The notes under the pieces were generated by a model. It ran no database searches and was not told the DNA's origin. It was given only the letters and a program-made list of their open reading frames with translations. Below are positions 1-64,000 of a stretch of 64,000 nt of DNA, one piece after another. This DNA is from Geomonas silvestris (GTDB lineage: Bacteria; Desulfobacterota; Desulfuromonadia; Geobacterales; Geobacteraceae): assembly GCF_014193515.1 (NCBI RefSeq), contig NZ_BLXX01000010.1, positions 1 to 64,000 of the forward strand, read 5' to 3'. The position numbers and the translations under genes are program-made. Each line of letters starts with the position of its first letter. Position 1 is the first letter of the stretch.

Positions 1-566
1 CTGGTACTGCTGACCGCGTTGCTTACGGTTCCGGCATGTCCGAGTACTGCGCAAACTGCCACACCGCGATGCACAACGACAGCTACACCTCCGGCACCAA
101 GGGCCTGGTTCACCCGGCTGGTAACGGCGCCAAGCTGACCGCTCCGATCGCCGCCAACTACGCAGCTTACGTATCTTCCGGTATCATGACCGGCACCGGC
201 GCAGGCTACTCCGCAATGGCTCCGTTCGAGACCGGCGCTGGCAACACCCTTGCCGACGTGACCGCTCTGAAAGCGTTCCAGGCTAGCCCGACCGCACCGG
301 GCACCACCAGCAACGTGCTCTGCCTCTCCTGCCACCGTGCACACGCCTCCGGTTTCGAGAGCATGGCTCGCTACTACCTGGGCAACGAGTTCATGACCAT
401 TGCTGACAGCACCAACGCAGCTTCCTACGACACCAGCACCACCGAGAACAAGATCAACCAGGGCTACACCGTTGCTCAGCAGCAGAACGCTTACAACGGC
501 CGTCCGGCTACCGTGTTCGGACCGTGGGCACGTAACTACTGCAACAAGTGCCACGCTAAAGACTAG
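1..566 (+). CDS. omcS: OmcS-like hexaheme nanowire cytochrome, C-terminal part (cut by left edge)
   Basis: The frame is open at the left edge, so only the last 187 residues are present. Three CXXCH heme sites are visible: CANCH near residue 16 of the fragment, CLSCH in the middle, and CNKCH at the very end (tail CHAKD). These match hemes 4-6 of Geobacter OmcS, which polymerises into extracellular heme filaments. By hand alignment the fragment differs from the complete copy at 24411-25730 by about 19 of 187 residues, and long DNA stretches are identical. A terminator follows at once. It is a window-edge fragment, not a visible pseudogene. The family call is firm; the distinction between OmcS and a close paralogue is not. 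Confidence 0.93.
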   Translation, partial: GTADRVAYGSGMSEYCANCHTAMHNDSYTSGTKGLVHPAGNGAKLTAPIAANYAAYVSSGIMTGTGAGYSAMAPFETGAGNTLADVTALKAFQASPTAPGTTSNVLCLSCHRAHASGFESMARYYLGNEFMTIADSTNAASYDTSTTENKINQGYTVAQQQNAYNGRPATVFGPWARNYCNKCHAKD

Positions 567-597
567 TTCTACCTTCGCTTGACTGTGATGAAATTGA

Positions 598-628
598 GGG
601 CCGGCATTATGCCGGCCCTTTTGTTTTT
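598..628 (+). terminator. Rho-independent terminator after the partial OmcS-like gene
   Basis: Perfect 10-bp inverted repeat (598-607 with 609-618, GGGCCGGCAT and its complement) followed by a T-rich tract at 619-627. It lies about 30 bases after the stop codon. A related hairpin in the same position follows the second OmcS-like gene (25761-25783), so the 3' flank belongs to the duplicated unit. Confidence 0.85.
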
Positions 629-1183
629 GGCCCATCGGGAATATTCGGGGGAAGCCGGATAAAGTCGGTCTACAGCACTGCTGGCGGCCTTACGCCCTCC
701 CCTTTGCGAAAGGGAGACAGAGGGGATTTCCTGTTCGCCATCGTGGCGCGCGTCGGCCTGCGGCAACTCTGGTTGAAATCCCCCGTGTCCCCTCTTTGCT
801 AAGGCTCTTGAAGGAACTTCGGGGATGCTGACTTGGCTGGACTGGTCGCCATCGGCAGGGCGTAGTTGACGTTGTAGAGGCGAATAATCATTCGCCCTTC
901 TCTCCCAACGGGAGAGGCGGCCGAAGGCCGAAGCTGATGTCAGGTGGTCCTGGCGTGTGGTACGCGCCTGCCAGCGCGCCGGGCGAATGATGATTCGCCC
1001 CTACGTTATCCGCGCAGCAGGGAAGCGGGGGGGCTTCGGGAACCCAATCGCATGACGCATGCGATCGGGTAAGAGGGGGGCGGGGGGGAGAGAGTCGGTG
1101 GATAGTCCTACGGCAGCGTGCTTTCCCAGCGGGCAGGCCACCCGAAACCGCCGAGCTCCCGGTTTGCTGCCCTTATGAAGCCG
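629..1183. other. Intergenic region with short dispersed palindromes
   Basis: No convincing gene. The region lies between two convergent genes. It holds degenerate intergenic-repeat material: a run at about 705-800 related to CCCTTTGCGAAAGGGAGACA, one palindrome at 879-897 and another at 981-1001. No promoter was recognised. Confidence 0.6.
879..1001. repeat. Pair of GGCGAAT..ATTCGCC palindromes (dispersed repeat)
   Basis: Two copies of a short palindrome, at 879-897 and 981-1001. The second is preceded by a CTGCC-GCGCGCC context that recurs 57 kb away at 57966-57998. It looks like a REP-type extragenic palindrome; function unknown. Confidence 0.6.
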
Positions 1184-3079
1184 CTACCTCCCGATCCGTT
1201 TCAGCCAGTTTTTGGCCAGGTCGGAATCCGGCTTTTGCTGCAGAACCCGATAAAAACAGTGGGCCGCCTCGTCAAGGCGGTTTTGTTTTGCGAGAAAGAC
1301 ACCCAGGTTGAAATTGACGTCCAGGGAGTTCGGTTCGATGGTCATGGCCTGTCTGAAATAGCCGTCGGCTTCTCCCACCATTCCGGCTGCTGCCAATTCG
1401 ACGGCAATCGTGAGCGGACCCCTTGCAGAGGAAGGCTCCAACTTCTGGACGGCTTCATAATGGGGCCGGGCTTCAGAGCTGCGGCCCGACTTGATCAGCA
1501 GAATTGCCAACTGCAGGTGCGCGTCTGCCGCTGCCGGATCTTGCCTCAGGGCCGCTGCAAACTGCTCCGCAGCCTCGTTCAATCTTCCTGCCTTGGCCAG
1601 CGCTCTGCCGGCATTGACCATCACCATCGGTTCGCCCGGGTCCAGACGCGACGCCTCCCTAAACTGTTCCAACGCCTCAGCGTACCTCCCCTTCGCGAGA
1701 TACATCGTCCCCAGGTTGTTGCGGGTCAGCGCGGAGTTCGGCCAGATGCGCAGGGCCTCCTGGTACGCCGCAAGCGCTCCGTCGGCGTCTCCGTATTCCT
1801 GGTTCAGTGCAATGCCGTAGTTGTTGAGGATGAGGTAGTTATTGCTGGTGACCGCCAGCGTGTGGCGATAGAGGGTGATGTTGTTGCGCCAAAAGCCCAG
1901 CTGCTGCCAGGTCATGACGGCACAGACCGCAAGCGTCAGGACGGAAAGGGCTGCCAGGGCCTTCTCCTTGAACGACAGCGAGCTGCACAGCTCGGAAACA
2001 CCCCAGACCGCGATGATGGAGAGACCGGTATAGGGGAGGTAGGTGTAGCGGTCGGCGTGCGACTGCCCACCGACCTGGATCAGGCCGATCACCGGCAGCA
2101 GGGTAACGACGAACCAGAGCCAACCGGTTGCCAGGTAAGGAAAGCGTCGCCGGAAAAAGAACACCGCAGCGCTGATGGCGATGAGCACCAAAATCGATCC
2201 CGCAAGCTGCCAGAGGATGATTTCGGTCGGAAACGGGTAGAGGATGGCCATGTCGTGAGGCCAGAACATACCGATCAGGTATCTAACGTAGGCTATGAAG
2301 ACGTTGGCCAGGCGCAGGCCGAACTGCACCTTTTCGAGGCTTTGGACCGCACCGCCATGCTGCTGCACGAAGATGGTGGCGGCCGAAGAGAGCAGGGAGA
2401 TGAGAAAGAAGGGGACCTTTTCCAGGAAGAGGTGCCGCGCGGTGCGGGGGGCGGGGGCGGTCTCCGCCTGGTCGCGCCGGAAGCGGTTCAGTGGCCACCA
2501 ATCGAGCAAGAGCAGTACCACCGGAAGGGTCACCAGCATCGGCTTGGCCATCAATCCGAGAACGAAGCAGCCCATGGTCGCCAGGTAGCGCCAGGGCTTG
2601 GGTTTGTGCACGTAAGCTACGTACATGAGCAGGGTCAGATGCCAGAACAGGCCGCTCAGGACGTCTTTGCGCTCCGCCACCCAGGCAACCGACTCCACGT
2701 GCATGGGGTGCAGCGCGAACAGCCCTGCGACGACGAGGCTGCGCCACGGCATCGCGGTAAGGCGGACCAACAGCAGAAACAGCAAAAAGGCAGAGACGGT
2801 GTGCAGCACGACGCTGGTCAGGTGGTGGCCGGCCGGCTTCAGGCCGAACAGCTGCACGTCGGTCATATGGGAAAGCCAGGTGAGGGGATGCCAGTTGGAC
2901 ATCTCGGACGATTGAAGGGCCCAAGCGACGCTGCCGCCGTGCAGCCCCCCCTTCACCACGCTGTTGGCGGTGACGTACCCGGGATCATCGAAGTTTATGA
3001 AATCAAAGCCGGCGGTGCGCGAGAATAGTGCGAGGGTGACAACCAACATCACCAGACAGAGCAGGGTGCTGAGCCGCAT
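1184..3079 (-). CDS. TMTC/PMT-like GT-C glycosyltransferase with six C-terminal TPRs
   Basis: Predicted polytopic inner-membrane enzyme of the GT-C fold, resembling eukaryotic TMTC O-mannosyltransferases. Expected role, by family only: moving a sugar from a polyprenyl-phosphate donor onto an exported protein. Visible signatures are an acidic pair in the first outer loop (NFDDPGY, Asp31-Asp32), HPLTW at 64-68, HPMHVES at 124-130, ERKD at 136-139, AKPMLVTLP near 180 and DRYTYLP at 343-349. Residues about 413-631 form six TPRs, which should face the periplasm. The ATG at 3079 has AAAGGA about 8 bases upstream. It is the last gene of a same-strand run that includes a nine-heme cytochrome and a Sel1 protein. 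The sugar and the target cannot be read from sequence. Confidence 0.9.
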   Translation of the reverse strand: MRLSTLLCLVMLVVTLALFSRTAGFDFINFDDPGYVTANSVVKGGLHGGSVAWALQSSEMSNWHPLTWLSHMTDVQLFGLKPAGHHLTSVVLHTVSAFLLFLLLVRLTAMPWRSLVVAGLFALHPMHVESVAWVAERKDVLSGLFWHLTLLMYVAYVHKPKPWRYLATMGCFVLGLMAKPMLVTLPVVLLLLDWWPLNRFRRDQAETAPAPRTARHLFLEKVPFFLISLLSSAATIFVQQHGGAVQSLEKVQFGLRLANVFIAYVRYLIGMFWPHDMAILYPFPTEIILWQLAGSILVLIAISAAVFFFRRRFPYLATGWLWFVVTLLPVIGLIQVGGQSHADRYTYLPYTGLSIIAVWGVSELCSSLSFKEKALAALSVLTLAVCAVMTWQQLGFWRNNITLYRHTLAVTSNNYLILNNYGIALNQEYGDADGALAAYQEALRIWPNSALTRNNLGTMYLAKGRYAEALEQFREASRLDPGEPMVMVNAGRALAKAGRLNEAAEQFAAALRQDPAAADAHLQLAILLIKSGRSSEARPHYEAVQKLEPSSARGPLTIAVELAAAGMVGEADGYFRQAMTIEPNSLDVNFNLGVFLAKQNRLDEAAHCFYRVLQQKPDSDLAKNWLKRIGR

Positions 3080-3249
3080 GTGTGATCCTTTAGGTGGTAT
3101 GAACGAGGCACCATCTCGGCTGGTGTGTCACGTTACCTGGCAGGTAAGGCAACTTTTCCCGAAGTAATGGATGAACCTGGGCAATGGGGGAGGGGAGGCG
3201 AAGAAATCCCGAGGGGTGCGCGATAGGGTATCGAAGGTGTCGGCTGGTG

Positions 3250-4332
3250 CTACTGTGCCTGCCTGGGAAGAATCCCTTTGATCTGCAGCATATCCCGCTT
3301 GAGCCGTTGGGCTGCATAAAATTGCGGCCGGGTCATCTCCTTTACCAGCGAGTCCCTCTTTTCTTCGGCTTTTTCCACTCCCTGGCGCGCGGCGAAATCG
3401 AGCCAGGCATAGGCCTGGACCAGGTCGCGGACCTCGCTCCCCGGGGTGCTGTAGAGTACCCCCAGGTCGTACTGGGCCTGAGCGTGACCGTTAGTGGCCG
3501 CCAGTTGGTACCATTTCAGCGCCTCGGCGGGGCGCGAGGTGGCTACCGAGCGGTTATCGTAGAGCGCTCCCAGGTTATACGCCGCGGCCACGTGTCCCTG
3601 GGAAGCGGCAACGCGCCACCAGACGGCAGCCGCCACCTTGTCGGGAGCCATTCCCTTCCCTTTGCTGCACTCCATGCCCAAGAGGTAGGCGGCTTCCGCG
3701 GGGGGATGCACCGTGGCCAGATGGTGCCAGCGCGAGGCTTCGACGGTATTGGGCGGAATGGCGAGACCGGCCGCGTAGATCCTGGCCAGACCTTCCTGGG
3801 CCGGGATGTACCACTTGGCGGCGGCCAGCAGGTACCACTTGACCGCACTGGCGTAGTTCTGCTGGAAGCCGCAGCCGGATTCGCACATGGTTCCCAGCAG
3901 GTACTGGGCTTCGGTGTCCCCCTGCTCGGCAGCCTTTTTGAACCACGCGGCGGCGGTCTGGTAGTTCCGTTTGACTCCCCGGCCGGTGGCGTACATGATC
4001 CCCAGGTTGAACTGCGCCTCCAGCTGGGATTGCCGCGCCGCGATGAAAAAGCAGTTGAAGGCGGTGGTCAGGTTGCGGGCCACGTTGTGCCCGTTGACGT
4101 GGTCGACGCCGATGTCGTTCAAGGCCGCAGCGTTGCCGGCTTCGTCTTCGGCAAAATCCGGCGACTGCGTGCGCGGCGCACCCTTTTGCCCGCCCCCCGC
4201 CGTCTTGCGGAATTCCAGGGCACTGTCGGTCTCCAGGTACTGGCAGAGGTTTTCCGCCTCCTGGGCCAAAGCGCTCCCTGTCCCAAGGAGCATCGCTACT
4301 ATGAAGGCTGCGGCAAGAACAGGTGCTCTCAA
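3250..4332 (-). CDS. Exported Sel1-repeat protein
   Basis: 360 residues with a signal peptide (cleavage expected after ALA, about residue 23), then about six Sel1-like repeats: helical pairs of the type AQFNLGIMYATGRGV followed by AAAWFKKAAEQGD. Sel1/Hcp proteins are usually scaffolds for protein-protein contacts. The start is TTG at 4332, chosen for a GGAG eight bases upstream; there is no better in-frame ATG before the signal peptide. It sits 72 bases after the nine-heme cytochrome gene and 170 bases before the TMTC-like gene, in the same direction, so co-transcription is likely. Residues 25-80 before the repeats match nothing I recognise. Confidence 0.88.
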   Translation of the reverse strand: MRAPVLAAAFIVAMLLGTGSALAQEAENLCQYLETDSALEFRKTAGGGQKGAPRTQSPDFAEDEAGNAAALNDIGVDHVNGHNVARNLTTAFNCFFIAARQSQLEAQFNLGIMYATGRGVKRNYQTAAAWFKKAAEQGDTEAQYLLGTMCESGCGFQQNYASAVKWYLLAAAKWYIPAQEGLARIYAAGLAIPPNTVEASRWHHLATVHPPAEAAYLLGMECSKGKGMAPDKVAAAVWWRVAASQGHVAAAYNLGALYDNRSVATSRPAEALKWYQLAATNGHAQAQYDLGVLYSTPGSEVRDLVQAYAWLDFAARQGVEKAEEKRDSLVKEMTRPQFYAAQRLKRDMLQIKGILPRQAQ

Positions 4333-4404
4333 GATGCTCTCTCCGAATTAAAACCAACGGTCCGGTACGTTCCCCGACAGCAGGGCGGGGACAACCGATG
4401 GACG

Positions 4405-5166
4405 TTACATATCATGACACCTGACGCAGTTTTCCCTGGTGGTAAAGGCCGTATAGTCGTCGTGGCAAGCGCCGCAGGATTTTTTCTCCTCGTCCATCTC
4501 GGTCATGGTCACCCGCGGGGTGGTGTAGTTGAGAGGGAAGATCTTGGCATGGCAGTCGATGCAGCGGTACGTCTTGACGTGATAACTGTGGCTGAAGGTG
4601 ACCGGCCCGGCGTTGTTGCACTTCATCACCAGGTCCCCGGCCAGGTGGCAGCGGTAGCAGTCGATGAGGGGAAATGCTTTTTTCCTGTTGTGGCAGGCGC
4701 CGCACGACTTGCCGCGCTCCATCTCGGCCATGGTGACCGGGTTGTTCCTCCCGGTTTTAAACAGGCGGGTGTGGCACTCGTTGCAGGAGAACTTCTTGGT
4801 ATGCGGGGTGTGAACGAAGACCACGTTGCCGACGGTTTTGACGTTGAAGGTGATATCCCTGATGGTGTGGCAACGGCCGCACTCGCCAAGCGGGAAGGCG
4901 ATCTTGCCGTGGCAGGCGCCGCAGGATTTCCCCTTGTACATCTCCGCCATGCTTACCGGGCGCACCGACTTGTTCCGGTAGATTTTCTCGTGGCAGATCG
5001 TGCAGTTGTCGTTGATTGCCTTAGCCCTGGTGTGCACGTCGTGGCTGAAAACGACCGTCCCCCCATTGATGGCCTTGAACACGATGTCAAAGACATCCGA
5101 GGCGAAGACCGAAACGCAAAGGGCCAAGGTGACGGTGCCCGCCATGAGGAGGTGTTTAAGCGACAT
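4405..5166 (-). CDS. Nine-heme cytochrome made of three triheme c7-like modules
   Basis: 253 residues with an N-terminal signal sequence (to about residue 23). Nine CXXCH motifs occur in order CTICH, CGACH, CGRCH, CNECH, CGACH, CYRCH, CIDCH, CGACH, CVRCH. They form three repeats of one module: a VVFSHxxHT strand carrying distal histidines, then a heme, then an EM..GKSCGACH heme, then CxRCH. This is the layout of triheme cytochrome c7 (PpcA type), repeated three times. The expected place is the periplasm, carrying electrons between inner and outer membrane. The ATG at 5166 has AGGA six bases upstream. It heads a short group with the Sel1 and TMTC-like genes. No lipobox is seen. Confidence 0.92.
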   Translation of the reverse strand: MSLKHLLMAGTVTLALCVSVFASDVFDIVFKAINGGTVVFSHDVHTRAKAINDNCTICHEKIYRNKSVRPVSMAEMYKGKSCGACHGKIAFPLGECGRCHTIRDITFNVKTVGNVVFVHTPHTKKFSCNECHTRLFKTGRNNPVTMAEMERGKSCGACHNRKKAFPLIDCYRCHLAGDLVMKCNNAGPVTFSHSYHVKTYRCIDCHAKIFPLNYTTPRVTMTEMDEEKKSCGACHDDYTAFTTRENCVRCHDM

Positions 5167-5248
5167 TACGGATCCTAGGAGTTCCTGAGGTGAACAGCAC
5201 TAAGTCGGCAGCATGCTATAGCGTGAAAAAGGCAGTTCTGTCAAGGGA

Positions 5249-7624
5249 TTAGTTGCGTTTGCGGCGCCCTTCCAGGATGGCCAGATTAATGAACGCTACG
5301 GCACCTGCCAGGGTGAGGAGCCAGCCGATCATCACCTCGCGCGGATAGTACTCCATTTCCAGCAGGTGGCGTCCGGAGCTCCAGGGGACCGCCCTGACCA
5401 CATAGTCGGCGCGCCAGATTGGAATCTCCCGGCCATCGAGGCGCGCCTGCCACCCGGGCCAGAAGGAGTCGTTGATGACCAGCACCCCGTCCTGGCCAGC
5501 CTCCGCGTCGATGCGCAGGGTGTTCTCGGTGCGCGCCGCGCTGAGGACCCGCCCCGCCCCCGGATCCCGGGGGACCGAGGTGGCCCCCTCGAGAACGACG
5601 GCGCCGGCGCCCTTGGCGTACGCGGCCAAAAGCCCCTGGAGCGCTGCGTCCTCCCCCGAGGCAGGGAGGAGTTCCCCGGCAAAAAGGGCCCAGGGACGGT
5701 GCGGCACCCTCCAGACCGAGAAGTCCCACTCGGGGTTGTCCAGGACCCTGGTCCCCCCCTCGCTCGCGGCGATGGCGATCTCGGTCTCCTGCGGGGTGTG
5801 CGGGTTCTTGACCACCATGTGGGTCAGCGAGTAGCGCCTGAGGGCCGCCAGGGACCGGGGGCCGAAGCTGCCGTTCAGGGCGCCGATCAGGCTGTCGAAG
5901 CGTTGCGGGCGCAGCCCGGTGTAGGTGTTGATCTGGTCGATGCCGGAGGCGACGTTGTAAGAAGGGGATCCCATGTGCGACTGGCCGCCGACCTGGGCGT
6001 CCAGGAGATCGAGCCCCCTCGGGTAGTAGTAGTTCTCCTCCATCGGTGTGGCGATCCGGGTCTGCTCGCCGTTCACCTTGATGGCGGCCAGAGGGGCGCT
6101 GTCACAGACCCCGGGGTTACCGGCGTGCAGGGCGAACGGTGCCGCCAGGGAGGACTCCAGGAAGACGAGCGCCGCAAGCAGGGGAGGGAGCGCCGGGCGC
6201 AGCCGCGGCCAGCGCAGGCCGGCAGCGATCAGGCCGGCCAGGGCAACGAGGCTCACCCCGGCATGCACAAGCCCGCGGGAGAGGTTGTGGTACGCCTGCA
6301 GAACTCCCTGCTGCGCGGCCGGGGTGTCGACTTGGGCGGCGAAGGAGGGGGAGCGCCAGAAGAAAACCGCGCCGACGAGTGCCAGGGCGCCAAGCCCCCC
6401 GGCAAGGACGGCCCAGCGTCGGTCGGGATTGCCGGCCAGCTGCTGGGCGCCGAACGAGGCAAGCACGGCAAGGCAAAGCGCCAAGGGCCCCACCAGCTTC
6501 TCCGCGTAGCGGAATTTGCCCCAGACCGGCAGGTGATGCAGGAGTTGCTCCGAACCGGCATGAAAGCCAAGCGCAAGCCAGAGGAGAACCAGCGCGGCCC
6601 CCCCCAGAAGAAGTGTCAGCCGTTTCTGCCGCAGACCCGCGACGGCGAGCAGCAGCAGCCCCCCCCCCAGGTAGACGCTCGGCAGGAAGGGCATTTCCAG
6701 TCCCGGCCGGGACATCCCGCCCAGCCAGATGAACACCGGCCACTGGGTGGTCCCAAGGTTCGGGCTGCCGAAAAAGCCGGGCACCAGGAACTCGATGAGC
6801 CGCCAGGGCGCCAGGGCCCAGGTCAGCCGGTCGAAGGGGTCCAACTGCACGCCGCGGGAGGTCTCCTGGAGAAAGACCAGGGTGGGGATCAGCTGCACCG
6901 CGGCCAGGGCGGTACCCACCGCGACCCCGAGAGCCGCCCGGCGAACCCCTGGCCCCCCGCCTGCCTCCCAGGACAGGGCAAAGCCCAAAAGGAGTGCGAC
7001 GATGCTCCACTGGGGGTCGCCGGAGAACCAGAGGGCGCAGCAGGCGAGAGCCGCCGCGGAGGCTCCGAAACGCCGCCCCTCTCCGGCCCGGCGCAGCGCA
7101 GCCAACACCCAGGGGGCGGTTGCGGCGGCGCAGAGGTACTGCACGTTGGAGCTGAGGCCCTGCACGTACCCGGAAAGCCCGTAGCCGAAGCCGGCGATGG
7201 CCGCAGCGGTAAGCGGGGCACCGAGCACGCGGGAGAACAGCGCCGCCCCGAGCGCCGCCAGCGCGAAGTAGCCAAGGATCAGGGCATCCATCCCGGCGTG
7301 CGGGAAGAGGTAGGCACCAAGGAGCGACACCGGGTGGAGGACGCCGTGCATCATCTGGGCGAAAAGCGGGATCCCCAGGATCTCGTGCGGGTTCCAAAGC
7401 GGCAGGTGAAAGCTGCGCAACGCCTCGACGACGGTGGGCCGGATCGGCTGGAAAAGTTTGGAGGTGTCCCGCCAGGAAAGGGTGTACCCGGAGAGGAGGT
7501 AGAGCGCTCCAGGCGAGAGGACCCCGGCGACGATTGCCGCGGCCCAGAGAAGTGCCGGCCTGACCGCGCGCGGTGCAGTGGGCGGGGTGCCCGGATCGGA
7601 AAGCCTCGTCGATTCCCGCAGCAT
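5249..7624 (-). CDS. YfhO-like polytopic membrane protein (GT-C type)
   Basis: 791 residues, mostly hydrophobic segments, with a long C-terminal soluble part after about residue 490 and a final transmembrane segment near 765. The pattern (an early loop with SWRDTSKLFQPIRP, then PLWNPHEILGIPLFAQ, and later FRYAEKLVGPLAL) is that of the YfhO family. Gram-positive YfhO takes part in glycosylating teichoic acids, so a GT-C transferase role is likely but the substrate is unknown. The ATG at 7624 lies one base after the stop of the TMTC-like gene 7626-9467, which implies translational coupling. The gene is strongly GC-rich with long antisense open frames, which I treat as shadows. Confidence 0.88.
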   Translation of the reverse strand: MLRESTRLSDPGTPPTAPRAVRPALLWAAAIVAGVLSPGALYLLSGYTLSWRDTSKLFQPIRPTVVEALRSFHLPLWNPHEILGIPLFAQMMHGVLHPVSLLGAYLFPHAGMDALILGYFALAALGAALFSRVLGAPLTAAAIAGFGYGLSGYVQGLSSNVQYLCAAATAPWVLAALRRAGEGRRFGASAAALACCALWFSGDPQWSIVALLLGFALSWEAGGGPGVRRAALGVAVGTALAAVQLIPTLVFLQETSRGVQLDPFDRLTWALAPWRLIEFLVPGFFGSPNLGTTQWPVFIWLGGMSRPGLEMPFLPSVYLGGGLLLLAVAGLRQKRLTLLLGGAALVLLWLALGFHAGSEQLLHHLPVWGKFRYAEKLVGPLALCLAVLASFGAQQLAGNPDRRWAVLAGGLGALALVGAVFFWRSPSFAAQVDTPAAQQGVLQAYHNLSRGLVHAGVSLVALAGLIAAGLRWPRLRPALPPLLAALVFLESSLAAPFALHAGNPGVCDSAPLAAIKVNGEQTRIATPMEENYYYPRGLDLLDAQVGGQSHMGSPSYNVASGIDQINTYTGLRPQRFDSLIGALNGSFGPRSLAALRRYSLTHMVVKNPHTPQETEIAIAASEGGTRVLDNPEWDFSVWRVPHRPWALFAGELLPASGEDAALQGLLAAYAKGAGAVVLEGATSVPRDPGAGRVLSAARTENTLRIDAEAGQDGVLVINDSFWPGWQARLDGREIPIWRADYVVRAVPWSSGRHLLEMEYYPREVMIGWLLTLAGAVAFINLAILEGRRKRN

Positions 7625-7625
7625 G

Positions 7626-9467
7626 TCAGTTCTTCCCGGGGCCGGCCTTCATGCTGCGGACGCTCTCGAGGTTGCGCCTCGCGTTGGCGTTCTCGGGGTT
7701 GAGTTGCACCGCGCGTTCGAACTCTCTGAGCGCGTCGGCAGGGCGGCCGGATTTCAGGTAGGCGATCGCCAGGTTGTTGTGCAGCTCGTCGTAATCGGGG
7801 ATGATCTGCAGACACTTCTCGTAGTAGCGCAGCGCCGAGGCGATATCGCCCTGTGCCAGGTAGGCGTTGGCCAGGTTGAAAATCGACATGGGGTCGCCGG
7901 GGTTTAACTGGGAGGCCTTGGTGTACTCGCCGATGGCGTTTGGGTAGTCACCCAGCTTCTTGTAGACGATCCCCAGGTTGTTGTGCAGCTCGAAGTTGTT
8001 GGGATCGATCGCCAGGGCGGCGCTCAGTTCCTTTTTCGCCTCGTCCAGACGCCCGGCGGCACTTAAGTAGAGACCCAGGTTCTGGTGCGGGCGCAGCTTC
8101 TTGGGGCTGTTCTTGGCGGAGTCTTCCCAAAGCGAGATCTCTGTTTGCCACACCCGGTTTCTCGAGAAGGTCGCCACGGCGAGGACCAGGACCAGCACCC
8201 CGAAGAGGCCGGCGAAGAGCCTGATGCCGGCGGTCGTCCCCAGCGTGAGCCGGGCTGCCAGGTGGGAGAGGGCGGTCACCGCGAGGAAGAGCCCGAAGGA
8301 GGGGAGGTACACCCGGTACTCGGCGCCCAGCTCCCCCAGCGGCAGGATGCTCGATTCGACGGAGAGCGTGACGAAGAACCAGAGGATGCCGAAGCCGGCA
8401 AGCCTCAGCTCGGGGAACTCGCGGAGCCTGCCGCTCAGGTAGTAGCAGAAAAGGCCGGTGAGGAAAATGGCGACCAGCAGCAGGAAACAGCCGAAAACCG
8501 GGAGTGCGAACAGGGTGTGGTATTTGGTGAAGTCGTGGTCCACGTTTTGGTGGATCGGCAGGAACAGGAGCCGCAGGTAGTCGGTGATGACCCCGAACTG
8601 GGTGAGCAGGTAGTCGCCCCGGGAGATCTTCGAGACGTCTGCGGCGGTGATGGTGCGCATGGTGCTGTCCAGCGCGCCCAGCTGCCCCTGCTGGAGGAAT
8701 ACCAGGATCGGGATGATGCACAGGGTGGCGGCAAAGGGTGCCAGGGCCTTCAGGCGAGCCTTGAGCCCCCGGTCCAGAAAGGTGAAATCGTACAGGGCTA
8801 CGATGAAGGGGAGGGTGAAGCTGAACTCCTTGCTCAGCATCGAGCCGACGGTGCTGGCCAGGGCAAGTCCGTACCAGAGGGCGCGCTTGCCGGCGGGCTC
8901 GGTCTGGGACTTCAGGTAGCAGAAAAGGGCCAGCAGGTAGCCGCAGGACGCCATCAAGAGGAAGCGCGAGGTGATGTAGGTGACGGCATGGGTCTGCATC
9001 GGGTGCACGACGAAGAACAGCGCCGTAGCGGCGGCGATCGCCTCCGGGTAGCCCGCGCGGGAGTCGTCCCCCCTTGGCGCGCAGCGCTCCAGTTCCAGGG
9101 TGTAGCGCGCGATCAGGTACACCAGGTAGCCGTTAAAAAGGTGCAGCGCCAGGTTGACGACGTGGTACCCCACCACGTTCAGGCCGTGCAGCTTGAAGTT
9201 CAGCGCCAGGGTGAAATAGCCGAGGATCCTGGTCATGAAGGCGAACTGCAGGGCGGGTGGGAGCGAGGTGGGGGAGAGCTTTTCTATCTTGAAGATATCG
9301 AGGGGGGAAAAGAAGTAATGGAAGGTCCGTATGATGGAGTTGGTCGCCACGTAGGACTCGTCGTCGAACTGGAAGGGGACCGTGAAGGAATTGGAGTAGG
9401 CCAGCACCCCCAGGACTACAATCAACGATGCCATCACATACTTATTGCCGCAGATGCTCTTGTACAT
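7626..9467 (-). CDS. TMTC-like GT-C glycosyltransferase with TPRs, divergent subtype
   Basis: 613 residues: about ten membrane segments, then TPRs from about residue 470 to 600 (repeated NLG..Y..LG..PNAIGEY units). The acidic pair is in FQFDDESYV (Asp35-Asp36). The usual D/E-R-x-x-Y-L-P signature is altered to EYRVYLPSFG, so this is the most diverged of the nine copies here. The histidine-rich loop is kept as HPMQTHAVTYITSRF. The ATG at 9467 has AAGGAA nine bases upstream. It lies between a GT2 gene (29-base gap) and the YfhO-like gene (1-base gap), so the three are probably one transcript and could make and use a lipid-linked sugar together. Confidence 0.9.
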   Translation of the reverse strand: MYKSICGNKYVMASLIVVLGVLAYSNSFTVPFQFDDESYVATNSIIRTFHYFFSPLDIFKIEKLSPTSLPPALQFAFMTRILGYFTLALNFKLHGLNVVGYHVVNLALHLFNGYLVYLIARYTLELERCAPRGDDSRAGYPEAIAAATALFFVVHPMQTHAVTYITSRFLLMASCGYLLALFCYLKSQTEPAGKRALWYGLALASTVGSMLSKEFSFTLPFIVALYDFTFLDRGLKARLKALAPFAATLCIIPILVFLQQGQLGALDSTMRTITAADVSKISRGDYLLTQFGVITDYLRLLFLPIHQNVDHDFTKYHTLFALPVFGCFLLLVAIFLTGLFCYYLSGRLREFPELRLAGFGILWFFVTLSVESSILPLGELGAEYRVYLPSFGLFLAVTALSHLAARLTLGTTAGIRLFAGLFGVLVLVLAVATFSRNRVWQTEISLWEDSAKNSPKKLRPHQNLGLYLSAAGRLDEAKKELSAALAIDPNNFELHNNLGIVYKKLGDYPNAIGEYTKASQLNPGDPMSIFNLANAYLAQGDIASALRYYEKCLQIIPDYDELHNNLAIAYLKSGRPADALREFERAVQLNPENANARRNLESVRSMKAGPGKN

Positions 9468-9496
9468 GCGAGGGTTCCTTCGGGATGCGGAGGATG

Positions 9497-10180
9497 CTAG
9501 CGGAACAGGTTGTATTTAACGATGCATTTCAGGGCCGAGAAGCCGTCTTTCCAGCCGATCTTCTTTCCTTCCTTGTAGGTCCTTCCCGCGTAGGAGATGC
9601 CGATCTCGTAGATGCGCAGGTCCATCTTGGCTATCTTCGCGGTGATCTCGGGCTCGAAGCCGAAGCGGTTTTCCTCGATCCGGATCCCGTCAAGCACCTC
9701 GCGCCGGAACACCTTGTAGCAGGTCTCCATGTCGGTCAGGTTCAGGTTGGTCATCATGTTGGATAAAAGCGTGAGGAACTTGTTGCCGACCATGTGCCAG
9801 AAAAAGAGCACGCGCCGATATTCGCCGGTACAGAACCGGGAGCCGTAGACCACGTCCGCCTTCCCCTCGAGGATCGGCTGCACGAGCTTGTGGTACTGGC
9901 CGGGATCGTACTCGAGGTCGGCGTCCTGGATGATGACGATGTCGCCGGTCACGTTCTGAAAGCCGGTCCTGAGCGCCGCGCCCTTCCCCTGGTTGCGGTC
10001 GTGCAGGACGACGCGGGTGTTGCCGCCGGCCAGCTCGGCCAGGATCTCGCGGGTGCCGTCCGTGGAGTAGTCGTCGACCAGGACGATTTCCTTGTCGATG
10101 TCCACCGCCTGAACGGCGTGGTAGATCTCCCTGATGGTCCCCTTTTCGTTGTAGATCGGGATGACGACGGACAGTTTCAT
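9497..10180 (-). CDS. GT2 glycosyltransferase, soluble Dpm1-like polyprenyl-phosphate sugar synthase
   Basis: 227 residues starting [14 protein letters not shown]. The ATG at 10180 is chosen over upstream in-frame codons because AAAGGA lies eight bases before it and the GT2 fold begins at once. Catalytic-site motifs are visible: [20 protein letters not shown] and the metal/donor loop [11 protein letters not shown]. There is no C-terminal transmembrane pair, as in the soluble Dpm1 class that makes dolichyl- or undecaprenyl-phosphate-mannose/glucose in the cytosol. It precedes a TMTC-like and a YfhO-like enzyme on the same strand, which fits supplying their lipid-linked donor. The sugar identity is not predictable. 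Confidence 0.92.
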
Positions 10181-10510
10181 GAAGGACGTCCTTTGGATGT
10201 TGTGATTCGCGCCGTGGCTGCGGCGGCGGTCCGGTTGCCGCACCGCCGGAAAAGCCCGCGGCTTCGGGCCAGGCAGGGCATTTGCCGACAGCGAGGAGTA
10301 CCACAAGCTGTCCAAAAGGTCAACTCGCCCGAGCAGGACCAGGCGAGGCGGAACTGTCATAAAGCTTGCGCGGATATCTACTCTTAAGGTATATTCCGAC
10401 GCACTTGTGCCTCAGGCCAAGGACCCCGCTGGACGCCCCCGGCACGCGCCCCCCCCGAACGGGCCGGCCGCGCCCGGACGACGCGGATTGCAAGGTGAAA
10501 GGTTGTTACC
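10181..10510. other. Divergent intergenic region
   Basis: 330 bases between the minus-strand GT2 gene and the plus-strand TMTC-like gene, so it should hold promoters for both. A plausible plus-strand promoter is listed separately. For the minus strand only a weak TTGACC near 10318-10323 was seen, without a good -10. The stretch 10420-10490 is very GC-rich and carries no recognised element. Confidence 0.55.
10366..10395 (+). promoter_or_regulatory. Possible sigma-70-type promoter for the 10.5 kb TMTC-like gene
   Basis: TTGCGC at 10366-10371 and TATATT at 10390-10395 with an 18-base spacer, about 115 bases before the GTG start at 10511. The -10 is good and the -35 is partial. Confidence 0.45.
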
Positions 10511-12202
10511 GTGACCAGCACAGCACGCCTCCTGAAAACCCCCGGAATCAGAACCTTTCTACAACTCTTCACGCTGGTGCTGGTCTGTTTTGCCGTATTC
10601 GGCCCGGCATTGCGCCACGATTTCCTGATCAACTGGGACGACCGCCAGTACGTACTGGACAACCCCCTGATCCAGGGCCTCAGTCTGGAGCACCTGCGGG
10701 GCGCCTTCACCACGTTCCACCTCGGCAACTACGCTCCGCTGCATCTCATGTCGTACATGCTCGACTACGAGCTTTGGGGGATGAAGTCCTTCGGGTTCAT
10801 CCTCGGCAACCTCATCATTCACGCCGTGAACGGTGTGCTCTTCTACCTGCTGCTGCGGCGCCTGGCCGGGGAAAAGGTGTGGATCTTCGCCGCCGCGCTC
10901 CTTTTCCTGGTCCATCCGGTTCAGGTCGAGTCGGTGGTCTGGATCTCGGAGCGCAAGAACCTGCTCTCCATGACCTTCTTCCTGGTCTCCTGGTACTGCT
11001 ACCTCCGCTACCGGAGCCCGGAGCCGGGGCGCGGCGCAACCTTCTACGGGGTGTCGCTCTTCGCCTTCGTCCTGGCGCTCTTGACGAAGTCGGTGACGGT
11101 CGTCCTCCCCTTGGTGCTTCTCCTGCATGAGCTCTGCTACGGCGAGAAGCGGCAGGGGAGGGGGGCGCTTATCGACAAGATCCCCTATTTTCTGGTGGCG
11201 GCCCTTTTTGCCGTGCTCGCCCTGAAAAGCCACGCCGCGGCCCAGGGGGGGATCACCTCCTTTCATGGCGGAAGCCCCACCGCCACCTTCCTCACCATGC
11301 TCACGGTGCTGACGCACTACCTGGGTTTCTTGGCCTGGCCGGCGCAGCTGAGCGCCTTCTACGACGTACAGCTTAAACCCGCAGTGGACCAGCAGGTGGC
11401 CCTGGCCGCACTGTGCTGTCTTGCGCTTTTGGTCCTCGGTTTCCTGGTCTATCGCCGCAGGCGGAAGCTCTTTTTCTGGTACGCCCTCTTCTTCGTCGGG
11501 CTGATCCCGGTCTCCCAGATCGTGCCGATCGTCACCTTGATGAACGACCGCTACCTCTACTTCCCGATGCTCGGAGCGGCGGCCTTTGTATGTGCCGCAC
11601 TGCTGGGAGAGGCGAGTTTGGAGGGGGGGGTCGCCTCGCGCCGCTCGCTGGCGACGCTGGTGCTCATCCTGGTGGCGACCGGGGGCTTCGCCGCTGCCGC
11701 CAGCGCCAGGGTCCCGGTATGGCAGGACAGCTACACGCTTTGGAAGGATGCCAGCGCGAAGGCTCCCAGGCTCGCGCTTACCCACGACGCCTACGGCGAG
11801 GGGCTGCTGCAGCGCGGCCGGTTCGACGAGGCCATCAACGAGTTCCAGATGGCCCTGAGCCTGGAGCGTATCGGTGCGCAGAAGAGCCAGGATCCGAACT
11901 GGCGCACCACCTGGGCGAACACGCGCAACAACCTGGGGACCGCCTACGGCATGAAGGGGTGGACCGACCAGGCGATCGACCAGTTCGTCATCGCCCTGAA
12001 GCTGGATCCGGACCTCGCCAAGGCCCACTTCAATCTGGGGAACGCGCTGATGAACAAGGGACAGGCCGAGGCGGCGCTGCGCTCGTTCAGCAGCGCGGTG
12101 CGCCTGAACCCCGGTAACCTCGCTTTCCAGGCGAACCTCCGCCAGACGCGCGAGATCGTGGAGTCGAGAGCGCCCCAGGGGATGCCAGGCGGGCCGAACT
12201 AG
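10511..12202 (+). CDS. TMTC-like GT-C glycosyltransferase with TPRs
   Basis: 563 residues. The first outer loop carries INWDDRQYVLDNP (Asp43-Asp44). HPVQVESVVWISERKN and NDRYLYFP are the other conserved loops, followed by about three TPRs (about residues 415-555). It starts with GTG at 10511; AAGG lies eight bases upstream and no in-frame ATG precedes the first membrane segment. Its acidic loop and ERKN variant place it between the NFDDPGY group (1184-3079, 20584-22497) and the VWDD group (13302, 15858). It is the first gene of the plus-strand half of the glycosyltransferase island. Confidence 0.9.
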   Translation: MTSTARLLKTPGIRTFLQLFTLVLVCFAVFGPALRHDFLINWDDRQYVLDNPLIQGLSLEHLRGAFTTFHLGNYAPLHLMSYMLDYELWGMKSFGFILGNLIIHAVNGVLFYLLLRRLAGEKVWIFAAALLFLVHPVQVESVVWISERKNLLSMTFFLVSWYCYLRYRSPEPGRGATFYGVSLFAFVLALLTKSVTVVLPLVLLLHELCYGEKRQGRGALIDKIPYFLVAALFAVLALKSHAAAQGGITSFHGGSPTATFLTMLTVLTHYLGFLAWPAQLSAFYDVQLKPAVDQQVALAALCCLALLVLGFLVYRRRRKLFFWYALFFVGLIPVSQIVPIVTLMNDRYLYFPMLGAAAFVCAALLGEASLEGGVASRRSLATLVLILVATGGFAAAASARVPVWQDSYTLWKDASAKAPRLALTHDAYGEGLLQRGRFDEAINEFQMALSLERIGAQKSQDPNWRTTWANTRNNLGTAYGMKGWTDQAIDQFVIALKLDPDLAKAHFNLGNALMNKGQAEAALRSFSSAVRLNPGNLAFQANLRQTREIVESRAPQGMPGGPN

Positions 12203-12310
12203 CTGGAACCGTGGTGGGGGCTTTGTGACAAGGCTTCCGGTGAAATGACATAACGATGTGATGGGCAGGCGCTCCAAACGGGGACGGACTGCGATTGAAG
12301 GAGACGGTTC

Positions 12311-13255
12311 ATGCTGGAAAAATGCAATGTTTGCGGAGAGCCCCTTACGGCACACTTCACGGAGGTGCGGGACCCGCTGACCGGCGAGATGTTCGAACTG
12401 AAAAAGTGCCCCGCTTGTGGCCTGGGGCATACCGTGCCGCAGCCCGAAGACCTGGGTCCCTACTACGCAGGGTATTACGGCGGCAGGCACGGCTTCACCC
12501 TGCGCTACTGCATGAACCGGCGCATGGGGTTCGTGGGGCGGGCGGTTGCCGGTAAAACGGGTGGACGGCTGCTGGACATCGGGTGCGGCGACGGCTCCTT
12601 CCTGCTCACCGCCAAGGCCGCGGGGTGGGAGGTGGCGGGAACCGAGCTCAACCCGGACCCCGCCCGGCAGGCCGGCCTCGAGGTCTGGGAAGCGGTGGAA
12701 CAGCTCGACCCGAGCCGCCCCTTCGACTGCATCACCATGTGGCACACGCTGGAGCACATGCGCGACCTCCCCTCCATGATGGCGAACATCGGCAAAGTGC
12801 TCAAACCCGGCGGCAAACTGATCGTCGCCGTGCCGGACTTCGGCGGCTGGCAGGCGAAGCTCTTCAAGGGGAAATGGCTCCACGTGGACGCGCCGCGCCA
12901 CCTCTACCACTTCGATGCCGGCGCCCTCAAGCGCTGCCTTAAGGGGGGCGGTTTCTCCGTGGAGCGCGCGTGGCACCAGGAGTTCGAGTACGACCTCTTG
13001 GGGTGGTCGCAAAGTGCGCTCAACTACCTCATGCCGTACCCCAACGTGTTTTTCGAGGCGCTGGCCGGCAAACCCGCCAAGCACGGTCCCCTGGTGACGG
13101 GGGCGGGCTACCTGCTCGGCTTGCTGCTCACCCTTATCCTGCTCCCAGCCCAGTACGCCGGCACCTTCTTCAAACGCGGCGGCACCCTGATCTGCGTCGC
13201 CGGGCGCCCCTCTACCGCAAACCCGGCGGACGCCGCGGGAGTGGCAGCACAATGA
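12311..13255 (+). CDS. SAM-dependent methyltransferase with zinc-ribbon N-terminus and membrane tail
   Basis: 314 residues. Cys5-Cys8 and Cys33-Cys36 form an N-terminal zinc ribbon. A class I methyltransferase core follows: LLDIGCGDGSF for SAM binding, the acidic TELNPD at the end of strand 2 and WHTLEHMRD. A hydrophobic stretch near residue 265-285 (LLGLLLTLILLPAQYAG) suggests membrane association. The ATG at 12311 has AAGGAG eight bases upstream. Proteins of this build are common in surface-polysaccharide clusters and may methylate a sugar, lipid or glycan end; that role is inferred from context. It lies between two TMTC-like genes on the same strand with small gaps. Confidence 0.88.
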   Translation: MLEKCNVCGEPLTAHFTEVRDPLTGEMFELKKCPACGLGHTVPQPEDLGPYYAGYYGGRHGFTLRYCMNRRMGFVGRAVAGKTGGRLLDIGCGDGSFLLTAKAAGWEVAGTELNPDPARQAGLEVWEAVEQLDPSRPFDCITMWHTLEHMRDLPSMMANIGKVLKPGGKLIVAVPDFGGWQAKLFKGKWLHVDAPRHLYHFDAGALKRCLKGGGFSVERAWHQEFEYDLLGWSQSALNYLMPYPNVFFEALAGKPAKHGPLVTGAGYLLGLLLTLILLPAQYAGTFFKRGGTLICVAGRPSTANPADAAGVAAQ

Positions 13256-13301
13256 TCCGTCTTTTTTCCGATAGCCGTCTCCCCCACGTGGAGGGAGCGG
13301 C

Positions 13302-14930
13302 ATGATCCAGGCAAACGCCGGCCTCGGCGGTTCCCGCAAAGAGCTGTGGATCCCGCTGCTCTTGATCGCGTGCCTCACCCTGGCCGTCTATTACGTCAGC
13401 TTTTCCAACGGCTTTGTCTGGGACGACGACAGCATCATCGTCAAGAACTCGCAGACCCTCGAGCTCAGCCACCTGCCCGATGTGCTGTTCTCCCCCGACG
13501 TGGTGAAGCCCTACTACCGCCCGCTGAACCGCGCCAGTTACCTGTTCGATTACTGGGCCTATGGGATGAACCCGCTCGGTTTCCACGCGGTCAACATCGC
13601 CATCCACCTGGTAAACGCGCTCCTGCTTTTCCTGGTCGGCTGCCGGCTGCTTCCGGACCGGCGCGGGGCCCTCTTTGCGGCCCTGCTTTTTGCCGTACAC
13701 CCGGTGAACGCCGAGGCGGTCAACTTCATCTCGGCGCGCAACACCCTCCTCTCCCTGGGCTTTTCGCTGGCGGCCTTCCTCTGGTTCCTCGAGGCCAAGG
13801 GGCGCTGGGGGCGCCCGCTCTTTATCTCGGCGCTTTTTTTCTTCGGCGGGCTGCTCAGCAAGGAGACCGGGCTCATGCTCCTTGCCGTGCTCCCCTTTTA
13901 TCTGCAGCGCTCCGAACCCGGGGCCCCCGCGGTCGGGTGGCGGGAACGGGTGGTATGGATCTTCCCCTACCTCTTCTTCCTCGCGCTCTACCTCGGCATG
14001 AGGAGCTATTCGCTGCAGGGGGTGGTGGGGATCGCGGTCCCCGCGGAGGGGCTTTTTGCGCGCCTGGCCCAGAACTACTACATCATCCCCCGCTACCTCG
14101 GGCTGCTCTTGGCCCCGTACGGCTTCACCATCTTTCACACCGTACCCAAGGAAAACCTCTTCTCCATCCCCTGGCTCTTCGTGGCCTGGGCGGCACTTAT
14201 GGGTGCGGTCTTCCTCATCCTGCGCGGGCGTCACGCCGCGGCCCGCTTCGGGCTGCTCTGGTTCGCGGCCAACTACGTGCCAATCTCGAACGTCGTGCCG
14301 ATACCGAGCGACTACATGACGGAGCGCTTTCTCTACCTGCCGGCGGTCGGGTTTTTCCTCCTGTCGGGAGCGGGGTTCTGCTGGCTGCAGGCCCACGTTG
14401 AGACCAGGCGCTGGGCGGCAATCGCTGCCGGCGTCATGGTGATCTGCTGCGCCGGCCTCACCGTCGACCGCAACCTGGACTGGCGGGACGACCTCTCCCT
14501 GTTCGGAAGCGCGGTGCGCAACAACCCGGATTCCGTGGGAGCCCGCTTCAACTACGGGACGGCCCTGATGGAGAAGGGGGACCTGGCGGGGGCGCAACGG
14601 GAATGGCAGAAGGCGCTCGCCATCGACCCCCAGCATACCGACACCCTTGCCCAGCTCGGCACGCTGGCGGCGACCCAGGGCGACCTGGACCGCGCCGAGA
14701 GCTACTACCGATCGGCCCTCGACTCCCCCTCGGCGAAAAACGCGCCCGGTGCGTCGATGGCCCATTTCAACCTGGCCAAGATTTACGAGAAGAAAGGGTT
14801 GCCCAGGGAGGCGCTGCGCCACTACCGGCTCTTCCTGGAAAACGTCAACCTGAGCTATGAAGAGTACCGCCCCCTTGCCGAGCGCCGGGTAGCGGCCCTG
14901 GGTGCAGCCGCCCCCGCCGAGGCGCACTAG
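13302..14930 (+). CDS. TMTC-like GT-C glycosyltransferase with TPRs (VWDD subtype)
   Basis: 542 residues. The acidic loop is FVWDDDSIIVKN (Asp41-43), followed by YYRPLNRASYLFDYWAYGM, HPVNAEAVNFISARN, LLSKETG and TERFLYLP. About three TPRs occupy residues 410-530. The YYRPLNR and SARN variants distinguish this subtype from the NWHPLTW/ERKD subtype and suggest a different acceptor or donor. The ATG at 13302 has GGAGGGA seven bases upstream. It is followed 82 bases later by a GT2 gene and then by a close relative at 15858. Confidence 0.91.
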   Translation: MIQANAGLGGSRKELWIPLLLIACLTLAVYYVSFSNGFVWDDDSIIVKNSQTLELSHLPDVLFSPDVVKPYYRPLNRASYLFDYWAYGMNPLGFHAVNIAIHLVNALLLFLVGCRLLPDRRGALFAALLFAVHPVNAEAVNFISARNTLLSLGFSLAAFLWFLEAKGRWGRPLFISALFFFGGLLSKETGLMLLAVLPFYLQRSEPGAPAVGWRERVVWIFPYLFFLALYLGMRSYSLQGVVGIAVPAEGLFARLAQNYYIIPRYLGLLLAPYGFTIFHTVPKENLFSIPWLFVAWAALMGAVFLILRGRHAAARFGLLWFAANYVPISNVVPIPSDYMTERFLYLPAVGFFLLSGAGFCWLQAHVETRRWAAIAAGVMVICCAGLTVDRNLDWRDDLSLFGSAVRNNPDSVGARFNYGTALMEKGDLAGAQREWQKALAIDPQHTDTLAQLGTLAATQGDLDRAESYYRSALDSPSAKNAPGASMAHFNLAKIYEKKGLPREALRHYRLFLENVNLSYEEYRPLAERRVAALGAAAPAEAH

Positions 14931-15012
14931 TCGTCCTCTGTTGCACTGGCATCCGAACTGAATTGAAGAACCCTCGAATTGAGAAGATGACTAAACCTAT
15001 CGTGGAGAGTGT

Positions 15013-15750
15013 ATGCTGAACGGGAAAAAAATTATCGTAGTCATGCCGGCCTACAACGCGGAAAAGACCCTGGAAAAAACCTACAACGAGATCCCGATGG
15101 AGATCGTCGACGAGGTGGTGCTGGTGGACGACGCCAGCCGCGACCGGACCTCGGAGATCTCGAGGCTGATCGGGATCCACACCATCGTGCACTCCAACAA
15201 CAAAGGGTACGGCGGGAACCAGAAGAGCTGCTACAAGGCGGCCCTCGACCTGGGCGCGGACATCGTCATCATGGTGCACCCCGACTACCAGTACACGCCG
15301 AAGCTGATCCCGGCCATGGCCTCCATGCTCGCCTACGACGAGTTCGACGCGGTGCTCGCCTCGCGCATCCTGGGGACCGGCGCCCTCGAGGGGGGGATGC
15401 CGCTCTACAAGTACATCGCCAACCGGGCCCTGACCCTGTTCGAAAACCTGATGCTCAGCCAGAAACTCTCCGAGTACCACACCGGCTACCGGGCCTTTAC
15501 CCGCAAGGTACTGGAGGAGTTGCCGCTGGACCGCAACTCCGACGACTTCGTCTTCGACAACCAGATGCTGGCCCAGATCACCTACTTCGGTTACCGGATC
15601 GGCGAGATCACCTGCCCCACCAAGTACTTCGAGGATGCCTCGTCCATCAACTTTAAGCGCAGCGTCATCTACGGCCTGGGCGTTTTGAAGACCTCCCTGC
15701 AGTACCGTCTGCACAAGTGGGGCATCGCTAGTTCGTCGATTTTCTCTTAA
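15013..15750 (+). CDS. GT2 glycosyltransferase with HPD in place of the usual DxD loop
   Basis: 245 residues. The N-terminal GT2 fold is clear ([34 protein letters not shown]). Where Dpm1 relatives have a DxD metal site, this protein has [10 protein letters not shown]. No transmembrane helices follow. By family it is a cytosolic lipid-phosphate sugar synthase or chain-extending transferase. The ATG at 15013 has GGAG five bases upstream. It sits between two TMTC-like genes of the same subtype, suggesting that the three act in one pathway. Confidence 0.88.
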
Positions 15751-15857
15751 AAAAGGGAGTCGAGTTCGCCGGGCCAATCTGCAAGGTGGGCAACCATAGT
15801 TGCGTGTGCCCTCGCGCTCAAACTGCCTGACAAAGACGTACACGGGGAATGTGTGGC

Positions 15858-17468
15858 ATGCCTGATGAGGGAATTACCAGATACCGTCCTACGAAGCTCC
15901 TCTTTGCCGTGCTCCTTGTGGTAATCGTCTGCGGGGTTTATGGCAACAGTCTGCACAACGGCTTTGTTTGGGACGATCATGAAATAATAGTCGATAATCC
16001 CGTCAACAAAGACTGGTCCAATATCGGCACCGTGTTCAGTCAACCTGACGACCTGATGAGGGGGGCGGGAGTGTCCGCCCCCTTCTACCGTCCGGTGAAC
16101 CGTCTCAGCTACTTGGTCGACTACCAACTGTACGGGCTCAAACCGTTGGGTTACCACGCCGAGAATATCCTCCTGCATCTTGCCGTGGTATGCTGCCTCT
16201 ACCTCCTGGCCTTGCGCCTCTTCGGGGCACCGACTCCCGCCTTCGCCGCTGCACTACTGTTCGGCATCCACCCGATTAATGCCGAAACCGTAAATCTTGT
16301 TTCCGCCCGGAACAACCTGCTGGCGGCGCTCTTCGTTTTCCTCTCTTTTTTCGCCTTCAACCGTGCCTCAAGGACAGGGCAGAAAGTCTTTTTTCTGGTC
16401 TCCGGCGTGTTCTTCTTTCTGGGCCTACTATGCAAAGAGACGGCGCTCATGCTGCTTCCGTTTCTCTTTGTGTACGACTTTCCAACTCTCGGCGCGCTGA
16501 GGGGGAGATTGTGGGACAGGCTCGTGAGCACCTTGCCACTTATCTTTTTTGCCGGAGTCTACCTCGTTCTGCGAAGTGGGGTCCTAACCGGCAGTTCCGA
16601 GACGAGTCTCGACTTTGACCGCTTGGGCCACCGCATGTTGCAGAATCTCTTCGTGGTGCCGCGCTACTTGGAAAATCTGCTGCTACCGCTGCGGCTTAGT
16701 GTGGACTACCAGGTGCCATCAGAACTGAGGACTGCTGACTGGTGGCTTGCGCCGGTGTGGTGTTTGGTTGTCGCTGGTATTGTGCTTCTTTGGCGGACTG
16801 GCCGGCCGGTAACCCGGGGGGGGCTCGTCTGGTGTGCCATCAACCTTTTCCCGGTTGCCAATATAATTCCAATCCCGAGTGCCCCTCTGGCTGATCGCTT
16901 CATGTACCTGCCGTTGCTCGGTCTCTGTCTGGTAGTCATCGACCAGGGACTGAGGTATAGCAAGAGACCTCGAAAGCTCGCCTTGGGCGCAGGCGCAATT
17001 CTGACCATTTTCCTGGTGACGCTGACAGTCAGGCGGAACCTTGATTGGGTAGATGACAGCTCCCTCTTCGCCAGTGCCATAAAGGTCGCCCCCAATTCCA
17101 CCTGGGGATACTACAACCTCGGCGTAGTGCTCTTGGACAAGCAGGATCTCGCCGGCGCGACGCAAGCGTTTTCAGCCGCCTTGCGGGTCGACCCGCTACA
17201 CAGCGGTTCGCTCTTTCAACTGGCCAGCATTCAGATTAATGCCCAATCCTACCAGGAGGCGGAGCGTTATCTCCGGTTGGCATTGCAGGGAGATTCAGGC
17301 AACGTCGAGGCGCTTTTCAACCTTGCCATGCTCTTAGAAAAATTAGACCGTGGGCGAGAGGCGCTCCCCTTGTACGAGGCCTTTCTCGCCAAGGCCTCGG
17401 CCAAGTATGAGTCCTTGCTGCCGAAGGTCCGGAGCAGGATTGCACTGTTGCATAAGAAGTACGACTAA
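15858..17468 (+). CDS. TMTC-like GT-C glycosyltransferase with TPRs (VWDD subtype)
   Basis: 536 residues from ATG 15858. An ATG nine bases upstream (15849) is also in frame, but the GGGG at 15844-15847 is correctly spaced only for 15858. The acidic loop is FVWDDHEIIVDNP (Asp39-Asp40), with YRPVNRLSYLVDY, HPINAETVNLVSARN, CKETALMLLP and ADRFMYLP. Three to four TPRs lie at about 410-530. It resembles the 13302 gene along its length but the DNA is clearly less GC-rich (a sampled line is about 57%), as in the next two genes. This may mean separate acquisition rather than local duplication. Confidence 0.9.
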   Translation: MPDEGITRYRPTKLLFAVLLVVIVCGVYGNSLHNGFVWDDHEIIVDNPVNKDWSNIGTVFSQPDDLMRGAGVSAPFYRPVNRLSYLVDYQLYGLKPLGYHAENILLHLAVVCCLYLLALRLFGAPTPAFAAALLFGIHPINAETVNLVSARNNLLAALFVFLSFFAFNRASRTGQKVFFLVSGVFFFLGLLCKETALMLLPFLFVYDFPTLGALRGRLWDRLVSTLPLIFFAGVYLVLRSGVLTGSSETSLDFDRLGHRMLQNLFVVPRYLENLLLPLRLSVDYQVPSELRTADWWLAPVWCLVVAGIVLLWRTGRPVTRGGLVWCAINLFPVANIIPIPSAPLADRFMYLPLLGLCLVVIDQGLRYSKRPRKLALGAGAILTIFLVTLTVRRNLDWVDDSSLFASAIKVAPNSTWGYYNLGVVLLDKQDLAGATQAFSAALRVDPLHSGSLFQLASIQINAQSYQEAERYLRLALQGDSGNVEALFNLAMLLEKLDRGREALPLYEAFLAKASAKYESLLPKVRSRIALLHKKYD

Positions 17469-17553
17469 ACTGTGCACCTGACCATGAAAATCGGAAGCCG
17501 TCAGTGGGCGTTTTTAATAACTCTTTTCTGACACCACAGGGAGATCATTTGCA

Positions 17554-20526
17554 ATGAGCGTTAATCGCCGCCACATTTTTTTTCTACTGTTCGGCCTCTC
17601 TGGGTTTTCCGGCCTTATCTACGAGTCCATCTGGACCCACTACCTCAAGCTTTTTTTGGGCCATGCGGCCTATGCCCAGACTCTGGTGCTCGCGATTTTC
17701 ATGGGCGGCATGGCGATCGGTTCCTGGATCTGCAGCAACTATTCCGCGCGCTGGAAGAACCTTTTGTTGGGGTATGCCGTTACCGAAGGGGTCGTCGGAT
17801 TCTGTGCGCTGTTGTTCCATCCTGCCTTTACCCGGATTATTGACGCTGCATATACTACGATGATTCCTGCGATCGGAGGCCCGGTTGCGGTCAGCATTTT
17901 TAAATGGACGCTTTCCGCGCTGATGATCCTGCCTCAGTCCATTTTGCTTGGAATGACCTTTCCGCTCATGAGTGCGGGAATCCTGCGCCGTTTCCCTGAT
18001 CGGCCTGGTCGCTCCATCGCGTTCCTGTATTTCACCAACAGCATCGGTGCGACCCTCGGGGTCTTGTTGAGCGGATTCGTCCTGGTGCGGTGGATTGGCC
18101 TCCCGGGCACCATCTGCCTTGCCGGGGCCATCAACATTGCACTGGCTCTTGTGGTCTGGTTCATGGTGAAGAGATTCTACTCCACTGTTGAAAATGTCGA
18201 GACCGATACTGTGGCTACCGCCGCACCGAAAGGGTGGGGGTGGTATCGGTTTTTCCTTTTGGTTTCACTGCTGACCGGCACGGCTTCCTTCATCTATGAG
18301 ATCGGCTGGATCAGAATGCTGAGCTTGGTTCTTGGTACCTCAACTCACGCTTTTGAGCTTATGTTGAGTGCGTTTATCTGCGGTCTGGCTTTCGGTGGTT
18401 TGTGGATCCAGCGGCGTATAGATCAAGTTGACAAGCCGGTCCGCTATCTGGCTTGCGTACAGGTTGTAATGGGTATTCTGGCGCTTTCGACCCTCCTTCT
18501 GTACGGCAACACCTTTGAAGTGATGCAGTGGATCGTGAAAAGTCTGCCGAAGACTGATCTCGGATATGGTCTGTTTAACCTCTCCGGCAGCGCCATCGCC
18601 ATGGTCGTCATGTTGCCGGCTACCTTTTGCGCAGGAATGACTCTGCCACTCATCACCTTTGTCCTGCTGCGTCAGGGACACGGGGAGCGGAGCATCGGTG
18701 CCGTGTATGCTGCCAACACGGTGGGGGCGATCATCGGGGTCTTCTTTGCTATCCACCTGGGGCTGCCGTTATTCGGGCTGAAGGGGCTGATCGGTTTCGG
18801 TGCGGGTCTTGACATTCTGGTTGGTGTGGTCTTGTTGTGGGGTGCCACCGATACGGGAGACCGTCGCCAGGCTATGGGATTTACCGCGGCGGGCCTGGCT
18901 GCGCTGCTTCTTACGCTTGGTTTCGTGAATTTGGACCCCTACAAGATGGCGTCGGGAGTGTATCGGTTCGGTACCCTCTTGAACCGGCAAAACACCAAAC
19001 TTGTCTACTACCAGGACGGCAAAACGGCCTCAATAAGCGTGGTGCGGGATGGCGACGGCTCAATGTCCGTCAATACCAATGGCAAGACCGATGCCTCCAT
19101 CATGATGCAGGGGCAGGGGGCAACCAGCGACGAATCCACCATGATACTGCTTGCCGCGCTTCCCATGGCCTTGAACCCTGGGGCACGTACTGCTGCCTCC
19201 ATAGGTATGGGCTCCGGCATGACTTCCCATGCCTTGCTGGGAAATCCAAGGTTGCAGCAAGTCGATACCATCGAAATCGAAAGCAGGATGGTAGAGGCCG
19301 CTCGTCTATTCCGCCCCGCTGTGGAGCGTGTTTTCACCGATCTGCGCAGCAAAATCTACATCGACGATGCAAAGACCTACTTTTCCAGTCATAACAAAAA
19401 GTACGATCTTATTGTTTCAGAGCCGTCAAATCCTTGGGTTAGCGGGGTTGCGGGACTCTTCTCCGCGGAGTTTTACCGGCTGATCAAGCACCACATGAGC
19501 GACGACGCGGTATTCGTTCAGTGGGTGCAACTCTATGAAATCAACACCGACCTGGTTGTCTCCGTACTTAAGGCGGTATCCAACGAGTTCTCCGATTTTG
19601 CCGTGTATGCGCCAAATGATTTCGATATTGTCATAATCTCAAAAAAACGAGGGTTGCTTGGCGAGCCGGACCAGGAGATCATGAACCTGCCTGCCTTGAG
19701 GTTTGCCTTGAGTAAAAACAGCATCTATGGGACACAGGACATTGCCGTACGTAAGATCGGCACTAAGAAATTTCTCGGGAATTTTTTAGAGAATTACCCT
19801 TGTCGGGCAAATTCCGATTACTACCCGTTTGTGGATCAGAATGCCGCGAAGACCCGTTTTCTTAGTAGCAGTGCCACCGAATTGTTGCAGCTACCTCAGG
19901 TACCCTTGCCTGTCCTCGAAATGCTCCAGGGAGAGCCCAGGCGCTGGCGGGAAACGAAAGTTACTCCTGCGGTATATTCGCACAACAGCCAAGCGGCGTT
20001 TGCTGCCACGGCGCTTAGGGACTTCTTTCTCGTGGGGGACTTCCATGACCGCTACAATATTGTTCCGGATCAAGTCAAGCAGGACGCATTGCAGGTGAAA
20101 AGACTCTTTACCGTTTGCGGCGGCAATCCTGATCAGCAACTGGGAGCGCTCTTTGCCACGGCGATTCGCATGATCCCGTATTTGAGCCCCGAGGAACTGG
20201 ATGCTGTGTGGGCACGATTGGAGAGCGGTCCTTGCACCTCCTCGCTGCCGCCCTCCACCAAAGCCTTAGCCTCATTGTTCAAGGCTACTGGTCGTCGTGA
20301 TGCCCGCGCAATGAGTACCAACGCCAGCGCACTGTTGCAAAATGCCGACAGCATGACCCAGGGGACTGTAAAATACCTGTTAGCTTCGGCGATGCTTGGT
20401 GCATTGGCGTGCGGCGATGTCGCGACCTCGGAAGCGTTATGGTCTAAATTCAGGGTAGGAACTTTTGGCGGTAAGGAGCCCGACCTGCTGTACCGGTTGC
20501 TTGCCACGTACCGCGCCCTTCAATGA
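17554..20526 (+). CDS. Membrane-fused spermidine-synthase-like protein
   Basis: 990 residues. The N-terminal half is a polytopic membrane domain with an internal duplication: SGLIYESIWTHYLKLFLG near residue 20 and SFIYEIGWIRMLSLVLG near 248. The soluble C-terminal half has a spermidine-synthase fold: IGMGSGMTSHALL at about 547-560 for the nucleotide, DTIEIESRM near 570, DDAKTYF near 603 and SEPSNPWVSG near 621. True aminopropyltransferases usually have a D-x-x-D-P catalytic loop; the SEPSNPW form here is typical of the membrane-fused family, whose reaction is not established to my knowledge. The last 200 residues are helical and unassigned. The ATG has GGAG ten bases upstream. It is flanked by TMTC-like genes and shares their lower GC, so a link to glycan or surface modification is possible. 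Confidence 0.88.
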   Translation: MSVNRRHIFFLLFGLSGFSGLIYESIWTHYLKLFLGHAAYAQTLVLAIFMGGMAIGSWICSNYSARWKNLLLGYAVTEGVVGFCALLFHPAFTRIIDAAYTTMIPAIGGPVAVSIFKWTLSALMILPQSILLGMTFPLMSAGILRRFPDRPGRSIAFLYFTNSIGATLGVLLSGFVLVRWIGLPGTICLAGAINIALALVVWFMVKRFYSTVENVETDTVATAAPKGWGWYRFFLLVSLLTGTASFIYEIGWIRMLSLVLGTSTHAFELMLSAFICGLAFGGLWIQRRIDQVDKPVRYLACVQVVMGILALSTLLLYGNTFEVMQWIVKSLPKTDLGYGLFNLSGSAIAMVVMLPATFCAGMTLPLITFVLLRQGHGERSIGAVYAANTVGAIIGVFFAIHLGLPLFGLKGLIGFGAGLDILVGVVLLWGATDTGDRRQAMGFTAAGLAALLLTLGFVNLDPYKMASGVYRFGTLLNRQNTKLVYYQDGKTASISVVRDGDGSMSVNTNGKTDASIMMQGQGATSDESTMILLAALPMALNPGARTAASIGMGSGMTSHALLGNPRLQQVDTIEIESRMVEAARLFRPAVERVFTDLRSKIYIDDAKTYFSSHNKKYDLIVSEPSNPWVSGVAGLFSAEFYRLIKHHMSDDAVFVQWVQLYEINTDLVVSVLKAVSNEFSDFAVYAPNDFDIVIISKKRGLLGEPDQEIMNLPALRFALSKNSIYGTQDIAVRKIGTKKFLGNFLENYPCRANSDYYPFVDQNAAKTRFLSSSATELLQLPQVPLPVLEMLQGEPRRWRETKVTPAVYSHNSQAAFAATALRDFFLVGDFHDRYNIVPDQVKQDALQVKRLFTVCGGNPDQQLGALFATAIRMIPYLSPEELDAVWARLESGPCTSSLPPSTKALASLFKATGRRDARAMSTNASALLQNADSMTQGTVKYLLASAMLGALACGDVATSEALWSKFRVGTFGGKEPDLLYRLLATYRALQ

Positions 20527-20583
20527 GGCTGCGCGTGTCCGAGACTAACTCAGTTCTCAATTGTTACGAAAAAAGGATAACGT

Positions 20584-22497
20584 ATGCGCAATAACAAGAT
20601 GCTGCTCGGAATCGTTCTGGTGGTGGTTACCGTGGCCGTCTTCCTGCAGACGACAACACACCAATTCATCAATTTCGATGATCCGGGATACGTCACGGCA
20701 AATCCTGCTGTGAAGGGAGGCCTCTCTGCTGCCGGCGTGGCCTGGGCCTTTACCTCAACGGCTATGTCCAACTGGCATCCGCTGACCTGGCTCTCTCACA
20801 TGCTGGATGTTCAACTCTTTGGCCTGGAACCGCGCTGGCACCATCTGACCAGCGTGCTCCTTCATGCTGCTGCAGTATTTTTGCTCTTCCAACTGCTGGC
20901 CGGAATTACCGAAGCCCTCTGGCAGAGCTTTTTCGTGGCGCTTTTGTTCGCGATTCATCCGCTCCACGTGGAATCTGTCGCCTGGGTTGCGGAGCGCAAG
21001 GACGTGCTTAGCTGCCTGTTCGGGCTGTTGGCACTTTCCAGCTATGTCCGTTATGTTAAATCATCGGGGTATCGCTGGTACCTGGTGTCGCTGCTCCTTT
21101 TCGTTGCCGCCCTGATGAGTAAGCCTATGCTGGTCACGCTTCCCGTGGTGATGCTCCTACTGGATTACTGGCCACTGGCCCGCTACGTGCGGATGGAGGA
21201 GGCTTGCGGGGATAGCACGGTGTCGCGTAGAGCACCTTTCTTGCGCTTAGTTAGGGAAAAGATCCCGTTTTTCCTGTTTTCAGCGGCGTCCTCCATTATC
21301 ACCGTGTACGGCCAGCAGAAGGGTGGGGCCATGGCTACCCTGGATAAGGTACCCGTTTTTGCGCGCGTCGAAAATGCCTTGATTGCCTGGATCAAATACA
21401 TAGCTTTGATGTTCTGGCCCCAGGACCTGGCTATACTCTACCCGTTCCCAAAGCATCTGGTACTGTGGCAGGCCGCTCTCGCCGCAGTGGCGTTGGTCCT
21501 CATTTCCACGGTCGTACTCCGGTACCGGGTCCGTTTCCCCTACCTCGTCACCGGATGGTTCTGGTACCTGGTCACGACGTTGCCGGTTATCGGCCTGATC
21601 CAGGTGGGTGGTCAGTCGCTCGCCGACCGCTATACCTACATTCCCCTCATCGGACTTTTTATCATCTGCTGCTGGTTGCTTCCCGACCTCATGCAGGGAT
21701 GGCAGCATCGCCAGGTCGTGTTGGCTGTTCTGGCGCCACTCGTGTTCTGTCTCCTTACCGCAGTCACCTGGCATCAACTTGGTTACTGGAAGGACGATTT
21801 CTCTCTGTTTCGCCACACCCTGGATGTGACTTCCGACAATTACCTGATCCTCAACAACTATGGAATTGCCCTGGATGCTAAAGGAAACCATTCCGAAGCG
21901 TATGGATATTTCGTGGAAGCGGTGCGGGTAAATCCCCGCTCGGCCATGGCATACTCCAACCTGGGATCCGTCAGCCTGGGATGGGGAAAGCTCGACGAAG
22001 CCATCCAAAATTACACCAAGGCACTGGAGATCAACCCCAACCATCTGCAGGCTCGCGCCGGCATGGGCAAGACGCTGGCAGCAATGGGACGTCTCGACGA
22101 GGCGGTCTGGCAGTACCAACAGGTATTGAAGATAGATCCCTCTTTTGCCACAGCCCACCAAAAGCTGGCCCTGCTACTTATGAAACTGGGCAAGAATACC
22201 GAGGCCCAATCCCACTATATGACAGCCTTGCAGTTGGAGCCGAATTCTCCCAAGGCCGCTCTCGACATGGGGATAGCGATGGCGCAGGAAGGGAAGATGG
22301 TGGAGGCGCTCGGGTATTTCGAGGATGCGCTTCGCGTTGCGCCGGCCTCGGTCGAGGCGCATTTCAACCGCGGACTTGCCTTTGTGCGGCTCAACAGGAA
22401 GGACGAGGCCGCGGCGGAATTCGCCAGGGTGCTCGAACTGCGCCCCGGTGCGCCCGAGGCACAGCACTGGTTGGACATGTTGCGCCAAACGAACTAG
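20584..22497 (+). CDS. TMTC-like GT-C glycosyltransferase with six TPRs (NFDDPGY subtype)
   Basis: 637 residues. It is the closest relative in the window of the 1184-3079 protein: FINFDDPGYVTAN (Asp32-Asp33), NWHPLTWLSHM, HPLHVESVAWVAERKD, SKPMLVTLP and ADRYTYIP occur in the same order and spacing. Six TPRs fill about residues 415-630. The ATG has AAAAAAGGAT six bases upstream. The two relatives stand at opposite ends of the 1-24 kb glycosyltransferase block, on opposite strands. It is the last gene before the nanowire locus. Confidence 0.91.
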   Translation: MRNNKMLLGIVLVVVTVAVFLQTTTHQFINFDDPGYVTANPAVKGGLSAAGVAWAFTSTAMSNWHPLTWLSHMLDVQLFGLEPRWHHLTSVLLHAAAVFLLFQLLAGITEALWQSFFVALLFAIHPLHVESVAWVAERKDVLSCLFGLLALSSYVRYVKSSGYRWYLVSLLLFVAALMSKPMLVTLPVVMLLLDYWPLARYVRMEEACGDSTVSRRAPFLRLVREKIPFFLFSAASSIITVYGQQKGGAMATLDKVPVFARVENALIAWIKYIALMFWPQDLAILYPFPKHLVLWQAALAAVALVLISTVVLRYRVRFPYLVTGWFWYLVTTLPVIGLIQVGGQSLADRYTYIPLIGLFIICCWLLPDLMQGWQHRQVVLAVLAPLVFCLLTAVTWHQLGYWKDDFSLFRHTLDVTSDNYLILNNYGIALDAKGNHSEAYGYFVEAVRVNPRSAMAYSNLGSVSLGWGKLDEAIQNYTKALEINPNHLQARAGMGKTLAAMGRLDEAVWQYQQVLKIDPSFATAHQKLALLLMKLGKNTEAQSHYMTALQLEPNSPKAALDMGIAMAQEGKMVEALGYFEDALRVAPASVEAHFNRGLAFVRLNRKDEAAAEFARVLELRPGAPEAQHWLDMLRQTN

Positions 22498-22545
22498 TGT
22501 CAAAAAGGGAAGCGGAAACAGGAATACAGAGTGTGGCGTAAAAAG

Positions 22546-22575
22546 TTGACATTGAACTTCTTCCTGCCCTATATT
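22546..22575 (+). promoter_or_regulatory. Strong sigma-70-type promoter upstream of the beta-propeller gene
   Basis: TTGACA at 22546-22551, 18-base spacer, TATATT at 22570-22575; transcription would start near 22582, about 38 bases before the ATG at 22620. It separates the nanowire locus from the preceding glycosyltransferase genes. Confidence 0.75.
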
Positions 22576-22619
22576 TCCCTTGCATGGGAGCTCATTGCCG
22601 AGAGAAGTGGGAATTCATC

Positions 22620-23561
22620 ATGAAACGTACAACTTTTCACTACCTGTCGCTCGCACTGCTCTTGGCCCTGCTTACCGCCGTACCGGCCCTGGCGGGCGAT
22701 TTGAGGGTCTCCTACCTTTACAACCTCTCCGACTTCAACGGCGTGCTCCCTTATGACAGTGCGCGGGTCGTTCTCGACGAAGTGAACAGCGAGTCGTTTG
22801 TGGTCTCAGGCGGCAGCATCGACATCTTCAATGCCAGCGGCATGCAGATTTTTCACATCGATTGCGATCGCGAACTTGGTGGTGTGTACGACGCCGCGGT
22901 TGACGAGGCGGGGAATATCCTGCTCCTAGCCTACAAGGAAGGGATCTACAGTATCGTGACCTGCAACTATCGTGGGGAGCCCTTTAGGTCGACTACCATT
23001 AAAGACCTCCCCGCGGAATTTGACGATTTCCGCCCCTCCCGGATCGTCTACCGTAACTCGAAGCTGTTCCTCGTGAGTCTTACCGGCATGCAGGTGGTGG
23101 TGACCGACACGGAAGGATCGTTCCGGGTGGGTTACGACCTGGCCGCAATGGCGAATCTTTCCGACCAGGAGCGTGCCGATACCGGACTCGGGGGCTTCTG
23201 GGTCGATCACAGCGACAACATGTATTATGTCATCTCGGCGCTGGGGAAGGAGTACCAGTGCACGCCGGACGGCACTACGTCGCAACATGGACAGCGCGGA
23301 AGCTCCGCCGGCAAGTTCGGCGTCCCGTACGGAGTCGCCACCGACAAGTTCGGCAACCTGTTTATCACCGACAAACTGCGCGGTGCTGTCATGGTCTACG
23401 ACAAGGATTTCAAGTTCATCAAGGAGTTCGGTTTCCGCGGTCTGCGCCCCGGCAACCTGATCGTCCCCAACGAAATAGCGATTGATACGGTGAATAACCG
23501 GGTCTACGTCAGCCAGATGCGGCGCAGAGGGGTGAACGTGTACCAGGTAAGCTACGAGTGA
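22620..23561 (+). CDS. Exported NHL/six-bladed beta-propeller protein
   Basis: 313 residues starting MKRTTFHYLSLALL, with a signal peptide ending near ALA (residue 25). NHL-type strands repeat, for example FGVPYGVATDKFGNLFITDKLRG and the LIVPNEIAIDTVNNRVYVS stretch, giving a beta-propeller expected in the periplasm or at the surface. The start at 22620 is chosen over an in-frame ATG at 22584, which would put charged residues before the signal sequence and lies at the expected transcription start. It has its own promoter and a terminator 40 bases after the stop. Similar propellers sit beside cytochromes in other Geobacter loci; a docking or assembly role is inferred. Confidence 0.88.
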   Translation: MKRTTFHYLSLALLLALLTAVPALAGDLRVSYLYNLSDFNGVLPYDSARVVLDEVNSESFVVSGGSIDIFNASGMQIFHIDCDRELGGVYDAAVDEAGNILLLAYKEGIYSIVTCNYRGEPFRSTTIKDLPAEFDDFRPSRIVYRNSKLFLVSLTGMQVVVTDTEGSFRVGYDLAAMANLSDQERADTGLGGFWVDHSDNMYYVISALGKEYQCTPDGTTSQHGQRGSSAGKFGVPYGVATDKFGNLFITDKLRGAVMVYDKDFKFIKEFGFRGLRPGNLIVPNEIAIDTVNNRVYVSQMRRRGVNVYQVSYE

Positions 23562-23600
23562 AGTAAACCTGAACCGCTCGTGCCAAACAGAACTACCAGG

Positions 23601-23627
23601 GGTCGGCTTTATGCCGGCCTTTTTTTT
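23601..23627 (+). terminator. Rho-independent terminator of the beta-propeller gene
   Basis: Seven-bp stem GGTCGGC/GCCGGCC (one T-G pair) with a TTTAT loop at 23601-23619, followed by eight T (23620-23627). Confidence 0.88.
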
Positions 23628-24410
23628 GCCCTGCCAGGCCACTACAGCCATCCCCCGTACCCGGTCAGGCGAATCGCCCCCCGTCCCAACTATTCCTAAG
23701 GGTGAACCTTAAGAGCTTTAGCCTGCCAAAAGCCATGCATTGCCGGAAATTCCTGAAGAAACCTCAGTTACTTCACGGCACCACTCCTCCCAACCGAGAG
23801 CCTGAGAGCTCCAGCACGATCGAAAACCGCGCTTTCCCGGAATTCACCGGGGGACCTTTTTCAGCACCACCTAGTTATTTCACGCTGCAGTATGGCAAGG
23901 GCCGGCTTTACGCCGGCCTATGTTATTTGGCGGCAAAAAAACAAAGTGGGTGGTTTTGACTGAAAACTACGCAATAACAGGATGATATCTGTGGGGTGAC
24001 GCCTCCCAAAGCACGCCCGGTCGGACCGGCAAGGCGGGTTGGGGATCCCCCGCCAGGTATCGGCACCCCGTGAATCCCCGGTCTCTTCGCGATATGGCCA
24101 GGTGTTTTGGCCAAAGCGCCGGTTAAATCGCCGGTGAGATCCGGACCGATTTCCGGTGCTCCATCGTAAGTCTCTGTAATTCAGTCTTTTCCGGAAAAAT
24201 ACTCAGGTTGGCATGCGGCGTGCTAAAGAGATGACATCGAAAGGTTAACGAAAGAAATTGGAAGTGATAGGGCAAGAAAAAGGAAATTTAAAAGTAGGTG
24301 ACTGGAAGTCAAGCAGCAAGGTTTGAGTTTCAAGGGCAGCAAAAGGCGGCACATGTTATTCACTGCAGTTCACTTTCACTGGTAGTACCAAACCAAAAAG
24401 GAGAAAAGAA
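23628..24410. other. Long regulatory region upstream of the OmcS-like gene
   Basis: About 780 bases without a convincing gene. It contains a GGCCGGC hairpin at 23899-23919 like those after the OmcS-like genes but without a T-tract. It then has a structure-rich segment (about 23990-24170) with several GC-rich inverted pairs, such as GGCGGG/CCCGCC, GGCC/GGCC and CCGG/CCGG. A sigma-54-like site follows at 24208-24224, then an A/G-rich leader to the start codon. I compared it with the GEMM (cyclic dinucleotide) riboswitch core and saw no match. Confidence 0.55.
24208..24224 (+). promoter_or_regulatory. Sigma-54-type promoter candidate for the OmcS-like gene
   Basis: TTGGCATGCGGCGTGCT has the invariant GG (24210-24211) and GC (24222-24223) separated by exactly ten bases, as sigma-54 promoters require, and the TGGCA start matches consensus. 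It gives a leader of about 175 bases. The structured 200 bases upstream could bind an enhancer protein. Confidence 0.6.
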
Positions 24411-25730
24411 ATGAAAGCAAGCAAGGTTCTCGTAGCCGCAGCACTGTTCACCTTTGCTACCGCAGGTAGCGCACTGGCATTCCACTCCGGCGGCGTCGCC
24501 GAGTGCGAAGGCTGCCACTCGATGCACAACAGCTTCGAAGGCTCCGCTAACGTAACCGGCATGGCTCAGTATGCATCCGGCCCGTTCCTGCTGAAAGCTC
24601 AGGACCAGTCCGGCGCCTGCCTCAACTGCCACAACTCGGCTGACACCGTGGGCAGCGGCTACCACATCTCCACCGACGGCTCGCTCGTTGGCCAGACCAA
24701 GCAGGGTCCGGTCGAACTGACCCCGGGCGGCGACTTCGCATGGCTCAAGATGACCACCACCGGCAGCATCCGCAAAGCCGCGACCACCTGGGAAGGCGAT
24801 CGCAAAGGCCACAACATCGTTGCAGTTGACTTCGGCTACACCGCTGACAAGACCCTGACCGCAGCACCGGGCGGTTCCTACCCGGCAGCCAGCCTGGCCT
24901 GCTCCTCCTGCCACGATCCCCACGGCCGTTACCGTCGTTTTGCTAACGGTACCGAGGCTTCCACCGGCCTGCCGATCTTCGCTTCCGGTTCCTACACCAG
25001 CTCCGCAGCCCCGATTGACGGCATCTCCGCAGCCGGTGCATACCGCATCCTAGCCGGCGTTGGCTACCAGCCGAAGTCCCTGGCAGGCTCCTACGCCTTC
25101 ACCAGCGAGACCCCGATGGCAGTTGCTCCGTCCACCTACAACGCAACCACCAACGTCACCGCAGCCGGCGTTGCTGACCGCGTTGCTTACGGCTCCGGTA
25201 TGTCCGAGTGGTGCGCAAACTGCCACACCTCGATGCACCTTGATACCTACAACTCCGGCACCAAGGGCCTGGTTCACCCGGCTGGTAACGGCGCCAAGCT
25301 GACCGCTCCGATCGCCGCCAACTACGCAGCTTACGTATCTTCCGGTATCATGACCGGCACCGGCGCTGGCTACTCCGCAATGGCTCCGTTCGAGACCGGC
25401 GCAACCAAGTCCCTTGCCGACGTAACCGCTCTGAAAGCCTTCCAGGCTGCTCCGGTTGCTCCGACCACCAGCAACAACGTGCTCTGCCTCTCCTGCCACC
25501 GTGCACACGCTTCCGGCTTCGAGAGCATGGCCCGCTACTACCTGGGCAACGAGTTCATGACCATTGCTGATGCTTCCAACGCTGCTTCCTACGACACCAG
25601 CACCACCGAGAACAAGATCAACATGGGCCTCACCGTTGCTCAGCAGACCAACGCTTACAACGGCCGTCCGGCAACCGTCTTCGGACCGTGGGCACGTAAC
25701 TACTGCAACAAATGCCACGCTAAAGACTAG
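24411..25730 (+). CDS. omcS: OmcS-like hexaheme nanowire cytochrome
   Basis: 439 residues. The signal peptide ends at ALA (residue 23) and the mature protein begins FHSGGVAECEGCHSMHN, as in Geobacter sulfurreducens OmcS. Six CXXCH sites lie at residues 32-36, 70-74, 164-168, 268-272, 359-363 and 432-436, with the CHAKD tail. OmcS subunits stack head to tail into micrometre-long extracellular filaments that conduct electrons. The ATG has AAGGAG seven bases upstream. Codon use is extremely biased, consistent with very high expression. The sequence is rich in Ser, Thr and Ala, for instance residues 190-215 and 240-255. A sigma-54-like promoter lies upstream and two hairpins downstream, so it can be transcribed alone. 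An almost identical C-terminal half lies at the left window edge. Confidence 0.96.
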   Translation: MKASKVLVAAALFTFATAGSALAFHSGGVAECEGCHSMHNSFEGSANVTGMAQYASGPFLLKAQDQSGACLNCHNSADTVGSGYHISTDGSLVGQTKQGPVELTPGGDFAWLKMTTTGSIRKAATTWEGDRKGHNIVAVDFGYTADKTLTAAPGGSYPAASLACSSCHDPHGRYRRFANGTEASTGLPIFASGSYTSSAAPIDGISAAGAYRILAGVGYQPKSLAGSYAFTSETPMAVAPSTYNATTNVTAAGVADRVAYGSGMSEWCANCHTSMHLDTYNSGTKGLVHPAGNGAKLTAPIAANYAAYVSSGIMTGTGAGYSAMAPFETGATKSLADVTALKAFQAAPVAPTTSNNVLCLSCHRAHASGFESMARYYLGNEFMTIADASNAASYDTSTTENKINMGLTVAQQTNAYNGRPATVFGPWARNYCNKCHAKD

Positions 25731-25760
25731 TACTACCCTCGCTTGATTGTGATGAAATTC

Positions 25761-25783
25761 GGGGCCGGCATCTGGCCGGCCCC
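25761..25783 (+). other. GC-rich hairpin after the OmcS-like gene
   Basis: Nine-bp stem (GGGGCCGGC with its complement, loop ATCTG) without a T-tract. It is the counterpart of the 598-618 hairpin after the other copy and may stabilise the 3' end of the mRNA. Confidence 0.6.
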
Positions 25784-25792
25784 ACCATTGAC

Positions 25793-25824
25793 AAGCCCCG
25801 CTTTTTCGGAAGCGGGGTTTTTTT
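25793..25824 (+). terminator. Rho-independent terminator after the OmcS-like gene
   Basis: Stem AAGCCCCGCTT / AAGCGGGGTT around TTTCGG, then a run of seven T. Two hairpins in a row favour full termination before the OmcT-like gene, which has its own promoter. Confidence 0.9.
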
Positions 25825-26196
25825 ATGCCCTCTGCCGGTCTGCCGCCAGGGCGGGAAACTACTCGCGGGGACACTTATGAGTTTCTGAGGGTTTACCTCG
25901 GTTTTGCTGCACTGTTGCTTACAGGTGCTGGGAGGTGGCAGAGAAAGTCTTGCAGGCCAAGTATCTTAAGGCACGTCCGCTCTGGATCTAAATGGGCGGA
26001 TCCTGACACCAGCACTTCTCTGAAAAAAGGTGATAACGCTCAGGTTCAAAATGTGAACGGAACCTAGTGGCACAATGAAGTCCACTGATTCGGGAAACGT
26101 TTGACAATTACTGTTGATATTGAGTAATATGTCGCAGCTGTGACCAGAGTAATTTCCCTTTCGCGCTCCACCTAGTATCACTGCCTGCCTTGAGGA
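25825..26196. other. Intergenic region with promoter of the OmcT-like gene
   Basis: 372 bases without a convincing gene. A short open frame at 25825-26067 has no ribosome site and starts inside the terminator flank. The sigma-70-type promoter at 26101-26130 is the only element recognised. Confidence 0.6.
26101..26130 (+). promoter_or_regulatory. Sigma-70-type promoter for the OmcT-like gene and downstream genes
   Basis: TTGACA at 26101-26106, 18-base spacer, TAATAT at 26125-26130. Expected start near 26137, about 60-70 bases before the coding region. Confidence 0.75.
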
Positions 26197-26205
26197 ATGA
26201 CGCAT

Positions 26206-27516
26206 TTGACGAATTCTAGGATCTTGACATTCCTGATGGTGTCTGCGCTGCTCTCGTGTCTGGCATCCGGTGCGAAGGAAGCCCGGGCATTTCATTCGGG
26301 CGGCGTCGGTGAGTGCGAGGGGTGCCACTCCATGCACAACTCCCAATCCGGCTTTCCTGCAGGGGGAGGCGGTGCCTACCTGCTCAAGGGAGGGGACGCC
26401 AGCTCCACCTGTCTCACCTGCCACCAGGTAGCTGGGGACACCGGCCCTGCCAGCTACCACATCAGTACGCCGAACGGGGAGATGCCGTTTGGTACTCCTC
26501 CGAAACAGCTTTCCCCCGGCGGGGACTTCGGCTGGCTCAAAAAGACCTACACCTGGTATGCCGACGTGGTTTCTCCCATGTCCACCAGCGCCGGCGACCG
26601 CCACGGCCACAACGTCAATGCACAAGATTTCGGGTTCCAGCAGGACGGCAAGAACCTGACCGCACCGGGTGGCGCCTACCCGTCCAGCGCGCTCTCCTGC
26701 ACGAGCTGCCACGATCCCCACGGCACCTACCGCAGAAATCAGGACGGCACCATCTCCACCTCGGGCAAGCCGATCAAGGAGTCGGGCTCCTACGAGACCA
26801 GTTCCGCACCCGACGCGGAGACCTCGGTCGGCAGCTACCGGATGCTGGCCGGGACCGGATACGTCCAGCCGGGGATGACCGGCGGCCTGGCATTCAGCTA
26901 CGCCCCCCCCAACGCCGTGGCGCCCAGCACCTACAACCGCTCGGAGGCCACCAGCGTCACCCGGGTCGCCTACGGTTCCGGTTTCTCCGACTGGTGCCGC
27001 AACTGCCATACCAACATCCACAACGGGACCTATTCCTTCAGCCATCCGGCAGCGGGGTTTGCCTCGGGCGCGACGACGGGGAACCTCGACGCGACGATGA
27101 TCAACTACTACGACCAGTACATAAAGACGGGCGATCTCTCCGGGACCGCCGCCAACGCCTACTTCTCGCTGGTCCCCTTCGAGGTCGGATCCCAGAACTA
27201 CGGCATCCTCAAGTCGATCGTGACCACTACCCCGACCAAGGGGCCCGATCTGGCCGACGGCACCCCAGCGGTCATGTGCCTCTCCTGCCACCGCGCCCAT
27301 GCGAGCGGCTGGGACTACGGCATGAGGTGGAACACCAAGACCAGCCAGATCACCTCCAACGGGAAATACTCCCAGGAGACTCTCCTGTATCAACCCTTCG
27401 GACAGGGAAGAACCGAGGCCGAGGCCCTGCAGGCGTACTACCAGACCCCGGCGGTCAAGTTCGACCCCAACCAGCAGGGGCTCTGCTACAAGTGCCATGC
27501 GACCCTCCCCCAGTAA
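26206..27516 (+). CDS. omcT: OmcT-like (OmcS family) hexaheme cytochrome
   Basis: Six CXXCH sites in the OmcS order: CEGCH, CLTCH, CTSCH, CRNCH, CLSCH, CYKCH. After signal cleavage (ARA) the mature protein starts FHSGGVGECEGCHSMHN. It lacks the CHAKD tail (it ends CHATLPQ), and its loops around hemes 4-6 differ from the two OmcS-like copies, so it matches the downstream paralogue OmcT better. An ATG at 26197 is in frame, but GAGGA abuts it; the same site is nine bases from TTG at 26206, which I take as the start. Two residues of the signal peptide depend on this choice. Codon bias is weaker than in the OmcS-like gene, suggesting lower expression. Confidence 0.92.
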   Translation: MTNSRILTFLMVSALLSCLASGAKEARAFHSGGVGECEGCHSMHNSQSGFPAGGGGAYLLKGGDASSTCLTCHQVAGDTGPASYHISTPNGEMPFGTPPKQLSPGGDFGWLKKTYTWYADVVSPMSTSAGDRHGHNVNAQDFGFQQDGKNLTAPGGAYPSSALSCTSCHDPHGTYRRNQDGTISTSGKPIKESGSYETSSAPDAETSVGSYRMLAGTGYVQPGMTGGLAFSYAPPNAVAPSTYNRSEATSVTRVAYGSGFSDWCRNCHTNIHNGTYSFSHPAAGFASGATTGNLDATMINYYDQYIKTGDLSGTAANAYFSLVPFEVGSQNYGILKSIVTTTPTKGPDLADGTPAVMCLSCHRAHASGWDYGMRWNTKTSQITSNGKYSQETLLYQPFGQGRTEAEALQAYYQTPAVKFDPNQQGLCYKCHATLPQ

Positions 27517-27531
27517 CGTGAAAGGCGTGCC

Positions 27532-28935
27532 ATGCGGTTGAACCTTTTTCTAGTGCTCGTCATCGTCGCGCTCTGTACCGGCTGCCAAGCCTCGCGCGTC
27601 GTCGTGAAGCAGCCGTTGAACAGCGACGGGGAGGTCTACCTCTACCTGCAGCCGTTGCCGCAGGAAGCGGGGAAGCTGCGCTTCGAGCTGGCAGCGGTCT
27701 CGGCTTTGCGCAACGACGGGGTCGAAGTGCCGCTCACGCTGGTTCGGGCCCCCTACAGCGGCAGCGGCCCCCAGCGCCAGGTGCTGGTCGCCAGCGGCGT
27801 GCTTGCGCCGGGGCGCTACCGCGGGATCTACTTCAAGGCGAAAAACGCCTTCCTGCAGCAGCAGGAGGGGGAGGCCGCACTGCCCGTGGCCGGCAACCAG
27901 GAACTCGCCGAGCTCCCCTTCGACGTGGTCCGGCAAAAGGCGCGGGTCCTGTCGCTCTCCTTCAAGTTCGCCGAATCTCTGGGCGCGAAGGGCGCGTTTC
28001 GCCCCGTGTTCTCCCTCTTCTTCCCGGAAAGGCCCCCGGTCAACCTGACCGGCTACGCGACCAACTTCGCCTCCAACAGCGTGACCGTGTTCGACAAGAG
28101 GTCGGGCGAGGTCCGGCACGTGGTCCCGACCGGGCAGGGGCCCAGGGCCGTCCTGTTCGACCGCAGCCGCCTGCTTGCCTATGTGGTCGTCTCCGGCGAG
28201 AACGTGGTCGAGGTCGTCGACATCTCCTCGCACGAGCTCATCAGGAAGATACGGCTTAACAACGGCGATGCACCGAGCGAGGCGGTCCTCACCCCCGACG
28301 CCAAGACGCTGCTGGTCGCCAACACCGGGTCCAACTCGGTGAGCATCATCGACCCGACCTCGAACTTCGAGACCACCCGGCTCAACGTCGGCAACATGCC
28401 GCGCTCGATCATCCTCGATCCCGCCGGCAGAAAAGCCTACGTGTTCAACACCTTCTCCAACAACATAACGGTCATCGACGTCATAAGCCGCAGTGTGGCC
28501 GCCACCCTGAACACCGAGGCGAGCCCGGTGCGGGGCGATTTCAACCGGCGCGGTGACAAGCTCTACGTCTTTTGCCAGTGGTCCCCGTACGTTTTCATCT
28601 ACGACACCACCTCCTATGCCATCACCAAAAGGCTCTACGCAGGGATGGGGATCAGCGCCATCAAGGTGGACGGCGTGACGGACCGGCTCTACGTGGCCAA
28701 GACCGGCAGCCGGCTGGTCGACATCTACGACCCGTTTTCCCCCATCCCGATGGACTCGCTCGAGGTGGCCGGCTGGCCCGGCTATTTCCTGATCGACGCC
28801 GAGGAGAACAACCTGCTGATGGTACTGCCAGAGCAAAACGCCGTGCAGAGCGTGAACCTCGTGAGTAAAAAGGGTCGTTTCCTCTTCGATACGGGATCTG
28901 CCCCCTTCTGGTCAACCATCATGGGCGAGAGGTAG
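27532..28935 (+). CDS. YVTN beta-propeller protein, probable lipoprotein
   Basis: 467 residues. The N-terminus MRLNLFLVLVIVALCTGC resembles a lipoprotein signal, although Leu is at -4 rather than -3 of the cysteine. Residues 25-175 are an unassigned beta-rich domain. Residues 180-460 are YVTN-type repeats (NSVTVFDKRSGEV, NVVEVVDISSHEL, NSVSIIDPTSNFE, NNITVIDVISRSV), enough for a seven-bladed propeller. The ATG has AAAGG six bases upstream and lies 15 bases after the OmcT-like gene, with the barrel gene starting 8 bases after its stop. Surface or outer-membrane anchoring next to a filament cytochrome suggests docking or assembly; this is inference. Confidence 0.88.
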   Translation: MRLNLFLVLVIVALCTGCQASRVVVKQPLNSDGEVYLYLQPLPQEAGKLRFELAAVSALRNDGVEVPLTLVRAPYSGSGPQRQVLVASGVLAPGRYRGIYFKAKNAFLQQQEGEAALPVAGNQELAELPFDVVRQKARVLSLSFKFAESLGAKGAFRPVFSLFFPERPPVNLTGYATNFASNSVTVFDKRSGEVRHVVPTGQGPRAVLFDRSRLLAYVVVSGENVVEVVDISSHELIRKIRLNNGDAPSEAVLTPDAKTLLVANTGSNSVSIIDPTSNFETTRLNVGNMPRSIILDPAGRKAYVFNTFSNNITVIDVISRSVAATLNTEASPVRGDFNRRGDKLYVFCQWSPYVFIYDTTSYAITKRLYAGMGISAIKVDGVTDRLYVAKTGSRLVDIYDPFSPIPMDSLEVAGWPGYFLIDAEENNLLMVLPEQNAVQSVNLVSKKGRFLFDTGSAPFWSTIMGER

Positions 28936-28943
28936 GACAGACC

Positions 28944-31232
28944 GTGCCTGAACGGAAACAGACATCATGCGCAGCGAAGCGCAGGCAGCTGCTGCCGATA
29001 CTCCTGCTCCCCGTGCTTTTGGCGCCCCTGTGCCCCGGCACGGCCCGGGCCGACGGGATCGGCGGCTACCTGGAGTACATCTACGGAAACTCCACTTACA
29101 ACATCAAGGACATCTCCGGGGTGGCCTCGAACACCAAGAACTCCAGTTTTCTGCAGCGCTACAACCTTGCCCTGGACAAGACGATCTACCCGATGCTGGT
29201 GTTCTCTGCGGGTGGACTCTACGAAAACACCGACGCCCACGCCACGACGGACGGGATCAGTAGCAACTCCTCTACAACCAGGTTGAGCCCCTTTGCCGAC
29301 CTGTCGCTGAAAAACAATTTCCTTTCCGGGGGGGTCGGCTACCGGAGAAGGGAAGAATCGGCAACGAGTAACGGCCTTTCGACCCCGAAACTGATCCGCA
29401 ACGAGTACACGGCGAACCTGGGCTGGCGCCCTGCGGGGCTCCCCACCTTCAGCCTTTTCTACACGAAGCGGGATTTCTACGACGAGCAGCACCTCTCCCA
29501 GGACCTGCAGTCCCAGAACTACACCTGGACCTCGACCTTCCGGGACCTCAAGGGTCTGGAGCTGAACTACAGCGGGAGCTACAGCCAGGACCAGAACAAC
29601 CTGCTCCAGTCGGAAACCACGAGCCTCACCAACTCGGGGCGCATCGCCTACTCGGGATCGTACTGGGCAAACCGGGTCATCTTCCACTCGGGTTACAGTT
29701 TCGCCCTGCAGAACTCGACTATCGCCTCCCACGGGAGCGCCGGGACCCTGTTCACCCCCCAAGTGGTGCAGAACCAGCTTTTCGCAACCACTCCCGACAA
29801 CACTGTCGTGCCGCCTACCACGGTGCTCACCGGGGCGCTGACGGCGGTGCAGAGTTTCCCCGCGTTGAACCTGGTGCTCCCCCAAAACACGGTCCCCCCG
29901 CCGGTTCTGAAGCAGAACAACGTGGGACTTTCCTTTGCGAGCCCGACCACGCTCAGTACGCTGTTTCTCTCGGTCACCTCGAAAGGCGCCGCGCCGTCGA
30001 CCAACAGTCTGAACCAACTCGCCGGCAACTTCACCTGGGAGGTGTACACCAGTACCGACGGGGTGACCTGGAACAACCGGTTGGTTCCCACGGTGACGGC
30101 GAGTCTGAACCCGTCGAATCCCGGGGGGAGCGAATCCGGCTTCCTTTTGAGCTTTCCCACGACGACTGCCCAGTATGTCAAGGTGGTGGAGACCCCGGCA
30201 CAGATCCCGATCTCAACGATCATTCCCGCCGACATCGACGCGGGGAGCATCCTTTTGAGCAGGCTGCAGTCCTTCACCCTAGTGCAGGGTAAGGCGGGGG
30301 CCTCCTTGAGCTCCTCGAACATAAGCGGCGTCCTGGACGCGAGCGCCAGGGTTATGCTGCTTGAGGCCATCAACCTTTCCTACGACTTCAGCTTCGTCAT
30401 GAGCCACAGCAAGTCGGACCAGTCCTCCCTCGCGACGACCTACCTCATGAGCAACGGGGTATCCTTTGCGAATCGGCTCAACGAGATTTTCACCACCAAC
30501 GGCCGGGTGGCGGAGGACTTCAGCATGGATGCCCAGAGTAACGTGAGGAACTCCATCTCCTACAGCGCGGGGCTCAACGCGACCCCGCTCCCCACCTTGA
30601 GCCACACCCTGGTCTACGGCGGGCGGGCGGACATCTCCAGTGCCGGTACCTCCCTCAACAACTCGGTGTACTTCAACAACTCGGCGTCCCTCTACCGGGG
30701 GCTTTCGCTGAACGTGGGGGCCGGCTACAGCACCACGAACGACGCCCAAGGGGGGGAGACCCACAGCGTCTCTTTTACCACCGGCCTGGACATGGTCCCC
30801 AACAAGGACGTCACCCTGGGGGTGAGCTACCAGGACTCTACGGCGGAACACACCGGAGGGGGACAGCCGTCGGCCACCTCCTTCATCCGCAGTGCCGCAG
30901 TATCGGCGACCTACCGCCCCTTCGCCGCCGTCTACCTGGTGGGGGGGTACAGCATCTACATGCAAAACGACCGTCCCAACGTGACGCTCATCAACTACGG
31001 CGTGAACTGGTCGCCTTTTTCCGGCGGGGACCTCCAGTTAAGCACCAACTACACCGAATCGCTCACCTCGACGGGGAACGAAAAGGTCACCACCTATGGG
31101 CCCAGCCTGCGCTGGAACATCAGGTCGGGTTCCTCGCTGGACCTGTCCTACAACAGACAAAAATCGGTAAGCGATTTCTCGGGTACCACGGACGTCAACT
31201 CGTTTTCGGCCCAACTGCGAATCGCACTCTAA
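28944..31232 (+). CDS. Outer-membrane beta-barrel protein with an inserted discoidin-like segment
   Basis: 762 residues starting GTG at 28944 (AGGA six bases upstream). The signal peptide ends at ARA (about 36). From there the sequence alternates polar and hydrophobic residues in short strands joined by Ser/Thr/Asn-rich loops, and it ends in a strand (SFSAQLRIAL), as outer-membrane barrels do. Residues about 272-449 break this pattern: the stretch FTWEVYTSTDGVTWNNR followed by AQYVKVVETP resembles F5/8-type (discoidin) galactose-binding folds. It sits between the propeller lipoprotein and two CsgG-like lipoproteins, with cytochromes on both sides. It could be a conduit sheath, an export pore or a filament anchor; sequence alone does not decide. 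Confidence 0.85.
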   Translation: MPERKQTSCAAKRRQLLPILLLPVLLAPLCPGTARADGIGGYLEYIYGNSTYNIKDISGVASNTKNSSFLQRYNLALDKTIYPMLVFSAGGLYENTDAHATTDGISSNSSTTRLSPFADLSLKNNFLSGGVGYRRREESATSNGLSTPKLIRNEYTANLGWRPAGLPTFSLFYTKRDFYDEQHLSQDLQSQNYTWTSTFRDLKGLELNYSGSYSQDQNNLLQSETTSLTNSGRIAYSGSYWANRVIFHSGYSFALQNSTIASHGSAGTLFTPQVVQNQLFATTPDNTVVPPTTVLTGALTAVQSFPALNLVLPQNTVPPPVLKQNNVGLSFASPTTLSTLFLSVTSKGAAPSTNSLNQLAGNFTWEVYTSTDGVTWNNRLVPTVTASLNPSNPGGSESGFLLSFPTTTAQYVKVVETPAQIPISTIIPADIDAGSILLSRLQSFTLVQGKAGASLSSSNISGVLDASARVMLLEAINLSYDFSFVMSHSKSDQSSLATTYLMSNGVSFANRLNEIFTTNGRVAEDFSMDAQSNVRNSISYSAGLNATPLPTLSHTLVYGGRADISSAGTSLNNSVYFNNSASLYRGLSLNVGAGYSTTNDAQGGETHSVSFTTGLDMVPNKDVTLGVSYQDSTAEHTGGGQPSATSFIRSAAVSATYRPFAAVYLVGGYSIYMQNDRPNVTLINYGVNWSPFSGGDLQLSTNYTESLTSTGNEKVTTYGPSLRWNIRSGSSLDLSYNRQKSVSDFSGTTDVNSFSAQLRIAL

Positions 31233-31247
31233 GTTTTCGGGGGAGAC

Positions 31248-31847
31248 ATGACACTACTGACACGGATAACGGGAACCTCTCGTCTCAAGTACGCACTTCT
31301 GGCGGTCGCCCTCTTGTCGTTGAACGCCTGTGCCGCCTTGGGAAAGACGGACGTGTACCGCGATTCGAACATGGACTTCGGATCGCTGCACACCGTCGCG
31401 GTGCTGCCCTTCACCAACCTGACCAAGGAACAGCAGGCCAACGACCGGGTGAGGGACGTCTTTACCTCCGAACTCATGGCAACCGGCGGCATCTACGTGG
31501 TACCGGCCGGCGAGGTCGCCCGCGGGATCGTGGCCGCAGGTGCCGGGAGCCCGAGCACCCCCACCTCGGAAGAGGCCATGAAGATCTGCAAGAACGTGAA
31601 GGCGGACGCGCTTTTCACCGGCACCCTCAGGGAGTACGGCGAGATCCGTTCCGGCACCGCTTCCGCCAATGCCATCGTCCTGAGCATCCAGCTCATGGAG
31701 GGGCAGACCGGGCGGGTGGTCTGGTCGGCGGATACCACGCAGGGGGGGATCACTCTGAAGGACCGCCTGCTGGGCGGCGGCGGCCAACCCCTGAACATCG
31801 TCACCCAAAAGGCCGTCAATGACCTCATCAAGAAGCTTTTTGAATAA
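31248..31847 (+). CDS. CsgG/GNA1162-like outer-membrane lipoprotein
   Basis: 199 residues with a lipobox LNAC (Cys near 28). The mature part begins with a strand HTVAVLPFTNLT, then SELMATGGIYVVPAGEVARGI and ADALFTGTLREYGE, ending in helix NDLIKKLFE. This order is typical of the CsgG/LpoB/GNA1162 group of periplasm-facing lipoproteins. CsgG itself is the curli secretion pore, but this protein is shorter and lacks an obvious transmembrane hairpin. The ATG has GGGGGAG close upstream, 15 bases after the barrel gene. Its stop overlaps the next gene by 29 bases, implying coupling. Confidence 0.85.
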   Translation: MTLLTRITGTSRLKYALLAVALLSLNACAALGKTDVYRDSNMDFGSLHTVAVLPFTNLTKEQQANDRVRDVFTSELMATGGIYVVPAGEVARGIVAAGAGSPSTPTSEEAMKICKNVKADALFTGTLREYGEIRSGTASANAIVLSIQLMEGQTGRVVWSADTTQGGITLKDRLLGGGGQPLNIVTQKAVNDLIKKLFE

Positions 31848-32985
31848 GCTGCGGCTGGCCCTCCTCGCGGCGCTCTGCCTGCTCTCCGGCTGCCAGCACG
31901 CTCCCACCGGAAAACCGGCGGCATCGGGTGAGCCCGTTGCCGAGATCGCGACGCTGCGGGTGGTGGTCTATCCCATCGAGAACCTAAGCGGCACCCCTGC
32001 GCCCGTCAAGGAGATCAGGCGCGCCTGGATCGCTAAGCTGAGGGGGCTCGGGCTCGAGGTGGTGACCGACGCCGAGATGGAGCGGGTCTTCGCCAAATAC
32101 CGGATCCGCTATACCGGGGGGGTGGACACCACCACGGCGCAGGCCTTCCGCAAGGAGGCGGGCGCCGATGCCATCGTGGTCAGCTCGCTGGAGATCTACG
32201 GCGACCTTCCGCCCAAGCTGAGCCTGATGTCGCGCCTGGTGAGCACCGAGGAGAAGCCGCGGGTTTTCTGGATGGACAGCGACGGGATATCGGGGGACGA
32301 CTCCCCCGGGCTGCTCGGGCTCGGGCTGGTTAGCGACTTCAAGGTCGTGCAGGAGAGGGTGCTGCAGCGCCTGGCAAACTCCCTCAGGCTCTACCTGGAG
32401 GACGACCCGCGGCAGTGCGACCGGGGCTCCCTCGAGTCCAAGTTCGCGCCCAAGACCGTCGCGAGGCCCACCCCCGCCGGCCAGGAGAAGAGGACCTCCA
32501 TCGCCGTGGTCCCCTTTTACAACGAGAGCTTCAGGAATTCCGCGGGGCAGCTTTTGCAGCTGCACTTCGTGAACCAGCTTGCCTGCCTGGCCCGGGTGGA
32601 CGTCGTGGAACCCGGCCTGGTCCGCGAGAAGATGCTCAGTATCAGGATGGTGATGCGCGAGGGGATCTCGACGCGCGACGTCGACGTCATGAGCTACATC
32701 CTCGAGTCCGACTACGTCCTTTCCGGGACCGTGTTCGATTACCAGGACCCCTTGGGAGGGAGCGGCATCCCGAAACTCGATTTCAACGCGTTACTGGCCG
32801 ACAAAATCAACCGGAAGCTGGTGTTCGCCTCGAAGAGCTACAACGAAGGTGACGACGGCGTGTACTTCTACGATGTCGGGCTTTACCGAAACGCCGACCG
32901 CATGGCCGAAAAGATGACCGGAAGAGTGGTGAGCGAAATGAGGCTTGGCGAGCGAAAAACCAAGTCGGATCGGCCTTCCAACTAG
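31819..32985 (+). CDS. Lipoprotein with two tandem CsgG-like domains
   Basis: 388 residues from ATG 31819; TTG at 31840 is an alternative that gives a cleaner signal (LNKLRLALLAALCLLSGC). The lipobox LSGC is clear. Two related halves follow: LRVVVYPIENLSG...GADAIVVSSLEIYG and TSIAVVPFYNES...SDYVLSGTVFDY, each with the strand-helix order seen in the preceding gene. It overlaps that gene by 29 bases. The pair could form a mixed outer-membrane assembly around the barrel protein. No family assignment beyond the CsgG-like fold is offered. Confidence 0.83.
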   Translation: MTSSRSFLNKLRLALLAALCLLSGCQHAPTGKPAASGEPVAEIATLRVVVYPIENLSGTPAPVKEIRRAWIAKLRGLGLEVVTDAEMERVFAKYRIRYTGGVDTTTAQAFRKEAGADAIVVSSLEIYGDLPPKLSLMSRLVSTEEKPRVFWMDSDGISGDDSPGLLGLGLVSDFKVVQERVLQRLANSLRLYLEDDPRQCDRGSLESKFAPKTVARPTPAGQEKRTSIAVVPFYNESFRNSAGQLLQLHFVNQLACLARVDVVEPGLVREKMLSIRMVMREGISTRDVDVMSYILESDYVLSGTVFDYQDPLGGSGIPKLDFNALLADKINRKLVFASKSYNEGDDGVYFYDVGLYRNADRMAEKMTGRVVSEMRLGERKTKSDRPSN

Positions 32986-33114
32986 CCTGTCTGCCCCCCT
33001 AATCTAAAAAAAGTTTACAGTTGCAATTTGCCTTTAATTTACATAAGGTGTGGGCGTTTTTGACCGGTTTTCGGTAGCCTAGATTTCAACCTATCAGCAA
33101 AAAAGAGAGGTCCA
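32986..33114 (+). promoter_or_regulatory. AT-rich upstream region of the SurA-like gene
   Basis: 129 bases. TTTACA near 33014 and TTGCAA near 33021 are possible -35 elements ahead of TA-rich sequence (TAATTTACATAAGG), but no pair has ideal spacing. Low-confidence promoter for the SurA-like and cytochrome genes. Confidence 0.35.
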
Positions 33115-34917
33115 ATGAAAAGCAAAGGTTTGACGTCGTGGAAAATAGCAATGGCAGCCGTCCTCTTACTGCTGGCTGCACATCCGGGTTTTACCGCTGA
33201 ACAGACCGCGGCCCCTGCTCCGGCCCCTGCCCAGACCCCTGCCGCCGCGCCTGCTGCCGACGCGCCGGCTGCCGCACCTACCGCTGCTCCGGCCGCTGCC
33301 TCCGATGGCGTCGCGCTGCACCTGAGAGTACCCTTTTACTCCCCGCTGTTCACCGACGTCCCCTTGGCCGCGGTGAACGACGAAAAAATCACCCTGGAAG
33401 ACCTGCAAAAGGCCCTTATGTCGGTGCACGAGAAGATGACCGAGGAGAAGGCGACCAACGCCAAGAAGAACTTCCTCGACGCCCTGCAGCGGCTCATCAA
33501 CGTAAAACTCGTGGTCATGGAAGCCAAGAGCATGGAACTCGACAAGTTGCCGGAGGTGGCGAGCGACCTGGAAAACTTCTCCGCGGCCCAGCTTAGGCAG
33601 ACGCTCTTCCTCGAGCGCGTGAAGGACCTGAAGCCCGACGAGAAGGAAGTGGAAAAGCTCTACCGGAGCAAGATCCGCGAGTGGAAGCTTAAGACCCTCC
33701 GCTTCGAGAAGGAGGCCGAGGCCAAGAAGTTCCGCAAGGAGATCGCCGAAGGGAAGGACTTCCTGACGCTGCGCGAGAAGCTCCTCGCCGACTACAAGGC
33801 GGACACCCTGGGGAGGAACGAGAACGACTTCGTCAACTCCGACGGACTGGGACCCGAACTCACCGCAGCGCTCGAGAACGTGAAGCCCGGCACGGTGAGC
33901 CCGGTCATCTCCGGCATCAACGGCTTCATCGTGGTGAAGGTGGAAGACGTAAAGTCCGTGGAGAGTCCGGAAGCACGGGCCAAGGCGCAGGCGACGCTCC
34001 TGAGCCAGATGCGTCTTAAGAGCCTGAAGGCCTACAAGGACGAGCTGCTGAAGAAGTACGGCAAAGAGAACACCAAGCTCATCAAGAGCCTCGACCTGGA
34101 AGCCCCCAAGCCCGGCATCAAGAAGCTCATGGAAGACAAGAGGGTGCTGGTGAGCATCAAGGGTGAGAAGCCGATCACCGTTGCCGACCTTGCCGACGCC
34201 ATCCAGACCAAATTCTTCCATGGGGTCGAGAACGCGATCAAAGAGCATAAATTGAACCGCGAGAAGCTGGCGACCCTGGACGAGATGACCTCGCTGCGCC
34301 TCTTCAAGAAGGAGATCGGTGTCCGGCACATCGAGAACAACGAGGAGTACAAGAAGAAGCTCGAGGATTACAAGAACACCGTCTTGTTCAGCATCTTCGT
34401 CGAGAAGGTCGTCAAGCCCGACGTCACCTACTCCATGAAGGACCTGAAGGAGTACTACGACGCCCATGCCGCCGAGTACAAGTCGGTCGAGCTTCTGCAG
34501 CTCGACGGGATCGCCTTCAAGGAGAACGAGCCCGCCCAGGCCGCCATCGACAAGCTGCGCCACGGCATGGACTTCAAGTGGCTCAAGGACAACGCCGAGA
34601 ACCAGGTGCGCAAGGACGCACCCGGCATGATGAAGTTCGACGGCGAGATGCTGCCGATCACCAGCTTCCCGCAGGACATGCAGAAGGTCCTAAACGGCGT
34701 CGTCAAGGGGGATTACAAGCTCTACCAGAGCCCGGAAGGTTACTACTACGTACTGGCGGTCGCGAACTACGTGCCGGCGCGGGTGCAGTCTCTCGAGGAA
34801 GTGAAGAACTCCATCGGCGAGCAGGTCGTCTGGCAGAACCAGAAAAAAACCGTGGAAGAGTGGTTTAAAAAGCTGAGGGACGCCTACACCGTGAAGATCT
34901 ATCTCGAGGAGCGCTAG
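33115..34917 (+). CDS. SurA/PpiC-like periplasmic folding factor with degenerate parvulin domains
   Basis: 600 residues. A signal sequence (to about 28) is followed by an Ala/Pro repeat linker (about 30-63), then a helical SurA-N-like region beginning AAVNDEKITLEDLQKAL. Two parvulin-like segments follow (about 190-285 and 445-550), each with the FVNSDGLGPEL or MKFDGEMLPI type of glycine turn. Residues usually needed for isomerase activity are not obvious, so chaperone action is as likely as catalysis. The ATG has GAGAGG four bases upstream. It stands just before the 26-heme gene, which suggests it helps fold or hold multiheme cytochromes in transit. Confidence 0.85.
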   Translation: MKSKGLTSWKIAMAAVLLLLAAHPGFTAEQTAAPAPAPAQTPAAAPAADAPAAAPTAAPAAASDGVALHLRVPFYSPLFTDVPLAAVNDEKITLEDLQKALMSVHEKMTEEKATNAKKNFLDALQRLINVKLVVMEAKSMELDKLPEVASDLENFSAAQLRQTLFLERVKDLKPDEKEVEKLYRSKIREWKLKTLRFEKEAEAKKFRKEIAEGKDFLTLREKLLADYKADTLGRNENDFVNSDGLGPELTAALENVKPGTVSPVISGINGFIVVKVEDVKSVESPEARAKAQATLLSQMRLKSLKAYKDELLKKYGKENTKLIKSLDLEAPKPGIKKLMEDKRVLVSIKGEKPITVADLADAIQTKFFHGVENAIKEHKLNREKLATLDEMTSLRLFKKEIGVRHIENNEEYKKKLEDYKNTVLFSIFVEKVVKPDVTYSMKDLKEYYDAHAAEYKSVELLQLDGIAFKENEPAQAAIDKLRHGMDFKWLKDNAENQVRKDAPGMMKFDGEMLPITSFPQDMQKVLNGVVKGDYKLYQSPEGYYYVLAVANYVPARVQSLEEVKNSIGEQVVWQNQKKTVEEWFKKLRDAYTVKIYLEER

Positions 34918-34980
34918 ATTTCCGTGCCGCGAGTAGTTCAGGCAAACGTTCTTAGTCGTTAAAATGAATGAGGGGACTGT

Positions 34981-36957
34981 ATGAACATGTTTAACATGCA
35001 GAAAAGTGGACGGTCTTTAATCTGGAGTCTGGTGGCTTTTCTTGGAATACTCTTTGCCCTGACTGCTTCGCAGCCGGCCTCGGCTGCCATGAAATTCGCC
35101 CGGAAGGAATGCTCGGACTGCCATAAGAAGTTCGAGGACAAGTACGGGTCCAAAAAGTACCTGCACACCATGGTGAAGGACAAGAAGTGCGAGGAGTGCC
35201 ACCTGCGGCACGGTATCGTTCCCAAGCTCCTTCTGAAAAACGACGGCAACCAGCTCTGCCTCGCCTGCCACCCGGCCGACAAGATCGGGCTGGCCAAGGG
35301 GAAGGTGCACACCCCGCTCAAAAATGGCAAGTGCACCGGCTGCCACAACCCGCACGGCTCCGACCAGCGCTTCTTCCTCAAGTCCGCCGGGTCCGAGGCG
35401 TGCTACGCCTGCCACAAAAAAGATGCCTACGAGAAGAAGGTGGTCCACAAGGTGCTGCAGACCGAAGGGTGCCGCGCCTGCCACCTGGCCCACAGCTCCG
35501 CGTTCAGTAACCTTTTGAGCAAGGAGGAGCCGGCGCTCTGCCTTGGGTGCCACGACAGCAAGGGGGGCTCCTTCAAGAAGGCCCACGGCAACTACCCGGT
35601 GGAAACCAAGAAGTGCACCGGCTGCCACAACCCGCACTCCTCGACCCAGGCGAAGCTCCTGAAGGTGAGCGCCCACAGCCCGGTCGCCACCTCGGGGTGC
35701 GACGGCTGCCACCCGGCCCCCACCTCGGCGAAACCGTTCGAGGTGACCGCCAAGGGGAGCGAGCTCTGCGCGCAGTGCCACGAAGCCAAGGCGCTCAACG
35801 GCGGGGGCACGGTCGAGCACCAGCCGTTCAAGACCGGCAACTGCCTCTCCTGCCACAACCCCCACGCCTCGGAGCAGGAGAAGCTGCTGGTGAAATCCGG
35901 CAACTCGCTGTGCTTTGACTGCCACAAGGAAAAATCGGCCATGGTCACCGTGAAACACGGCGCCGTGACCCAGGGGAAAGGGTGCCTTTCCTGCCACAAA
36001 CCGCACGCCTCGGTGCAGAAGAAGCTTCTGGTCGCGGCGGGCTCCGAGCTCTGCTACAGCTGCCACGCGAAGACGAAAGACGGGCTCAAGAAGAAGGACG
36101 TCCACATGCCGTTCTCCGGCGGCGACTGCGAGAAGTGCCACAACCCGCACGGCTCGAGCTTCCAGGGGATGCTGAAGGACCGGATGGACACGGTCTGCTA
36201 CGCCTGCCACACCGATGCCGAGACCAAGTTCAAGAAGAACTACATCCACCGCCCGGTGCTGGAGCAGAACTGCGCCGCCTGCCACACCTCGCACAGCTCA
36301 GACGAGAAAAAGCTCCTGAAGGGCGCGGCACCCGGCCTGTGCACCCCGTGCCACGCCGAGATGATGAAGAAGCTGACCCAGGGGGTTAACCACCAGCCGT
36401 TTAGCGACGGCGACTGCCTCACCTGCCACGACCCGCATGCCGGCAACCTCCCGGGGCTCATCGTCAGCAAGCAGACCGAACTCTGCGCCAACTGCCACGA
36501 CGGCGCGTTCAAAGGGCACAAGGACGCCAAGTCGTCGCACCGCCCCTTCAGCAACGGGGACTGCACCAAGTGCCACAGCCCGCACAAGGCGAAACTCCCC
36601 AAACTGCTCCTGGCGCAGAGCCCGGACCTCTGCCTGAACTGCCACAAGGACATCAAGGCAAAACTGGCCCGGGAGAAGAACCATTCGCCGGCGCAGAAAG
36701 ACTGCACTACCTGCCACAAGCCGCACTTCGCAGGGGAGCGCGCGCTCCTGGTCGAGCCGGTTCAGTCGATCTGCTCGCAGTGCCACGAGACCGCCAAGGA
36801 GCCTTTTGCCAAGGCCCACCTCGGCATCAAGGCGGCCGACCTCGACTGCATGGCCTGCCACAACCCGCACGCGTCGAAGGATCCCAAGTTCTTCAAGGAT
36901 GTGACGCATCCGCCGTTTGCGGCCAGAACCTGCGATGACTGCCACATAAAACAATAG
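34981..36957 (+). CDS. 26-heme c-type cytochrome
   Basis: 658 residues with a signal peptide (cleavage near ASA, residue 34). I count 26 CXXCH motifs, one per 25 residues, in repeats of about 50 residues pairing a CxxCHNPHG-type heme with a LCxxCH heme (doubled CXXCH type). No lipobox, so periplasmic or secreted. A 26-heme cytochrome lies near omcS in G. sulfurreducens (as I recall, GSU2495), and this is probably its counterpart. The ATG at 34981 follows GAGGGG. The 16-heme gene begins 18 bases after it. With this heme density it could span the periplasm as a molecular wire. Confidence 0.93.
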   Translation: MNMFNMQKSGRSLIWSLVAFLGILFALTASQPASAAMKFARKECSDCHKKFEDKYGSKKYLHTMVKDKKCEECHLRHGIVPKLLLKNDGNQLCLACHPADKIGLAKGKVHTPLKNGKCTGCHNPHGSDQRFFLKSAGSEACYACHKKDAYEKKVVHKVLQTEGCRACHLAHSSAFSNLLSKEEPALCLGCHDSKGGSFKKAHGNYPVETKKCTGCHNPHSSTQAKLLKVSAHSPVATSGCDGCHPAPTSAKPFEVTAKGSELCAQCHEAKALNGGGTVEHQPFKTGNCLSCHNPHASEQEKLLVKSGNSLCFDCHKEKSAMVTVKHGAVTQGKGCLSCHKPHASVQKKLLVAAGSELCYSCHAKTKDGLKKKDVHMPFSGGDCEKCHNPHGSSFQGMLKDRMDTVCYACHTDAETKFKKNYIHRPVLEQNCAACHTSHSSDEKKLLKGAAPGLCTPCHAEMMKKLTQGVNHQPFSDGDCLTCHDPHAGNLPGLIVSKQTELCANCHDGAFKGHKDAKSSHRPFSNGDCTKCHSPHKAKLPKLLLAQSPDLCLNCHKDIKAKLAREKNHSPAQKDCTTCHKPHFAGERALLVEPVQSICSQCHETAKEPFAKAHLGIKAADLDCMACHNPHASKDPKFFKDVTHPPFAARTCDDCHIKQ

Positions 36958-36974
36958 CCATGAGGAGCTATACA

Positions 36975-38255
36975 ATGAAAATTCATCTTAAAACATTTAT
37001 ACTGCTCGGCGTCGTGGCTATGCTTTCCTTCAGCCTGAACTCCTTTGCGCAGGACAACACCGCCAAGTTCAAGCTGAAGCCGGGCGCCTACGGCAAACTC
37101 TGCCTGGAGTGCCACCCGGGTTTCCAGGACAAGCTCAAGAAGCAGCACGTCCATACGCCGGTCAAAAACGGCAACTGCACCGGGTGCCACAACCCGCACA
37201 CCTCGGCGTTCTCGAAGCTTTTGGAGAGCGACGCCTCGAAGATCTGCATCAGCTGCCACAAGACCCTGATCGTCGCCAACGCGCTCAGCGTGCACAAGCC
37301 GGTCGCCGACGGCTCCTGCATGAAGTGCCACGACCCGCACTCCTCGGCCAACAAGAACAACCTCTTGAAGACCGGCAACGAGCTCTGCCTCGAGTGCCAC
37401 AAGTCGCTGGCGGAGACCCTGGCCAAGGTGAAGGTGAAGCACAACCCGGTTGAGAAGGGGTGCCTGAACTGCCACGACCCCCACGCCTCGGTCAAGGACG
37501 ACTCCCTCTTGAAGGAGCGGGTCACCGCGCTGTGCGTGAGCTGCCACAAAACGGACCGCCCCTCCTTCATAAAGCAGCACATGAACTACCCCGTGGCCAC
37601 CTCGCGCTGCACCTCCTGCCACGACCCCCACGGCTCGGACCGCAAGGGGATCCTCTACAACAACGTGCACAAGCCGGTCTCCACCCGCATGTGTAACCAG
37701 TGCCACGAAGAGGCCACCTCCAGCTCGCCGCTCAAGGTGAAGAGGGACGGCGCGGAACTCTGCCGCGGCTGCCACAGCGACATGTTCAACGCCACCTTCG
37801 GCAAGAAGCGGATGCACTCGCCGCTGCTCAGCAAGAAGGGGTGCCTCACCTGCCACAACCCGCACGCCGGCAAGGAGAAAGGGCTTCTTAAGGAAGCGCC
37901 CCTGGTTTTGTGCGGTAGCTGCCACGCCGACACCATCAAGCGCCAGGCGAAGTCGGTCACTAAGCACGAGCCGGTGAAAAACGGCAACTGCGTCGCCTGC
38001 CACGACCCGCACGCCTCCGACAGCGCGCTGTTGGCGAAGCAGGCCTCGGTGGTCGACCTCTGCGCGACCTGCCACGACTGGATGAAGCACTCGACGCACC
38101 CGATCGGGGACAAGTTCGTCGATCCGAGGAACAAGAACGCCACGCTGAATTGTCTGAGTTGCCACCGCTCTCACGGCACGGAGTACAAGGGGATGATGCC
38201 CTTCCCGGCCATCAGCGATCTCTGCACGCAGTGTCACGAACAGTTCAGGAGGTAA
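36975..38255 (+). CDS. 16-heme c-type cytochrome
   Basis: 426 residues from ATG 36975, chosen over ATG 36960 because GAGGAG is seven bases before 36975 and the upstream ATG abuts the previous stop. The signal peptide ends near SFA. Sixteen CXXCH motifs in the doubled-CXXCH style (CTGCHNPHTS, CMKCHDPHSS, CLNCHDPHAS, CTSCHDPHGS and so on). Its spacing and repeat units resemble the 26-heme neighbour, so the two likely arose from one repeat family and may contact each other. The NHL propeller gene begins seven bases after the stop. Confidence 0.93.
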   Translation: MKIHLKTFILLGVVAMLSFSLNSFAQDNTAKFKLKPGAYGKLCLECHPGFQDKLKKQHVHTPVKNGNCTGCHNPHTSAFSKLLESDASKICISCHKTLIVANALSVHKPVADGSCMKCHDPHSSANKNNLLKTGNELCLECHKSLAETLAKVKVKHNPVEKGCLNCHDPHASVKDDSLLKERVTALCVSCHKTDRPSFIKQHMNYPVATSRCTSCHDPHGSDRKGILYNNVHKPVSTRMCNQCHEEATSSSPLKVKRDGAELCRGCHSDMFNATFGKKRMHSPLLSKKGCLTCHNPHAGKEKGLLKEAPLVLCGSCHADTIKRQAKSVTKHEPVKNGNCVACHDPHASDSALLAKQASVVDLCATCHDWMKHSTHPIGDKFVDPRNKNATLNCLSCHRSHGTEYKGMMPFPAISDLCTQCHEQFRR

Positions 38256-38262
38256 TTCTTTT

Positions 38263-39168
38263 ATGCGCTCAATCGTTTTGTGGAGCCTTTTTGTTCTGAC
38301 GACGATGTACCCGCTCGGCTGCTACGGCGCCGACGCGCTGAAGCTGCGCTACCTGGGGGTCATCCTGGGTGACATCAAGGAAGTCGGTCTGAAAAAGCCC
38401 GAAGGGGTGGCCTGCGACGACCAGGGGCAGATCGTGATCGCCGATACCGAGAACGGGCGCCTGGTGCGCTACACCCTCCAGGACAACGCCCTTAAGGGTG
38501 GGGGCGAGATCAAGGTGCCGGAGGTGGTCTTCCCGGTACGGGTGCAGCTGAGCTCCAAGGGGAGCATCTTCGTCCTGGACGGCCAGCAGCGCAAGCTGGC
38601 GCAGCTCACCCCGGAGGGGACCTTCGTGAAGTACGTAACCCCCGTCGGGGTCAACCCGCCCAACGTGGTCCCGAAAAGCTTCAAGCTGGACAGCCGGGAC
38701 AACATCTACCTGCTGGACATCGCGGGGGAGCGGGTGCTCGAGATCGACCCGACCGGGAAACTCCTGGCCCAGTTCCCCTTCCCGAAAAACTACGGCGCCA
38801 TGTCCGACCTGGCGGTCACCGCGGGGGGGGACGTCCTTTTGCTCGACTCCGCCAAGTCGACCCTCTACATCGCCAAGAAGGACGCCCCGCAGTTCGCCCC
38901 CTTCACCAAGGGGCTGCAGGAGTACCTGAACTTCGCCACCAACATGCTGACCTCCAGCCGCAGCGCGGACATCTACCTGATCGACCAGGACGGCGGAGCG
39001 ATCGTGATCCTCGGTCCGGACGGGCTTTTCAAGGGGCGCCAGCTCTCGCTTGGCTGGAGAAACGGCCAGCTCTACTACCCGCAGCAGATGTGCATCAATA
39101 AAAACGGCGACGTGGTCATCGCCGACAGAGGTAACAGCAGGGTTCAGCTGTTTGAGAACCTGAAATAA
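38263..39168 (+). CDS. Exported NHL-repeat beta-propeller protein
   Basis: 301 residues. The signal region MRSIVLWSLFVLTTMYPLGCYG contains a cysteine preceded by PLG, so either signal peptidase I or a weak lipoprotein site may be used. NHL blades are clear: LKKPEGVACDDQGQIVIAD, FKLDSRDNIYLLD and YYPQQMCINKNGDVVIAD. The ATG has AGGAGG ten bases upstream. It follows the two large cytochromes in one operon, like the propeller at 22620 ahead of the OmcS-like gene. A partner or cap for the cytochromes is a reasonable guess. Confidence 0.88.
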   Translation: MRSIVLWSLFVLTTMYPLGCYGADALKLRYLGVILGDIKEVGLKKPEGVACDDQGQIVIADTENGRLVRYTLQDNALKGGGEIKVPEVVFPVRVQLSSKGSIFVLDGQQRKLAQLTPEGTFVKYVTPVGVNPPNVVPKSFKLDSRDNIYLLDIAGERVLEIDPTGKLLAQFPFPKNYGAMSDLAVTAGGDVLLLDSAKSTLYIAKKDAPQFAPFTKGLQEYLNFATNMLTSSRSADIYLIDQDGGAIVILGPDGLFKGRQLSLGWRNGQLYYPQQMCINKNGDVVIADRGNSRVQLFENLK

Positions 39169-39181
39169 GGGTGCCCGCGCC

Positions 39182-39216
39182 GGGCCTTGCCGCGGGGCTT
39201 TACCCCGGTAAGGCCC
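39182..39216. other. Long GC-rich hairpin between NHL and Sel1 genes
   Basis: GGGCCTT at 39182 pairs with AAGGCCC at 39210-39216 around an inner CCGG/GGGG stem. There is no T-tract, so mRNA stabilisation or processing is more likely than termination. Confidence 0.5.
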
Positions 39217-39283
39217 GGAGCGCAGGTTGCCGCCCCCGGCACGGGTAACGCCCGGGGCCTAGCTGCCGGTTGAGGATCGGACT

Positions 39284-40102
39284 ATGAAACGTGTACAAGG
39301 GGTGCTCGTCGCCTGCGCCATACTGGGAAGCCTCGCCACGGTGGCGCACGCCGACTACGAAGCCGCCGAAAAGGCCTACGCCGCCGGCCAATACTCAAGC
39401 GCCCTCAGTCTGTACCTCGCGGACGGCACCCCGCAGTCCCTCAATGCCGCGGCCCTCATGTACTACAAGGGGGACGGGGTCGGCAAGGACCTGCGCCAGG
39501 CGCTGGTTCTGTTCACCCGCTCCGCCGCGGCGGGGGATGCCGAGGCACAGGCGAGCCTCGGGCAGATGTACGAGTTCGGCGAGGGGACCGCGCCGGATCC
39601 CCGGGAGGCTATCACGTGGTACCGCAAGGCCGCCGACCAGGGGCACGACGAGGTGCGCCAGGACCTGGAGCGGCTCTTCGAGCAGACCGAGGGGCTTAAG
39701 ACCCACTGGTACCGGGGCGACGCCCTGCGCGGGCACGTGCTCGCCATGTACAACCTGGGGCTCGCCTACTACCACGGCGAGGACGCGGTGCTCGACAAGG
39801 CCGAGGCCGCACGCTGGTTCTCCAAGGCCGCCGAGCAGGGGAACCTCCCGGCGCAGCTGCAGCTGGGGGCGATGCTCTCCGCGGGGGACGGCATAAAGGC
39901 CGACGAGGTCGCAGGGGCCCGCTGGCTCCACAAGGCGGCCTCGAGCGGTCTGGCACAGGCCCAGTACCTTTTGGGCGACTGCTATCAGAAGGGAAAAGGT
40001 GTGCAGCGCGATTACCGCGAGGCCGAGATCTGGCTGCGCAAGGCCGCGGCCCAGGGAAACCAGGACGCCGTCAGGGCCCTGGCCGGACTCGGGAAACACT
40101 GA
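39284..40102 (+). CDS. Exported Sel1-repeat protein
   Basis: 272 residues with a signal peptide ending AHA (residue 23), then a short TPR-like start (YEAAEKAYAAGQYSSAL) and about five Sel1 repeats (AQASLGQMYEFGEGT, AMYNLGLAYYHGED, AQLQLGAMLSAGDG, AQYLLGDCYQKGKGV). The ATG has GAGGAT upstream. It lies 115 bases after the NHL gene. Together with 3250-4332 and 41266-41667 it is one of three secreted Sel1 proteins placed beside cytochromes in this window. Confidence 0.88.
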   Translation: MKRVQGVLVACAILGSLATVAHADYEAAEKAYAAGQYSSALSLYLADGTPQSLNAAALMYYKGDGVGKDLRQALVLFTRSAAAGDAEAQASLGQMYEFGEGTAPDPREAITWYRKAADQGHDEVRQDLERLFEQTEGLKTHWYRGDALRGHVLAMYNLGLAYYHGEDAVLDKAEAARWFSKAAEQGNLPAQLQLGAMLSAGDGIKADEVAGARWLHKAASSGLAQAQYLLGDCYQKGKGVQRDYREAEIWLRKAAAQGNQDAVRALAGLGKH

Positions 40103-40150
40103 GCCCGGCCCGGCACTGCCGCACCGGTAAATCAACTGGAGGTTGTTATC

Positions 40151-40465
40151 TTGAGACTGTTAAAGCTAGTTTGCGCCATGGTACTTTGTCTGGGGATCGT
40201 CGCCTGCTCGAAGCCCGAGTCGAAACTGATCGGCAAGTGGGTCGGCAAGACCGGTAATTTCGAATTCACCGCGGACAAGAACGGGATGATGACCCTGCCG
40301 CAGGTCCCCGCCGCAAAGCTGAGCTTCCCCTACAAGTGGAGCATGCAGGGAGATGACGTGGTCGCCATGGTGTTCGCACAGCCGATCAACAAGACGATCT
40401 TCGGGAAATTGGAAAGCAAGACGTCCCTCATCATCGAGGACGACAAGTTCACCAAGCAGCCCTAG
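40151..40465 (+). CDS. Small lipoprotein, unknown function
   Basis: 104 residues starting TTG at 40151, chosen because GGAGG lies eight bases upstream. The lipobox is IVAC (Cys 19). The mature part, KLIGKWVGKTGNFEFTADKNGMMTL and onward, has alternating strands with a W-x-G opening, as in small lipocalin-like barrels, but I do not recognise a family. It sits between the Sel1 and FKBP genes, 24 bases from the latter. Confidence 0.8.
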   Translation: MRLLKLVCAMVLCLGIVACSKPESKLIGKWVGKTGNFEFTADKNGMMTLPQVPAAKLSFPYKWSMQGDDVVAMVFAQPINKTIFGKLESKTSLIIEDDKFTKQP

Positions 40466-40489
40466 GCGGCACTCGAAAAGGGACTTCGC

Positions 40490-41209
40490 ATGAGATGTTT
40501 GCATACCCTGGGCGCTGCGGCCTGGCTACTTTTCCTGGGTGGCACCGCCAGCTTCTCCCAAGAGGGGGGGGCGCCGCCCCAATTAAAAGCCGAGGCCGCG
40601 CAGGGACTGGTCGATCTGAACCTCGCCAGCAAGGCACAGCTTATGACCCTGCCGGGGTTCGACGAGGCGCTGGCCCAGAAGGTGATCGACGGCCGCCCCT
40701 ACGCCTCCAAGTCGCAGATCATCAAGAAGGAGGTCGTCCCAAGCGACATCTTCTACAAGGTGATGGACCGGACCACCATCGACATGAAGGCCCTGGCGGC
40801 TTCGCTCAAGGCGAAGGAGCAGTCCTCGTTTCAGGAGGAGACCGCGAAGATCCCCGCCTCCGTCAAGAAGATCAAGACCCGCTCCGGGCTCATCTACCAG
40901 GACCTGGTGGTGGGGACCGGGCGCGGCGTGCTGTCGGACCACAAGGTGCGGGTCGATTACACCGGGTGGCTCAAGGACGGCACCAAGTTCGACAGCTCCC
41001 TGGACCGGGGGAAACCGATCGTCTTTACGGTGGGGAGGGGTGAAGTGATCCGCGGCTGGGAGGAGGGAATCCTGACCATGAAGGTCGGCGGCAAACGCCG
41101 GCTGACCATCCCCCCCGCCCTGGGTTACGGCAAGAAGGGGGCCGGGAGCAAGATCCCGCCGGATTCCACGCTTATATTCGACATTGAGTTACTCGACGCT
41201 CAACCGTGA
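40490..41209 (+). CDS. FKBP-type prolyl isomerase fused to a helix-hairpin-helix domain
   Basis: 239 residues. A signal peptide is followed by a ComEA-like helix-hairpin-helix (about 40-80: VDLNLASKAQLMTLPGFDEALAQKV), then a helical linker and a full FKBP domain (about 130-239). Active-site residues are in place: DYTG, KFDSS, VIRGWEEG and the IPPALGYG loop. The FKBP part should catalyse prolyl isomerisation in the periplasm; the helix-hairpin-helix usually binds DNA or acts as a protein module, and its use here is unclear. The ATG has AAGGGA upstream. Context suggests a folding role for exported cytochromes. Confidence 0.9.
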   Translation: MRCLHTLGAAAWLLFLGGTASFSQEGGAPPQLKAEAAQGLVDLNLASKAQLMTLPGFDEALAQKVIDGRPYASKSQIIKKEVVPSDIFYKVMDRTTIDMKALAASLKAKEQSSFQEETAKIPASVKKIKTRSGLIYQDLVVGTGRGVLSDHKVRVDYTGWLKDGTKFDSSLDRGKPIVFTVGRGEVIRGWEEGILTMKVGGKRRLTIPPALGYGKKGAGSKIPPDSTLIFDIELLDAQP

Positions 41210-41265
41210 GTGCTGGCACTCACTACCGGCAGTACGAAAGACCAGTGCATGCAAGGAGATTAACG

Positions 41266-41667
41266 ATGAAAAGGGTCGCAGTCGCTTTTATGCTGTTTTC
41301 CGTCTGTTCGGCTCTTCCGGCTTATGGGGACTTTGCCAGGGCCAGGGAAGCCTATTTGATGAAAGACTACCCGAAGGCACTCAAGATGTTCATGAATGAG
41401 GACGACCAGGCTTCGCTCTACATGATCGGCTACATGTACGACCATGGCGAGGGGGTCGCCCAGGACGGCAAGCAGGCGACGGAGTGGTACGCCAAGGCGG
41501 CCGACAAAGGCTCGGTCAAGGCGATGTACCGCCTGGGGGTAATGTACTCCAACGGCTACGGCATCGATAAGGACCTCACCGAGGCGAAGAAGTGGTACAA
41601 GAAAGCCGCCTTCAAGGGGTTCCTCCCCGCCAAGGAGGCCCTCAAGCGCCTGGAAGAAGGGAAGTAG
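41266..41667 (+). CDS. Small exported Sel1-repeat protein
   Basis: 133 residues from ATG 41266 (AAGGAG seven bases upstream); in-frame sequence upstream to 41206 does not look coding. The signal peptide ends near AYG. A TPR-like unit (FARAREAYLMKDYPKALKMF) precedes two to three Sel1 repeats (MYDHGEGVAQDGKQATEWYAKAADKGS and MYRLGVMYSNGYGI). It reads like a shortened form of the 39284-40102 protein. A weak terminator-like hairpin follows at 41703-41719. Confidence 0.86.
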   Translation: MKRVAVAFMLFSVCSALPAYGDFARAREAYLMKDYPKALKMFMNEDDQASLYMIGYMYDHGEGVAQDGKQATEWYAKAADKGSVKAMYRLGVMYSNGYGIDKDLTEAKKWYKKAAFKGFLPAKEALKRLEEGK

Positions 41668-41702
41668 CCGCCAACCCGCCCGGATCCCAACGCACCACCC
41701 AA

Positions 41703-41725
41703 GGCCCGCGCTGCGGGTCTTGTCG
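41703..41725 (+). terminator. Weak terminator-like hairpin
   Basis: GGCCCGC, loop GCT, GCGGGTC, followed by TTGTCGTTT. The stem is good but the T-run is interrupted, so partial termination at most. Confidence 0.4.
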
Positions 41726-41848
41726 TTTCGCGGACGGCCGCCGCCCGGGGAAACCTCTTGTCTCTCACGAATCATTGGTGCTATCGTACCTGGAAATGCA
41801 CGTGGTACCTGACTTTGTAGCATTATCTCTTACAGCGAGGAGTCTTTG

Positions 41849-42583
41849 ATGAATCGATACCTTAGTTTGGCCGCAGCCTTCGTCCTCTCTCTGCCTGTAG
41901 CGGGCTTCTGCTCGGAAGGAGCCCCCCAAAGCTCCCCCGGAGTCGCCGGCATGGCGGTCAACTCCGGTGTCACCGGCACGGTCGTCGAGACCACCACGGC
42001 CGGCGACTATACCTACGTGAGCGTTGAGAAGGACGGCAAGAAGGCCTGGGTTGCCTGCAGCATCAGCAAGATAACCGTCGGCCAGCAGATCGCCTTCGTC
42101 GGGTGCACCCCGATGATGAACTTCGAGAGCAAGGCGCTCAAGCGCACCTTCGACATGATCATGTTCTGCGGGGCCCCGCTCTCCTCGACGGAAAGCGAGT
42201 TCCTCAACAAGAAGTCGACCGGCAGCAGCGGCCTGGTCCCCGAGGCCAAGGAAAAGATCGTGGTCGAGGCGGCCAAGGGTGCCAACGCCTTCACCATCGC
42301 CGAACTCTACGCCAAAAGCGGCGAGCTCGACAAAAAACAGGTCGTCGTGACGGGGAAGGTGATGAAGGTCTCTGCGAAGATCATGGGGAAGAACTGGCTG
42401 CACCTGCAGGACGGCTCCGGGACCGCCTTCGAGAAGAACAACGACCTGGTGGTGACCACCAACCTGCTTCCCAAGGTGGGTGACGTGGTAACCCTCACCG
42501 GAACCCTCGCCAAGAACAAGAACTTCGGTTCCGGGTACAAGTACGACGTGATCCTGGAACTGGCGACCCCGCAGTCCAAATAA
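41849..42583 (+). CDS. Exported NrfJ-like OB-fold protein
   Basis: 244 residues; ATG 41849 has GAGGAG six bases upstream (TTG at 41846 is less well placed). After a signal peptide (to about residue 22) there is a strand-rich unit (GTVVETTTAGDYTYVSVEKDG, then VGQQIAFVG). A second OB-like unit follows (VVVTGKVMKVSAKIMGKNWLHLQDGSG and DVVTLTGTLAKNKNFG). Proteins of this type accompany cytochrome loci in Geobacter and are often named NrfJ-related; the activity is unknown. It ends the nanowire locus and is followed by a terminator. Confidence 0.85.
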   Translation: MNRYLSLAAAFVLSLPVAGFCSEGAPQSSPGVAGMAVNSGVTGTVVETTTAGDYTYVSVEKDGKKAWVACSISKITVGQQIAFVGCTPMMNFESKALKRTFDMIMFCGAPLSSTESEFLNKKSTGSSGLVPEAKEKIVVEAAKGANAFTIAELYAKSGELDKKQVVVTGKVMKVSAKIMGKNWLHLQDGSGTAFEKNNDLVVTTNLLPKVGDVVTLTGTLAKNKNFGSGYKYDVILELATPQSK

Positions 42584-42605
42584 CCACCTAAACGACAATT
42601 GTTAA

Positions 42606-42642
42606 GATTCCGCGCCATTTTTCAGGGCGCGGATCTTTTTTT
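42606..42642 (+). terminator. Rho-independent terminator ending the nanowire locus
   Basis: Stem GATTCCGCGCC / GGGCGCGGATC (one bulge) around ATTTTTCA, then eight T. The ribosome site of the next gene starts immediately after. Confidence 0.9.
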
Positions 42643-42651
42643 GGGGAGCAG

Positions 42652-44424
42652 ATGGCGAAATCGGTTGGAACGGTCCGGGCGGAACAGACCGCAGTGCAGA
42701 TGGCGTCGCTGCAAAGGGGTGACTACGCCCGCGCGGCCTTGTTGTTGGCGGTGACGTTCGTCCTTTTCTCGCAGACCGCCCACCACGGTTTCATAAGCTA
42801 CGACGATCCGGGGTACCTCTCGGGCAACCCGGTGGTACGCTCGGGGCTCAGTGCCGCTTCGCTCGCCTGGGCCTTTACCTCGCTCGCGATGTCCAACTGG
42901 CACCCCCTGACCTGGATCTCGCACCTGGTCGACGTCCAGCTCTTCGGCCTGGCTCCGGCCGGCCACCACCTGATGAGCGTTTTTTTGCACGGCGTCTCGG
43001 CCGTGCTCCTCTACCTTTTGCTGCTGCGTCTCACGGCGCGCCCCTGGCGCAGCCTGGTGGTCGCGGCGCTCTTCGCCTGGCACCCGCTCCACGTGGAATC
43101 GGTCGCCTGGGCGGCGGAGCGCAAGGACGTACTGAGCGGGCTTCTCTTCCACGCGACACTCCTTTCTTGGGTCGGCTACCTGAAACGGCCCAGTTCCGGG
43201 CGCTACCTCGGGGCGCTCGCCCTTTTCGCCCTGGGGCTCCTCGCCAAGCCGATGCTGGTGACCCTCCCGGTGGTCCTTTTGATCCTCGATGCCTGGCCCC
43301 TGGGGCGCCTGGTGCCGGGGGAAGAGGGGGGGCGCCCGGCCGCAGCACGTTCCGGGCTCTTCGTCGAGAAGATCCCTTTCTTCCTTTTCTCCCTCGCCTC
43401 CTGCGCCGTGACCATCTACGCCCAGCACCACGGCGGCTCGATGGCCGAGCTGCGCGCGGTCCCTTTGGGGGGGCGTATCGCCAACGCGGCAACCGCCTGC
43501 CTAGGCTACCTGCGCCAGGCGTTCTGGCCCCACGATATGGCGGTACTCTACCCGCTGCCCGCCTCGATCCCGACGGCGCAGGCGGCGGGGGCCGCCGCGC
43601 TTCTTTGCGCCCTCACGGCGCTCGCCTTCTGGCGGGTGCGGCGTTCCCCCTACCTGGCGGCCGGCTGGTGCTGGTTTCTGGTCATGCTGCTGCCGGTGCT
43701 AGGGCTCATTCAGGTGGGTGCCCAGTCGATGGCGGACCGCTACAGCTACCTCCCGCTGACCGGGATCTTTCTCGCGGTGGTCTGGGGGACCTCCGACCTC
43801 CTGGAACGCGTTTCCTGGGGGGGGAAGGGGGCGGCTGCGCTCGCCGGCACGGTGCTCGCCGCCCTGGGGGTTGCCACCTGGTGCCAGGTCGGGGTCTGGG
43901 CCGACAGCCTCACCCTGTACCGCCACACCCTGGAGGTCACCACCGGCAACTACCTCATCATGAACAACTACGGCGCCGCCTTGAACGACGCCGGCCGGAC
44001 CGAGGAAGCGGTCCAGGTGCTGACGCGCGCCATCGAGGTCGAACCGCTGGATCCCTCCTCCTACTACAACCTGGGGCGGATCCGGCAGGTGGCCTACCGG
44101 GACAGCAGGGGAGCTGCCCCCCTGTACCAGCGCGCTATCGAGCTGAGGCCCAACTACCTGGACGCCCAGATCAACCTGGGCGGCGCCCTCAACGAAATGG
44201 GGCGCCCGGCCGAGGCGCGGCAACTCCTGGAGCGCGCTCTGGGGCTTCCCGGTGCGGACCGGGCCGACCTGCGCTTCAACCTTGCGGTGAGCCTCGTGAA
44301 CCTGGGGGAGACTGCAGCCGCCGTCCGCGAACTCGAGAAGCTGCGCCCCCTCGACCCGGCGCTGGCGCAGCAGCTCGAAGGCTTTATCGCGAGCCGCACC
44401 CAGAGCCCGGCGCAGCAGAAATGA
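42652..44424 (+). CDS. TMTC-like GT-C glycosyltransferase with TPRs (NFDDPGY-related subtype)
   Basis: 590 residues. The acidic loop is FISYDDPGYLSGNP (Asp51-Asp52). NWHPLTWISHL, HPLHVESVAWAAERKD, AKPMLVTLP and ADRYSYLP match the 1184-3079 and 20584-22497 proteins. About four TPRs fill residues 425-585. An N-terminal extension of about 25 residues precedes the first membrane segment. The ATG has GGGGAG three bases upstream, directly behind a terminator. It stands between the nanowire locus and the second cytochrome operon, in the same direction as both. Confidence 0.9.
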   Translation: MAKSVGTVRAEQTAVQMASLQRGDYARAALLLAVTFVLFSQTAHHGFISYDDPGYLSGNPVVRSGLSAASLAWAFTSLAMSNWHPLTWISHLVDVQLFGLAPAGHHLMSVFLHGVSAVLLYLLLLRLTARPWRSLVVAALFAWHPLHVESVAWAAERKDVLSGLLFHATLLSWVGYLKRPSSGRYLGALALFALGLLAKPMLVTLPVVLLILDAWPLGRLVPGEEGGRPAAARSGLFVEKIPFFLFSLASCAVTIYAQHHGGSMAELRAVPLGGRIANAATACLGYLRQAFWPHDMAVLYPLPASIPTAQAAGAAALLCALTALAFWRVRRSPYLAAGWCWFLVMLLPVLGLIQVGAQSMADRYSYLPLTGIFLAVVWGTSDLLERVSWGGKGAAALAGTVLAALGVATWCQVGVWADSLTLYRHTLEVTTGNYLIMNNYGAALNDAGRTEEAVQVLTRAIEVEPLDPSSYYNLGRIRQVAYRDSRGAAPLYQRAIELRPNYLDAQINLGGALNEMGRPAEARQLLERALGLPGADRADLRFNLAVSLVNLGETAAAVRELEKLRPLDPALAQQLEGFIASRTQSPAQQK

Positions 44425-44463
44425 CGCGTGCAGGAAGAGGTCTCGTAAATGCCAACTATTGGC

Positions 44464-44493
44464 TTGACAAGAAGGCCGCTATACCACTAATAT
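44464..44493 (+). promoter_or_regulatory. Strong sigma-70-type promoter
   Basis: TTGACA at 44464-44469, 18-base spacer, TAATAT at 44488-44493; the same elements and spacing as the promoter at 26101-26130 ahead of the OmcT-like gene. Confidence 0.75.
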
Positions 44494-44499
44494 CCCATC

Positions 44500-44630
44500 C
44501 AAATCAGGCACTAAGGCGCACTCGGGGCGGGCAGGCTCCGGATCTTCACCTCGCCGGCCAGGGGTGCTTTTCCTTAATGGCTCTCACCTGAGAATCGGAA
44601 GGCCGACTTGGCACGAGTCGGCCTTTTTTT
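44500..44630 (+). ncRNA. Putative small RNA or terminating leader, about 130 nt
   Basis: Bounded by the promoter at 44464-44493 and the intrinsic terminator at 44601-44630, with no good open frame between. It contains several G/C-rich segments that could pair (GCGCACTCGGGGCGGGC, CACCTCGCCGGCC). It could be a free small RNA or a leader whose terminator is switched for the cytochrome operon at 44774. I compared it with GEMM, SRP and 6S patterns by eye and found no match. Confidence 0.5.
44601..44630 (+). terminator. Rho-independent terminator of the putative small RNA
   Basis: GGCCGACT (44601-44608) pairs with AGTCGGCC (44616-44623), loop TGGCACG, then seven T. Confidence 0.9.
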
Positions 44631-44773
44631 CGCACCCGGCCTGTTGAGCTTTTCCGTTCGCTTCGCGAAAGCGGGCTGCGCTTTACGGGTGCCCTGAACC
44701 CGTCCACGGTTTTTTCCGCTTGCCGGATTTTTTATGAGTGCGGCCATCGCCGTATTGGAGGAGTAACTTGACC

Positions 44774-46126
44774 ATGGCGCAGAGACACCCTGCTTCGGCT
44801 CTTATTTTGATTGCCATGGCGGTACTTTCCTGGTTGGCGGGCGCACCCTCGCTCGCTCGAGCCGAGGCTGCAGCCGGGAAGGCGGCGTGTGTTACCGCAT
44901 CCTGCCACCCCAACCTGGGGAAGGCGCGCTTCGTCCACGGCCCGGTAGCGGTGGGCGAGTGCACCGGGTGCCACAAGCAGATCGGCAAGCACGCCTTCGA
45001 GCCGATCCGCGATCCGGGCAAACAGTGCGAGGAGTGCCACGAGGGGCTCCACACCCAGAAAGTGGTGCACAAGCCAGTGAAAGAAGGGAAGTGCACCACG
45101 TGCCACGACCCGCACCAGTCCGGCTTCAAGTTCCAGTTGCGCGCCGAGGGAGCCGACCTCTGCTTTCTCTGCCACGACAAGGCGATCGCCGGCGGCAAGT
45201 ACCTGCACGGCCCGCTGGGGACAGGCAGCTGCAACTCCTGCCACGCCGCTCACCAAAGCGAATTCCCGAGGCTCCTCTCGGCCGCCGGGAACGACGTCTG
45301 CTTTAGCTGCCACACCGACAAGGCAGAGTCCTTCAAAAAGAGCAGGTTCATGCACTCCCCGGTGCGCGAGGCCTGCGTCAACTGCCACAGCCCGCACAGC
45401 TCCAACTACCGCTACACGCTGAGCGCCCAGGGGAGCCAGGACCTCTGCTACAGCTGCCACACCGACAAGGCCAAGGAGATCCCGGGGGCGACCGTGCCGC
45501 ACCTGGCGCTCGCCACCGACCGCAAGTGCCTGGCCTGCCACGACCCGCACGTCTCCGACTTCCCCCGTCAGCTCACCAAACAGCCGATGGACCTCTGCCT
45601 TAGCTGCCACGACCGGGAGTACAACGGCGCCAACGGCAAGATCGCCAACCTGAAATCGGTTCTGGCCAACAACGCGGTGCACCACGGCCCCATCCAGGAA
45701 AAGGACTGCTCCGGCTGCCACAACCCCCACGGGTCGAAGAACTTCCGCATCCTGCGCGAGAGCTTCCCGCAGCTCTTCTACGCGCCGTACTCCCCTGACA
45801 ACTACAAGCTCTGCTTCATGTGCCACCAAAAGACCATCGCCAGCGAAGAGACCACCGTCACCCTGACCGGCTTCAGAAACGGCGACCAGAACCTGCACTT
45901 CGTGCACGTCAACAAGTCGGTGAAGGGGCGCACCTGCCGGGCCTGCCACGACGCCCACGCCACCAACAACCCGAAGCACGTGCGCGACAGCGTGCCGTTC
46001 GCCAAGTGGAACCTGCCGGTGGGGTTCCAGAAGACCAAGACCGGCGGCTCCTGCCAGCCGGGTTGCCACCAGCTGTTCGGCTACGACAGGGCCGTTCCGG
46101 TGGTGAACAAACCGGTGGCTAAGTGA
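44774..46126 (+). CDS. Fifteen-heme-site c-type cytochrome with two unusual heme motifs
   Basis: About 450 residues. ATG 44774 has GGAGGAG ten bases upstream (TTG 44768 is a possible alternative). The signal peptide ends near ARA. I count 13 CXXCH motifs plus a CX4CH near the mature N-terminus (CVTASCH) and a CX3CH near the C-terminus (CQPGCH), so 15 possible hemes. The doubled-CXXCH units (CTTCHDPHQS, CVNCHSPHSS, CSGCHNPHGS) resemble the 26-heme protein. Its stop overlaps the GTG start of the TPR gene. A periplasmic electron carrier is expected. Confidence 0.92.
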   Translation: MAQRHPASALILIAMAVLSWLAGAPSLARAEAAAGKAACVTASCHPNLGKARFVHGPVAVGECTGCHKQIGKHAFEPIRDPGKQCEECHEGLHTQKVVHKPVKEGKCTTCHDPHQSGFKFQLRAEGADLCFLCHDKAIAGGKYLHGPLGTGSCNSCHAAHQSEFPRLLSAAGNDVCFSCHTDKAESFKKSRFMHSPVREACVNCHSPHSSNYRYTLSAQGSQDLCYSCHTDKAKEIPGATVPHLALATDRKCLACHDPHVSDFPRQLTKQPMDLCLSCHDREYNGANGKIANLKSVLANNAVHHGPIQEKDCSGCHNPHGSKNFRILRESFPQLFYAPYSPDNYKLCFMCHQKTIASEETTVTLTGFRNGDQNLHFVHVNKSVKGRTCRACHDAHATNNPKHVRDSVPFAKWNLPVGFQKTKTGGSCQPGCHQLFGYDRAVPVVNKPVAK

Positions 46127-46650
46127 CGGCCCGAGGTCAGGGGCCCTCGAGGCTCGCCCTGCTGCGGCAGGGTCTCTACCTCTTCTGCGGGTGCGCGCTT
46201 TTGGTGGCGGCCACACCCTGCGCGGCCTCGGACGCCGCACCCCCAAATGCCGGGGAGACGGCAACCGCCAGGGCCGCCGCGCCCGGGGCTGAGCTCGCTG
46301 CGGCACGCACCGAGGCCGCGACCCATCCGGAGAGCGCCCCGGCGCAGACCCGGCTGGGGTACCTGCTCGCCGAGACGGGAGCGCTCGAGGAGGCGCTCGG
46401 CCAGTTCGCCCTCGCCCTCGCCCTCGCCCCGCGCGCCTTCGAGGCCAAGACCGGCAGGGGGATGGTACTCGCCGGCCTGGGGAGGTACCCCGAAGCGGAA
46501 AAGGCGCTGCGCGACGCGCTGCTCCTCAACCCCAATCCGGTTCGGGTCCACTACGAGTTGGGAGTCCTCTACCGGAAGATGGGGGAGTACCAGAAGGCCG
46601 TGGACGAGTTCAAGGAAGGGATTCGCAAACACAGACAGGGCCGGAACTAG
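46123..46650 (+). CDS. Small exported TPR protein
   Basis: 175 residues starting GTG at 46123, overlapping the previous stop in GTGA, so translation is coupled. A signal or anchor segment (LYLFCGCALLVAATPCAAS) precedes an Ala-rich stretch and three TPRs (PAQTRLGYLLAETGALEEAL, AFEAKTGRGMVLAGLGRYPEA, VHYELGVLYRKMGEYQKAV). It probably scaffolds the cytochromes of this operon. No enzymatic motif is seen. Confidence 0.87.
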   Translation: MTARGQGPSRLALLRQGLYLFCGCALLVAATPCAASDAAPPNAGETATARAAAPGAELAAARTEAATHPESAPAQTRLGYLLAETGALEEALGQFALALALAPRAFEAKTGRGMVLAGLGRYPEAEKALRDALLLNPNPVRVHYELGVLYRKMGEYQKAVDEFKEGIRKHRQGRN

Positions 46651-46662
46651 GATAGGGATGCT

Positions 46663-47763
46663 ATGAAAAAAATGGCCATGGCTGTGGTATTCCTGCTTAC
46701 CTTCGGTCTGCTCGTCTCCGCCCCTGCGGCGGCGACCCTCTTGGTGCTCCAGGTCGGCATGGAGGGGCCGCAATTCTCCCTGACCTCCCCGGAGGGGAAG
46801 AAGGTGAGCTCCGCCGAGCTCAAGGGCGACAAGCTCACCGTGCTGGTTTTTTGGTCCAGCTGGACCCAGAAATCGGAGGCGGTGCTCACCCGGATGCAGA
46901 AACTCTACGCCCGCTACCGCGCCTCCGGCCTCTCCGTGGTCGGGATCAACGTCGACGAGCAGAAGGTCTCGCCGCAGACCCTGAGGCAGGTGAAGGCGAC
47001 CCGGGACAGGCTGAAGATCCAGTTCCCCATGCTGGCCGACCCGGGGCTGGTGGCCTTTCGCGACTACGGCGTGATCGCGCTTCCCACCACGGTGGTGCTG
47101 GACCAGGGGGGGACCATCAGGCACGACCTCACCGGCTACCCCCTCCTGGGTGCCGAGGAGCTGGACGACTTCGTTTCCGCCACCATGTCCGGCGCCAAGC
47201 CGAAGGTGGTCGCCGCGAAACCCCACTACCAGCCGAAAAAGAGCGCGCTCAGCTTTTACAACATGGGGCAGAACAACCTGAAGTCGAAGCTTCTGGCCGG
47301 CAAGGCCGAACTCTGGTTCAAGAAAGCGGCCGAGGCCGACCAGGGGTTCGTCCTGCCGCACCTGAGCCTGGGGAGGATCTACCGCGAGAGGGGAGACCAG
47401 GCGCTGGCGCAGGCCGAGTACCGTGCGGTCCTTGCCAAGGAGCCGCGGCACCCGGTCGCCCTGTGCGAGCTCGGGATCCTCCTGGTCGAGCAGGGGAAGG
47501 GTGCCGAAGGGCGCGCGCTGCTAGACGCCGCGCGCGGCTCCGAAGACTCCTATGCCCCCTGCCTCTACTACACGGGGTACGCACTGGGTCGGGAAGGGAA
47601 GGGGGGCGACGCGGCGCGGCTCTTCGAGGAGGCCGCCAAGCTGGCACCGTTCGACTACCAGGTGTATGCGTACCAGGGGATGCTCTACGAACAGCAAAAA
47701 GACCTGCAAAAGGCGGCCGACTCCTACGGCCGGGCCCTGGAGACGATCATCCATGGACACTGA
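46663..47763 (+). CDS. Thioredoxin-like (TlpA/redoxin) domain without CXXC, fused to TPRs
   Basis: 366 residues. The signal peptide ends near AAA. Residues 30-175 are a redoxin/TlpA fold (VGMEGPQFSLTSPEGKKVSSAEL, LTVLVFWSSW, the cis-proline loop IALPTTVVLD). At the active site, where TlpA has W-C-x-x-C, this protein reads SSWTQKSE, so both cysteines are missing and thiol chemistry is not possible there. Residues 215-366 form about four TPRs. The ATG lies 12 bases after the TPR gene, and the last 11 bases overlap the octaheme gene. A binding rather than redox role in cytochrome maturation is suggested. Confidence 0.9.
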   Translation: MKKMAMAVVFLLTFGLLVSAPAAATLLVLQVGMEGPQFSLTSPEGKKVSSAELKGDKLTVLVFWSSWTQKSEAVLTRMQKLYARYRASGLSVVGINVDEQKVSPQTLRQVKATRDRLKIQFPMLADPGLVAFRDYGVIALPTTVVLDQGGTIRHDLTGYPLLGAEELDDFVSATMSGAKPKVVAAKPHYQPKKSALSFYNMGQNNLKSKLLAGKAELWFKKAAEADQGFVLPHLSLGRIYRERGDQALAQAEYRAVLAKEPRHPVALCELGILLVEQGKGAEGRALLDAARGSEDSYAPCLYYTGYALGREGKGGDAARLFEEAAKLAPFDYQVYAYQGMLYEQQKDLQKAADSYGRALETIIHGH

Positions 47764-48790
47764 TCTCGTGAACAAAGCGGCGCGCCCGTTTTTGGCCGGA
47801 CTGAAAAGGCTTATCCTGGTGGCGGCCCTTGCGGTCTGCCCGGTTGCCGGCCACGCGGCGGGCGAGCCCGGCACGGTGCAGCTTGGCATCGTGAGCCCGC
47901 CGGACCGCTCGGTTCTGGAAAGCCCGCTGGTTAACCTGGTGGTGCGCGTGCCGTCCCAAGCGGTCGACGAGCTTCAGCTCTTCGTTAACAGGCGGAGGGT
48001 GTCGCTCCCCAAGAGGGACTACAGCCGCTACACCGTCTGTTTCGACGGCATCGAGCTCTACAGCGGCGCCAACGACCTCAAGGTGGTCGCGATGAAGGGG
48101 GGGAAGAAGGTGGAGGAGCTGCACGCGCGGGTCTTTTACCGCTCCGACCTGACCTCCGACGCCTCCAGCGCACCCGACGGCTTCAAGCGGTTCCAGTTCC
48201 ACGCCTACCAGACCGAGAAGGTCTGCATGCCGTGCCACCAGCTGGAGTTCGCCACGGCCTCCGAAGGGGAGACCCCGGCGGCCAGCTCCCCCTGCTACCA
48301 GTGCCACAAGAAGCTCCTCAGCAGCTATGCCAACGTGCACGGGCCGGCCGCGGTCTGGTCCTGCCTCTCCTGCCACAGCAAAAGGGGGACACCGAAGCTC
48401 GCCACGGTGAAGCCGGACAGCAAGTCCTGTTTCGGTTGCCACGAGGACATCTGGTCCTCCATGAAGTACGGCCATGGGCCGACGGCGGCCGGCAGTTGCG
48501 CCACCTGTCACGACCCCCATGCCTCCAACAACCGCTACTTCCTCCGGGTATCCGCCGGCGACCTCTGCCTTGGCTGCCACGAGGAGATCGCGACCAAGGC
48601 GCACGTCATCGTGGGGTTCTCGAACGCCGGGCACCCGGTGCGCAGGACCCCTGACCCGTACCACCCGGGGCGGGAGTTCACCTGCATCTCCTGCCACAAT
48701 CCCCACGCGGGGAGCTCTCCCTACTTCTTGCAGAACTACGATGAGTCTGCCCCGATCAGCGACTTCTGCAAGAAGTGCCACGGCATGTGA
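47753..48790 (+). CDS. Octaheme c-type cytochrome with N-terminal Ig-like domain
   Basis: 345 residues from ATG 47753, which lies inside the end of the preceding gene (11-base overlap). A signal sequence (RLILVAALAVCPVAGHAA) is followed by a beta-sandwich of about 90 residues (VSPPDRSVLESPLVNLVVRV, then GANDLKVVAMKGGKKVEEL), resembling bacterial Ig-like folds. Eight CXXCH motifs occupy the C-terminal part: CMPCH, CYQCH, CLSCH, CFGCH, CATCH, CLGCH, CISCH, CKKCH. The Ig domain may dock the heme domain on a partner. It ends the operon begun at 44774. Confidence 0.92.
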   Translation: MDTDLVNKAARPFLAGLKRLILVAALAVCPVAGHAAGEPGTVQLGIVSPPDRSVLESPLVNLVVRVPSQAVDELQLFVNRRRVSLPKRDYSRYTVCFDGIELYSGANDLKVVAMKGGKKVEELHARVFYRSDLTSDASSAPDGFKRFQFHAYQTEKVCMPCHQLEFATASEGETPAASSPCYQCHKKLLSSYANVHGPAAVWSCLSCHSKRGTPKLATVKPDSKSCFGCHEDIWSSMKYGHGPTAAGSCATCHDPHASNNRYFLRVSAGDLCLGCHEEIATKAHVIVGFSNAGHPVRRTPDPYHPGREFTCISCHNPHAGSSPYFLQNYDESAPISDFCKKCHGM

Positions 48791-49050
48791 TCCACGCCGC
48801 GGGCGCCCCTCCGGGCAATGGCCGGGGCCGCAAGGTAGGCTGAATCAAGAGGAAAAAGAAGGGCGCAGCGCTTCCGGGTGGCCCCGGACGGCAGCGGTAG
48901 GAACGAAGTCTACAAGCCGGTAGCCTTACCGTGAATTTTGAAGTATGTTATGGGTCGGTTTCGAAGCGGGAACCGAGCGATTGTTGCAGGGCAGACAGGG
49001 CGATATCCGATTCGCCTGCGTTGCCCACTAAACCTGGTGCGAGGCCGAAG

Positions 49051-50016
49051 GTGACTACTGGCGGGTGCAAGCAAACGGTCAGCGTGATAGTACCGTGCTA
49101 CAACGAGCGTGAAACGATCGCTGAGTTTTACCGGAGAATGACCGGGGTCGCCGACCGGGCTGGAACGTACGACTTCGAGATCATCTTTGTCAACGACGGG
49201 AGCCGGGACGATACCGCCCTGCGGCTGAACGAGCTCTCCGAGCGCGACGCTCGGGTGAAGGTCGTGCACCTGGCCCGCAACATGGGGCACCAGATCGCGA
49301 TCACCGCGGGGATGGATTTCGCCGGCGGCGACCTGGTGGTCATCATCGATGCCGACCTGCAGGACCCCCCCGAAGAGATCCCCGGCATGCTGGCGAAGCT
49401 GGAGGAGGGGTTCGACCTGGTGCACGCCCAGCGCAAGCGGCGCGACGGCGAGAGCCCGTTCAAGCTCGCCACCGCCTGGCTTTTCTACAAGCTGATGCGC
49501 CGGTTCTCCACCCGGGAGATCGTCGACAACTGCGGCGATTTCCGCGCCTTCAATAGCAAGGTGCTCAAGGTGGTGCGCACGTTCCGGGAGCGCCACCGCT
49601 TCATGCGCGGCATCTTCGCCATCATCGGCTTCAGGCAGTGCATCATCCAGTACGACCGGGACCGCCGCTACGCAGGCGAGACCAAGTACCCGTTCCGCAA
49701 GATGCTGAGCCTGGCCATCAACGCCGTCCTCAGTTTTTCCTCAAGCCCCATCCGGTTCATCACCTGGGCGTCCTTCACCCTTTGGGGGATAAGCCTCATC
49801 TACCTCATCAAGGCGCTCCTCGATCACTTCGTCTTCAAGGTGACGGTCCCCGGCTGGACCTCGATCATCATCCTGATGACCTTCTACAACGGCATCATCC
49901 TCTTCAGTATCGGCATCATCGGCTCGTACGTCGGCAGGTCCTTCGAGCAGTCCCAGGGAAGGCCGCTCTACTGGGTGGGCGACACCAGGAACATCGACCG
50001 GGGTGAGGACGCATGA
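49051..50016 (+). CDS. GT2 polyprenyl-phosphate glycosyltransferase with two C-terminal membrane helices
   Basis: 321 residues from GTG 49051, chosen because GAGG lies six bases upstream and the GT2 fold begins ten residues on; a GTG at 48931 is in frame but would add 40 unlikely residues. Motifs: VSVIVPCYNERETI, IIFVNDGSRDD, ARNMGHQIAITAGM and VVIIDADLQDPPEE. Two hydrophobic helices near the C-terminus (about 230-300) place it with GtrB/ArnC-type enzymes that load a sugar onto undecaprenyl phosphate at the inner membrane. It overlaps the TMTC-like gene by four bases (ATGA). About 260 bases upstream contain no recognised promoter. Confidence 0.9.
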   Translation: MTTGGCKQTVSVIVPCYNERETIAEFYRRMTGVADRAGTYDFEIIFVNDGSRDDTALRLNELSERDARVKVVHLARNMGHQIAITAGMDFAGGDLVVIIDADLQDPPEEIPGMLAKLEEGFDLVHAQRKRRDGESPFKLATAWLFYKLMRRFSTREIVDNCGDFRAFNSKVLKVVRTFRERHRFMRGIFAIIGFRQCIIQYDRDRRYAGETKYPFRKMLSLAINAVLSFSSSPIRFITWASFTLWGISLIYLIKALLDHFVFKVTVPGWTSIIILMTFYNGIILFSIGIIGSYVGRSFEQSQGRPLYWVGDTRNIDRGEDA

Positions 50017-51746
50017 GCTCAACGGCGCATGCCACCCTCCGCCCCCGTCTGGTCCTCGCCCTGATCCTCGTCGCGGCCGCCTGCCTCGCCTACGCGAACA
50101 CGCTGGCCAACGGGTTCGTCTACGACGACGAGTTCCAGGTGCTCAAGAACCCGTGGATCCGGGACTTCCGCAACCTCCCCGCCATCTTCTCGAGCGAGGT
50201 CTGGGGCTTCAAGGGAAGTTCCATCTCCAACTACTACCGGCCGCTTTTGCACGTGGCCTACCTGGTGGGGTACCACCTCTTTGGCCTCGCGGCCTGGGGC
50301 TACCATGCCATAAACCTCCTCTTGCACGCGGTGGCGACCCTCCTGGTCTACCTCCTTGCCGAGACCGTGCTCTCCAGGGAGACTGCCGGCGCGCCTTCCG
50401 GGGCGTACTCCTTCCCGGCGCTGGCGGCGGCGCTCATCTTCGCGGTCCACCCGATCCACACCGAGGTCGTGGCGCCGGTCATGAGCGTGACCGACCTGCT
50501 CCTGACCGTCAGCTACGTCTCGGCGCTCTACCTGCACCTGCGCTTTGCCGAGCGCCCCTGGTACTTCAACCTCGTTCCGGCGGGGTTGTTCGGCCTGGCG
50601 CTCCTTTCCAAGGAGATCGGCATCACGCTGCCGCTGGTACTTATTGCCGGCGATTTCCTCCTCGCGCAGCGGCGGGCGCCCTTGGCCAGGTTGGCGGCGC
50701 GCCACGCCCCCTACCTGGTCGTTGCCCTGGCCTACCTGGCGGTCCGGGGGAGCGTGCTCGGCGCCTTCGCCCCCATCAACCGGCATCCCGACCTCTCGGG
50801 TTTCCAGTTGATCCTCAACATCTTCCCGCTTGCCGTCCAGTACGGTTTCAAGCTGCTGCTGCCGGTGGACCTCAACGCCATGTACGAGTTCCACCCGGTG
50901 AAGTCGCTCGCCGAACCGCGCGCCTACCTTTCCGTCGGCGCCGTGGCGGCTGCGGCGTGGCTTTGCCCGGCCGGCGCCCGGAGGTCGAAGACGGTCGCCT
51001 TCGGGGTGGTGCTGACCGTGGTTCCGCTGCTTCCGGCCTTCTACATCCGCGCTATTCCGTACCCGTTCGCCGAACGCTACCTCTACCTCCCCTCGGTCGG
51101 CGCGGTCCTGGTCCTCGCGGGCCTTTTGGCCCGGTACGCGCGGCAGCCGAAGCTGCTCCGGACGCTGCAGGTCGCCCTGGCCGTGGTCGCCTGCTGCTAC
51201 CTGGCCGGAACCGTCCGGCGCAACGCCGTCTGGAAGGACAACTACACCCTGTGGTCCGACACCGTGTTGAAATCCCCGGGCAACGCCGTGGTGCACAACA
51301 ACCTGGGCGAGGCGCTCAGGGTGATGGGGAGGCTGCCGGAGGCGATCGCCCAACTGCGCCAGGCGGCGGAACTGGACCCGCACACCGAGTACTTCCGGCA
51401 CCTGGGGAACGCCTACTACGAAGCCGGAGACAAAACCGAGGCGGCCCGCCAGTACGAGAAGGCGGTCACCCTGGAACCGGCGAACCCGATGGCCCACAAC
51501 GATCTCGGTTCACTCTACGCGGAGCTTGGAAACTTCGGGCAGTCCATCGTGCACCTGGAAGCTGCCGTGCGCCTCGACCCTGCCCAGGCCGACAGCCACT
51601 TCAACCTGGGGTTGGTCTACCGCGACACCGGCAGGATAGACCCGGCGCTCGCGCAGTTCGAGGCGGCGCTGCGCCTGAACCCCAACGAACCCGCCTACCG
51701 TGCCGCGCTGGCCGAAGCCTACGCCGTGAAGCAAAGGAGCAGATAA
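50013..51746 (+). CDS. TMTC-like GT-C glycosyltransferase with TPRs (YDDE subtype)
   Basis: 577 residues. The acidic loop is FVYDDEFQVLKNP (Asp38-Asp39). NYYRPLLHVAYLVGY, HPIHTEVVAPVMSVTD, SKEIGITLP and AERYLYLP follow, then about four TPRs (430-570). The HPIHTEV..VTD loop departs from the SARN and ERKD forms of the other copies. The ATG overlaps the GT2 stop by four bases, and the PIG-V-like gene starts directly after its TAA. This is the tightest enzyme set in the island and the best candidate for one donor-transferase pathway. Confidence 0.91.
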   Translation: MSSTAHATLRPRLVLALILVAAACLAYANTLANGFVYDDEFQVLKNPWIRDFRNLPAIFSSEVWGFKGSSISNYYRPLLHVAYLVGYHLFGLAAWGYHAINLLLHAVATLLVYLLAETVLSRETAGAPSGAYSFPALAAALIFAVHPIHTEVVAPVMSVTDLLLTVSYVSALYLHLRFAERPWYFNLVPAGLFGLALLSKEIGITLPLVLIAGDFLLAQRRAPLARLAARHAPYLVVALAYLAVRGSVLGAFAPINRHPDLSGFQLILNIFPLAVQYGFKLLLPVDLNAMYEFHPVKSLAEPRAYLSVGAVAAAAWLCPAGARRSKTVAFGVVLTVVPLLPAFYIRAIPYPFAERYLYLPSVGAVLVLAGLLARYARQPKLLRTLQVALAVVACCYLAGTVRRNAVWKDNYTLWSDTVLKSPGNAVVHNNLGEALRVMGRLPEAIAQLRQAAELDPHTEYFRHLGNAYYEAGDKTEAARQYEKAVTLEPANPMAHNDLGSLYAELGNFGQSIVHLEAAVRLDPAQADSHFNLGLVYRDTGRIDPALAQFEAALRLNPNEPAYRAALAEAYAVKQRSR

Positions 51747-52889
51747 GTGATCGGAAGGGCCCTGAATCCTCGCGTCAAGAAGCTCGTCGTGATCACCTTG
51801 CTGGTCAAGCTCGCCGTACTCGGCCTGATAGGCGCGAGCACGTACCTCGTGCCGTTTTCTTTCACCGGGCACGACGTGAACTTCGTGTACCCGATCGGCG
51901 AACCGGCCTACTGGGCCTCCGCCTTCAAAACCTGGGATGCCAACCACTACCTCTACCTGGCCGACAACTGGTACTCCCCGTTCCACATCGGCAACGCCTT
52001 CTACCCGCTACTCCCCTTCCTGATCCGGGTGGCGGGGTACCTCGCCCTGGGGCACAACCTGGTTGCGGGACTCGCGGTCTCCACGCTCTGCACGGTCCTC
52101 TCGGTGGTGTACCTTTTCCGGCTGGTGGCAACGACGCACGACGAGGAGGTCGCCTTCCGGAGCTGCCTCATCCTGCTCGCCTTCCCGACCAGTTTTTACA
52201 TCGGCCTGGTGTACACCGAGTCGGTCTTCCTCATGCTGGCGACCATGCTCCTTTACTATCTGAAGGAGAACCGGAGCGCGCCGGCGCTCGCCTGTGCCTT
52301 CCTGCTCCCCTTGACCCGCCCCACCGGGATACTGGTCGTCGTCCCGGTGCTCGTCGCCCTGTTTTTCGAGCTGCGCGCCCAAGGGAAACTCGACCCCAAG
52401 AAGCTGCTGGTACCGTTCGGATTCCTGGCGGGGTACGGGAGCTACCTCTTGGTGATGCTGCTCGCGACCGGCGACGCCTTTGCCGGCTTCGACGCCCAGA
52501 AGGTATTCCAGGCAAGCAACTCGCTGCTCAACATGCTGCATCCGGTGAACTGGTTTCTCTCCAACTTCGTCTACACGGAGTTCACCTTGAACGGCTTCAC
52601 CACGAGCATCGTGAACCGGGTGTTCTTCGTGGTCTACGCCGTGATCGCGGCGCTCTCCTACCGGAAACTGGACAAGACCCAGTTCGCCTACCTCTTGATT
52701 ACCGGCCTGGTTCCGGCCCTGACCGGCAGCCTCACCTCGTACGTGCGTTACCTCGTCATCGTGTTCCCCATTTTCGTCTACCTGGCGCTCACGCTGAGGG
52801 GAAAAACGGTGTTGTTCTATCTGGTTCCTTGCTCTATCCTTCAGGTCGCCGGCGTTTTGCTGCACGCCTCGAACAGGTGGGTCGCCTGA
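51747..52889 (+). CDS. PIG-V-like (GT-C) mannosyltransferase family membrane protein
   Basis: 380 residues, starting GTG immediately after the previous TAA. There are about eight to nine membrane segments. The outer-loop signature FKTWDANHYLYLADN followed by FYPLLPFLIR matches the PIG-V/GPI-mannosyltransferase-II-like bacterial family, in which the W-D-x-x-x-Y acid is catalytic. It would add a second sugar, probably mannose, from a lipid-phosphate donor; this is inferred from family and operon. LTRPTG in the middle is also typical. It ends the 49.0-52.9 kb cassette. Confidence 0.88.
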   Translation: MIGRALNPRVKKLVVITLLVKLAVLGLIGASTYLVPFSFTGHDVNFVYPIGEPAYWASAFKTWDANHYLYLADNWYSPFHIGNAFYPLLPFLIRVAGYLALGHNLVAGLAVSTLCTVLSVVYLFRLVATTHDEEVAFRSCLILLAFPTSFYIGLVYTESVFLMLATMLLYYLKENRSAPALACAFLLPLTRPTGILVVVPVLVALFFELRAQGKLDPKKLLVPFGFLAGYGSYLLVMLLATGDAFAGFDAQKVFQASNSLLNMLHPVNWFLSNFVYTEFTLNGFTTSIVNRVFFVVYAVIAALSYRKLDKTQFAYLLITGLVPALTGSLTSYVRYLVIVFPIFVYLALTLRGKTVLFYLVPCSILQVAGVLLHASNRWVA

Positions 52890-52991
52890 TAAACTCCCCG
52901 CCGCGCCGGGGGGAGGATCTAATGTAAGAGATTCGACGGTTTAGGTGCAGTTGCCGTATTCAATTCCATGCAGTTAACGTGAGAGGGGAAA

Positions 52992-53885
52992 ATGACCAAG
53001 ATAACTCGCAATGATAAATGTCCCTGCGGCAGCGGTAAGAAATACAAGTCGTGCTGCTTGCCCGAACTCGAGGCCCGGAGGTTCGCGGCGCTCGCTGCCC
53101 TGCGCGATGCGTGCGGGATCCACCCGAGCGAGCCCGTTTCGGTAGCTAAGGCGATCGTGCTGGCGGTCGAGCATCAAAAGGCCAGCCGCTTCCCCCTTGC
53201 CGAGAAGATCTACCACAACGTGCTCCTGCTCGAGCCGGAGCACCAGGATGCCCTTTTCGCCCTCGCCCTGATAGGCCAGGCCAAAGGGGACAAGGACCAG
53301 GCCGTGGAGTATCTGGAAAAGTGCCTGAACGCCGACCCCAACAACTACAACTACCGCATCCGGATCGGATCCATCTACAACTCCCTGGATATGCCGGAAA
53401 AGGCGCAGGAGTGCTTCCAGAGCATCAGGGAGCTCATCGCCAACACCCCGCTGGACCAGTTCAACCTGGGCAACCTGTTCAACAACCTGGGCGAGCTCAA
53501 CGAAGCCGCGGTCTGCTACGAGCAGGCACTTAAGGTGAAGCCCGATTTTGGCGAGGCGCACTTCAACCTGGGGACGGTTTACCTGAAACTGGATCAACTC
53601 GACAAGGCCGTCGCGTCGCTTCAGTCGGCCCTCAAGGTGAACCCCGGCTACGCGAAAGCCCATAACAACCTGGGGTTCACCCTGAGCAAAAAGGGAGACC
53701 TCGATGGTGCCATAGCCCACTACCAGGAAGCCCTCTCCCTCACCCCCGGCTTCGCGCAGGCGCATTACAACCTGGGGAACGCCTTCAAGGCGCAAGGGCT
53801 GGAGGAGAAGGCGATGGCCTGTTTCGAAAAGACGCGGGAACTGCAGCCCGATATGCCCGAACTCGCCGAGATCTTTAAAGATTAG
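52992..53885 (+). CDS. SEC-C zinc-motif protein with TPRs
   Basis: 297 residues. The N-terminus carries a SEC-C zinc site (NDKCPCGSGKKYKSCC), as at the end of SecA. The rest is about six TPRs (DALFALALIGQAKGDKDQAVEY, AHFNLGTVYLKLDQLDKAV, AHYNLGNAFKAQGLEEKAM). There is no signal peptide, so it is cytosolic. The ATG follows GAGAGGGG. SEC-C motifs can bind SecB or ribosomes; a role in export targeting of the neighbouring secreted proteins is possible but unproven. Confidence 0.9.
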   Translation: MTKITRNDKCPCGSGKKYKSCCLPELEARRFAALAALRDACGIHPSEPVSVAKAIVLAVEHQKASRFPLAEKIYHNVLLLEPEHQDALFALALIGQAKGDKDQAVEYLEKCLNADPNNYNYRIRIGSIYNSLDMPEKAQECFQSIRELIANTPLDQFNLGNLFNNLGELNEAAVCYEQALKVKPDFGEAHFNLGTVYLKLDQLDKAVASLQSALKVNPGYAKAHNNLGFTLSKKGDLDGAIAHYQEALSLTPGFAQAHYNLGNAFKAQGLEEKAMACFEKTRELQPDMPELAEIFKD

Positions 53886-54304
53886 CGAAGAGATATTGTA
53901 AAGCATTCATGCATACCCCGGTTGACTCCGTCCTGGAATCAAGCCTGCCCCAGCTGTTACCTCCAGGATCCGCTTGGTTCGTGTCGGAGAACCAAGCGGA
54001 TCCCCTGTCAGATACCCTTGCAGTATTTCCCTCCTTACCCAAACAGCAAGACTTAACACCCCGAGACACAGTAGATAGTGCGGAGCGGACTGTTAAAGAA
54101 GCTGTACTGTTCTCTCGGCTATTGACGTAGTACAACCAAGCCAGATCCTATCTGTATCACATCCTTTGAGGCAGCTTTAAAGTATACGCTTTTTATTATT
54201 AAAGTACTTGCAAGTTAAGAATAGGTGGATTATAAAAATACAATATTTATGTTTTATTTGTTATGCACGCCCAGTTGGGGGGCACTCGAGAAGGTATCAA
54301 CAAC
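53886..54304. other. Intergenic region with a perfect inverted repeat and an AT-rich patch
   Basis: About 420 bases. A 15-bp perfect inverted repeat lies at 53966-54003. Bases 54170-54260 are strikingly AT-rich (one sampled line about 23% GC) in an otherwise GC-rich genome. No protein gene is supported. Confidence 0.6.
53966..54003. repeat. Perfect 15-bp inverted repeat (hairpin)
   Basis: GGATCCGCTTGGTTC (53966-53980) is the exact complement of 53989-54003, with an eight-base loop. There is no T-tract. It could be an RNA processing stem, an operator or a mobile-element remnant. Confidence 0.7.
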
Positions 54305-54709
54305 ATGACAAGGGTGATTCTGCGAGGATGTTTTGGACTGGTTTTCATGGCCGTGGCCCTCTCTTTGTTTCTGCCAGAGGAATGCGCGAATTCGGCGTGG
54401 GAAACCTATAGAAGGTTCCGGCATGACCCGGGGCAGGTTGCTTTCGATGGTGTACGCAAGACCTTGCCTGACCCGGAAAGCGCAAGGTTCCTGAGCTTTG
54501 AAAAGGTCGTCAAAGACGAAGATTACCGTAAGTACGATACCTATTTGTTGAGGTACGCAACGAAGAATTCCTTCGGCGAATACGGGATCAACGAGAGATT
54601 CGTGAAAAAGGACGGCAGTACGGATGAGCCGTATTATGCGGAGAGGCAGAAGCTTAAAACGAGAGTCACCAAGACAGGAAATGAGGTTAATTCCGGTTCC
54701 CTGAACTGA
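54305..54709 (+). CDS. Hypothetical protein with N-terminal membrane anchor
   Basis: 134 residues from ATG 54305, with a weak AAGG ten bases upstream. A hydrophobic N-terminus (VILRGCFGLVFMAVALSLFLP) is a signal or anchor. The rest is charged (TLPDPESARFLSFEKVVKDEDYRKYDTYLLRYATKN), resembling small exported proteins with a DPESA turn, but no family is recognised. Its codon use and the AT-rich upstream patch differ from neighbours, hinting at recent acquisition. It is not obviously linked to cytochromes. Confidence 0.7.
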   Translation: MTRVILRGCFGLVFMAVALSLFLPEECANSAWETYRRFRHDPGQVAFDGVRKTLPDPESARFLSFEKVVKDEDYRKYDTYLLRYATKNSFGEYGINERFVKKDGSTDEPYYAERQKLKTRVTKTGNEVNSGSLN

Positions 54710-54804
54710 AGCGGGTCAAGGCCGATCTGTCGCAGAAGCAGTAATGCCATGTGCTGGTCCATTACGTTATCGGATGTTTTGCCAAGAGTATCAAAGTGAG
54801 CACC

Positions 54805-55356
54805 ATGACAACAGGCGACAGCGAGCAGCAGGAGTTCCCGATCCCCAAGGTGCCCGACGAGTTTTTCGTCGAGTTTGCCGCTTTGATGAAGCAACTGGAC
54901 ACGGTGAACGAACGGGCTACCCTGAAGTTGCGGAAGATCTACCAGTTCATGGACAGGTTTTCCGAGTACGTCTCCACGTTCACGGTATGCGGCGAAGGTT
55001 GTTCGTACTGCTGCCAGAACCAGGTGGGGCTCACGGACCTGGAAGCGAAGCTGATCGAGGAGAATACCGGCAGGGTGAGGAAACAGGCCGGGTCCAGCGC
55101 CTCACAACGTGAGCTGAAACCGTGCCCCTTTTTGAACGCGGAAGGGGCCTGTACCATCTATTCCTTCCGTCCCTTTAACTGCCGGACCCTCTTTACCCTC
55201 GACGATCCCGAATTTTGTAAAACGGGCGAACCTCATTACATCTACGGCAGCAGCGACGGCCGGTACTCTGTCTACTTCTACGCCAAGCTGAACGAAATCC
55301 TGGTGAAGCTCAACGGGCGCAAGCCGGTGTACGATATAAGAGATCTCTTCGAGTAA
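54805..55356 (+). CDS. YkgJ/UPF0153-type cysteine-rich metal-binding protein
   Basis: 183 residues from ATG 54805 (MTTGDSEQQEF). GTG 54796 or 54751 would add up to 18 residues, and no strong ribosome site decides among them. The cysteine pattern is that of the YkgJ family, thought to bind zinc or iron: CGEGCSYCC near residue 70, CPFL then GACTIYSFRPFNC, and a later Cys. It is cytosolic. The role is unknown; an iron-sulfur or metal-linked protein modification is proposed for relatives. A shared bidirectional terminator follows. Confidence 0.85.
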   Translation: MTTGDSEQQEFPIPKVPDEFFVEFAALMKQLDTVNERATLKLRKIYQFMDRFSEYVSTFTVCGEGCSYCCQNQVGLTDLEAKLIEENTGRVRKQAGSSASQRELKPCPFLNAEGACTIYSFRPFNCRTLFTLDDPEFCKTGEPHYIYGSSDGRYSVYFYAKLNEILVKLNGRKPVYDIRDLFE

Positions 55357-55393
55357 GGCCGGGCTTACGGCCCAGGCTTTACGGAAGGAGCAC

Positions 55394-55432
55394 AAAAAAA
55401 GGTCTCGGCAAACGTGTTGCCGGGACCTTTTT
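55394..55432. terminator. Bidirectional terminator between convergent genes
   Basis: Seven A, stem GGTC-T-CGGCAA / TTGCCG-G-GACC (55401-55427), five T. It serves the YkgJ-type gene on the plus strand and the FKBP gene on the minus strand. Confidence 0.88.
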
Positions 55433-55460
55433 GCGTTGGAGCAGGAATCTTGCCCCCCTG

Positions 55461-55889
55461 TTACTGGATGTTGAGCAGTTCGACCTCGAAGATGAGCGTA
55501 GAGTTGGGGGGGATGTCCCGGCCTGCGCCGCGGCTGCCGTAGGCCAGATCGGGCGGGCAGACCAGCTTTGCCTTGCCGCCGACCTTCATCATCTGTACCC
55601 CCTCGGTCCAGCAGGGGATGACCCCCGAGAGCGGGAACGTGGGAATCATTTTGCTCTCGTAGGAGCTGTCGAACACCTTGCCGTTGGGCAGCGTGCCGCG
55701 GTAGTTGACCCCGACGACGCTGGAGGCCTTGGGCGAATCGCCGCTCCCCTCCTTGACGGGGATGTACACCAGCCCGGAGGCAGTCTTGACGGCCCCTTTT
55801 TCCTTGGCGGCTTTGTCGATGACGTCATTTCCCGCAGCAAGACCCGGGATTGCGAGAGCCAGCGCGATAGCAACACAAATCTTTTTCAT
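55461..55889 (-). CDS. Periplasmic FKBP-type prolyl isomerase
   Basis: 142 residues with a signal peptide (ends near LAAG, about 20). The single FKBP domain has VNYRGTLPNGKVFDSSY, VIPCWTEGVQMMKVGG and the PPDLAYGSRGAG loop. The usual VIxGW is VIPCW, but the pocket is otherwise intact, so an active isomerase is likely. The ATG at 55889 has GAGGAG six bases upstream. Unlike the 40490 gene it has no extra domain. It lies 164 bases downstream of a TMTC-like gene on the same strand. Confidence 0.9.
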   Translation of the reverse strand: MKKICVAIALALAIPGLAAGNDVIDKAAKEKGAVKTASGLVYIPVKEGSGDSPKASSVVGVNYRGTLPNGKVFDSSYESKMIPTFPLSGVIPCWTEGVQMMKVGGKAKLVCPPDLAYGSRGAGRDIPPNSTLIFEVELLNIQ

Positions 55890-56053
55890 ACCTGCTCCTC
55901 GTTTTCAAAATGGTGATGGGCCCATCCATACTGTCATCGGTAACGCTGCAGCGTCATCCTTAGATGGCGTTGCCTGCGGAGCACCGTGCCGTAACCAGAT
56001 CTGCGGCAGCAACTACCTTTGGCGGCAGCTGCCTGGTACCTGCAAGGCTCTTC

Positions 56054-57778
56054 TCAACGGGCAAACTTGGCGAGCATCTTCTGCGCCATCTTCTCGTCGA
56101 CTCCGGAGAGCATCCGGTACATCTCGTTTGCGCCGGCGGTATCTCCGGCTCTGAAGAGCGACATGCCGAGGTAGTACATGGTCTCAGGATCCCCGGGCTT
56201 GATCCGCAGCGCCTGCCGGAAATAGTCCGCCGCCTGGCGAAAATCGCCCAGGTTCCCCGCTACCGATCCCAGGTTGGAGATGGCGTTGAAGTAGTCCGGG
56301 CGGAGTTCCAGCGCGCGCTTGAAGCACGCCACCGCCTTGCCATAGTCCCCCTTGCTGGCATAGGCGATCCCCATGGTCTGCCACCCCTCGGGGAAGGTCG
56401 GCAGGATCCGGGTGGCCTGCTCTCCGGCCGCGATCGCGTCGTCGAACGATCCCGCCTCGATCTTGGCGTCCGCGAGTCCCTGCCACGCCTTCCAGTTCCG
56501 CTCCGTTACCGCTAGCGAGCGCTCGTGGAGCGTGACGCTGTCCCGCCAGTAGCCTGCCTGCTGGTGCGCCACGACTGCCAAAACGCTCACCAGTATTCCT
56601 GCCGCCGCCAAGGTTGCCCAATGCGGCAGGCGCACGCGCTCGACCAGTTCTGCTCCCCCGAATACCAGGCTGACGAAGACGCCGATGAGGGGAAGGTAGC
56701 TGTAGCGATCCGCCATTGCCTGCCCGCCAACCTGGATGATCCCGATGACCGGCAAGAGCATCACCAGGTACCAGATCCATCCCCAGAGCAGATAGGGGCG
56801 GCGGCGCCTCTCCCGGATGCAGAAATAGGAGATGAGGAGCAGGCAGCAAACCGCGACTGCCAGACGACCCAGGGGGAGGTCCGGGCTGACCGTAGCGGGG
56901 TGGGGGTAAAAGGAGGCGAGCGACACCGGCCAGAGCGTTTTCTGCAGGTATCCGATGACCGCGATCGCCGCGTTGGTCAGGCGGGGCACCAGGGGGATCG
57001 GCGACATGGCGCTCGCCCCGCCGCCGGAAGCCTGTGCCAGGAAGGTGACGATAGCCGTCGCCGCGGAGATAAGCAGAAACGGCAGCTTCGTCAGGATCAG
57101 GCGCCGGTAGCGACCGTGCTGCGTTTCCTGCGCCGGGGTGGCTGCGGAATCGAGCGGCCACCAGTCGAGGATCAAAAGGACCACCGGGAGCGTGATCACC
57201 ATTGGCTTACTGAGGATGCCCAGGGCGAAGAAGCCGATACTGGCGAGGTAGCTGCGGTACGACTCGGTGCGGGAAAAGGTCACATAGGAGTTGAGGCAGA
57301 GCAGGAAGAAGAGGGCGCTCAGGACGTCTTTTCGTTCCGAGATCCAGGCCACCGACTCGACGTGCAGGGGGTGAATGGCGAAAAGGGCTGCGACGAGGAC
57401 GCTGCGCCAGGTGTCCTTAAAAAGCCGCCGCAGCAACACAAAGAGAACCCCGCAGTTGACGGCGTGAAAAAGCAGGTTGACCAGATGTTGCGGACCGGGC
57501 GCGGGGCCGAACAGGGAGACGTCCAGCATGTGAGAAAGCCAGGTCAGCGGGTGCCAGTTCGAGGCGTGGAAACCGCTGAAGGCCCACTTGGCGCCCGCAG
57601 CCGTAAGCCCCTTAAGGGTCATGGCATTTTGGTAAACATAGATGCTGTCGTCCAGATTGACGAAGCCGAAATGACGGACCTGGAAGAAGACCGCCAGGTT
57701 TGCCACGGTAAGCAGGGCCACGACAACCCAGGTCGGCAGGTAGGGCGCTGCTTGTCGGTCCTGCTTAAGCACGTTCAT
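56054..57778 (-). CDS. TMTC-like GT-C glycosyltransferase with TPRs
   Basis: 574 residues. The acidic loop is FVNLDDSIYVYQN (Asp43-Asp44), with NWHPLTWLSHM, HPLHVESVAWISERKD, SKPMVITLP and ADRYSYLP. It belongs to the ERKD subtype with the 1184, 20584 and 42652 proteins. Four TPRs lie at about 430-560. The ATG at 57778 has AAAGGA nine bases upstream. It is the only TMTC-like copy near the giant repeat protein, which lies upstream on the same strand but behind a terminator. Confidence 0.9.
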   Translation of the reverse strand: MNVLKQDRQAAPYLPTWVVVALLTVANLAVFFQVRHFGFVNLDDSIYVYQNAMTLKGLTAAGAKWAFSGFHASNWHPLTWLSHMLDVSLFGPAPGPQHLVNLLFHAVNCGVLFVLLRRLFKDTWRSVLVAALFAIHPLHVESVAWISERKDVLSALFFLLCLNSYVTFSRTESYRSYLASIGFFALGILSKPMVITLPVVLLILDWWPLDSAATPAQETQHGRYRRLILTKLPFLLISAATAIVTFLAQASGGGASAMSPIPLVPRLTNAAIAVIGYLQKTLWPVSLASFYPHPATVSPDLPLGRLAVAVCCLLLISYFCIRERRRRPYLLWGWIWYLVMLLPVIGIIQVGGQAMADRYSYLPLIGVFVSLVFGGAELVERVRLPHWATLAAAGILVSVLAVVAHQQAGYWRDSVTLHERSLAVTERNWKAWQGLADAKIEAGSFDDAIAAGEQATRILPTFPEGWQTMGIAYASKGDYGKAVACFKRALELRPDYFNAISNLGSVAGNLGDFRQAADYFRQALRIKPGDPETMYYLGMSLFRAGDTAGANEMYRMLSGVDEKMAQKMLAKFAR

Positions 57779-57977
57779 GCTTCTTGTTCCTTTCAGGCGG
57801 GCGGCGCTGTGCAGGGGGCGCAGAATCCTGGGCGCGAGGTGTCAAGGTACCTGCAACGGCAGAACTTACTTAGCATAAACCGTTACTGCTGCACAATCTT
57901 AAAATGGTATCAGCCACTTGGACACCTTGAAGCGGTGTCAGGTGCTAGGGGCGTGTGTTAGGCCCTGCCGGCGCGCC

Positions 57978-57998
57978 GGGCGAATGATCATTCGCCCC
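57978..57998. repeat. Dispersed palindrome, perfect copy
   Basis: GGGCGAATGATCATTCGCCC is a perfect 20-base palindrome. The flank CTGCC-GCGCGCC on its left matches the copy at 981-1001, which has one mismatch in the centre. Confidence 0.75.
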
Positions 57999-58027
57999 TA
58001 GGTCTAGCTCCGAAATCCATGGCGAGG

Positions 58028-58069
58028 AAAAAAAGAAGGGCTCACGCTTTTGCAGGTGAGCCCTTCTTT
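58028..58069 (-). terminator. Rho-independent terminator of the giant repeat gene
   Basis: Read on the minus strand: stem AAAGAAGGGCTCAC / GTGAGCCCTTCTTT (14 bp, loop of ten) followed by a run of T. It lies about 40 bases after the stop codon. Confidence 0.92.
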
Positions 58070-58107
58070 CATGTTACCGGTTGCTGCGGAGTTGCCTCAG
58101 CTGCGGG

Positions 58108-61100
58108 TTACGGCACCTGGATGAGTGCGAACGAAGGGGTTATGGTGTGATCTCCCGCTACCGAGTTGAAGGTGTAGCTGGTTACCGGGCCGATGTAAAT
58201 TCCGTCAACCGCTACGTTCAGCACCTTGTAGCCGTCTGCCGGGGTGATGGTGTAGGTGATGGTGTCGCCGGCGGTTATCATGGTGGTTCCCAGCGGGTCG
58301 ATGCTGCCGTTTGCTTCGTTGGTGGAGACGATGGTGTACACGTCCGGGGTAAAGGTGACGCTGATGGTGTGGCTCGTCCCGGAAATCTTCGCGAAGGTGT
58401 AGCTGGTCAGTGCCCCCTTGGACACGCCGTCCACCAGCACGTCCGCCACCCGATAACCGGCTGCCGGGGTCATGGTGTAGGTCAGGCTGCTGCCGGTGTA
58501 TGCCGTACTGACCCCCGCCGGATCGATCGTGCCGTTGGGGCCGGCAGTTGCGGTGACGGTCACCGCCGGGTTCGGCGCGAACTGCGACTCGATGGTGTGG
58601 TCCGCCGTTATGTTGCTGAAGGTGTAGCTCGTCACCGCTCCGACGGATACCCCGTCAACCAGTACGTCGGCTACGTGGTAGCCCGGGTTCGGCGTGATGG
58701 CGACATAGTAGCTCGAACCGTAGGTCGGGAACACCGGGTTGTACGGGGTCATGCTCCCGTTGGCGCCGACGATGGGGGTGAGGGTGTAGGTGATCAGCCG
58801 GAAGCTCGCGCTCAGGGTGTGGTCGGCCGTCACGTTGGTGAAGGAGGTGCTGTACGGGGCGCTGGGGTTTTTGGCCAGCAGCTTGCCGTTGTCGCCCACC
58901 GTCACGATCTGGTAGCCGGTAGCCGGAGTCACGGTGTACACCGGGCTGTCGCCTCCCTTGGCGACGCTCACGTCCGCCGACGGGGTGATGCTCCCGCCCG
59001 GCCCGACGCTGGTTTTGATGGTGTAGGCGTCGAGCATGAAGGTGACGTGGACGGTGTGGTCGGTAGCCGAGATGTTGCTCAAGGTGTAGCTGGTTGCGGG
59101 ACCTTTGGAGACGCCGTCCACCACGATGTCGGCCACGCGGTAGGCGGGATCGGCGGTCATGGTGAAGGTCAGGCTCTTCCCTGCCAGGACCGAGATGGCG
59201 CCGGACGGGCTGATGCTGCCGTTGGGGCCCGCGCTGGCGGTGACCGTGACGGTCGGGTTCTCGGCGAAGACCGACGCGATGCTGTGGTCGGCCAGGACGT
59301 TCGTGAAGGTGTAACTGGTTATCGCGCCTACCGAGACGCCGTCGACCAGCACATCGGCCACGTGGTAACCGGGGCTGGCGACGATGCTGTAGGTCGCGCT
59401 GGTGCCGTAGGCTACGTAGGCGACCGAGTTGGGATAGTTGGTGCCGCCCACCCCTGCCGACTGGGTGATGGTGAAGGTTATCGGGGTGAAGCTCACGGCG
59501 ATGGTGTGGTTCGCCATGATGGAGCTGAAGGTGTAGCTGGTCAGGCTCCCCTTGGAGGCGCCGTCGACCACGACGTTGGCCACCTTGTACCCGGTCGCCG
59601 GGGTGAAGTTGTAGACCAGGGTGCTGCCTGGGGCGATGTTGCCGGTTACCCCCGGACGGTCGATGCTGCCGTTTGCCCCCACGGAGGCGGTGATGCTGTA
59701 GACATCCAGCGTGAAGGTCGCGGAGATGGTGTGGTTCACCGAGGAGATCTTCGAGAAGGTGTAGCTGCTCAGAGCTCCCTTGGATACCCCGTCCACCACG
59801 ACGTCGGCGACGCGGTAGCCGGCCGCAGGGGTCATGGTGTAGGTCAGGTTGGTGCCGCTCAGTACGGTGGTGACACCTGCCGGGGTGATGCTGCCGTTAT
59901 CCCCGGCGCTGGCGGTCACGGTGACCGAGACGTTGGCCTCGAAGCGGACCTCGATGGTGTGCGGGGCGGTTATGTTGGTGATGGTGTAGTTGGCGACCGG
60001 GCCGAGGGATACCCCGTCCAAAAGGACGTCGGCCACGTGGTAGCCGGCGCTTGCGGTGAAGCTGCAGTACTGGTTGGCGCCGTAGGTCGGGTACACCGTG
60101 CTGGAGGGCGACATGGTGCCGTTGGCGCCGATGACCGGCGTGATGGCGTAGGTCGCCTGCCGGAAGGACGCGCTCAGGACGTGCGCCTTGCTGACGTTTT
60201 GGAAGGTGTAGGTGTACGGCCCTGCGGGGGGACGCACGAGCAGTGCGCCGTTGTCGCCTACGGAAGAGATGACGTAGCCGACCGCCGGGGTGATGGTGTA
60301 GAGCGGGCTGTTGGCACCCGCAAGGACGTTGGTGTCGCCAGCCGGGGTGATGGTCCCGTTGACCGGCGGGGTGACGCTGATGACGAAGTAGTCCACGTTG
60401 ACGACGAGCGGGGCGAAGGAGGCGCTGATGGTGTGGTTTGCCGTCACCGAGCTGAAGCTGTAGCTCGTCACCTTGCCGACGGAAACGCCGTCGACCTGGA
60501 CGTCGGAGAGCTTGTACCCCGCGTTGGGGGTGATGGTGTAGGTCTGGCCCGCGCCGCTGTTCACCGTGGTGATCCCGGCCGGGTCGATGCTCCCGCCGGT
60601 CCCTGCGCTGGCGCTGAGGTCGTAGGTGATCGGCGTGAAGGCCGCAACGATGCTGTGCCCTGCGGCGACCGCGCTGAAGGTGTAGCTGGTCACCTTGCCG
60701 ACCGAGACGCCGTCCACCAGGACATCGGCCACCTTGAAGCCGGCGGCAGGGGTGATGCTGTAGGTCTGCCTCGCGCCGGTCACTACGCTGGTGACGCCTG
60801 CCGGGGTGATGCTGCCGTTGGCGCCGGCGGTGGCGATCAGGTCGAAGGTGATCTGGGTGAAGCTTGCGGCGATGGCGTGGTTTCCGGTTACGCCGCTGAA
60901 GTTGTACGCGGTCACGGCACCGACGGAGACGCCGTCCACCAGGACGTCCGCCACCTTGTACCCTGCTGCCGGGACGATGCTGTAGCTCTGGTTAGTGCCG
61001 TAGTTCACGCTGGCCGGTCCCTGCGGGGTGATGCTGCCGTTGGGACCTGCGCTGGCATTGATCAGGTACTCGATCGGGGTGAAGGTCGCGGCGATGCTGT

Positions 61101-64000
61101 GGTTCGCGGTGACCTCGCTCAGGGTGTAGCCGGTGACGGCGCCGACGGAGGTTCCGTCGAGCTGGACATCTGCCACTTTGAAGCCGGTGGCGGGGGTGAT
61201 GACGTAGGCCTGGCTGGTACCGTAGTTCACGCTTAACTGGCCTGCCGGGGCGATGCTGCCGTTCGCGCCGGCGCTGGCGTTGAGGAGGTACACGATCGGG
61301 GTGAAGGTTGCACTGATGCTGTGGTTTGCGGTGACGCTGTTGAAGCGGTAGCTGCTGACGGCGCCGACCGAGGAGCCGTCGACCAGGACGTCCGCCACCT
61401 TGAAGCCGGTGGCCGGGGTGATGACATAGGACTGGCCGGTGCCGTAGTCCACGCCGGTGACGCCGGCGGGGGTGACGCTGCCGTTTGCCCCTGCGCTGGC
61501 GCTCAGGTCGAAGCGGATCGGGGTGAAGGACGCGGTGATGGTGTGGTTCGCCGAGACCGCGGCGAAGCTGTAGCTGGTGATCTTGCCCATCGGCTGGCCG
61601 TCAACGAGCACCTGCGCGATCTGGTATCCGGTCGACGGGGCGATGGCGTAGACCGGGCTGTTCTCGCCGGGGAAGAGTACCGTTTCGCCGGAAGCGCTGA
61701 TGCTGCCGCCCACGCCGGCGCTGGCGCTGACGATGTAGTAGTCGACGCTCTCGGCAAGCGGCGCGAAGGATGCGGTGATGTTGTGGTTCGCGGTCACGTT
61801 GGAGAAGCTGTAGCTGGTGACTGCCCCGACGGAGGTCCCGTCGACCAGGACGTCGGCTACCTTGTAGCTGTCGAGCGGAGTGGCGCCGCGGTTGGGGGTG
61901 ATGGTGTAGCGCAGCTCCGAGCCGCTGTTCACCGAGGTGACGCCGGCCGGGGAGATGCTCCCGTTGGCCCCTGCGTTGGCGCTGACGAGGTACACGATGG
62001 GGGTGAAGCTTGCGGCAATGGTATGGTTGCCGGTGACGTTGTTGAAGCTGTAGTTCGGCACGGCCCCGACGGAGACCCCGTCCACGAGGACGTCGGCGAT
62101 CTTGTAGTTCGCTGCCGCCGTGATGCTGTAGGACTGGCTGGTGCCGCTGTTCACGTTGACCGGGCCGGCGGGATCGATGCTCCCGTTGGCGCCGGCGCTC
62201 GCGTTGATGACGTACACGATCGGCGCGAAGCTCGCGGCGATGGTGTGGTTGGCGGTCACGTTGGAGAAGCTGTAGCTCGCCACGGCCCCGACGGAGACCC
62301 CGTCGACCAGGACGTCGGCAATCTTGTAGTTGGGTGCTGCCGTGATGCTGTAGGAGAGCCCGGCGCCGCTGTTCACGTTGCTCGCCCCGGCGGGGGTGAT
62401 GCTGCCGTTTACCCCGGAAGTGGCGGTTACCGCGTAGACGATCGGGGTGAAGGTGGCGGTTATGGTGTGGTTGGCGGTCACGTTGCTAAAGCTGTAGCTT
62501 GCCACCGCCCCGACGGAAACCCCGTCGACCACGACCTCGGCGATCTTGTAGTTGGCCGCCGGCACGATGCTGTAGGAGAGGCCGGTGCCGCTGTTCACGT
62601 TGCTCGCCCCGGCGGGGGTGATGCTGCCGTTGGCTCCCGCGCTGGCGCTCACCACGTAGACGATGGGGGTGAAGGTGGCGGTGATGGTGTGGTCGCCGGT
62701 GACGTTGGCGAAGCTGTAGCTTGCCTCGGGACCGACGGAGACGCCGTCCACCAGGACGTCGGCGATCTTGTAGTTGGGCGCTGCGCTGATGGTGTAGCTC
62801 TGGCTGCTGCCGCCGTTCACGTTGACGGGGCCGGCGGGGTCGATGCTGCCGTTGGCGCCCGCGCTGGCAGTGATGACGTGCACGATCGGGGTGAAGGTTG
62901 CGGCGATGCTGTGGTTCGCGGTCACGTTGGAGAAGCTGTAGCTCGCCACGGCCCCGACGGAAACGCCGTCCACCTGGACGTCGGCGATCTTATAGTTGAC
63001 TGCCGCCGTAATGGTATAGGTCTGGCCGGTGCCGCTGTTCACGTTGCAGGGGCCTGCCGGGGTGATGCTGCCGTTGGCCCCGGCGCTGGCGCTCACCACG
63101 TAGACGATCGGGGTGAAGCTCGCGGTGATGGTGTGGTCGGCGGTGACGTTCGCGAAGCTGTAGCTGGACACGGGGCCGGCGGAGGCGCCGTCCACCACGA
63201 CGTCGGCGACCTTGTAGTTGGGCGCGGCGGCGATGCTGAAGGACTGGCCGGTGCCGCTGTTCACGTTGACGGGGCCGGCGGGGTCGATGCTGCCGTTGGC
63301 CCCGGCGCTCGCGGTTACCACGTAGACGATCGGGGTGAAGGTGGCGGTAATGGTGTGGTTCGCGGTCACGTCGCTGAAGCTGTAGCTCGACACCGCGCCG
63401 ACCGAAACGCCGTCTACCTGGACGTCGGCGACCTTGTAGTTGGGTGCCGCCGTGATGCTGTAGGTCTGGCTGCTGCCGCTGTTCACGTTGACCGGGCCGG
63501 CGTTGTCGATGCCGCCGTTAGCGCCGGCGCTCGCGGTGATGACGAAGACGACCGGGGTGAAGCTCGCGGTGATGGTGTGGTCCATCGTGACGCTTTTGAA
63601 GCTGTAGGAGGTCACCGGGCCGACCGAGGTCCCGTCCACCAGCACATCGGCGACCCTGAAGTTGGCTGCCGGGGTGATGCTGTAGGAGAGGGCGCTGCCG
63701 CTGTTGACGTTGCTCGGGCCGGCTGGGGTGATGCTGCCGTTGGCGCCGGCGTTCGCGGTAATGACGTAGACGATGGGGGCGAAGCTTGCGGCTATGGTGT
63801 GGTTGGCGGTGACCTTGGTGAAGCTGTAGCTGGCCAGGGGGCCGACCGAGACACCGTCGACCAGGAGGTCGGCGATCTTGTAGTTCGGTGCCGCGGTTAC
63901 CGCGAAGGACTGGTCGGTGCCGCTGTTGACGCTGGTCGCGCCTGCGGGGGTGATGCTGCCGTTGGCGCCCGCGCTGGCAGTGATGACGTGCACGATCGGG
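58108..64000 (-). CDS. Giant tandem-repeat surface protein (InlB B-repeat-like), 5' end beyond window
   Basis: The frame runs from the stop at 58108 to the right edge without interruption, so the start lies outside. The 1961 visible residues are entirely 26 repeats of about 74-80 residues with the core SAGANGSI, PAG, VNSG, YKVADVLVDGVSVG, SYSFSNV and ANHTI-ATF, the pattern of divergent InlB B-repeats (beta-grasp-like). The first nine visible units are nearly identical; the last nine fall into three blocks of three (A-B-C). There are no catalytic motifs and no anchoring signal at the C-terminus (ends SFALIQVP). An extracellular adhesin or stalk is likely. It is rich in Ser/Thr, so it could itself be glycosylated. 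Confidence 0.88.
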   Translation of the reverse strand, partial: PIVHVITASAGANGSITPAGATSVNSGTDQSFAVTAAPNYKIADLLVDGVSVGPLASYSFTKVTANHTIAASFAPIVYVITANAGANGSITPAGPSNVNSGSALSYSITPAANFRVADVLVDGTSVGPVTSYSFKSVTMDHTITASFTPVVFVITASAGANGGIDNAGPVNVNSGSSQTYSITAAPNYKVADVQVDGVSVGAVSSYSFSDVTANHTITATFTPIVYVVTASAGANGSIDPAGPVNVNSGTGQSFSIAAAPNYKVADVVVDGASAGPVSSYSFANVTADHTITASFTPIVYVVSASAGANGSITPAGPCNVNSGTGQTYTITAAVNYKIADVQVDGVSVGAVASYSFSNVTANHSIAATFTPIVHVITASAGANGSIDPAGPVNVNGGSSQSYTISAAPNYKIADVLVDGVSVGPEASYSFANVTGDHTITATFTPIVYVVSASAGANGSITPAGASNVNSGTGLSYSIVPAANYKIAEVVVDGVSVGAVASYSFSNVTANHTITATFTPIVYAVTATSGVNGSITPAGASNVNSGAGLSYSITAAPNYKIADVLVDGVSVGAVASYSFSNVTANHTIAASFAPIVYVINASAGANGSIDPAGPVNVNSGTSQSYSITAAANYKIADVLVDGVSVGAVPNYSFNNVTGNHTIAASFTPIVYLVSANAGANGSISPAGVTSVNSGSELRYTITPNRGATPLDSYKVADVLVDGTSVGAVTSYSFSNVTANHNITASFAPLAESVDYYIVSASAGVGGSISASGETVLFPGENSPVYAIAPSTGYQIAQVLVDGQPMGKITSYSFAAVSANHTITASFTPIRFDLSASAGANGSVTPAGVTGVDYGTGQSYVITPATGFKVADVLVDGSSVGAVSSYRFNSVTANHSISATFTPIVYLLNASAGANGSIAPAGQLSVNYGTSQAYVITPATGFKVADVQLDGTSVGAVTGYTLSEVTANHSIAATFTPIEYLINASAGPNGSITPQGPASVNYGTNQSYSIVPAAGYKVADVLVDGVSVGAVTAYNFSGVTGNHAIAASFTQITFDLIATAGANGSITPAGVTSVVTGARQTYSITPAAGFKVADVLVDGVSVGKVTSYTFSAVAAGHSIVAAFTPITYDLSASAGTGGSIDPAGITTVNSGAGQTYTITPNAGYKLSDVQVDGVSVGKVTSYSFSSVTANHTISASFAPLVVNVDYFVISVTPPVNGTITPAGDTNVLAGANSPLYTITPAVGYVISSVGDNGALLVRPPAGPYTYTFQNVSKAHVLSASFRQATYAITPVIGANGTMSPSSTVYPTYGANQYCSFTASAGYHVADVLLDGVSLGPVANYTITNITAPHTIEVRFEANVSVTVTASAGDNGSITPAGVTTVLSGTNLTYTMTPAAGYRVADVVVDGVSKGALSSYTFSKISSVNHTISATFTLDVYSITASVGANGSIDRPGVTGNIAPGSTLVYNFTPATGYKVANVVVDGASKGSLTSYTFSSIMANHTIAVSFTPITFTITQSAGVGGTNYPNSVAYVAYGTSATYSIVASPGYHVADVLVDGVSVGAITSYTFTNVLADHSIASVFAENPTVTVTASAGPNGSISPSGAISVLAGKSLTFTMTADPAYRVADIVVDGVSKGPATSYTLSNISATDHTVHVTFMLDAYTIKTSVGPGGSITPSADVSVAKGGDSPVYTVTPATGYQIVTVGDNGKLLAKNPSAPYSTSFTNVTADHTLSASFRLITYTLTPIVGANGSMTPYNPVFPTYGSSYYVAITPNPGYHVADVLVDGVSVGAVTSYTFSNITADHTIESQFAPNPAVTVTATAGPNGTIDPAGVSTAYTGSSLTYTMTPAAGYRVADVLVDGVSKGALTSYTFAKISGTSHTISVTFTPDVYTIVSTNEANGSIDPLGTTMITAGDTITYTITPADGYKVLNVAVDGIYIGPVTSYTFNSVAGDHTITPSFALIQVP
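58108..64000. repeat. Tandem 222-bp coding repeats, 26 copies
   Basis: DNA units of about 222 bases encode the repeats of the giant protein. Units at the right side (about 61.9-64.0 kb) are the most alike at DNA level, suggesting recent homogenisation; units at 58.1-60.4 kb are older and diverged. Slippage or recombination, and assembly collapse, are likely here. Confidence 0.9.

Follow-up and report, generated by a model that had tools for sequence, protein, structure and literature searches.

Nine TMTC-like GT-C/TPR glycosyltransferase genes around OmcS nanowire genes of Geomonas silvestris: a candidate protein O-glycosylation module

Which enzymes put sugars on extracellular cytochrome filaments? 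Excerpts of PMC9473688 describe OmcS and OmcE filaments of G. sulfurreducens as glycosylated and OmcZ filaments as not, and glycosylation of OmcE is also found in excerpts of PMC11077965. In the text and gene listings searched in the open-licence literature no enzyme for this modification is named, and no title or abstract start there connects cytochrome glycosylation with TMTC-like genes. By the title of one cited paper, Desulfovibrio gigas has a glycosylated 16-haem cytochrome. The 64-kb stretch of DNA analysed here, called the window throughout, comes from G. silvestris, a relative of known metal reducers; its GT-C genes surround nanowire genes and are therefore candidates for this sugar-adding role. 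We ask how far the locus and its relatives support this assignment.

The GT-C/TPR genes, their fold and their topology

Nine genes for TMTC-like GT-C membrane glycosyltransferases were found, all long, codon-biased open reading frames (ORFs). Subfamilies are those of the tree.

1184-3079, minus: subfamily A (A1); TPRs, motifs DD, WHPL, ERKD, KPMLVTL and DRYTYLP, tree
7626-9467, minus: subfamily D; TPRs, tree, co-occurrence, synteny
10511-12202, plus: subfamily B; TPRs, tree, motifs
13302-14930, plus: subfamily C (C1); model matching STT3, Pmt4 and ArnT, tree
15849-17468, plus: subfamily C (C2); PMT_2 31.9 bits (cut-off 26.1), tree
20584-22497, plus: subfamily A (A2), directly 5' of NHL1-OmcS; model, synteny
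42652-44424, plus: subfamily A (A3); TPRs, tree
50013-51746, plus: subfamily E; TPRs, tree
56054-57778, minus: subfamily A (A4), a looser member; PMT_2 32.7 bits, tree

An earlier note on this DNA had described nine genes with shared GT-C motifs and terminal TPRs, and these are real: Pfam places TPRs at the C-terminus of all nine ORF products, and each motif occurs in seven to nine of them. The acidic pair of the first outer loop (DD), HP and an invariant K are present throughout. HP is followed by xxxE in eight proteins (HPMQTH in 7626), [DE]RxxYxP is found in eight (EYRVYLP in 7626), and seven carry ERKD, ERKN or SARN, the others being 50013 (SVTD) and 7626 (SRFL). Across 101 aligned GT-C domains, nine from the window and the rest from other loci, D41, H102 and K187 occur in all 101, D42, H133, P134 and Y345 in 100, and R146 in 98.

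The fold was modelled for two proteins. The model of 13302-14930 (pLDDT 85.8; structural alignment over residues ~8-420) matches STT3 8agb with Z 23.6 (329 aligned residues, rmsd 4.3), AglB 3waj with 22.5, Pmt4 9i5l with 22.1, ArnT 5f15 with 22.0 and PglB 3rce with 20.4; that of 20584-22497 (pLDDT 89.2) matches STT3 with Z 20.4 across 327 residues. A TMTC-named entry is absent from the structural matches listed for both models, which excludes nothing. Searched against PDB sequences with E values up to 1, a nine-row GT-C profile matched none, so that the fold assignment rests on two models (two of nine proteins). On the basis of these models, the nine genes are predicted to encode GT-C-fold enzymes. 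In the Foldseek and VIA lists for the 20584 model TPR entries dominate, and whole-protein Pfam and NCBIfam scans of the GT-Cs return mainly TPR rows.

The predicted topology comprises 11 TM helices, where helix 248-270 of 13302 is taken as juxtamembrane, a placement supported by the loop charges. With loop limits chosen by hand from the model, the K+R density is 0.16-0.29 in predicted inside loops versus 0.05-0.08 in outside loops in all nine proteins. The GT-C active-site loop with its DD and the TPRs are predicted to face the periplasm.

Searching the 5.1 Mb genome for GT-Cs of this kind gave 14 matches, 12 of them above 100 bits. Ten of these 12 lie on one contig, nine inside the window and the tenth at C10:81414; since nine of 12 strong matches fall in 64 kb, the clustering is not due to chance. 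The tree divides the nine into about five subfamilies (A-E) with 22-31% identity between them. Recent tandem duplication as the sole origin of the nine is thereby ruled out, as these subfamilies are old.

Donor synthases, cytochromes and other neighbours

The following features accompany the GT-C genes:

9497-10360, minus: GT2a, polyprenyl-phosphate-sugar synthase-like; 5mlz DPM synthase 1.1e-20, ArnC 2.1e-18
15013-15750, plus: GT2b, polyprenyl-phosphate-sugar synthase-like; 5mlz 1.3e-8, a weak match
48931-50016, plus: GT2c, GtrB-type polyprenyl-phosphate-sugar synthase; 5ekp sll0501 6.5e-74, ArnC 7.8e-44
5249-7624, minus: YfhO-like membrane protein; weak match, PF09586 24.9 bits, below the cut-off of 28.5
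51747-52889, plus: PMT_2-like membrane protein; PF13231 31.8 bits, cut-off 26.1
12311-13255, plus: class I methyltransferase; Pfam Methyltransf_23, module-conserved synteny
17554-20526, plus: membrane protein with spermine-synthase domain; Pfam, also in the G. limicola and G014 modules
22584-23561, plus: beta-propeller protein (NHL1); Pfam SBBP and DUF5128, conserved position before OmcS
24411-25730, plus: OmcS homologue, six CxxCH; phmmer to OmcS 6ef8/6nef 2.2e-130
26197-27516, plus: second OmcS homologue, six CxxCH; phmmer to 6ef8 1.5e-120
36-566, plus: C-terminal part of a third OmcS copy, three CxxCH, cut by the contig end; 90% identity to residues 253-439 of the 24411 protein
27532-39168, plus: post-OmcS gene run; Pfam, conserved order, spacing

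All three GT2 genes overlap a TMTC-like gene or stand at most 98 bp from one: GT2a precedes the subfamily D gene by 29 bp, GT2b is flanked on both sides by subfamily C genes, and GT2c overlaps the subfamily E gene by 4 bp. By sequence, their products resemble polyprenyl-phosphate-sugar synthases, the donor makers that such GT-Cs would need. GT2a occurs in 55 and GT2b in 76 of 141 genomes, so neither is special to the module, and their reading as module-specific genes was rejected. In genomes other than the nine with the module, a listed GT-C lies no more than 10 kb from GT2a at 9 of 51 places (0.56 expected) and from GT2b at 6 of 69 (0.75 expected). GT2b is 83-86% identical in six module genomes and 74% in G151, where it is located elsewhere.

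The YfhO-like gene follows the subfamily D gene by 1 bp and the PMT_2-like gene the subfamily E gene without a gap. Together with these two, the nine GT-C and three GT2 genes make up the 14 glycosyltransferase-type genes that had been counted before, the YfhO match being weak. The earlier label "PIG-V-like" for 51747 is not borne out (no PIG-V match at E 0.001); a glycosyltransferase type is, with PMT_2 above cut-off. A repeat protein is encoded at 58108, and the GT-C gene 56054-57778 comes after it on the same strand; Pfam matches of the repeat protein to MlaC, MlaD and ThiI were taken as repeat noise. Rfam and tRNA scans of the window returned nothing.

Eight cytochrome genes had also been claimed, in agreement with eight multiheme ORFs counted by CxxCH: 36 (3), 4405 (9), 24411 (6), 26197 (6), 34981 (26), 36960 (16), 44738 (13) and 47552 (8). 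The post-OmcS run encodes a beta-propeller, a 762-aa Ser/Thr-rich protein (28944), LpoB-like and lipoprotein-like proteins, a PPIase, the cytochromes with 26 and 16 CxxCH, and an NHL-repeat protein. The Ser+Thr fraction is 0.238 in the 762-aa protein and 0.240 in the 58108 repeat protein, 0.191 and 0.200 in the OmcS homologues, and 0.115 in the median of 37 window proteins. OmcS of module genomes is no richer in Ser+Thr (0.169-0.198, six proteins) than OmcS elsewhere (0.176-0.202, four proteins).

Linkage to OmcS and distribution among genomes

In the source genome, 8 of 12 GT-Cs lie within 20 kb of an OmcS-like gene, a span of ~1.7% of the genome. The same holds for 8 of 12 in G008, 4 of 6 in G006, 3 of 5 in G009, 3 of 7 in G014, 3 of 6 in G015 and 2 of 4 in G027. 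Other relatives with OmcS-like genes have none at this distance (G001 0/5, G010 0/6, G012 0/7, G013 0/2, G020 0/4). Among 80 OmcS loci, six have a GT-C in their flanks and 74 have none, the flanks reaching at most 10 kb per side and often less. Outside the Geomonas-Citrifermentans group, a GT-C is present at 4 of 44 loci versus 1.2 expected (P 0.03). Four loci far outside the genus (L040, L043, L044 and L089) carry a GT-C on the same strand within 5 kb of the OmcS-like gene, 4 of 44 versus 0.37 expected under a limit that was picked after those cases were known. At L089, taking the first ATG as the start of the OmcS-like gene, the GT-C gene ends ~65 bp ahead of it.

Subfamily D occurs in 8 of the 141 genomes of the order (at least 545 bits; next 286), exactly those whose best OmcS is at least 74% identical, and subfamily C in the same eight plus G027 (9 of 141; at least 519 bits, next 372). 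For subfamily A, the scores of module genomes and others are not cleanly separated (678 versus 610 bits). Seven of the eight subfamily D genomes belong to one genus. The eighth, G151, comes from another family and carries A, D, GT2a and C on one contig, with an OmcS of 75% identity; in G151 and G017 OmcS and the GT-C set sit on separate contigs, so adjacency is not shown there. Where the synteny is conserved, methyltransferase, C, A, NHL1 and OmcS follow a single order. The GT-C family as such is common without OmcS: it was present in 30 of 30 genomes of one survey, and G023, which has 23 copies, lacks OmcS.

Tight linkage of the GT-Cs to one OmcS clade is thus supported. Across the order, subfamilies D and C track the closest OmcS; at 74 of the 80 OmcS loci no GT-C lies in the flanks examined. 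The refuting outcome named in the earlier note, GT-Cs no more frequent near cytochromes than elsewhere, is not what this lineage shows for OmcS, and the enrichment is weak for multiheme genes in general (16/40 versus 18/80 windows, one-sided p 0.038; the first 20 controls alone gave 2/20, the 60 random ones added later lie mostly on GT-C-bearing contigs, and 5 of the 80 controls hold a GT-C).

Proposed function and comparison with known systems

We give about an even chance to the reading that the window holds a TMTC-like module for periplasmic O-glycosylation of proteins that serves the OmcS nanowire system. By homology, the GT2 enzymes would charge undecaprenyl phosphate with a hexose at the cytoplasmic face, and the lipid-linked sugar would then be flipped across the membrane. 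The TMTC-like GT-Cs would transfer it from the lipid phosphate to Ser/Thr of exported proteins, which the TPRs may hold. OmcS-type filament cytochromes and/or partner outer-membrane and surface proteins are the probable clients, judging from where the genes lie, which genomes share them and the glycosylation published for OmcS and OmcE.

It is rather unlikely, yet worth weighing, that the GT-Cs glycosylate proteins other than cytochromes, e.g., the 762-aa protein or the repeat protein. Their Ser+Thr content is about twice the window median, a GT-C gene comes after the repeat gene, and most OmcS loci have no GT-C in the flanks examined; the glycosylation of OmcS and OmcE in G. sulfurreducens, as described in excerpts of PMC9473688, and the closeness of the two genes at L089 speak for cytochromes. 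A general surface-chemistry island, in which the GT-Cs act like ArnT or Gtr enzymes on lipid A, O-antigen or some other polysaccharide of the cell surface, appears improbable. ArnT is among the best structural matches, and GT2c is of the GtrB type, whose donors serve O-antigen and lipid A modification. Against this stand the specific co-occurrence with one OmcS clade, the C-terminal TPRs of all nine proteins, which ArnT is not known to have, and the Pfam results for 35 of the 46 picked window ORFs, which include no wzx, wzy or LPS gene.

A copy-rich family might also have settled by omcS in the Geomonas-Citrifermentans line and have been inherited or moved along without functional meaning. The concentration of subfamily D in one genus implies few independent events, the enrichment near multiheme genes in general is weak, and outside the group the count is the 4 of 44 loci given above. 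We consider this explanation very improbable, because about five old subfamilies converge on one locus and persist there, G151 of another family has A, D, GT2a and C on one contig as well as a close OmcS, and GT-C genes lie within or beside OmcS operons in four far genomes.

The O-glycosylation reading of the earlier note is thus supported in the GT-C fold, the predicted periplasmic site and TPRs, the donor synthases, the OmcS link and the published sugars, and is not supported in membership of the TMTC family proper; its Ser/Thr acceptors, its cytochrome clients and its match of subtypes to targets are hypothetical. Beyond it, we tentatively suggest, at less than an even chance, that bacteria possess a TMTC-like O-glycosylation pathway of several enzymes that is dedicated to cytochrome nanowires outside the cell. 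Several old GT-C subfamilies, together with lipid-linked-sugar synthases of their own, would have entered OmcS operons repeatedly and in different phyla; the individual enzymes would coat separate sites or partners and so tune wire insulation, export or bundling. The locus offers a short list of candidate genes for nanowire sugar enzymes, in bacteria without known pathogenicity, and the phylogeny points first to subfamilies C, D and A. Should the wires be the clients, their sugars would open a genetic way to control how biological wires are insulated and assembled, and would give access to a bacterial equivalent of TMTC O-mannosylation.

The two complete OmcS homologues of the window are full-length relatives, with six CxxCH, of the G. 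sulfurreducens protein, which is known to form filaments. The adjoining genes differ: beside omcS (GSU2504), the entries for GSU2505-GSU2508 name one hypothetical protein, one sigma-54 regulator, one histidine kinase and one TPR protein of unspecified kind, so a GT-C module is not evident there.

For the animal O-mannosyltransferases TMTC1-4, excerpts of PMC7801869 give the motifs DD, RP, RxD, KE(T/Q)xxT, DW and ERxxY (M1-M5, M7). The window GT-Cs share DD (M1, 9/9) and xP-L or xP-V in the first outer loop (M2: P 9/9, RP 3/9), R in loop 2 (M3: R 8/9, RxD 4/9), K(E) in loop 3 (M4: K 9/9, KE 4/9), [DE]RxxY in loop 5 (M7, 8/9), 11 TM helices as placed here and C-terminal TPRs predicted to be non-cytoplasmic. 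They differ in being bacterial, in having the loop-4 DW (M5) in 15849 alone (1/9), and in TMTC_DUF1736 (PF08409), which was not detected: the best score in the genome, within 15849-17468, is 12.6 bits (E 0.6, cut-off 27), and hmmscan of the nine membrane parts gave no match at E up to 10. Membership of the TMTC family proper (GT105) is accordingly not supported.

Among proteins of solved structure, GtrB, ArnC and archaeal DPM synthase are the closest to the three GT2 products. With ArnT, PMT (Pmt1/2, Pmt4) and STT3/PglB/AglB the modelled GT-Cs share the fold over ~320-345 residues (Z about 20-23.6), at 8-15% identity in the alignments listed; Pfam PMT_2 exceeds its cut-off in two of the nine (15849, 56054). 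Those enzymes use a lipid-linked donor on the outer face of the membrane; unlike them, the window proteins add a TPR tail.

Gene content and GT-C subfamilies

The window covers the opening 64 kb of contig C10 in a genome of 5.1 Mb and 36 contigs. Its OmcS shares 94% identity with the Geomonas limicola protein, which places the organism among Geomonas-type bacteria. An earlier note on this DNA had described nine ORFs with a membrane part followed by TPRs, and all nine are present where it placed them; the rest of its count is made up by eight ORFs for multiheme proteins, three GT2 genes, one gene that is PMT_2-like (PIG-V-like in the note) and one with a weak YfhO-like match. The TMTC-like GT-C genes are named here by their start positions, genomes of the 141-genome order set by G numbers and fetched loci by L numbers. 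The GT-C set together with the OmcS gene cluster is called the module. Further features used below are:

3-566, third OmcS copy; the contig starts inside the gene
9497-10360 (-), GT2a, polyprenyl-phosphate-sugar synthase-like
15013-15750 (+), GT2b, same type
17554-20526 (+), spermine-synthase-domain membrane protein within the module, also conserved in G. limicola and G014
22584-23561 (+), NHL1, beta-propeller protein
44738-48790 (+), cytochrome set: 13-CxxCH and 8-CxxCH cytochromes flanking a TPR protein and a thioredoxin-TPR protein (46123, 46663)
48931-50016 (+), GT2c, same type as GT2a
58108-63993 (-), repeat protein, very long, Ser/Thr-rich (0.240), with repeats of about 74 aa forming a 222-bp tandem array; its start lies beyond the window

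GT-C 56054-57778 lies 329 bp downstream of the repeat-protein gene on the same strand. The cytochrome set was found again in G014, and also in G017, there without a listed 46123. As in the window's own genome, OmcS copies are found at the ends of contigs in G008, G017 and G027, which suggests that OmcS repeats interrupt assembly.

A quick maximum-likelihood tree of 101 domains divides the nine GT-Cs into about five deep groups, with 22-31% identity between groups, 44-57% within A and 40% within C:

Subfamily A: 1184, 20584, 42652 and, more loosely, 56054
Subfamily B: 10511
Subfamily C: 13302, 15849
Subfamily D: 7626
Subfamily E: 50013

Genes labelled as near OmcS form unmixed clades in this tree (11 rows in A, nine in C, six in D), where genes away from OmcS are partially sampled, 34 of 98 inner branches are open, and the label also covers G017 contig C4 and a gene at position 81414 of the window's contig, 54 kb away. 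For these reasons our case rests on the co-occurrence test and not on the tree clades.

Association with the OmcS clade

Several old enzyme types and the donor genes that go with them are linked to a single nanowire clade. The best OmcS copy is at least 74% identical in eight of the 141 genomes (G000, which is the window's own, G006, G008, G009, G014, G015, G017 and G151), the next best reaching 65-66%. Subfamily D scores at least 545 bits in exactly these eight genomes and at most 286 elsewhere; subfamily C scores at least 519 bits in the same eight and in G027, whose OmcS is 65% identical, and at most 372 elsewhere. Some of these genomes supplied sequences for the profiles, which raises their scores, but we judge the gaps too wide for this bias alone. 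Subfamily A has no clean gap between module genomes and others (678 vs 610 bits).

Since seven of the eight genomes are one genus, the co-occurrence amounts to few events. The eighth, G151, is from another family, and its OmcS is nearer to this genus (75%) than are the OmcS proteins of its own genus (65-66%). Within 7 kb of its contig C12 stand A, D, GT2a and C, arranged as in G017, where two more genes intervene. The set seems to have been transferred as a whole, but OmcS is on contig C7 and GT2b on C6. At the scores used, C and D are absent from three genomes of its genus with OmcS at 65-66% (G129, G139, G140).

In close relatives the common gene order is methyltransferase, C, (spermine-synthase protein), A, NHL1, OmcS, OmcS2, beta-propeller, 762-aa protein, LpoB, lipoprotein and PPIase. 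Over the DNA fetched, the order from methyltransferase to PPIase is kept in G006 (whose contig is that of Citrifermentans bremense, L036), G009, G014, G015 and G. limicola (L035), and in G027 methyltransferase, C, GT2b and A are grouped downstream of the OmcS genes. In G017, NHL1 begins contig C4 and OmcS begins contig C1; this set was probably split by the assembly. Counting near-OmcS GT-Cs among the positions listed, against totals that also include the weakest matches, 8/12 lie within 20 kb of an OmcS-like gene in the own genome and in G008, 4/6 in G006, 3/5 in G009, 3/7 in G014, 3/6 in G015, 2/4 in G027 and 0/7 in G017; the counts are zero in G001 (0/5; its contig C1 is that of Geomonas edaphica, L093), G010 (0/6), G012 (0/7), G013 (0/2) and G020 (0/4).

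Each GT2 gene adjoins a TMTC-like gene on the same strand: GT2c shares 4 bp with 50013, GT2a precedes 7626 by 29 bp, and GT2b is separated from 13302 on one side by 82 bp and from 15849 on the other by 98 bp. The best solved relatives of the three proteins are GtrB (6.5e-74), archaeal DPM synthase (1.1e-20) and DPM synthase (1.3e-8). GT2a was found in 55 and GT2b in 76 of the 141 genomes. Outside the nine module genomes, 9 of 51 GT2a places (0.56 expected) and 6 of 69 GT2b places (0.75 expected) lie within 10 kb of a listed GT-C, with GT-C matches taken within set E-values and expectations assuming 4 Mb genomes. The donor genes are therefore tied to TMTC-like genes independently of cytochromes.

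Far relatives and multiheme genes in general

Among 84,980 species genomes there are at least 80 OmcS loci. The 80 listed were examined over flanks of at most 10 kb per side, often less; six carry a GT-C there and 74 carry none. For the 49 loci with a whole-genome GT-C count, six were seen against 1.4 expected (P 0.002), and without five Geomonas/Citrifermentans rows four were seen in 44 loci against 1.2 (P 0.03). All four far loci have the GT-C on the same strand within 5 kb (0.37 expected, P 0.0004, the limit being chosen after looking). In L040, a deltaproteobacterial MAG, a subfamily B gene stands between OmcS and a beta-propeller gene. Two GT-Cs precede NHL1-OmcS in L043 (Nitrospiraceae Ngb-4), of which one pairs with 50013 and the other falls into the sister group of D in the tree; a GT-C from this sister group precedes NHL1-OmcS in L044 (Myxococcales MAG). 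In L089 (Nitrospirae MAG) a GT-C gene that matches 56054 best among the window's nine (29%) stops some 65 bp short of an OmcS-like gene, taking the first ATG of the latter as its start. Thus, different GT-C groups occupy like places. OmcS-like genes also occur among L039-L114 in records titled Nitrospirae, Acidobacteria, Rokubacteria, Krumholzibacteriia, Zixiibacteriota, Calditrichaeota and others.

TMTC-like genes gather near OmcS-like genes in the own genome (8/12), but for multiheme genes generally there is only a hint of enrichment: an ORF with at least four CxxCH occurs in 16 of 40 GT-C windows, which were not chosen for OmcS, and in 18 of 80 control windows (one-sided p 0.038, ignoring relatedness). 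The family must have other roles, since G023 has 23 TMTC-like genes and zero OmcS matches; in one of its loci (L034, G023:C13:30001-50000) seven such genes lie within 20 kb with no multiheme ORF. Other GT-C clades stand beside large multiheme ORFs with 20 (L135, L138, L149, L154), 9 (L130-L132), 27 (L133) and 4 CxxCH (L143, L148).

Predicted function and relation to TMTC enzymes

The leading reading, to which we give about even odds and which is open to direct testing, is that the GT-Cs add sugars to the cytochromes or to partners of these. A lipid-phosphate hexose would serve as sugar donor and Ser/Thr of exported proteins as acceptor, with the TPRs holding the clients, which would be OmcS or its partners. 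By their Ser+Thr content, OmcS (0.191 and 0.200), the 762-aa protein (0.238) and the repeat protein (0.240) are likely clients, the window median being 0.115, but OmcS is equally rich in genomes without the module. According to PMC9473688, OmcS and OmcE carry different surface glycosylation and OmcZ has none. The genes that follow omcS by number in G. sulfurreducens are listed as a hypothetical protein, regulators and the TPR protein GSU2508.

AlphaFold models of two TMTC-like proteins are confident (pLDDT 89.2 and 85.8). The membrane part of 13302-14930 matches STT3, AglB, Pmt4, ArnT, Pmt1-Pmt2, PglB and ALG12 (Z about 20-23.6 over about 315-345 residues), and that of 20584-22497 matches STT3 (Z 20.4, 327 residues aligned); in these models both are GT-C enzymes by fold. 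For conservation, 103 GT-C domains from the window and the fetched loci passed a filter of E 1e-15 and 280 model positions, and two duplicates were removed; the L089 domain, a split match, failed the filter. Within the resulting 101 domains, D41, D42, H102, H133, P134, R146, K187 and Y345 are each kept in 98-101. When the helices of the model are mapped onto the nine sequences, the result is 11 membrane helices and an N-terminus on the inside; helix 248-270 is here taken as lying on the membrane, following the scheme published for TMTCs. In all nine proteins the K+R density is 0.16-0.29 for loops on the inside, compared with 0.05-0.08 for those on the outside. From this bias and the helix placement, a periplasmic location is predicted for both DD loop and TPRs.

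Pfam TMTC_DUF1736 gave zero hmmscan matches up to E 10 in the nine membrane parts, and its genome-wide best, inside 15849-17468, is 12.6 bits against a cut-off of 27. Because this domain was not detected, we label the proteins TMTC-like and refrain from assigning them to the TMTC family. They differ from it in that only one of the nine has the DW motif, and resemble it in carrying the motifs DD, RP/HP/AP, R, K/KE and [DE]RxxY in the same order and in corresponding loops, while the predicted periplasmic face of DD loop and TPRs would be the counterpart of the TMTC layout.
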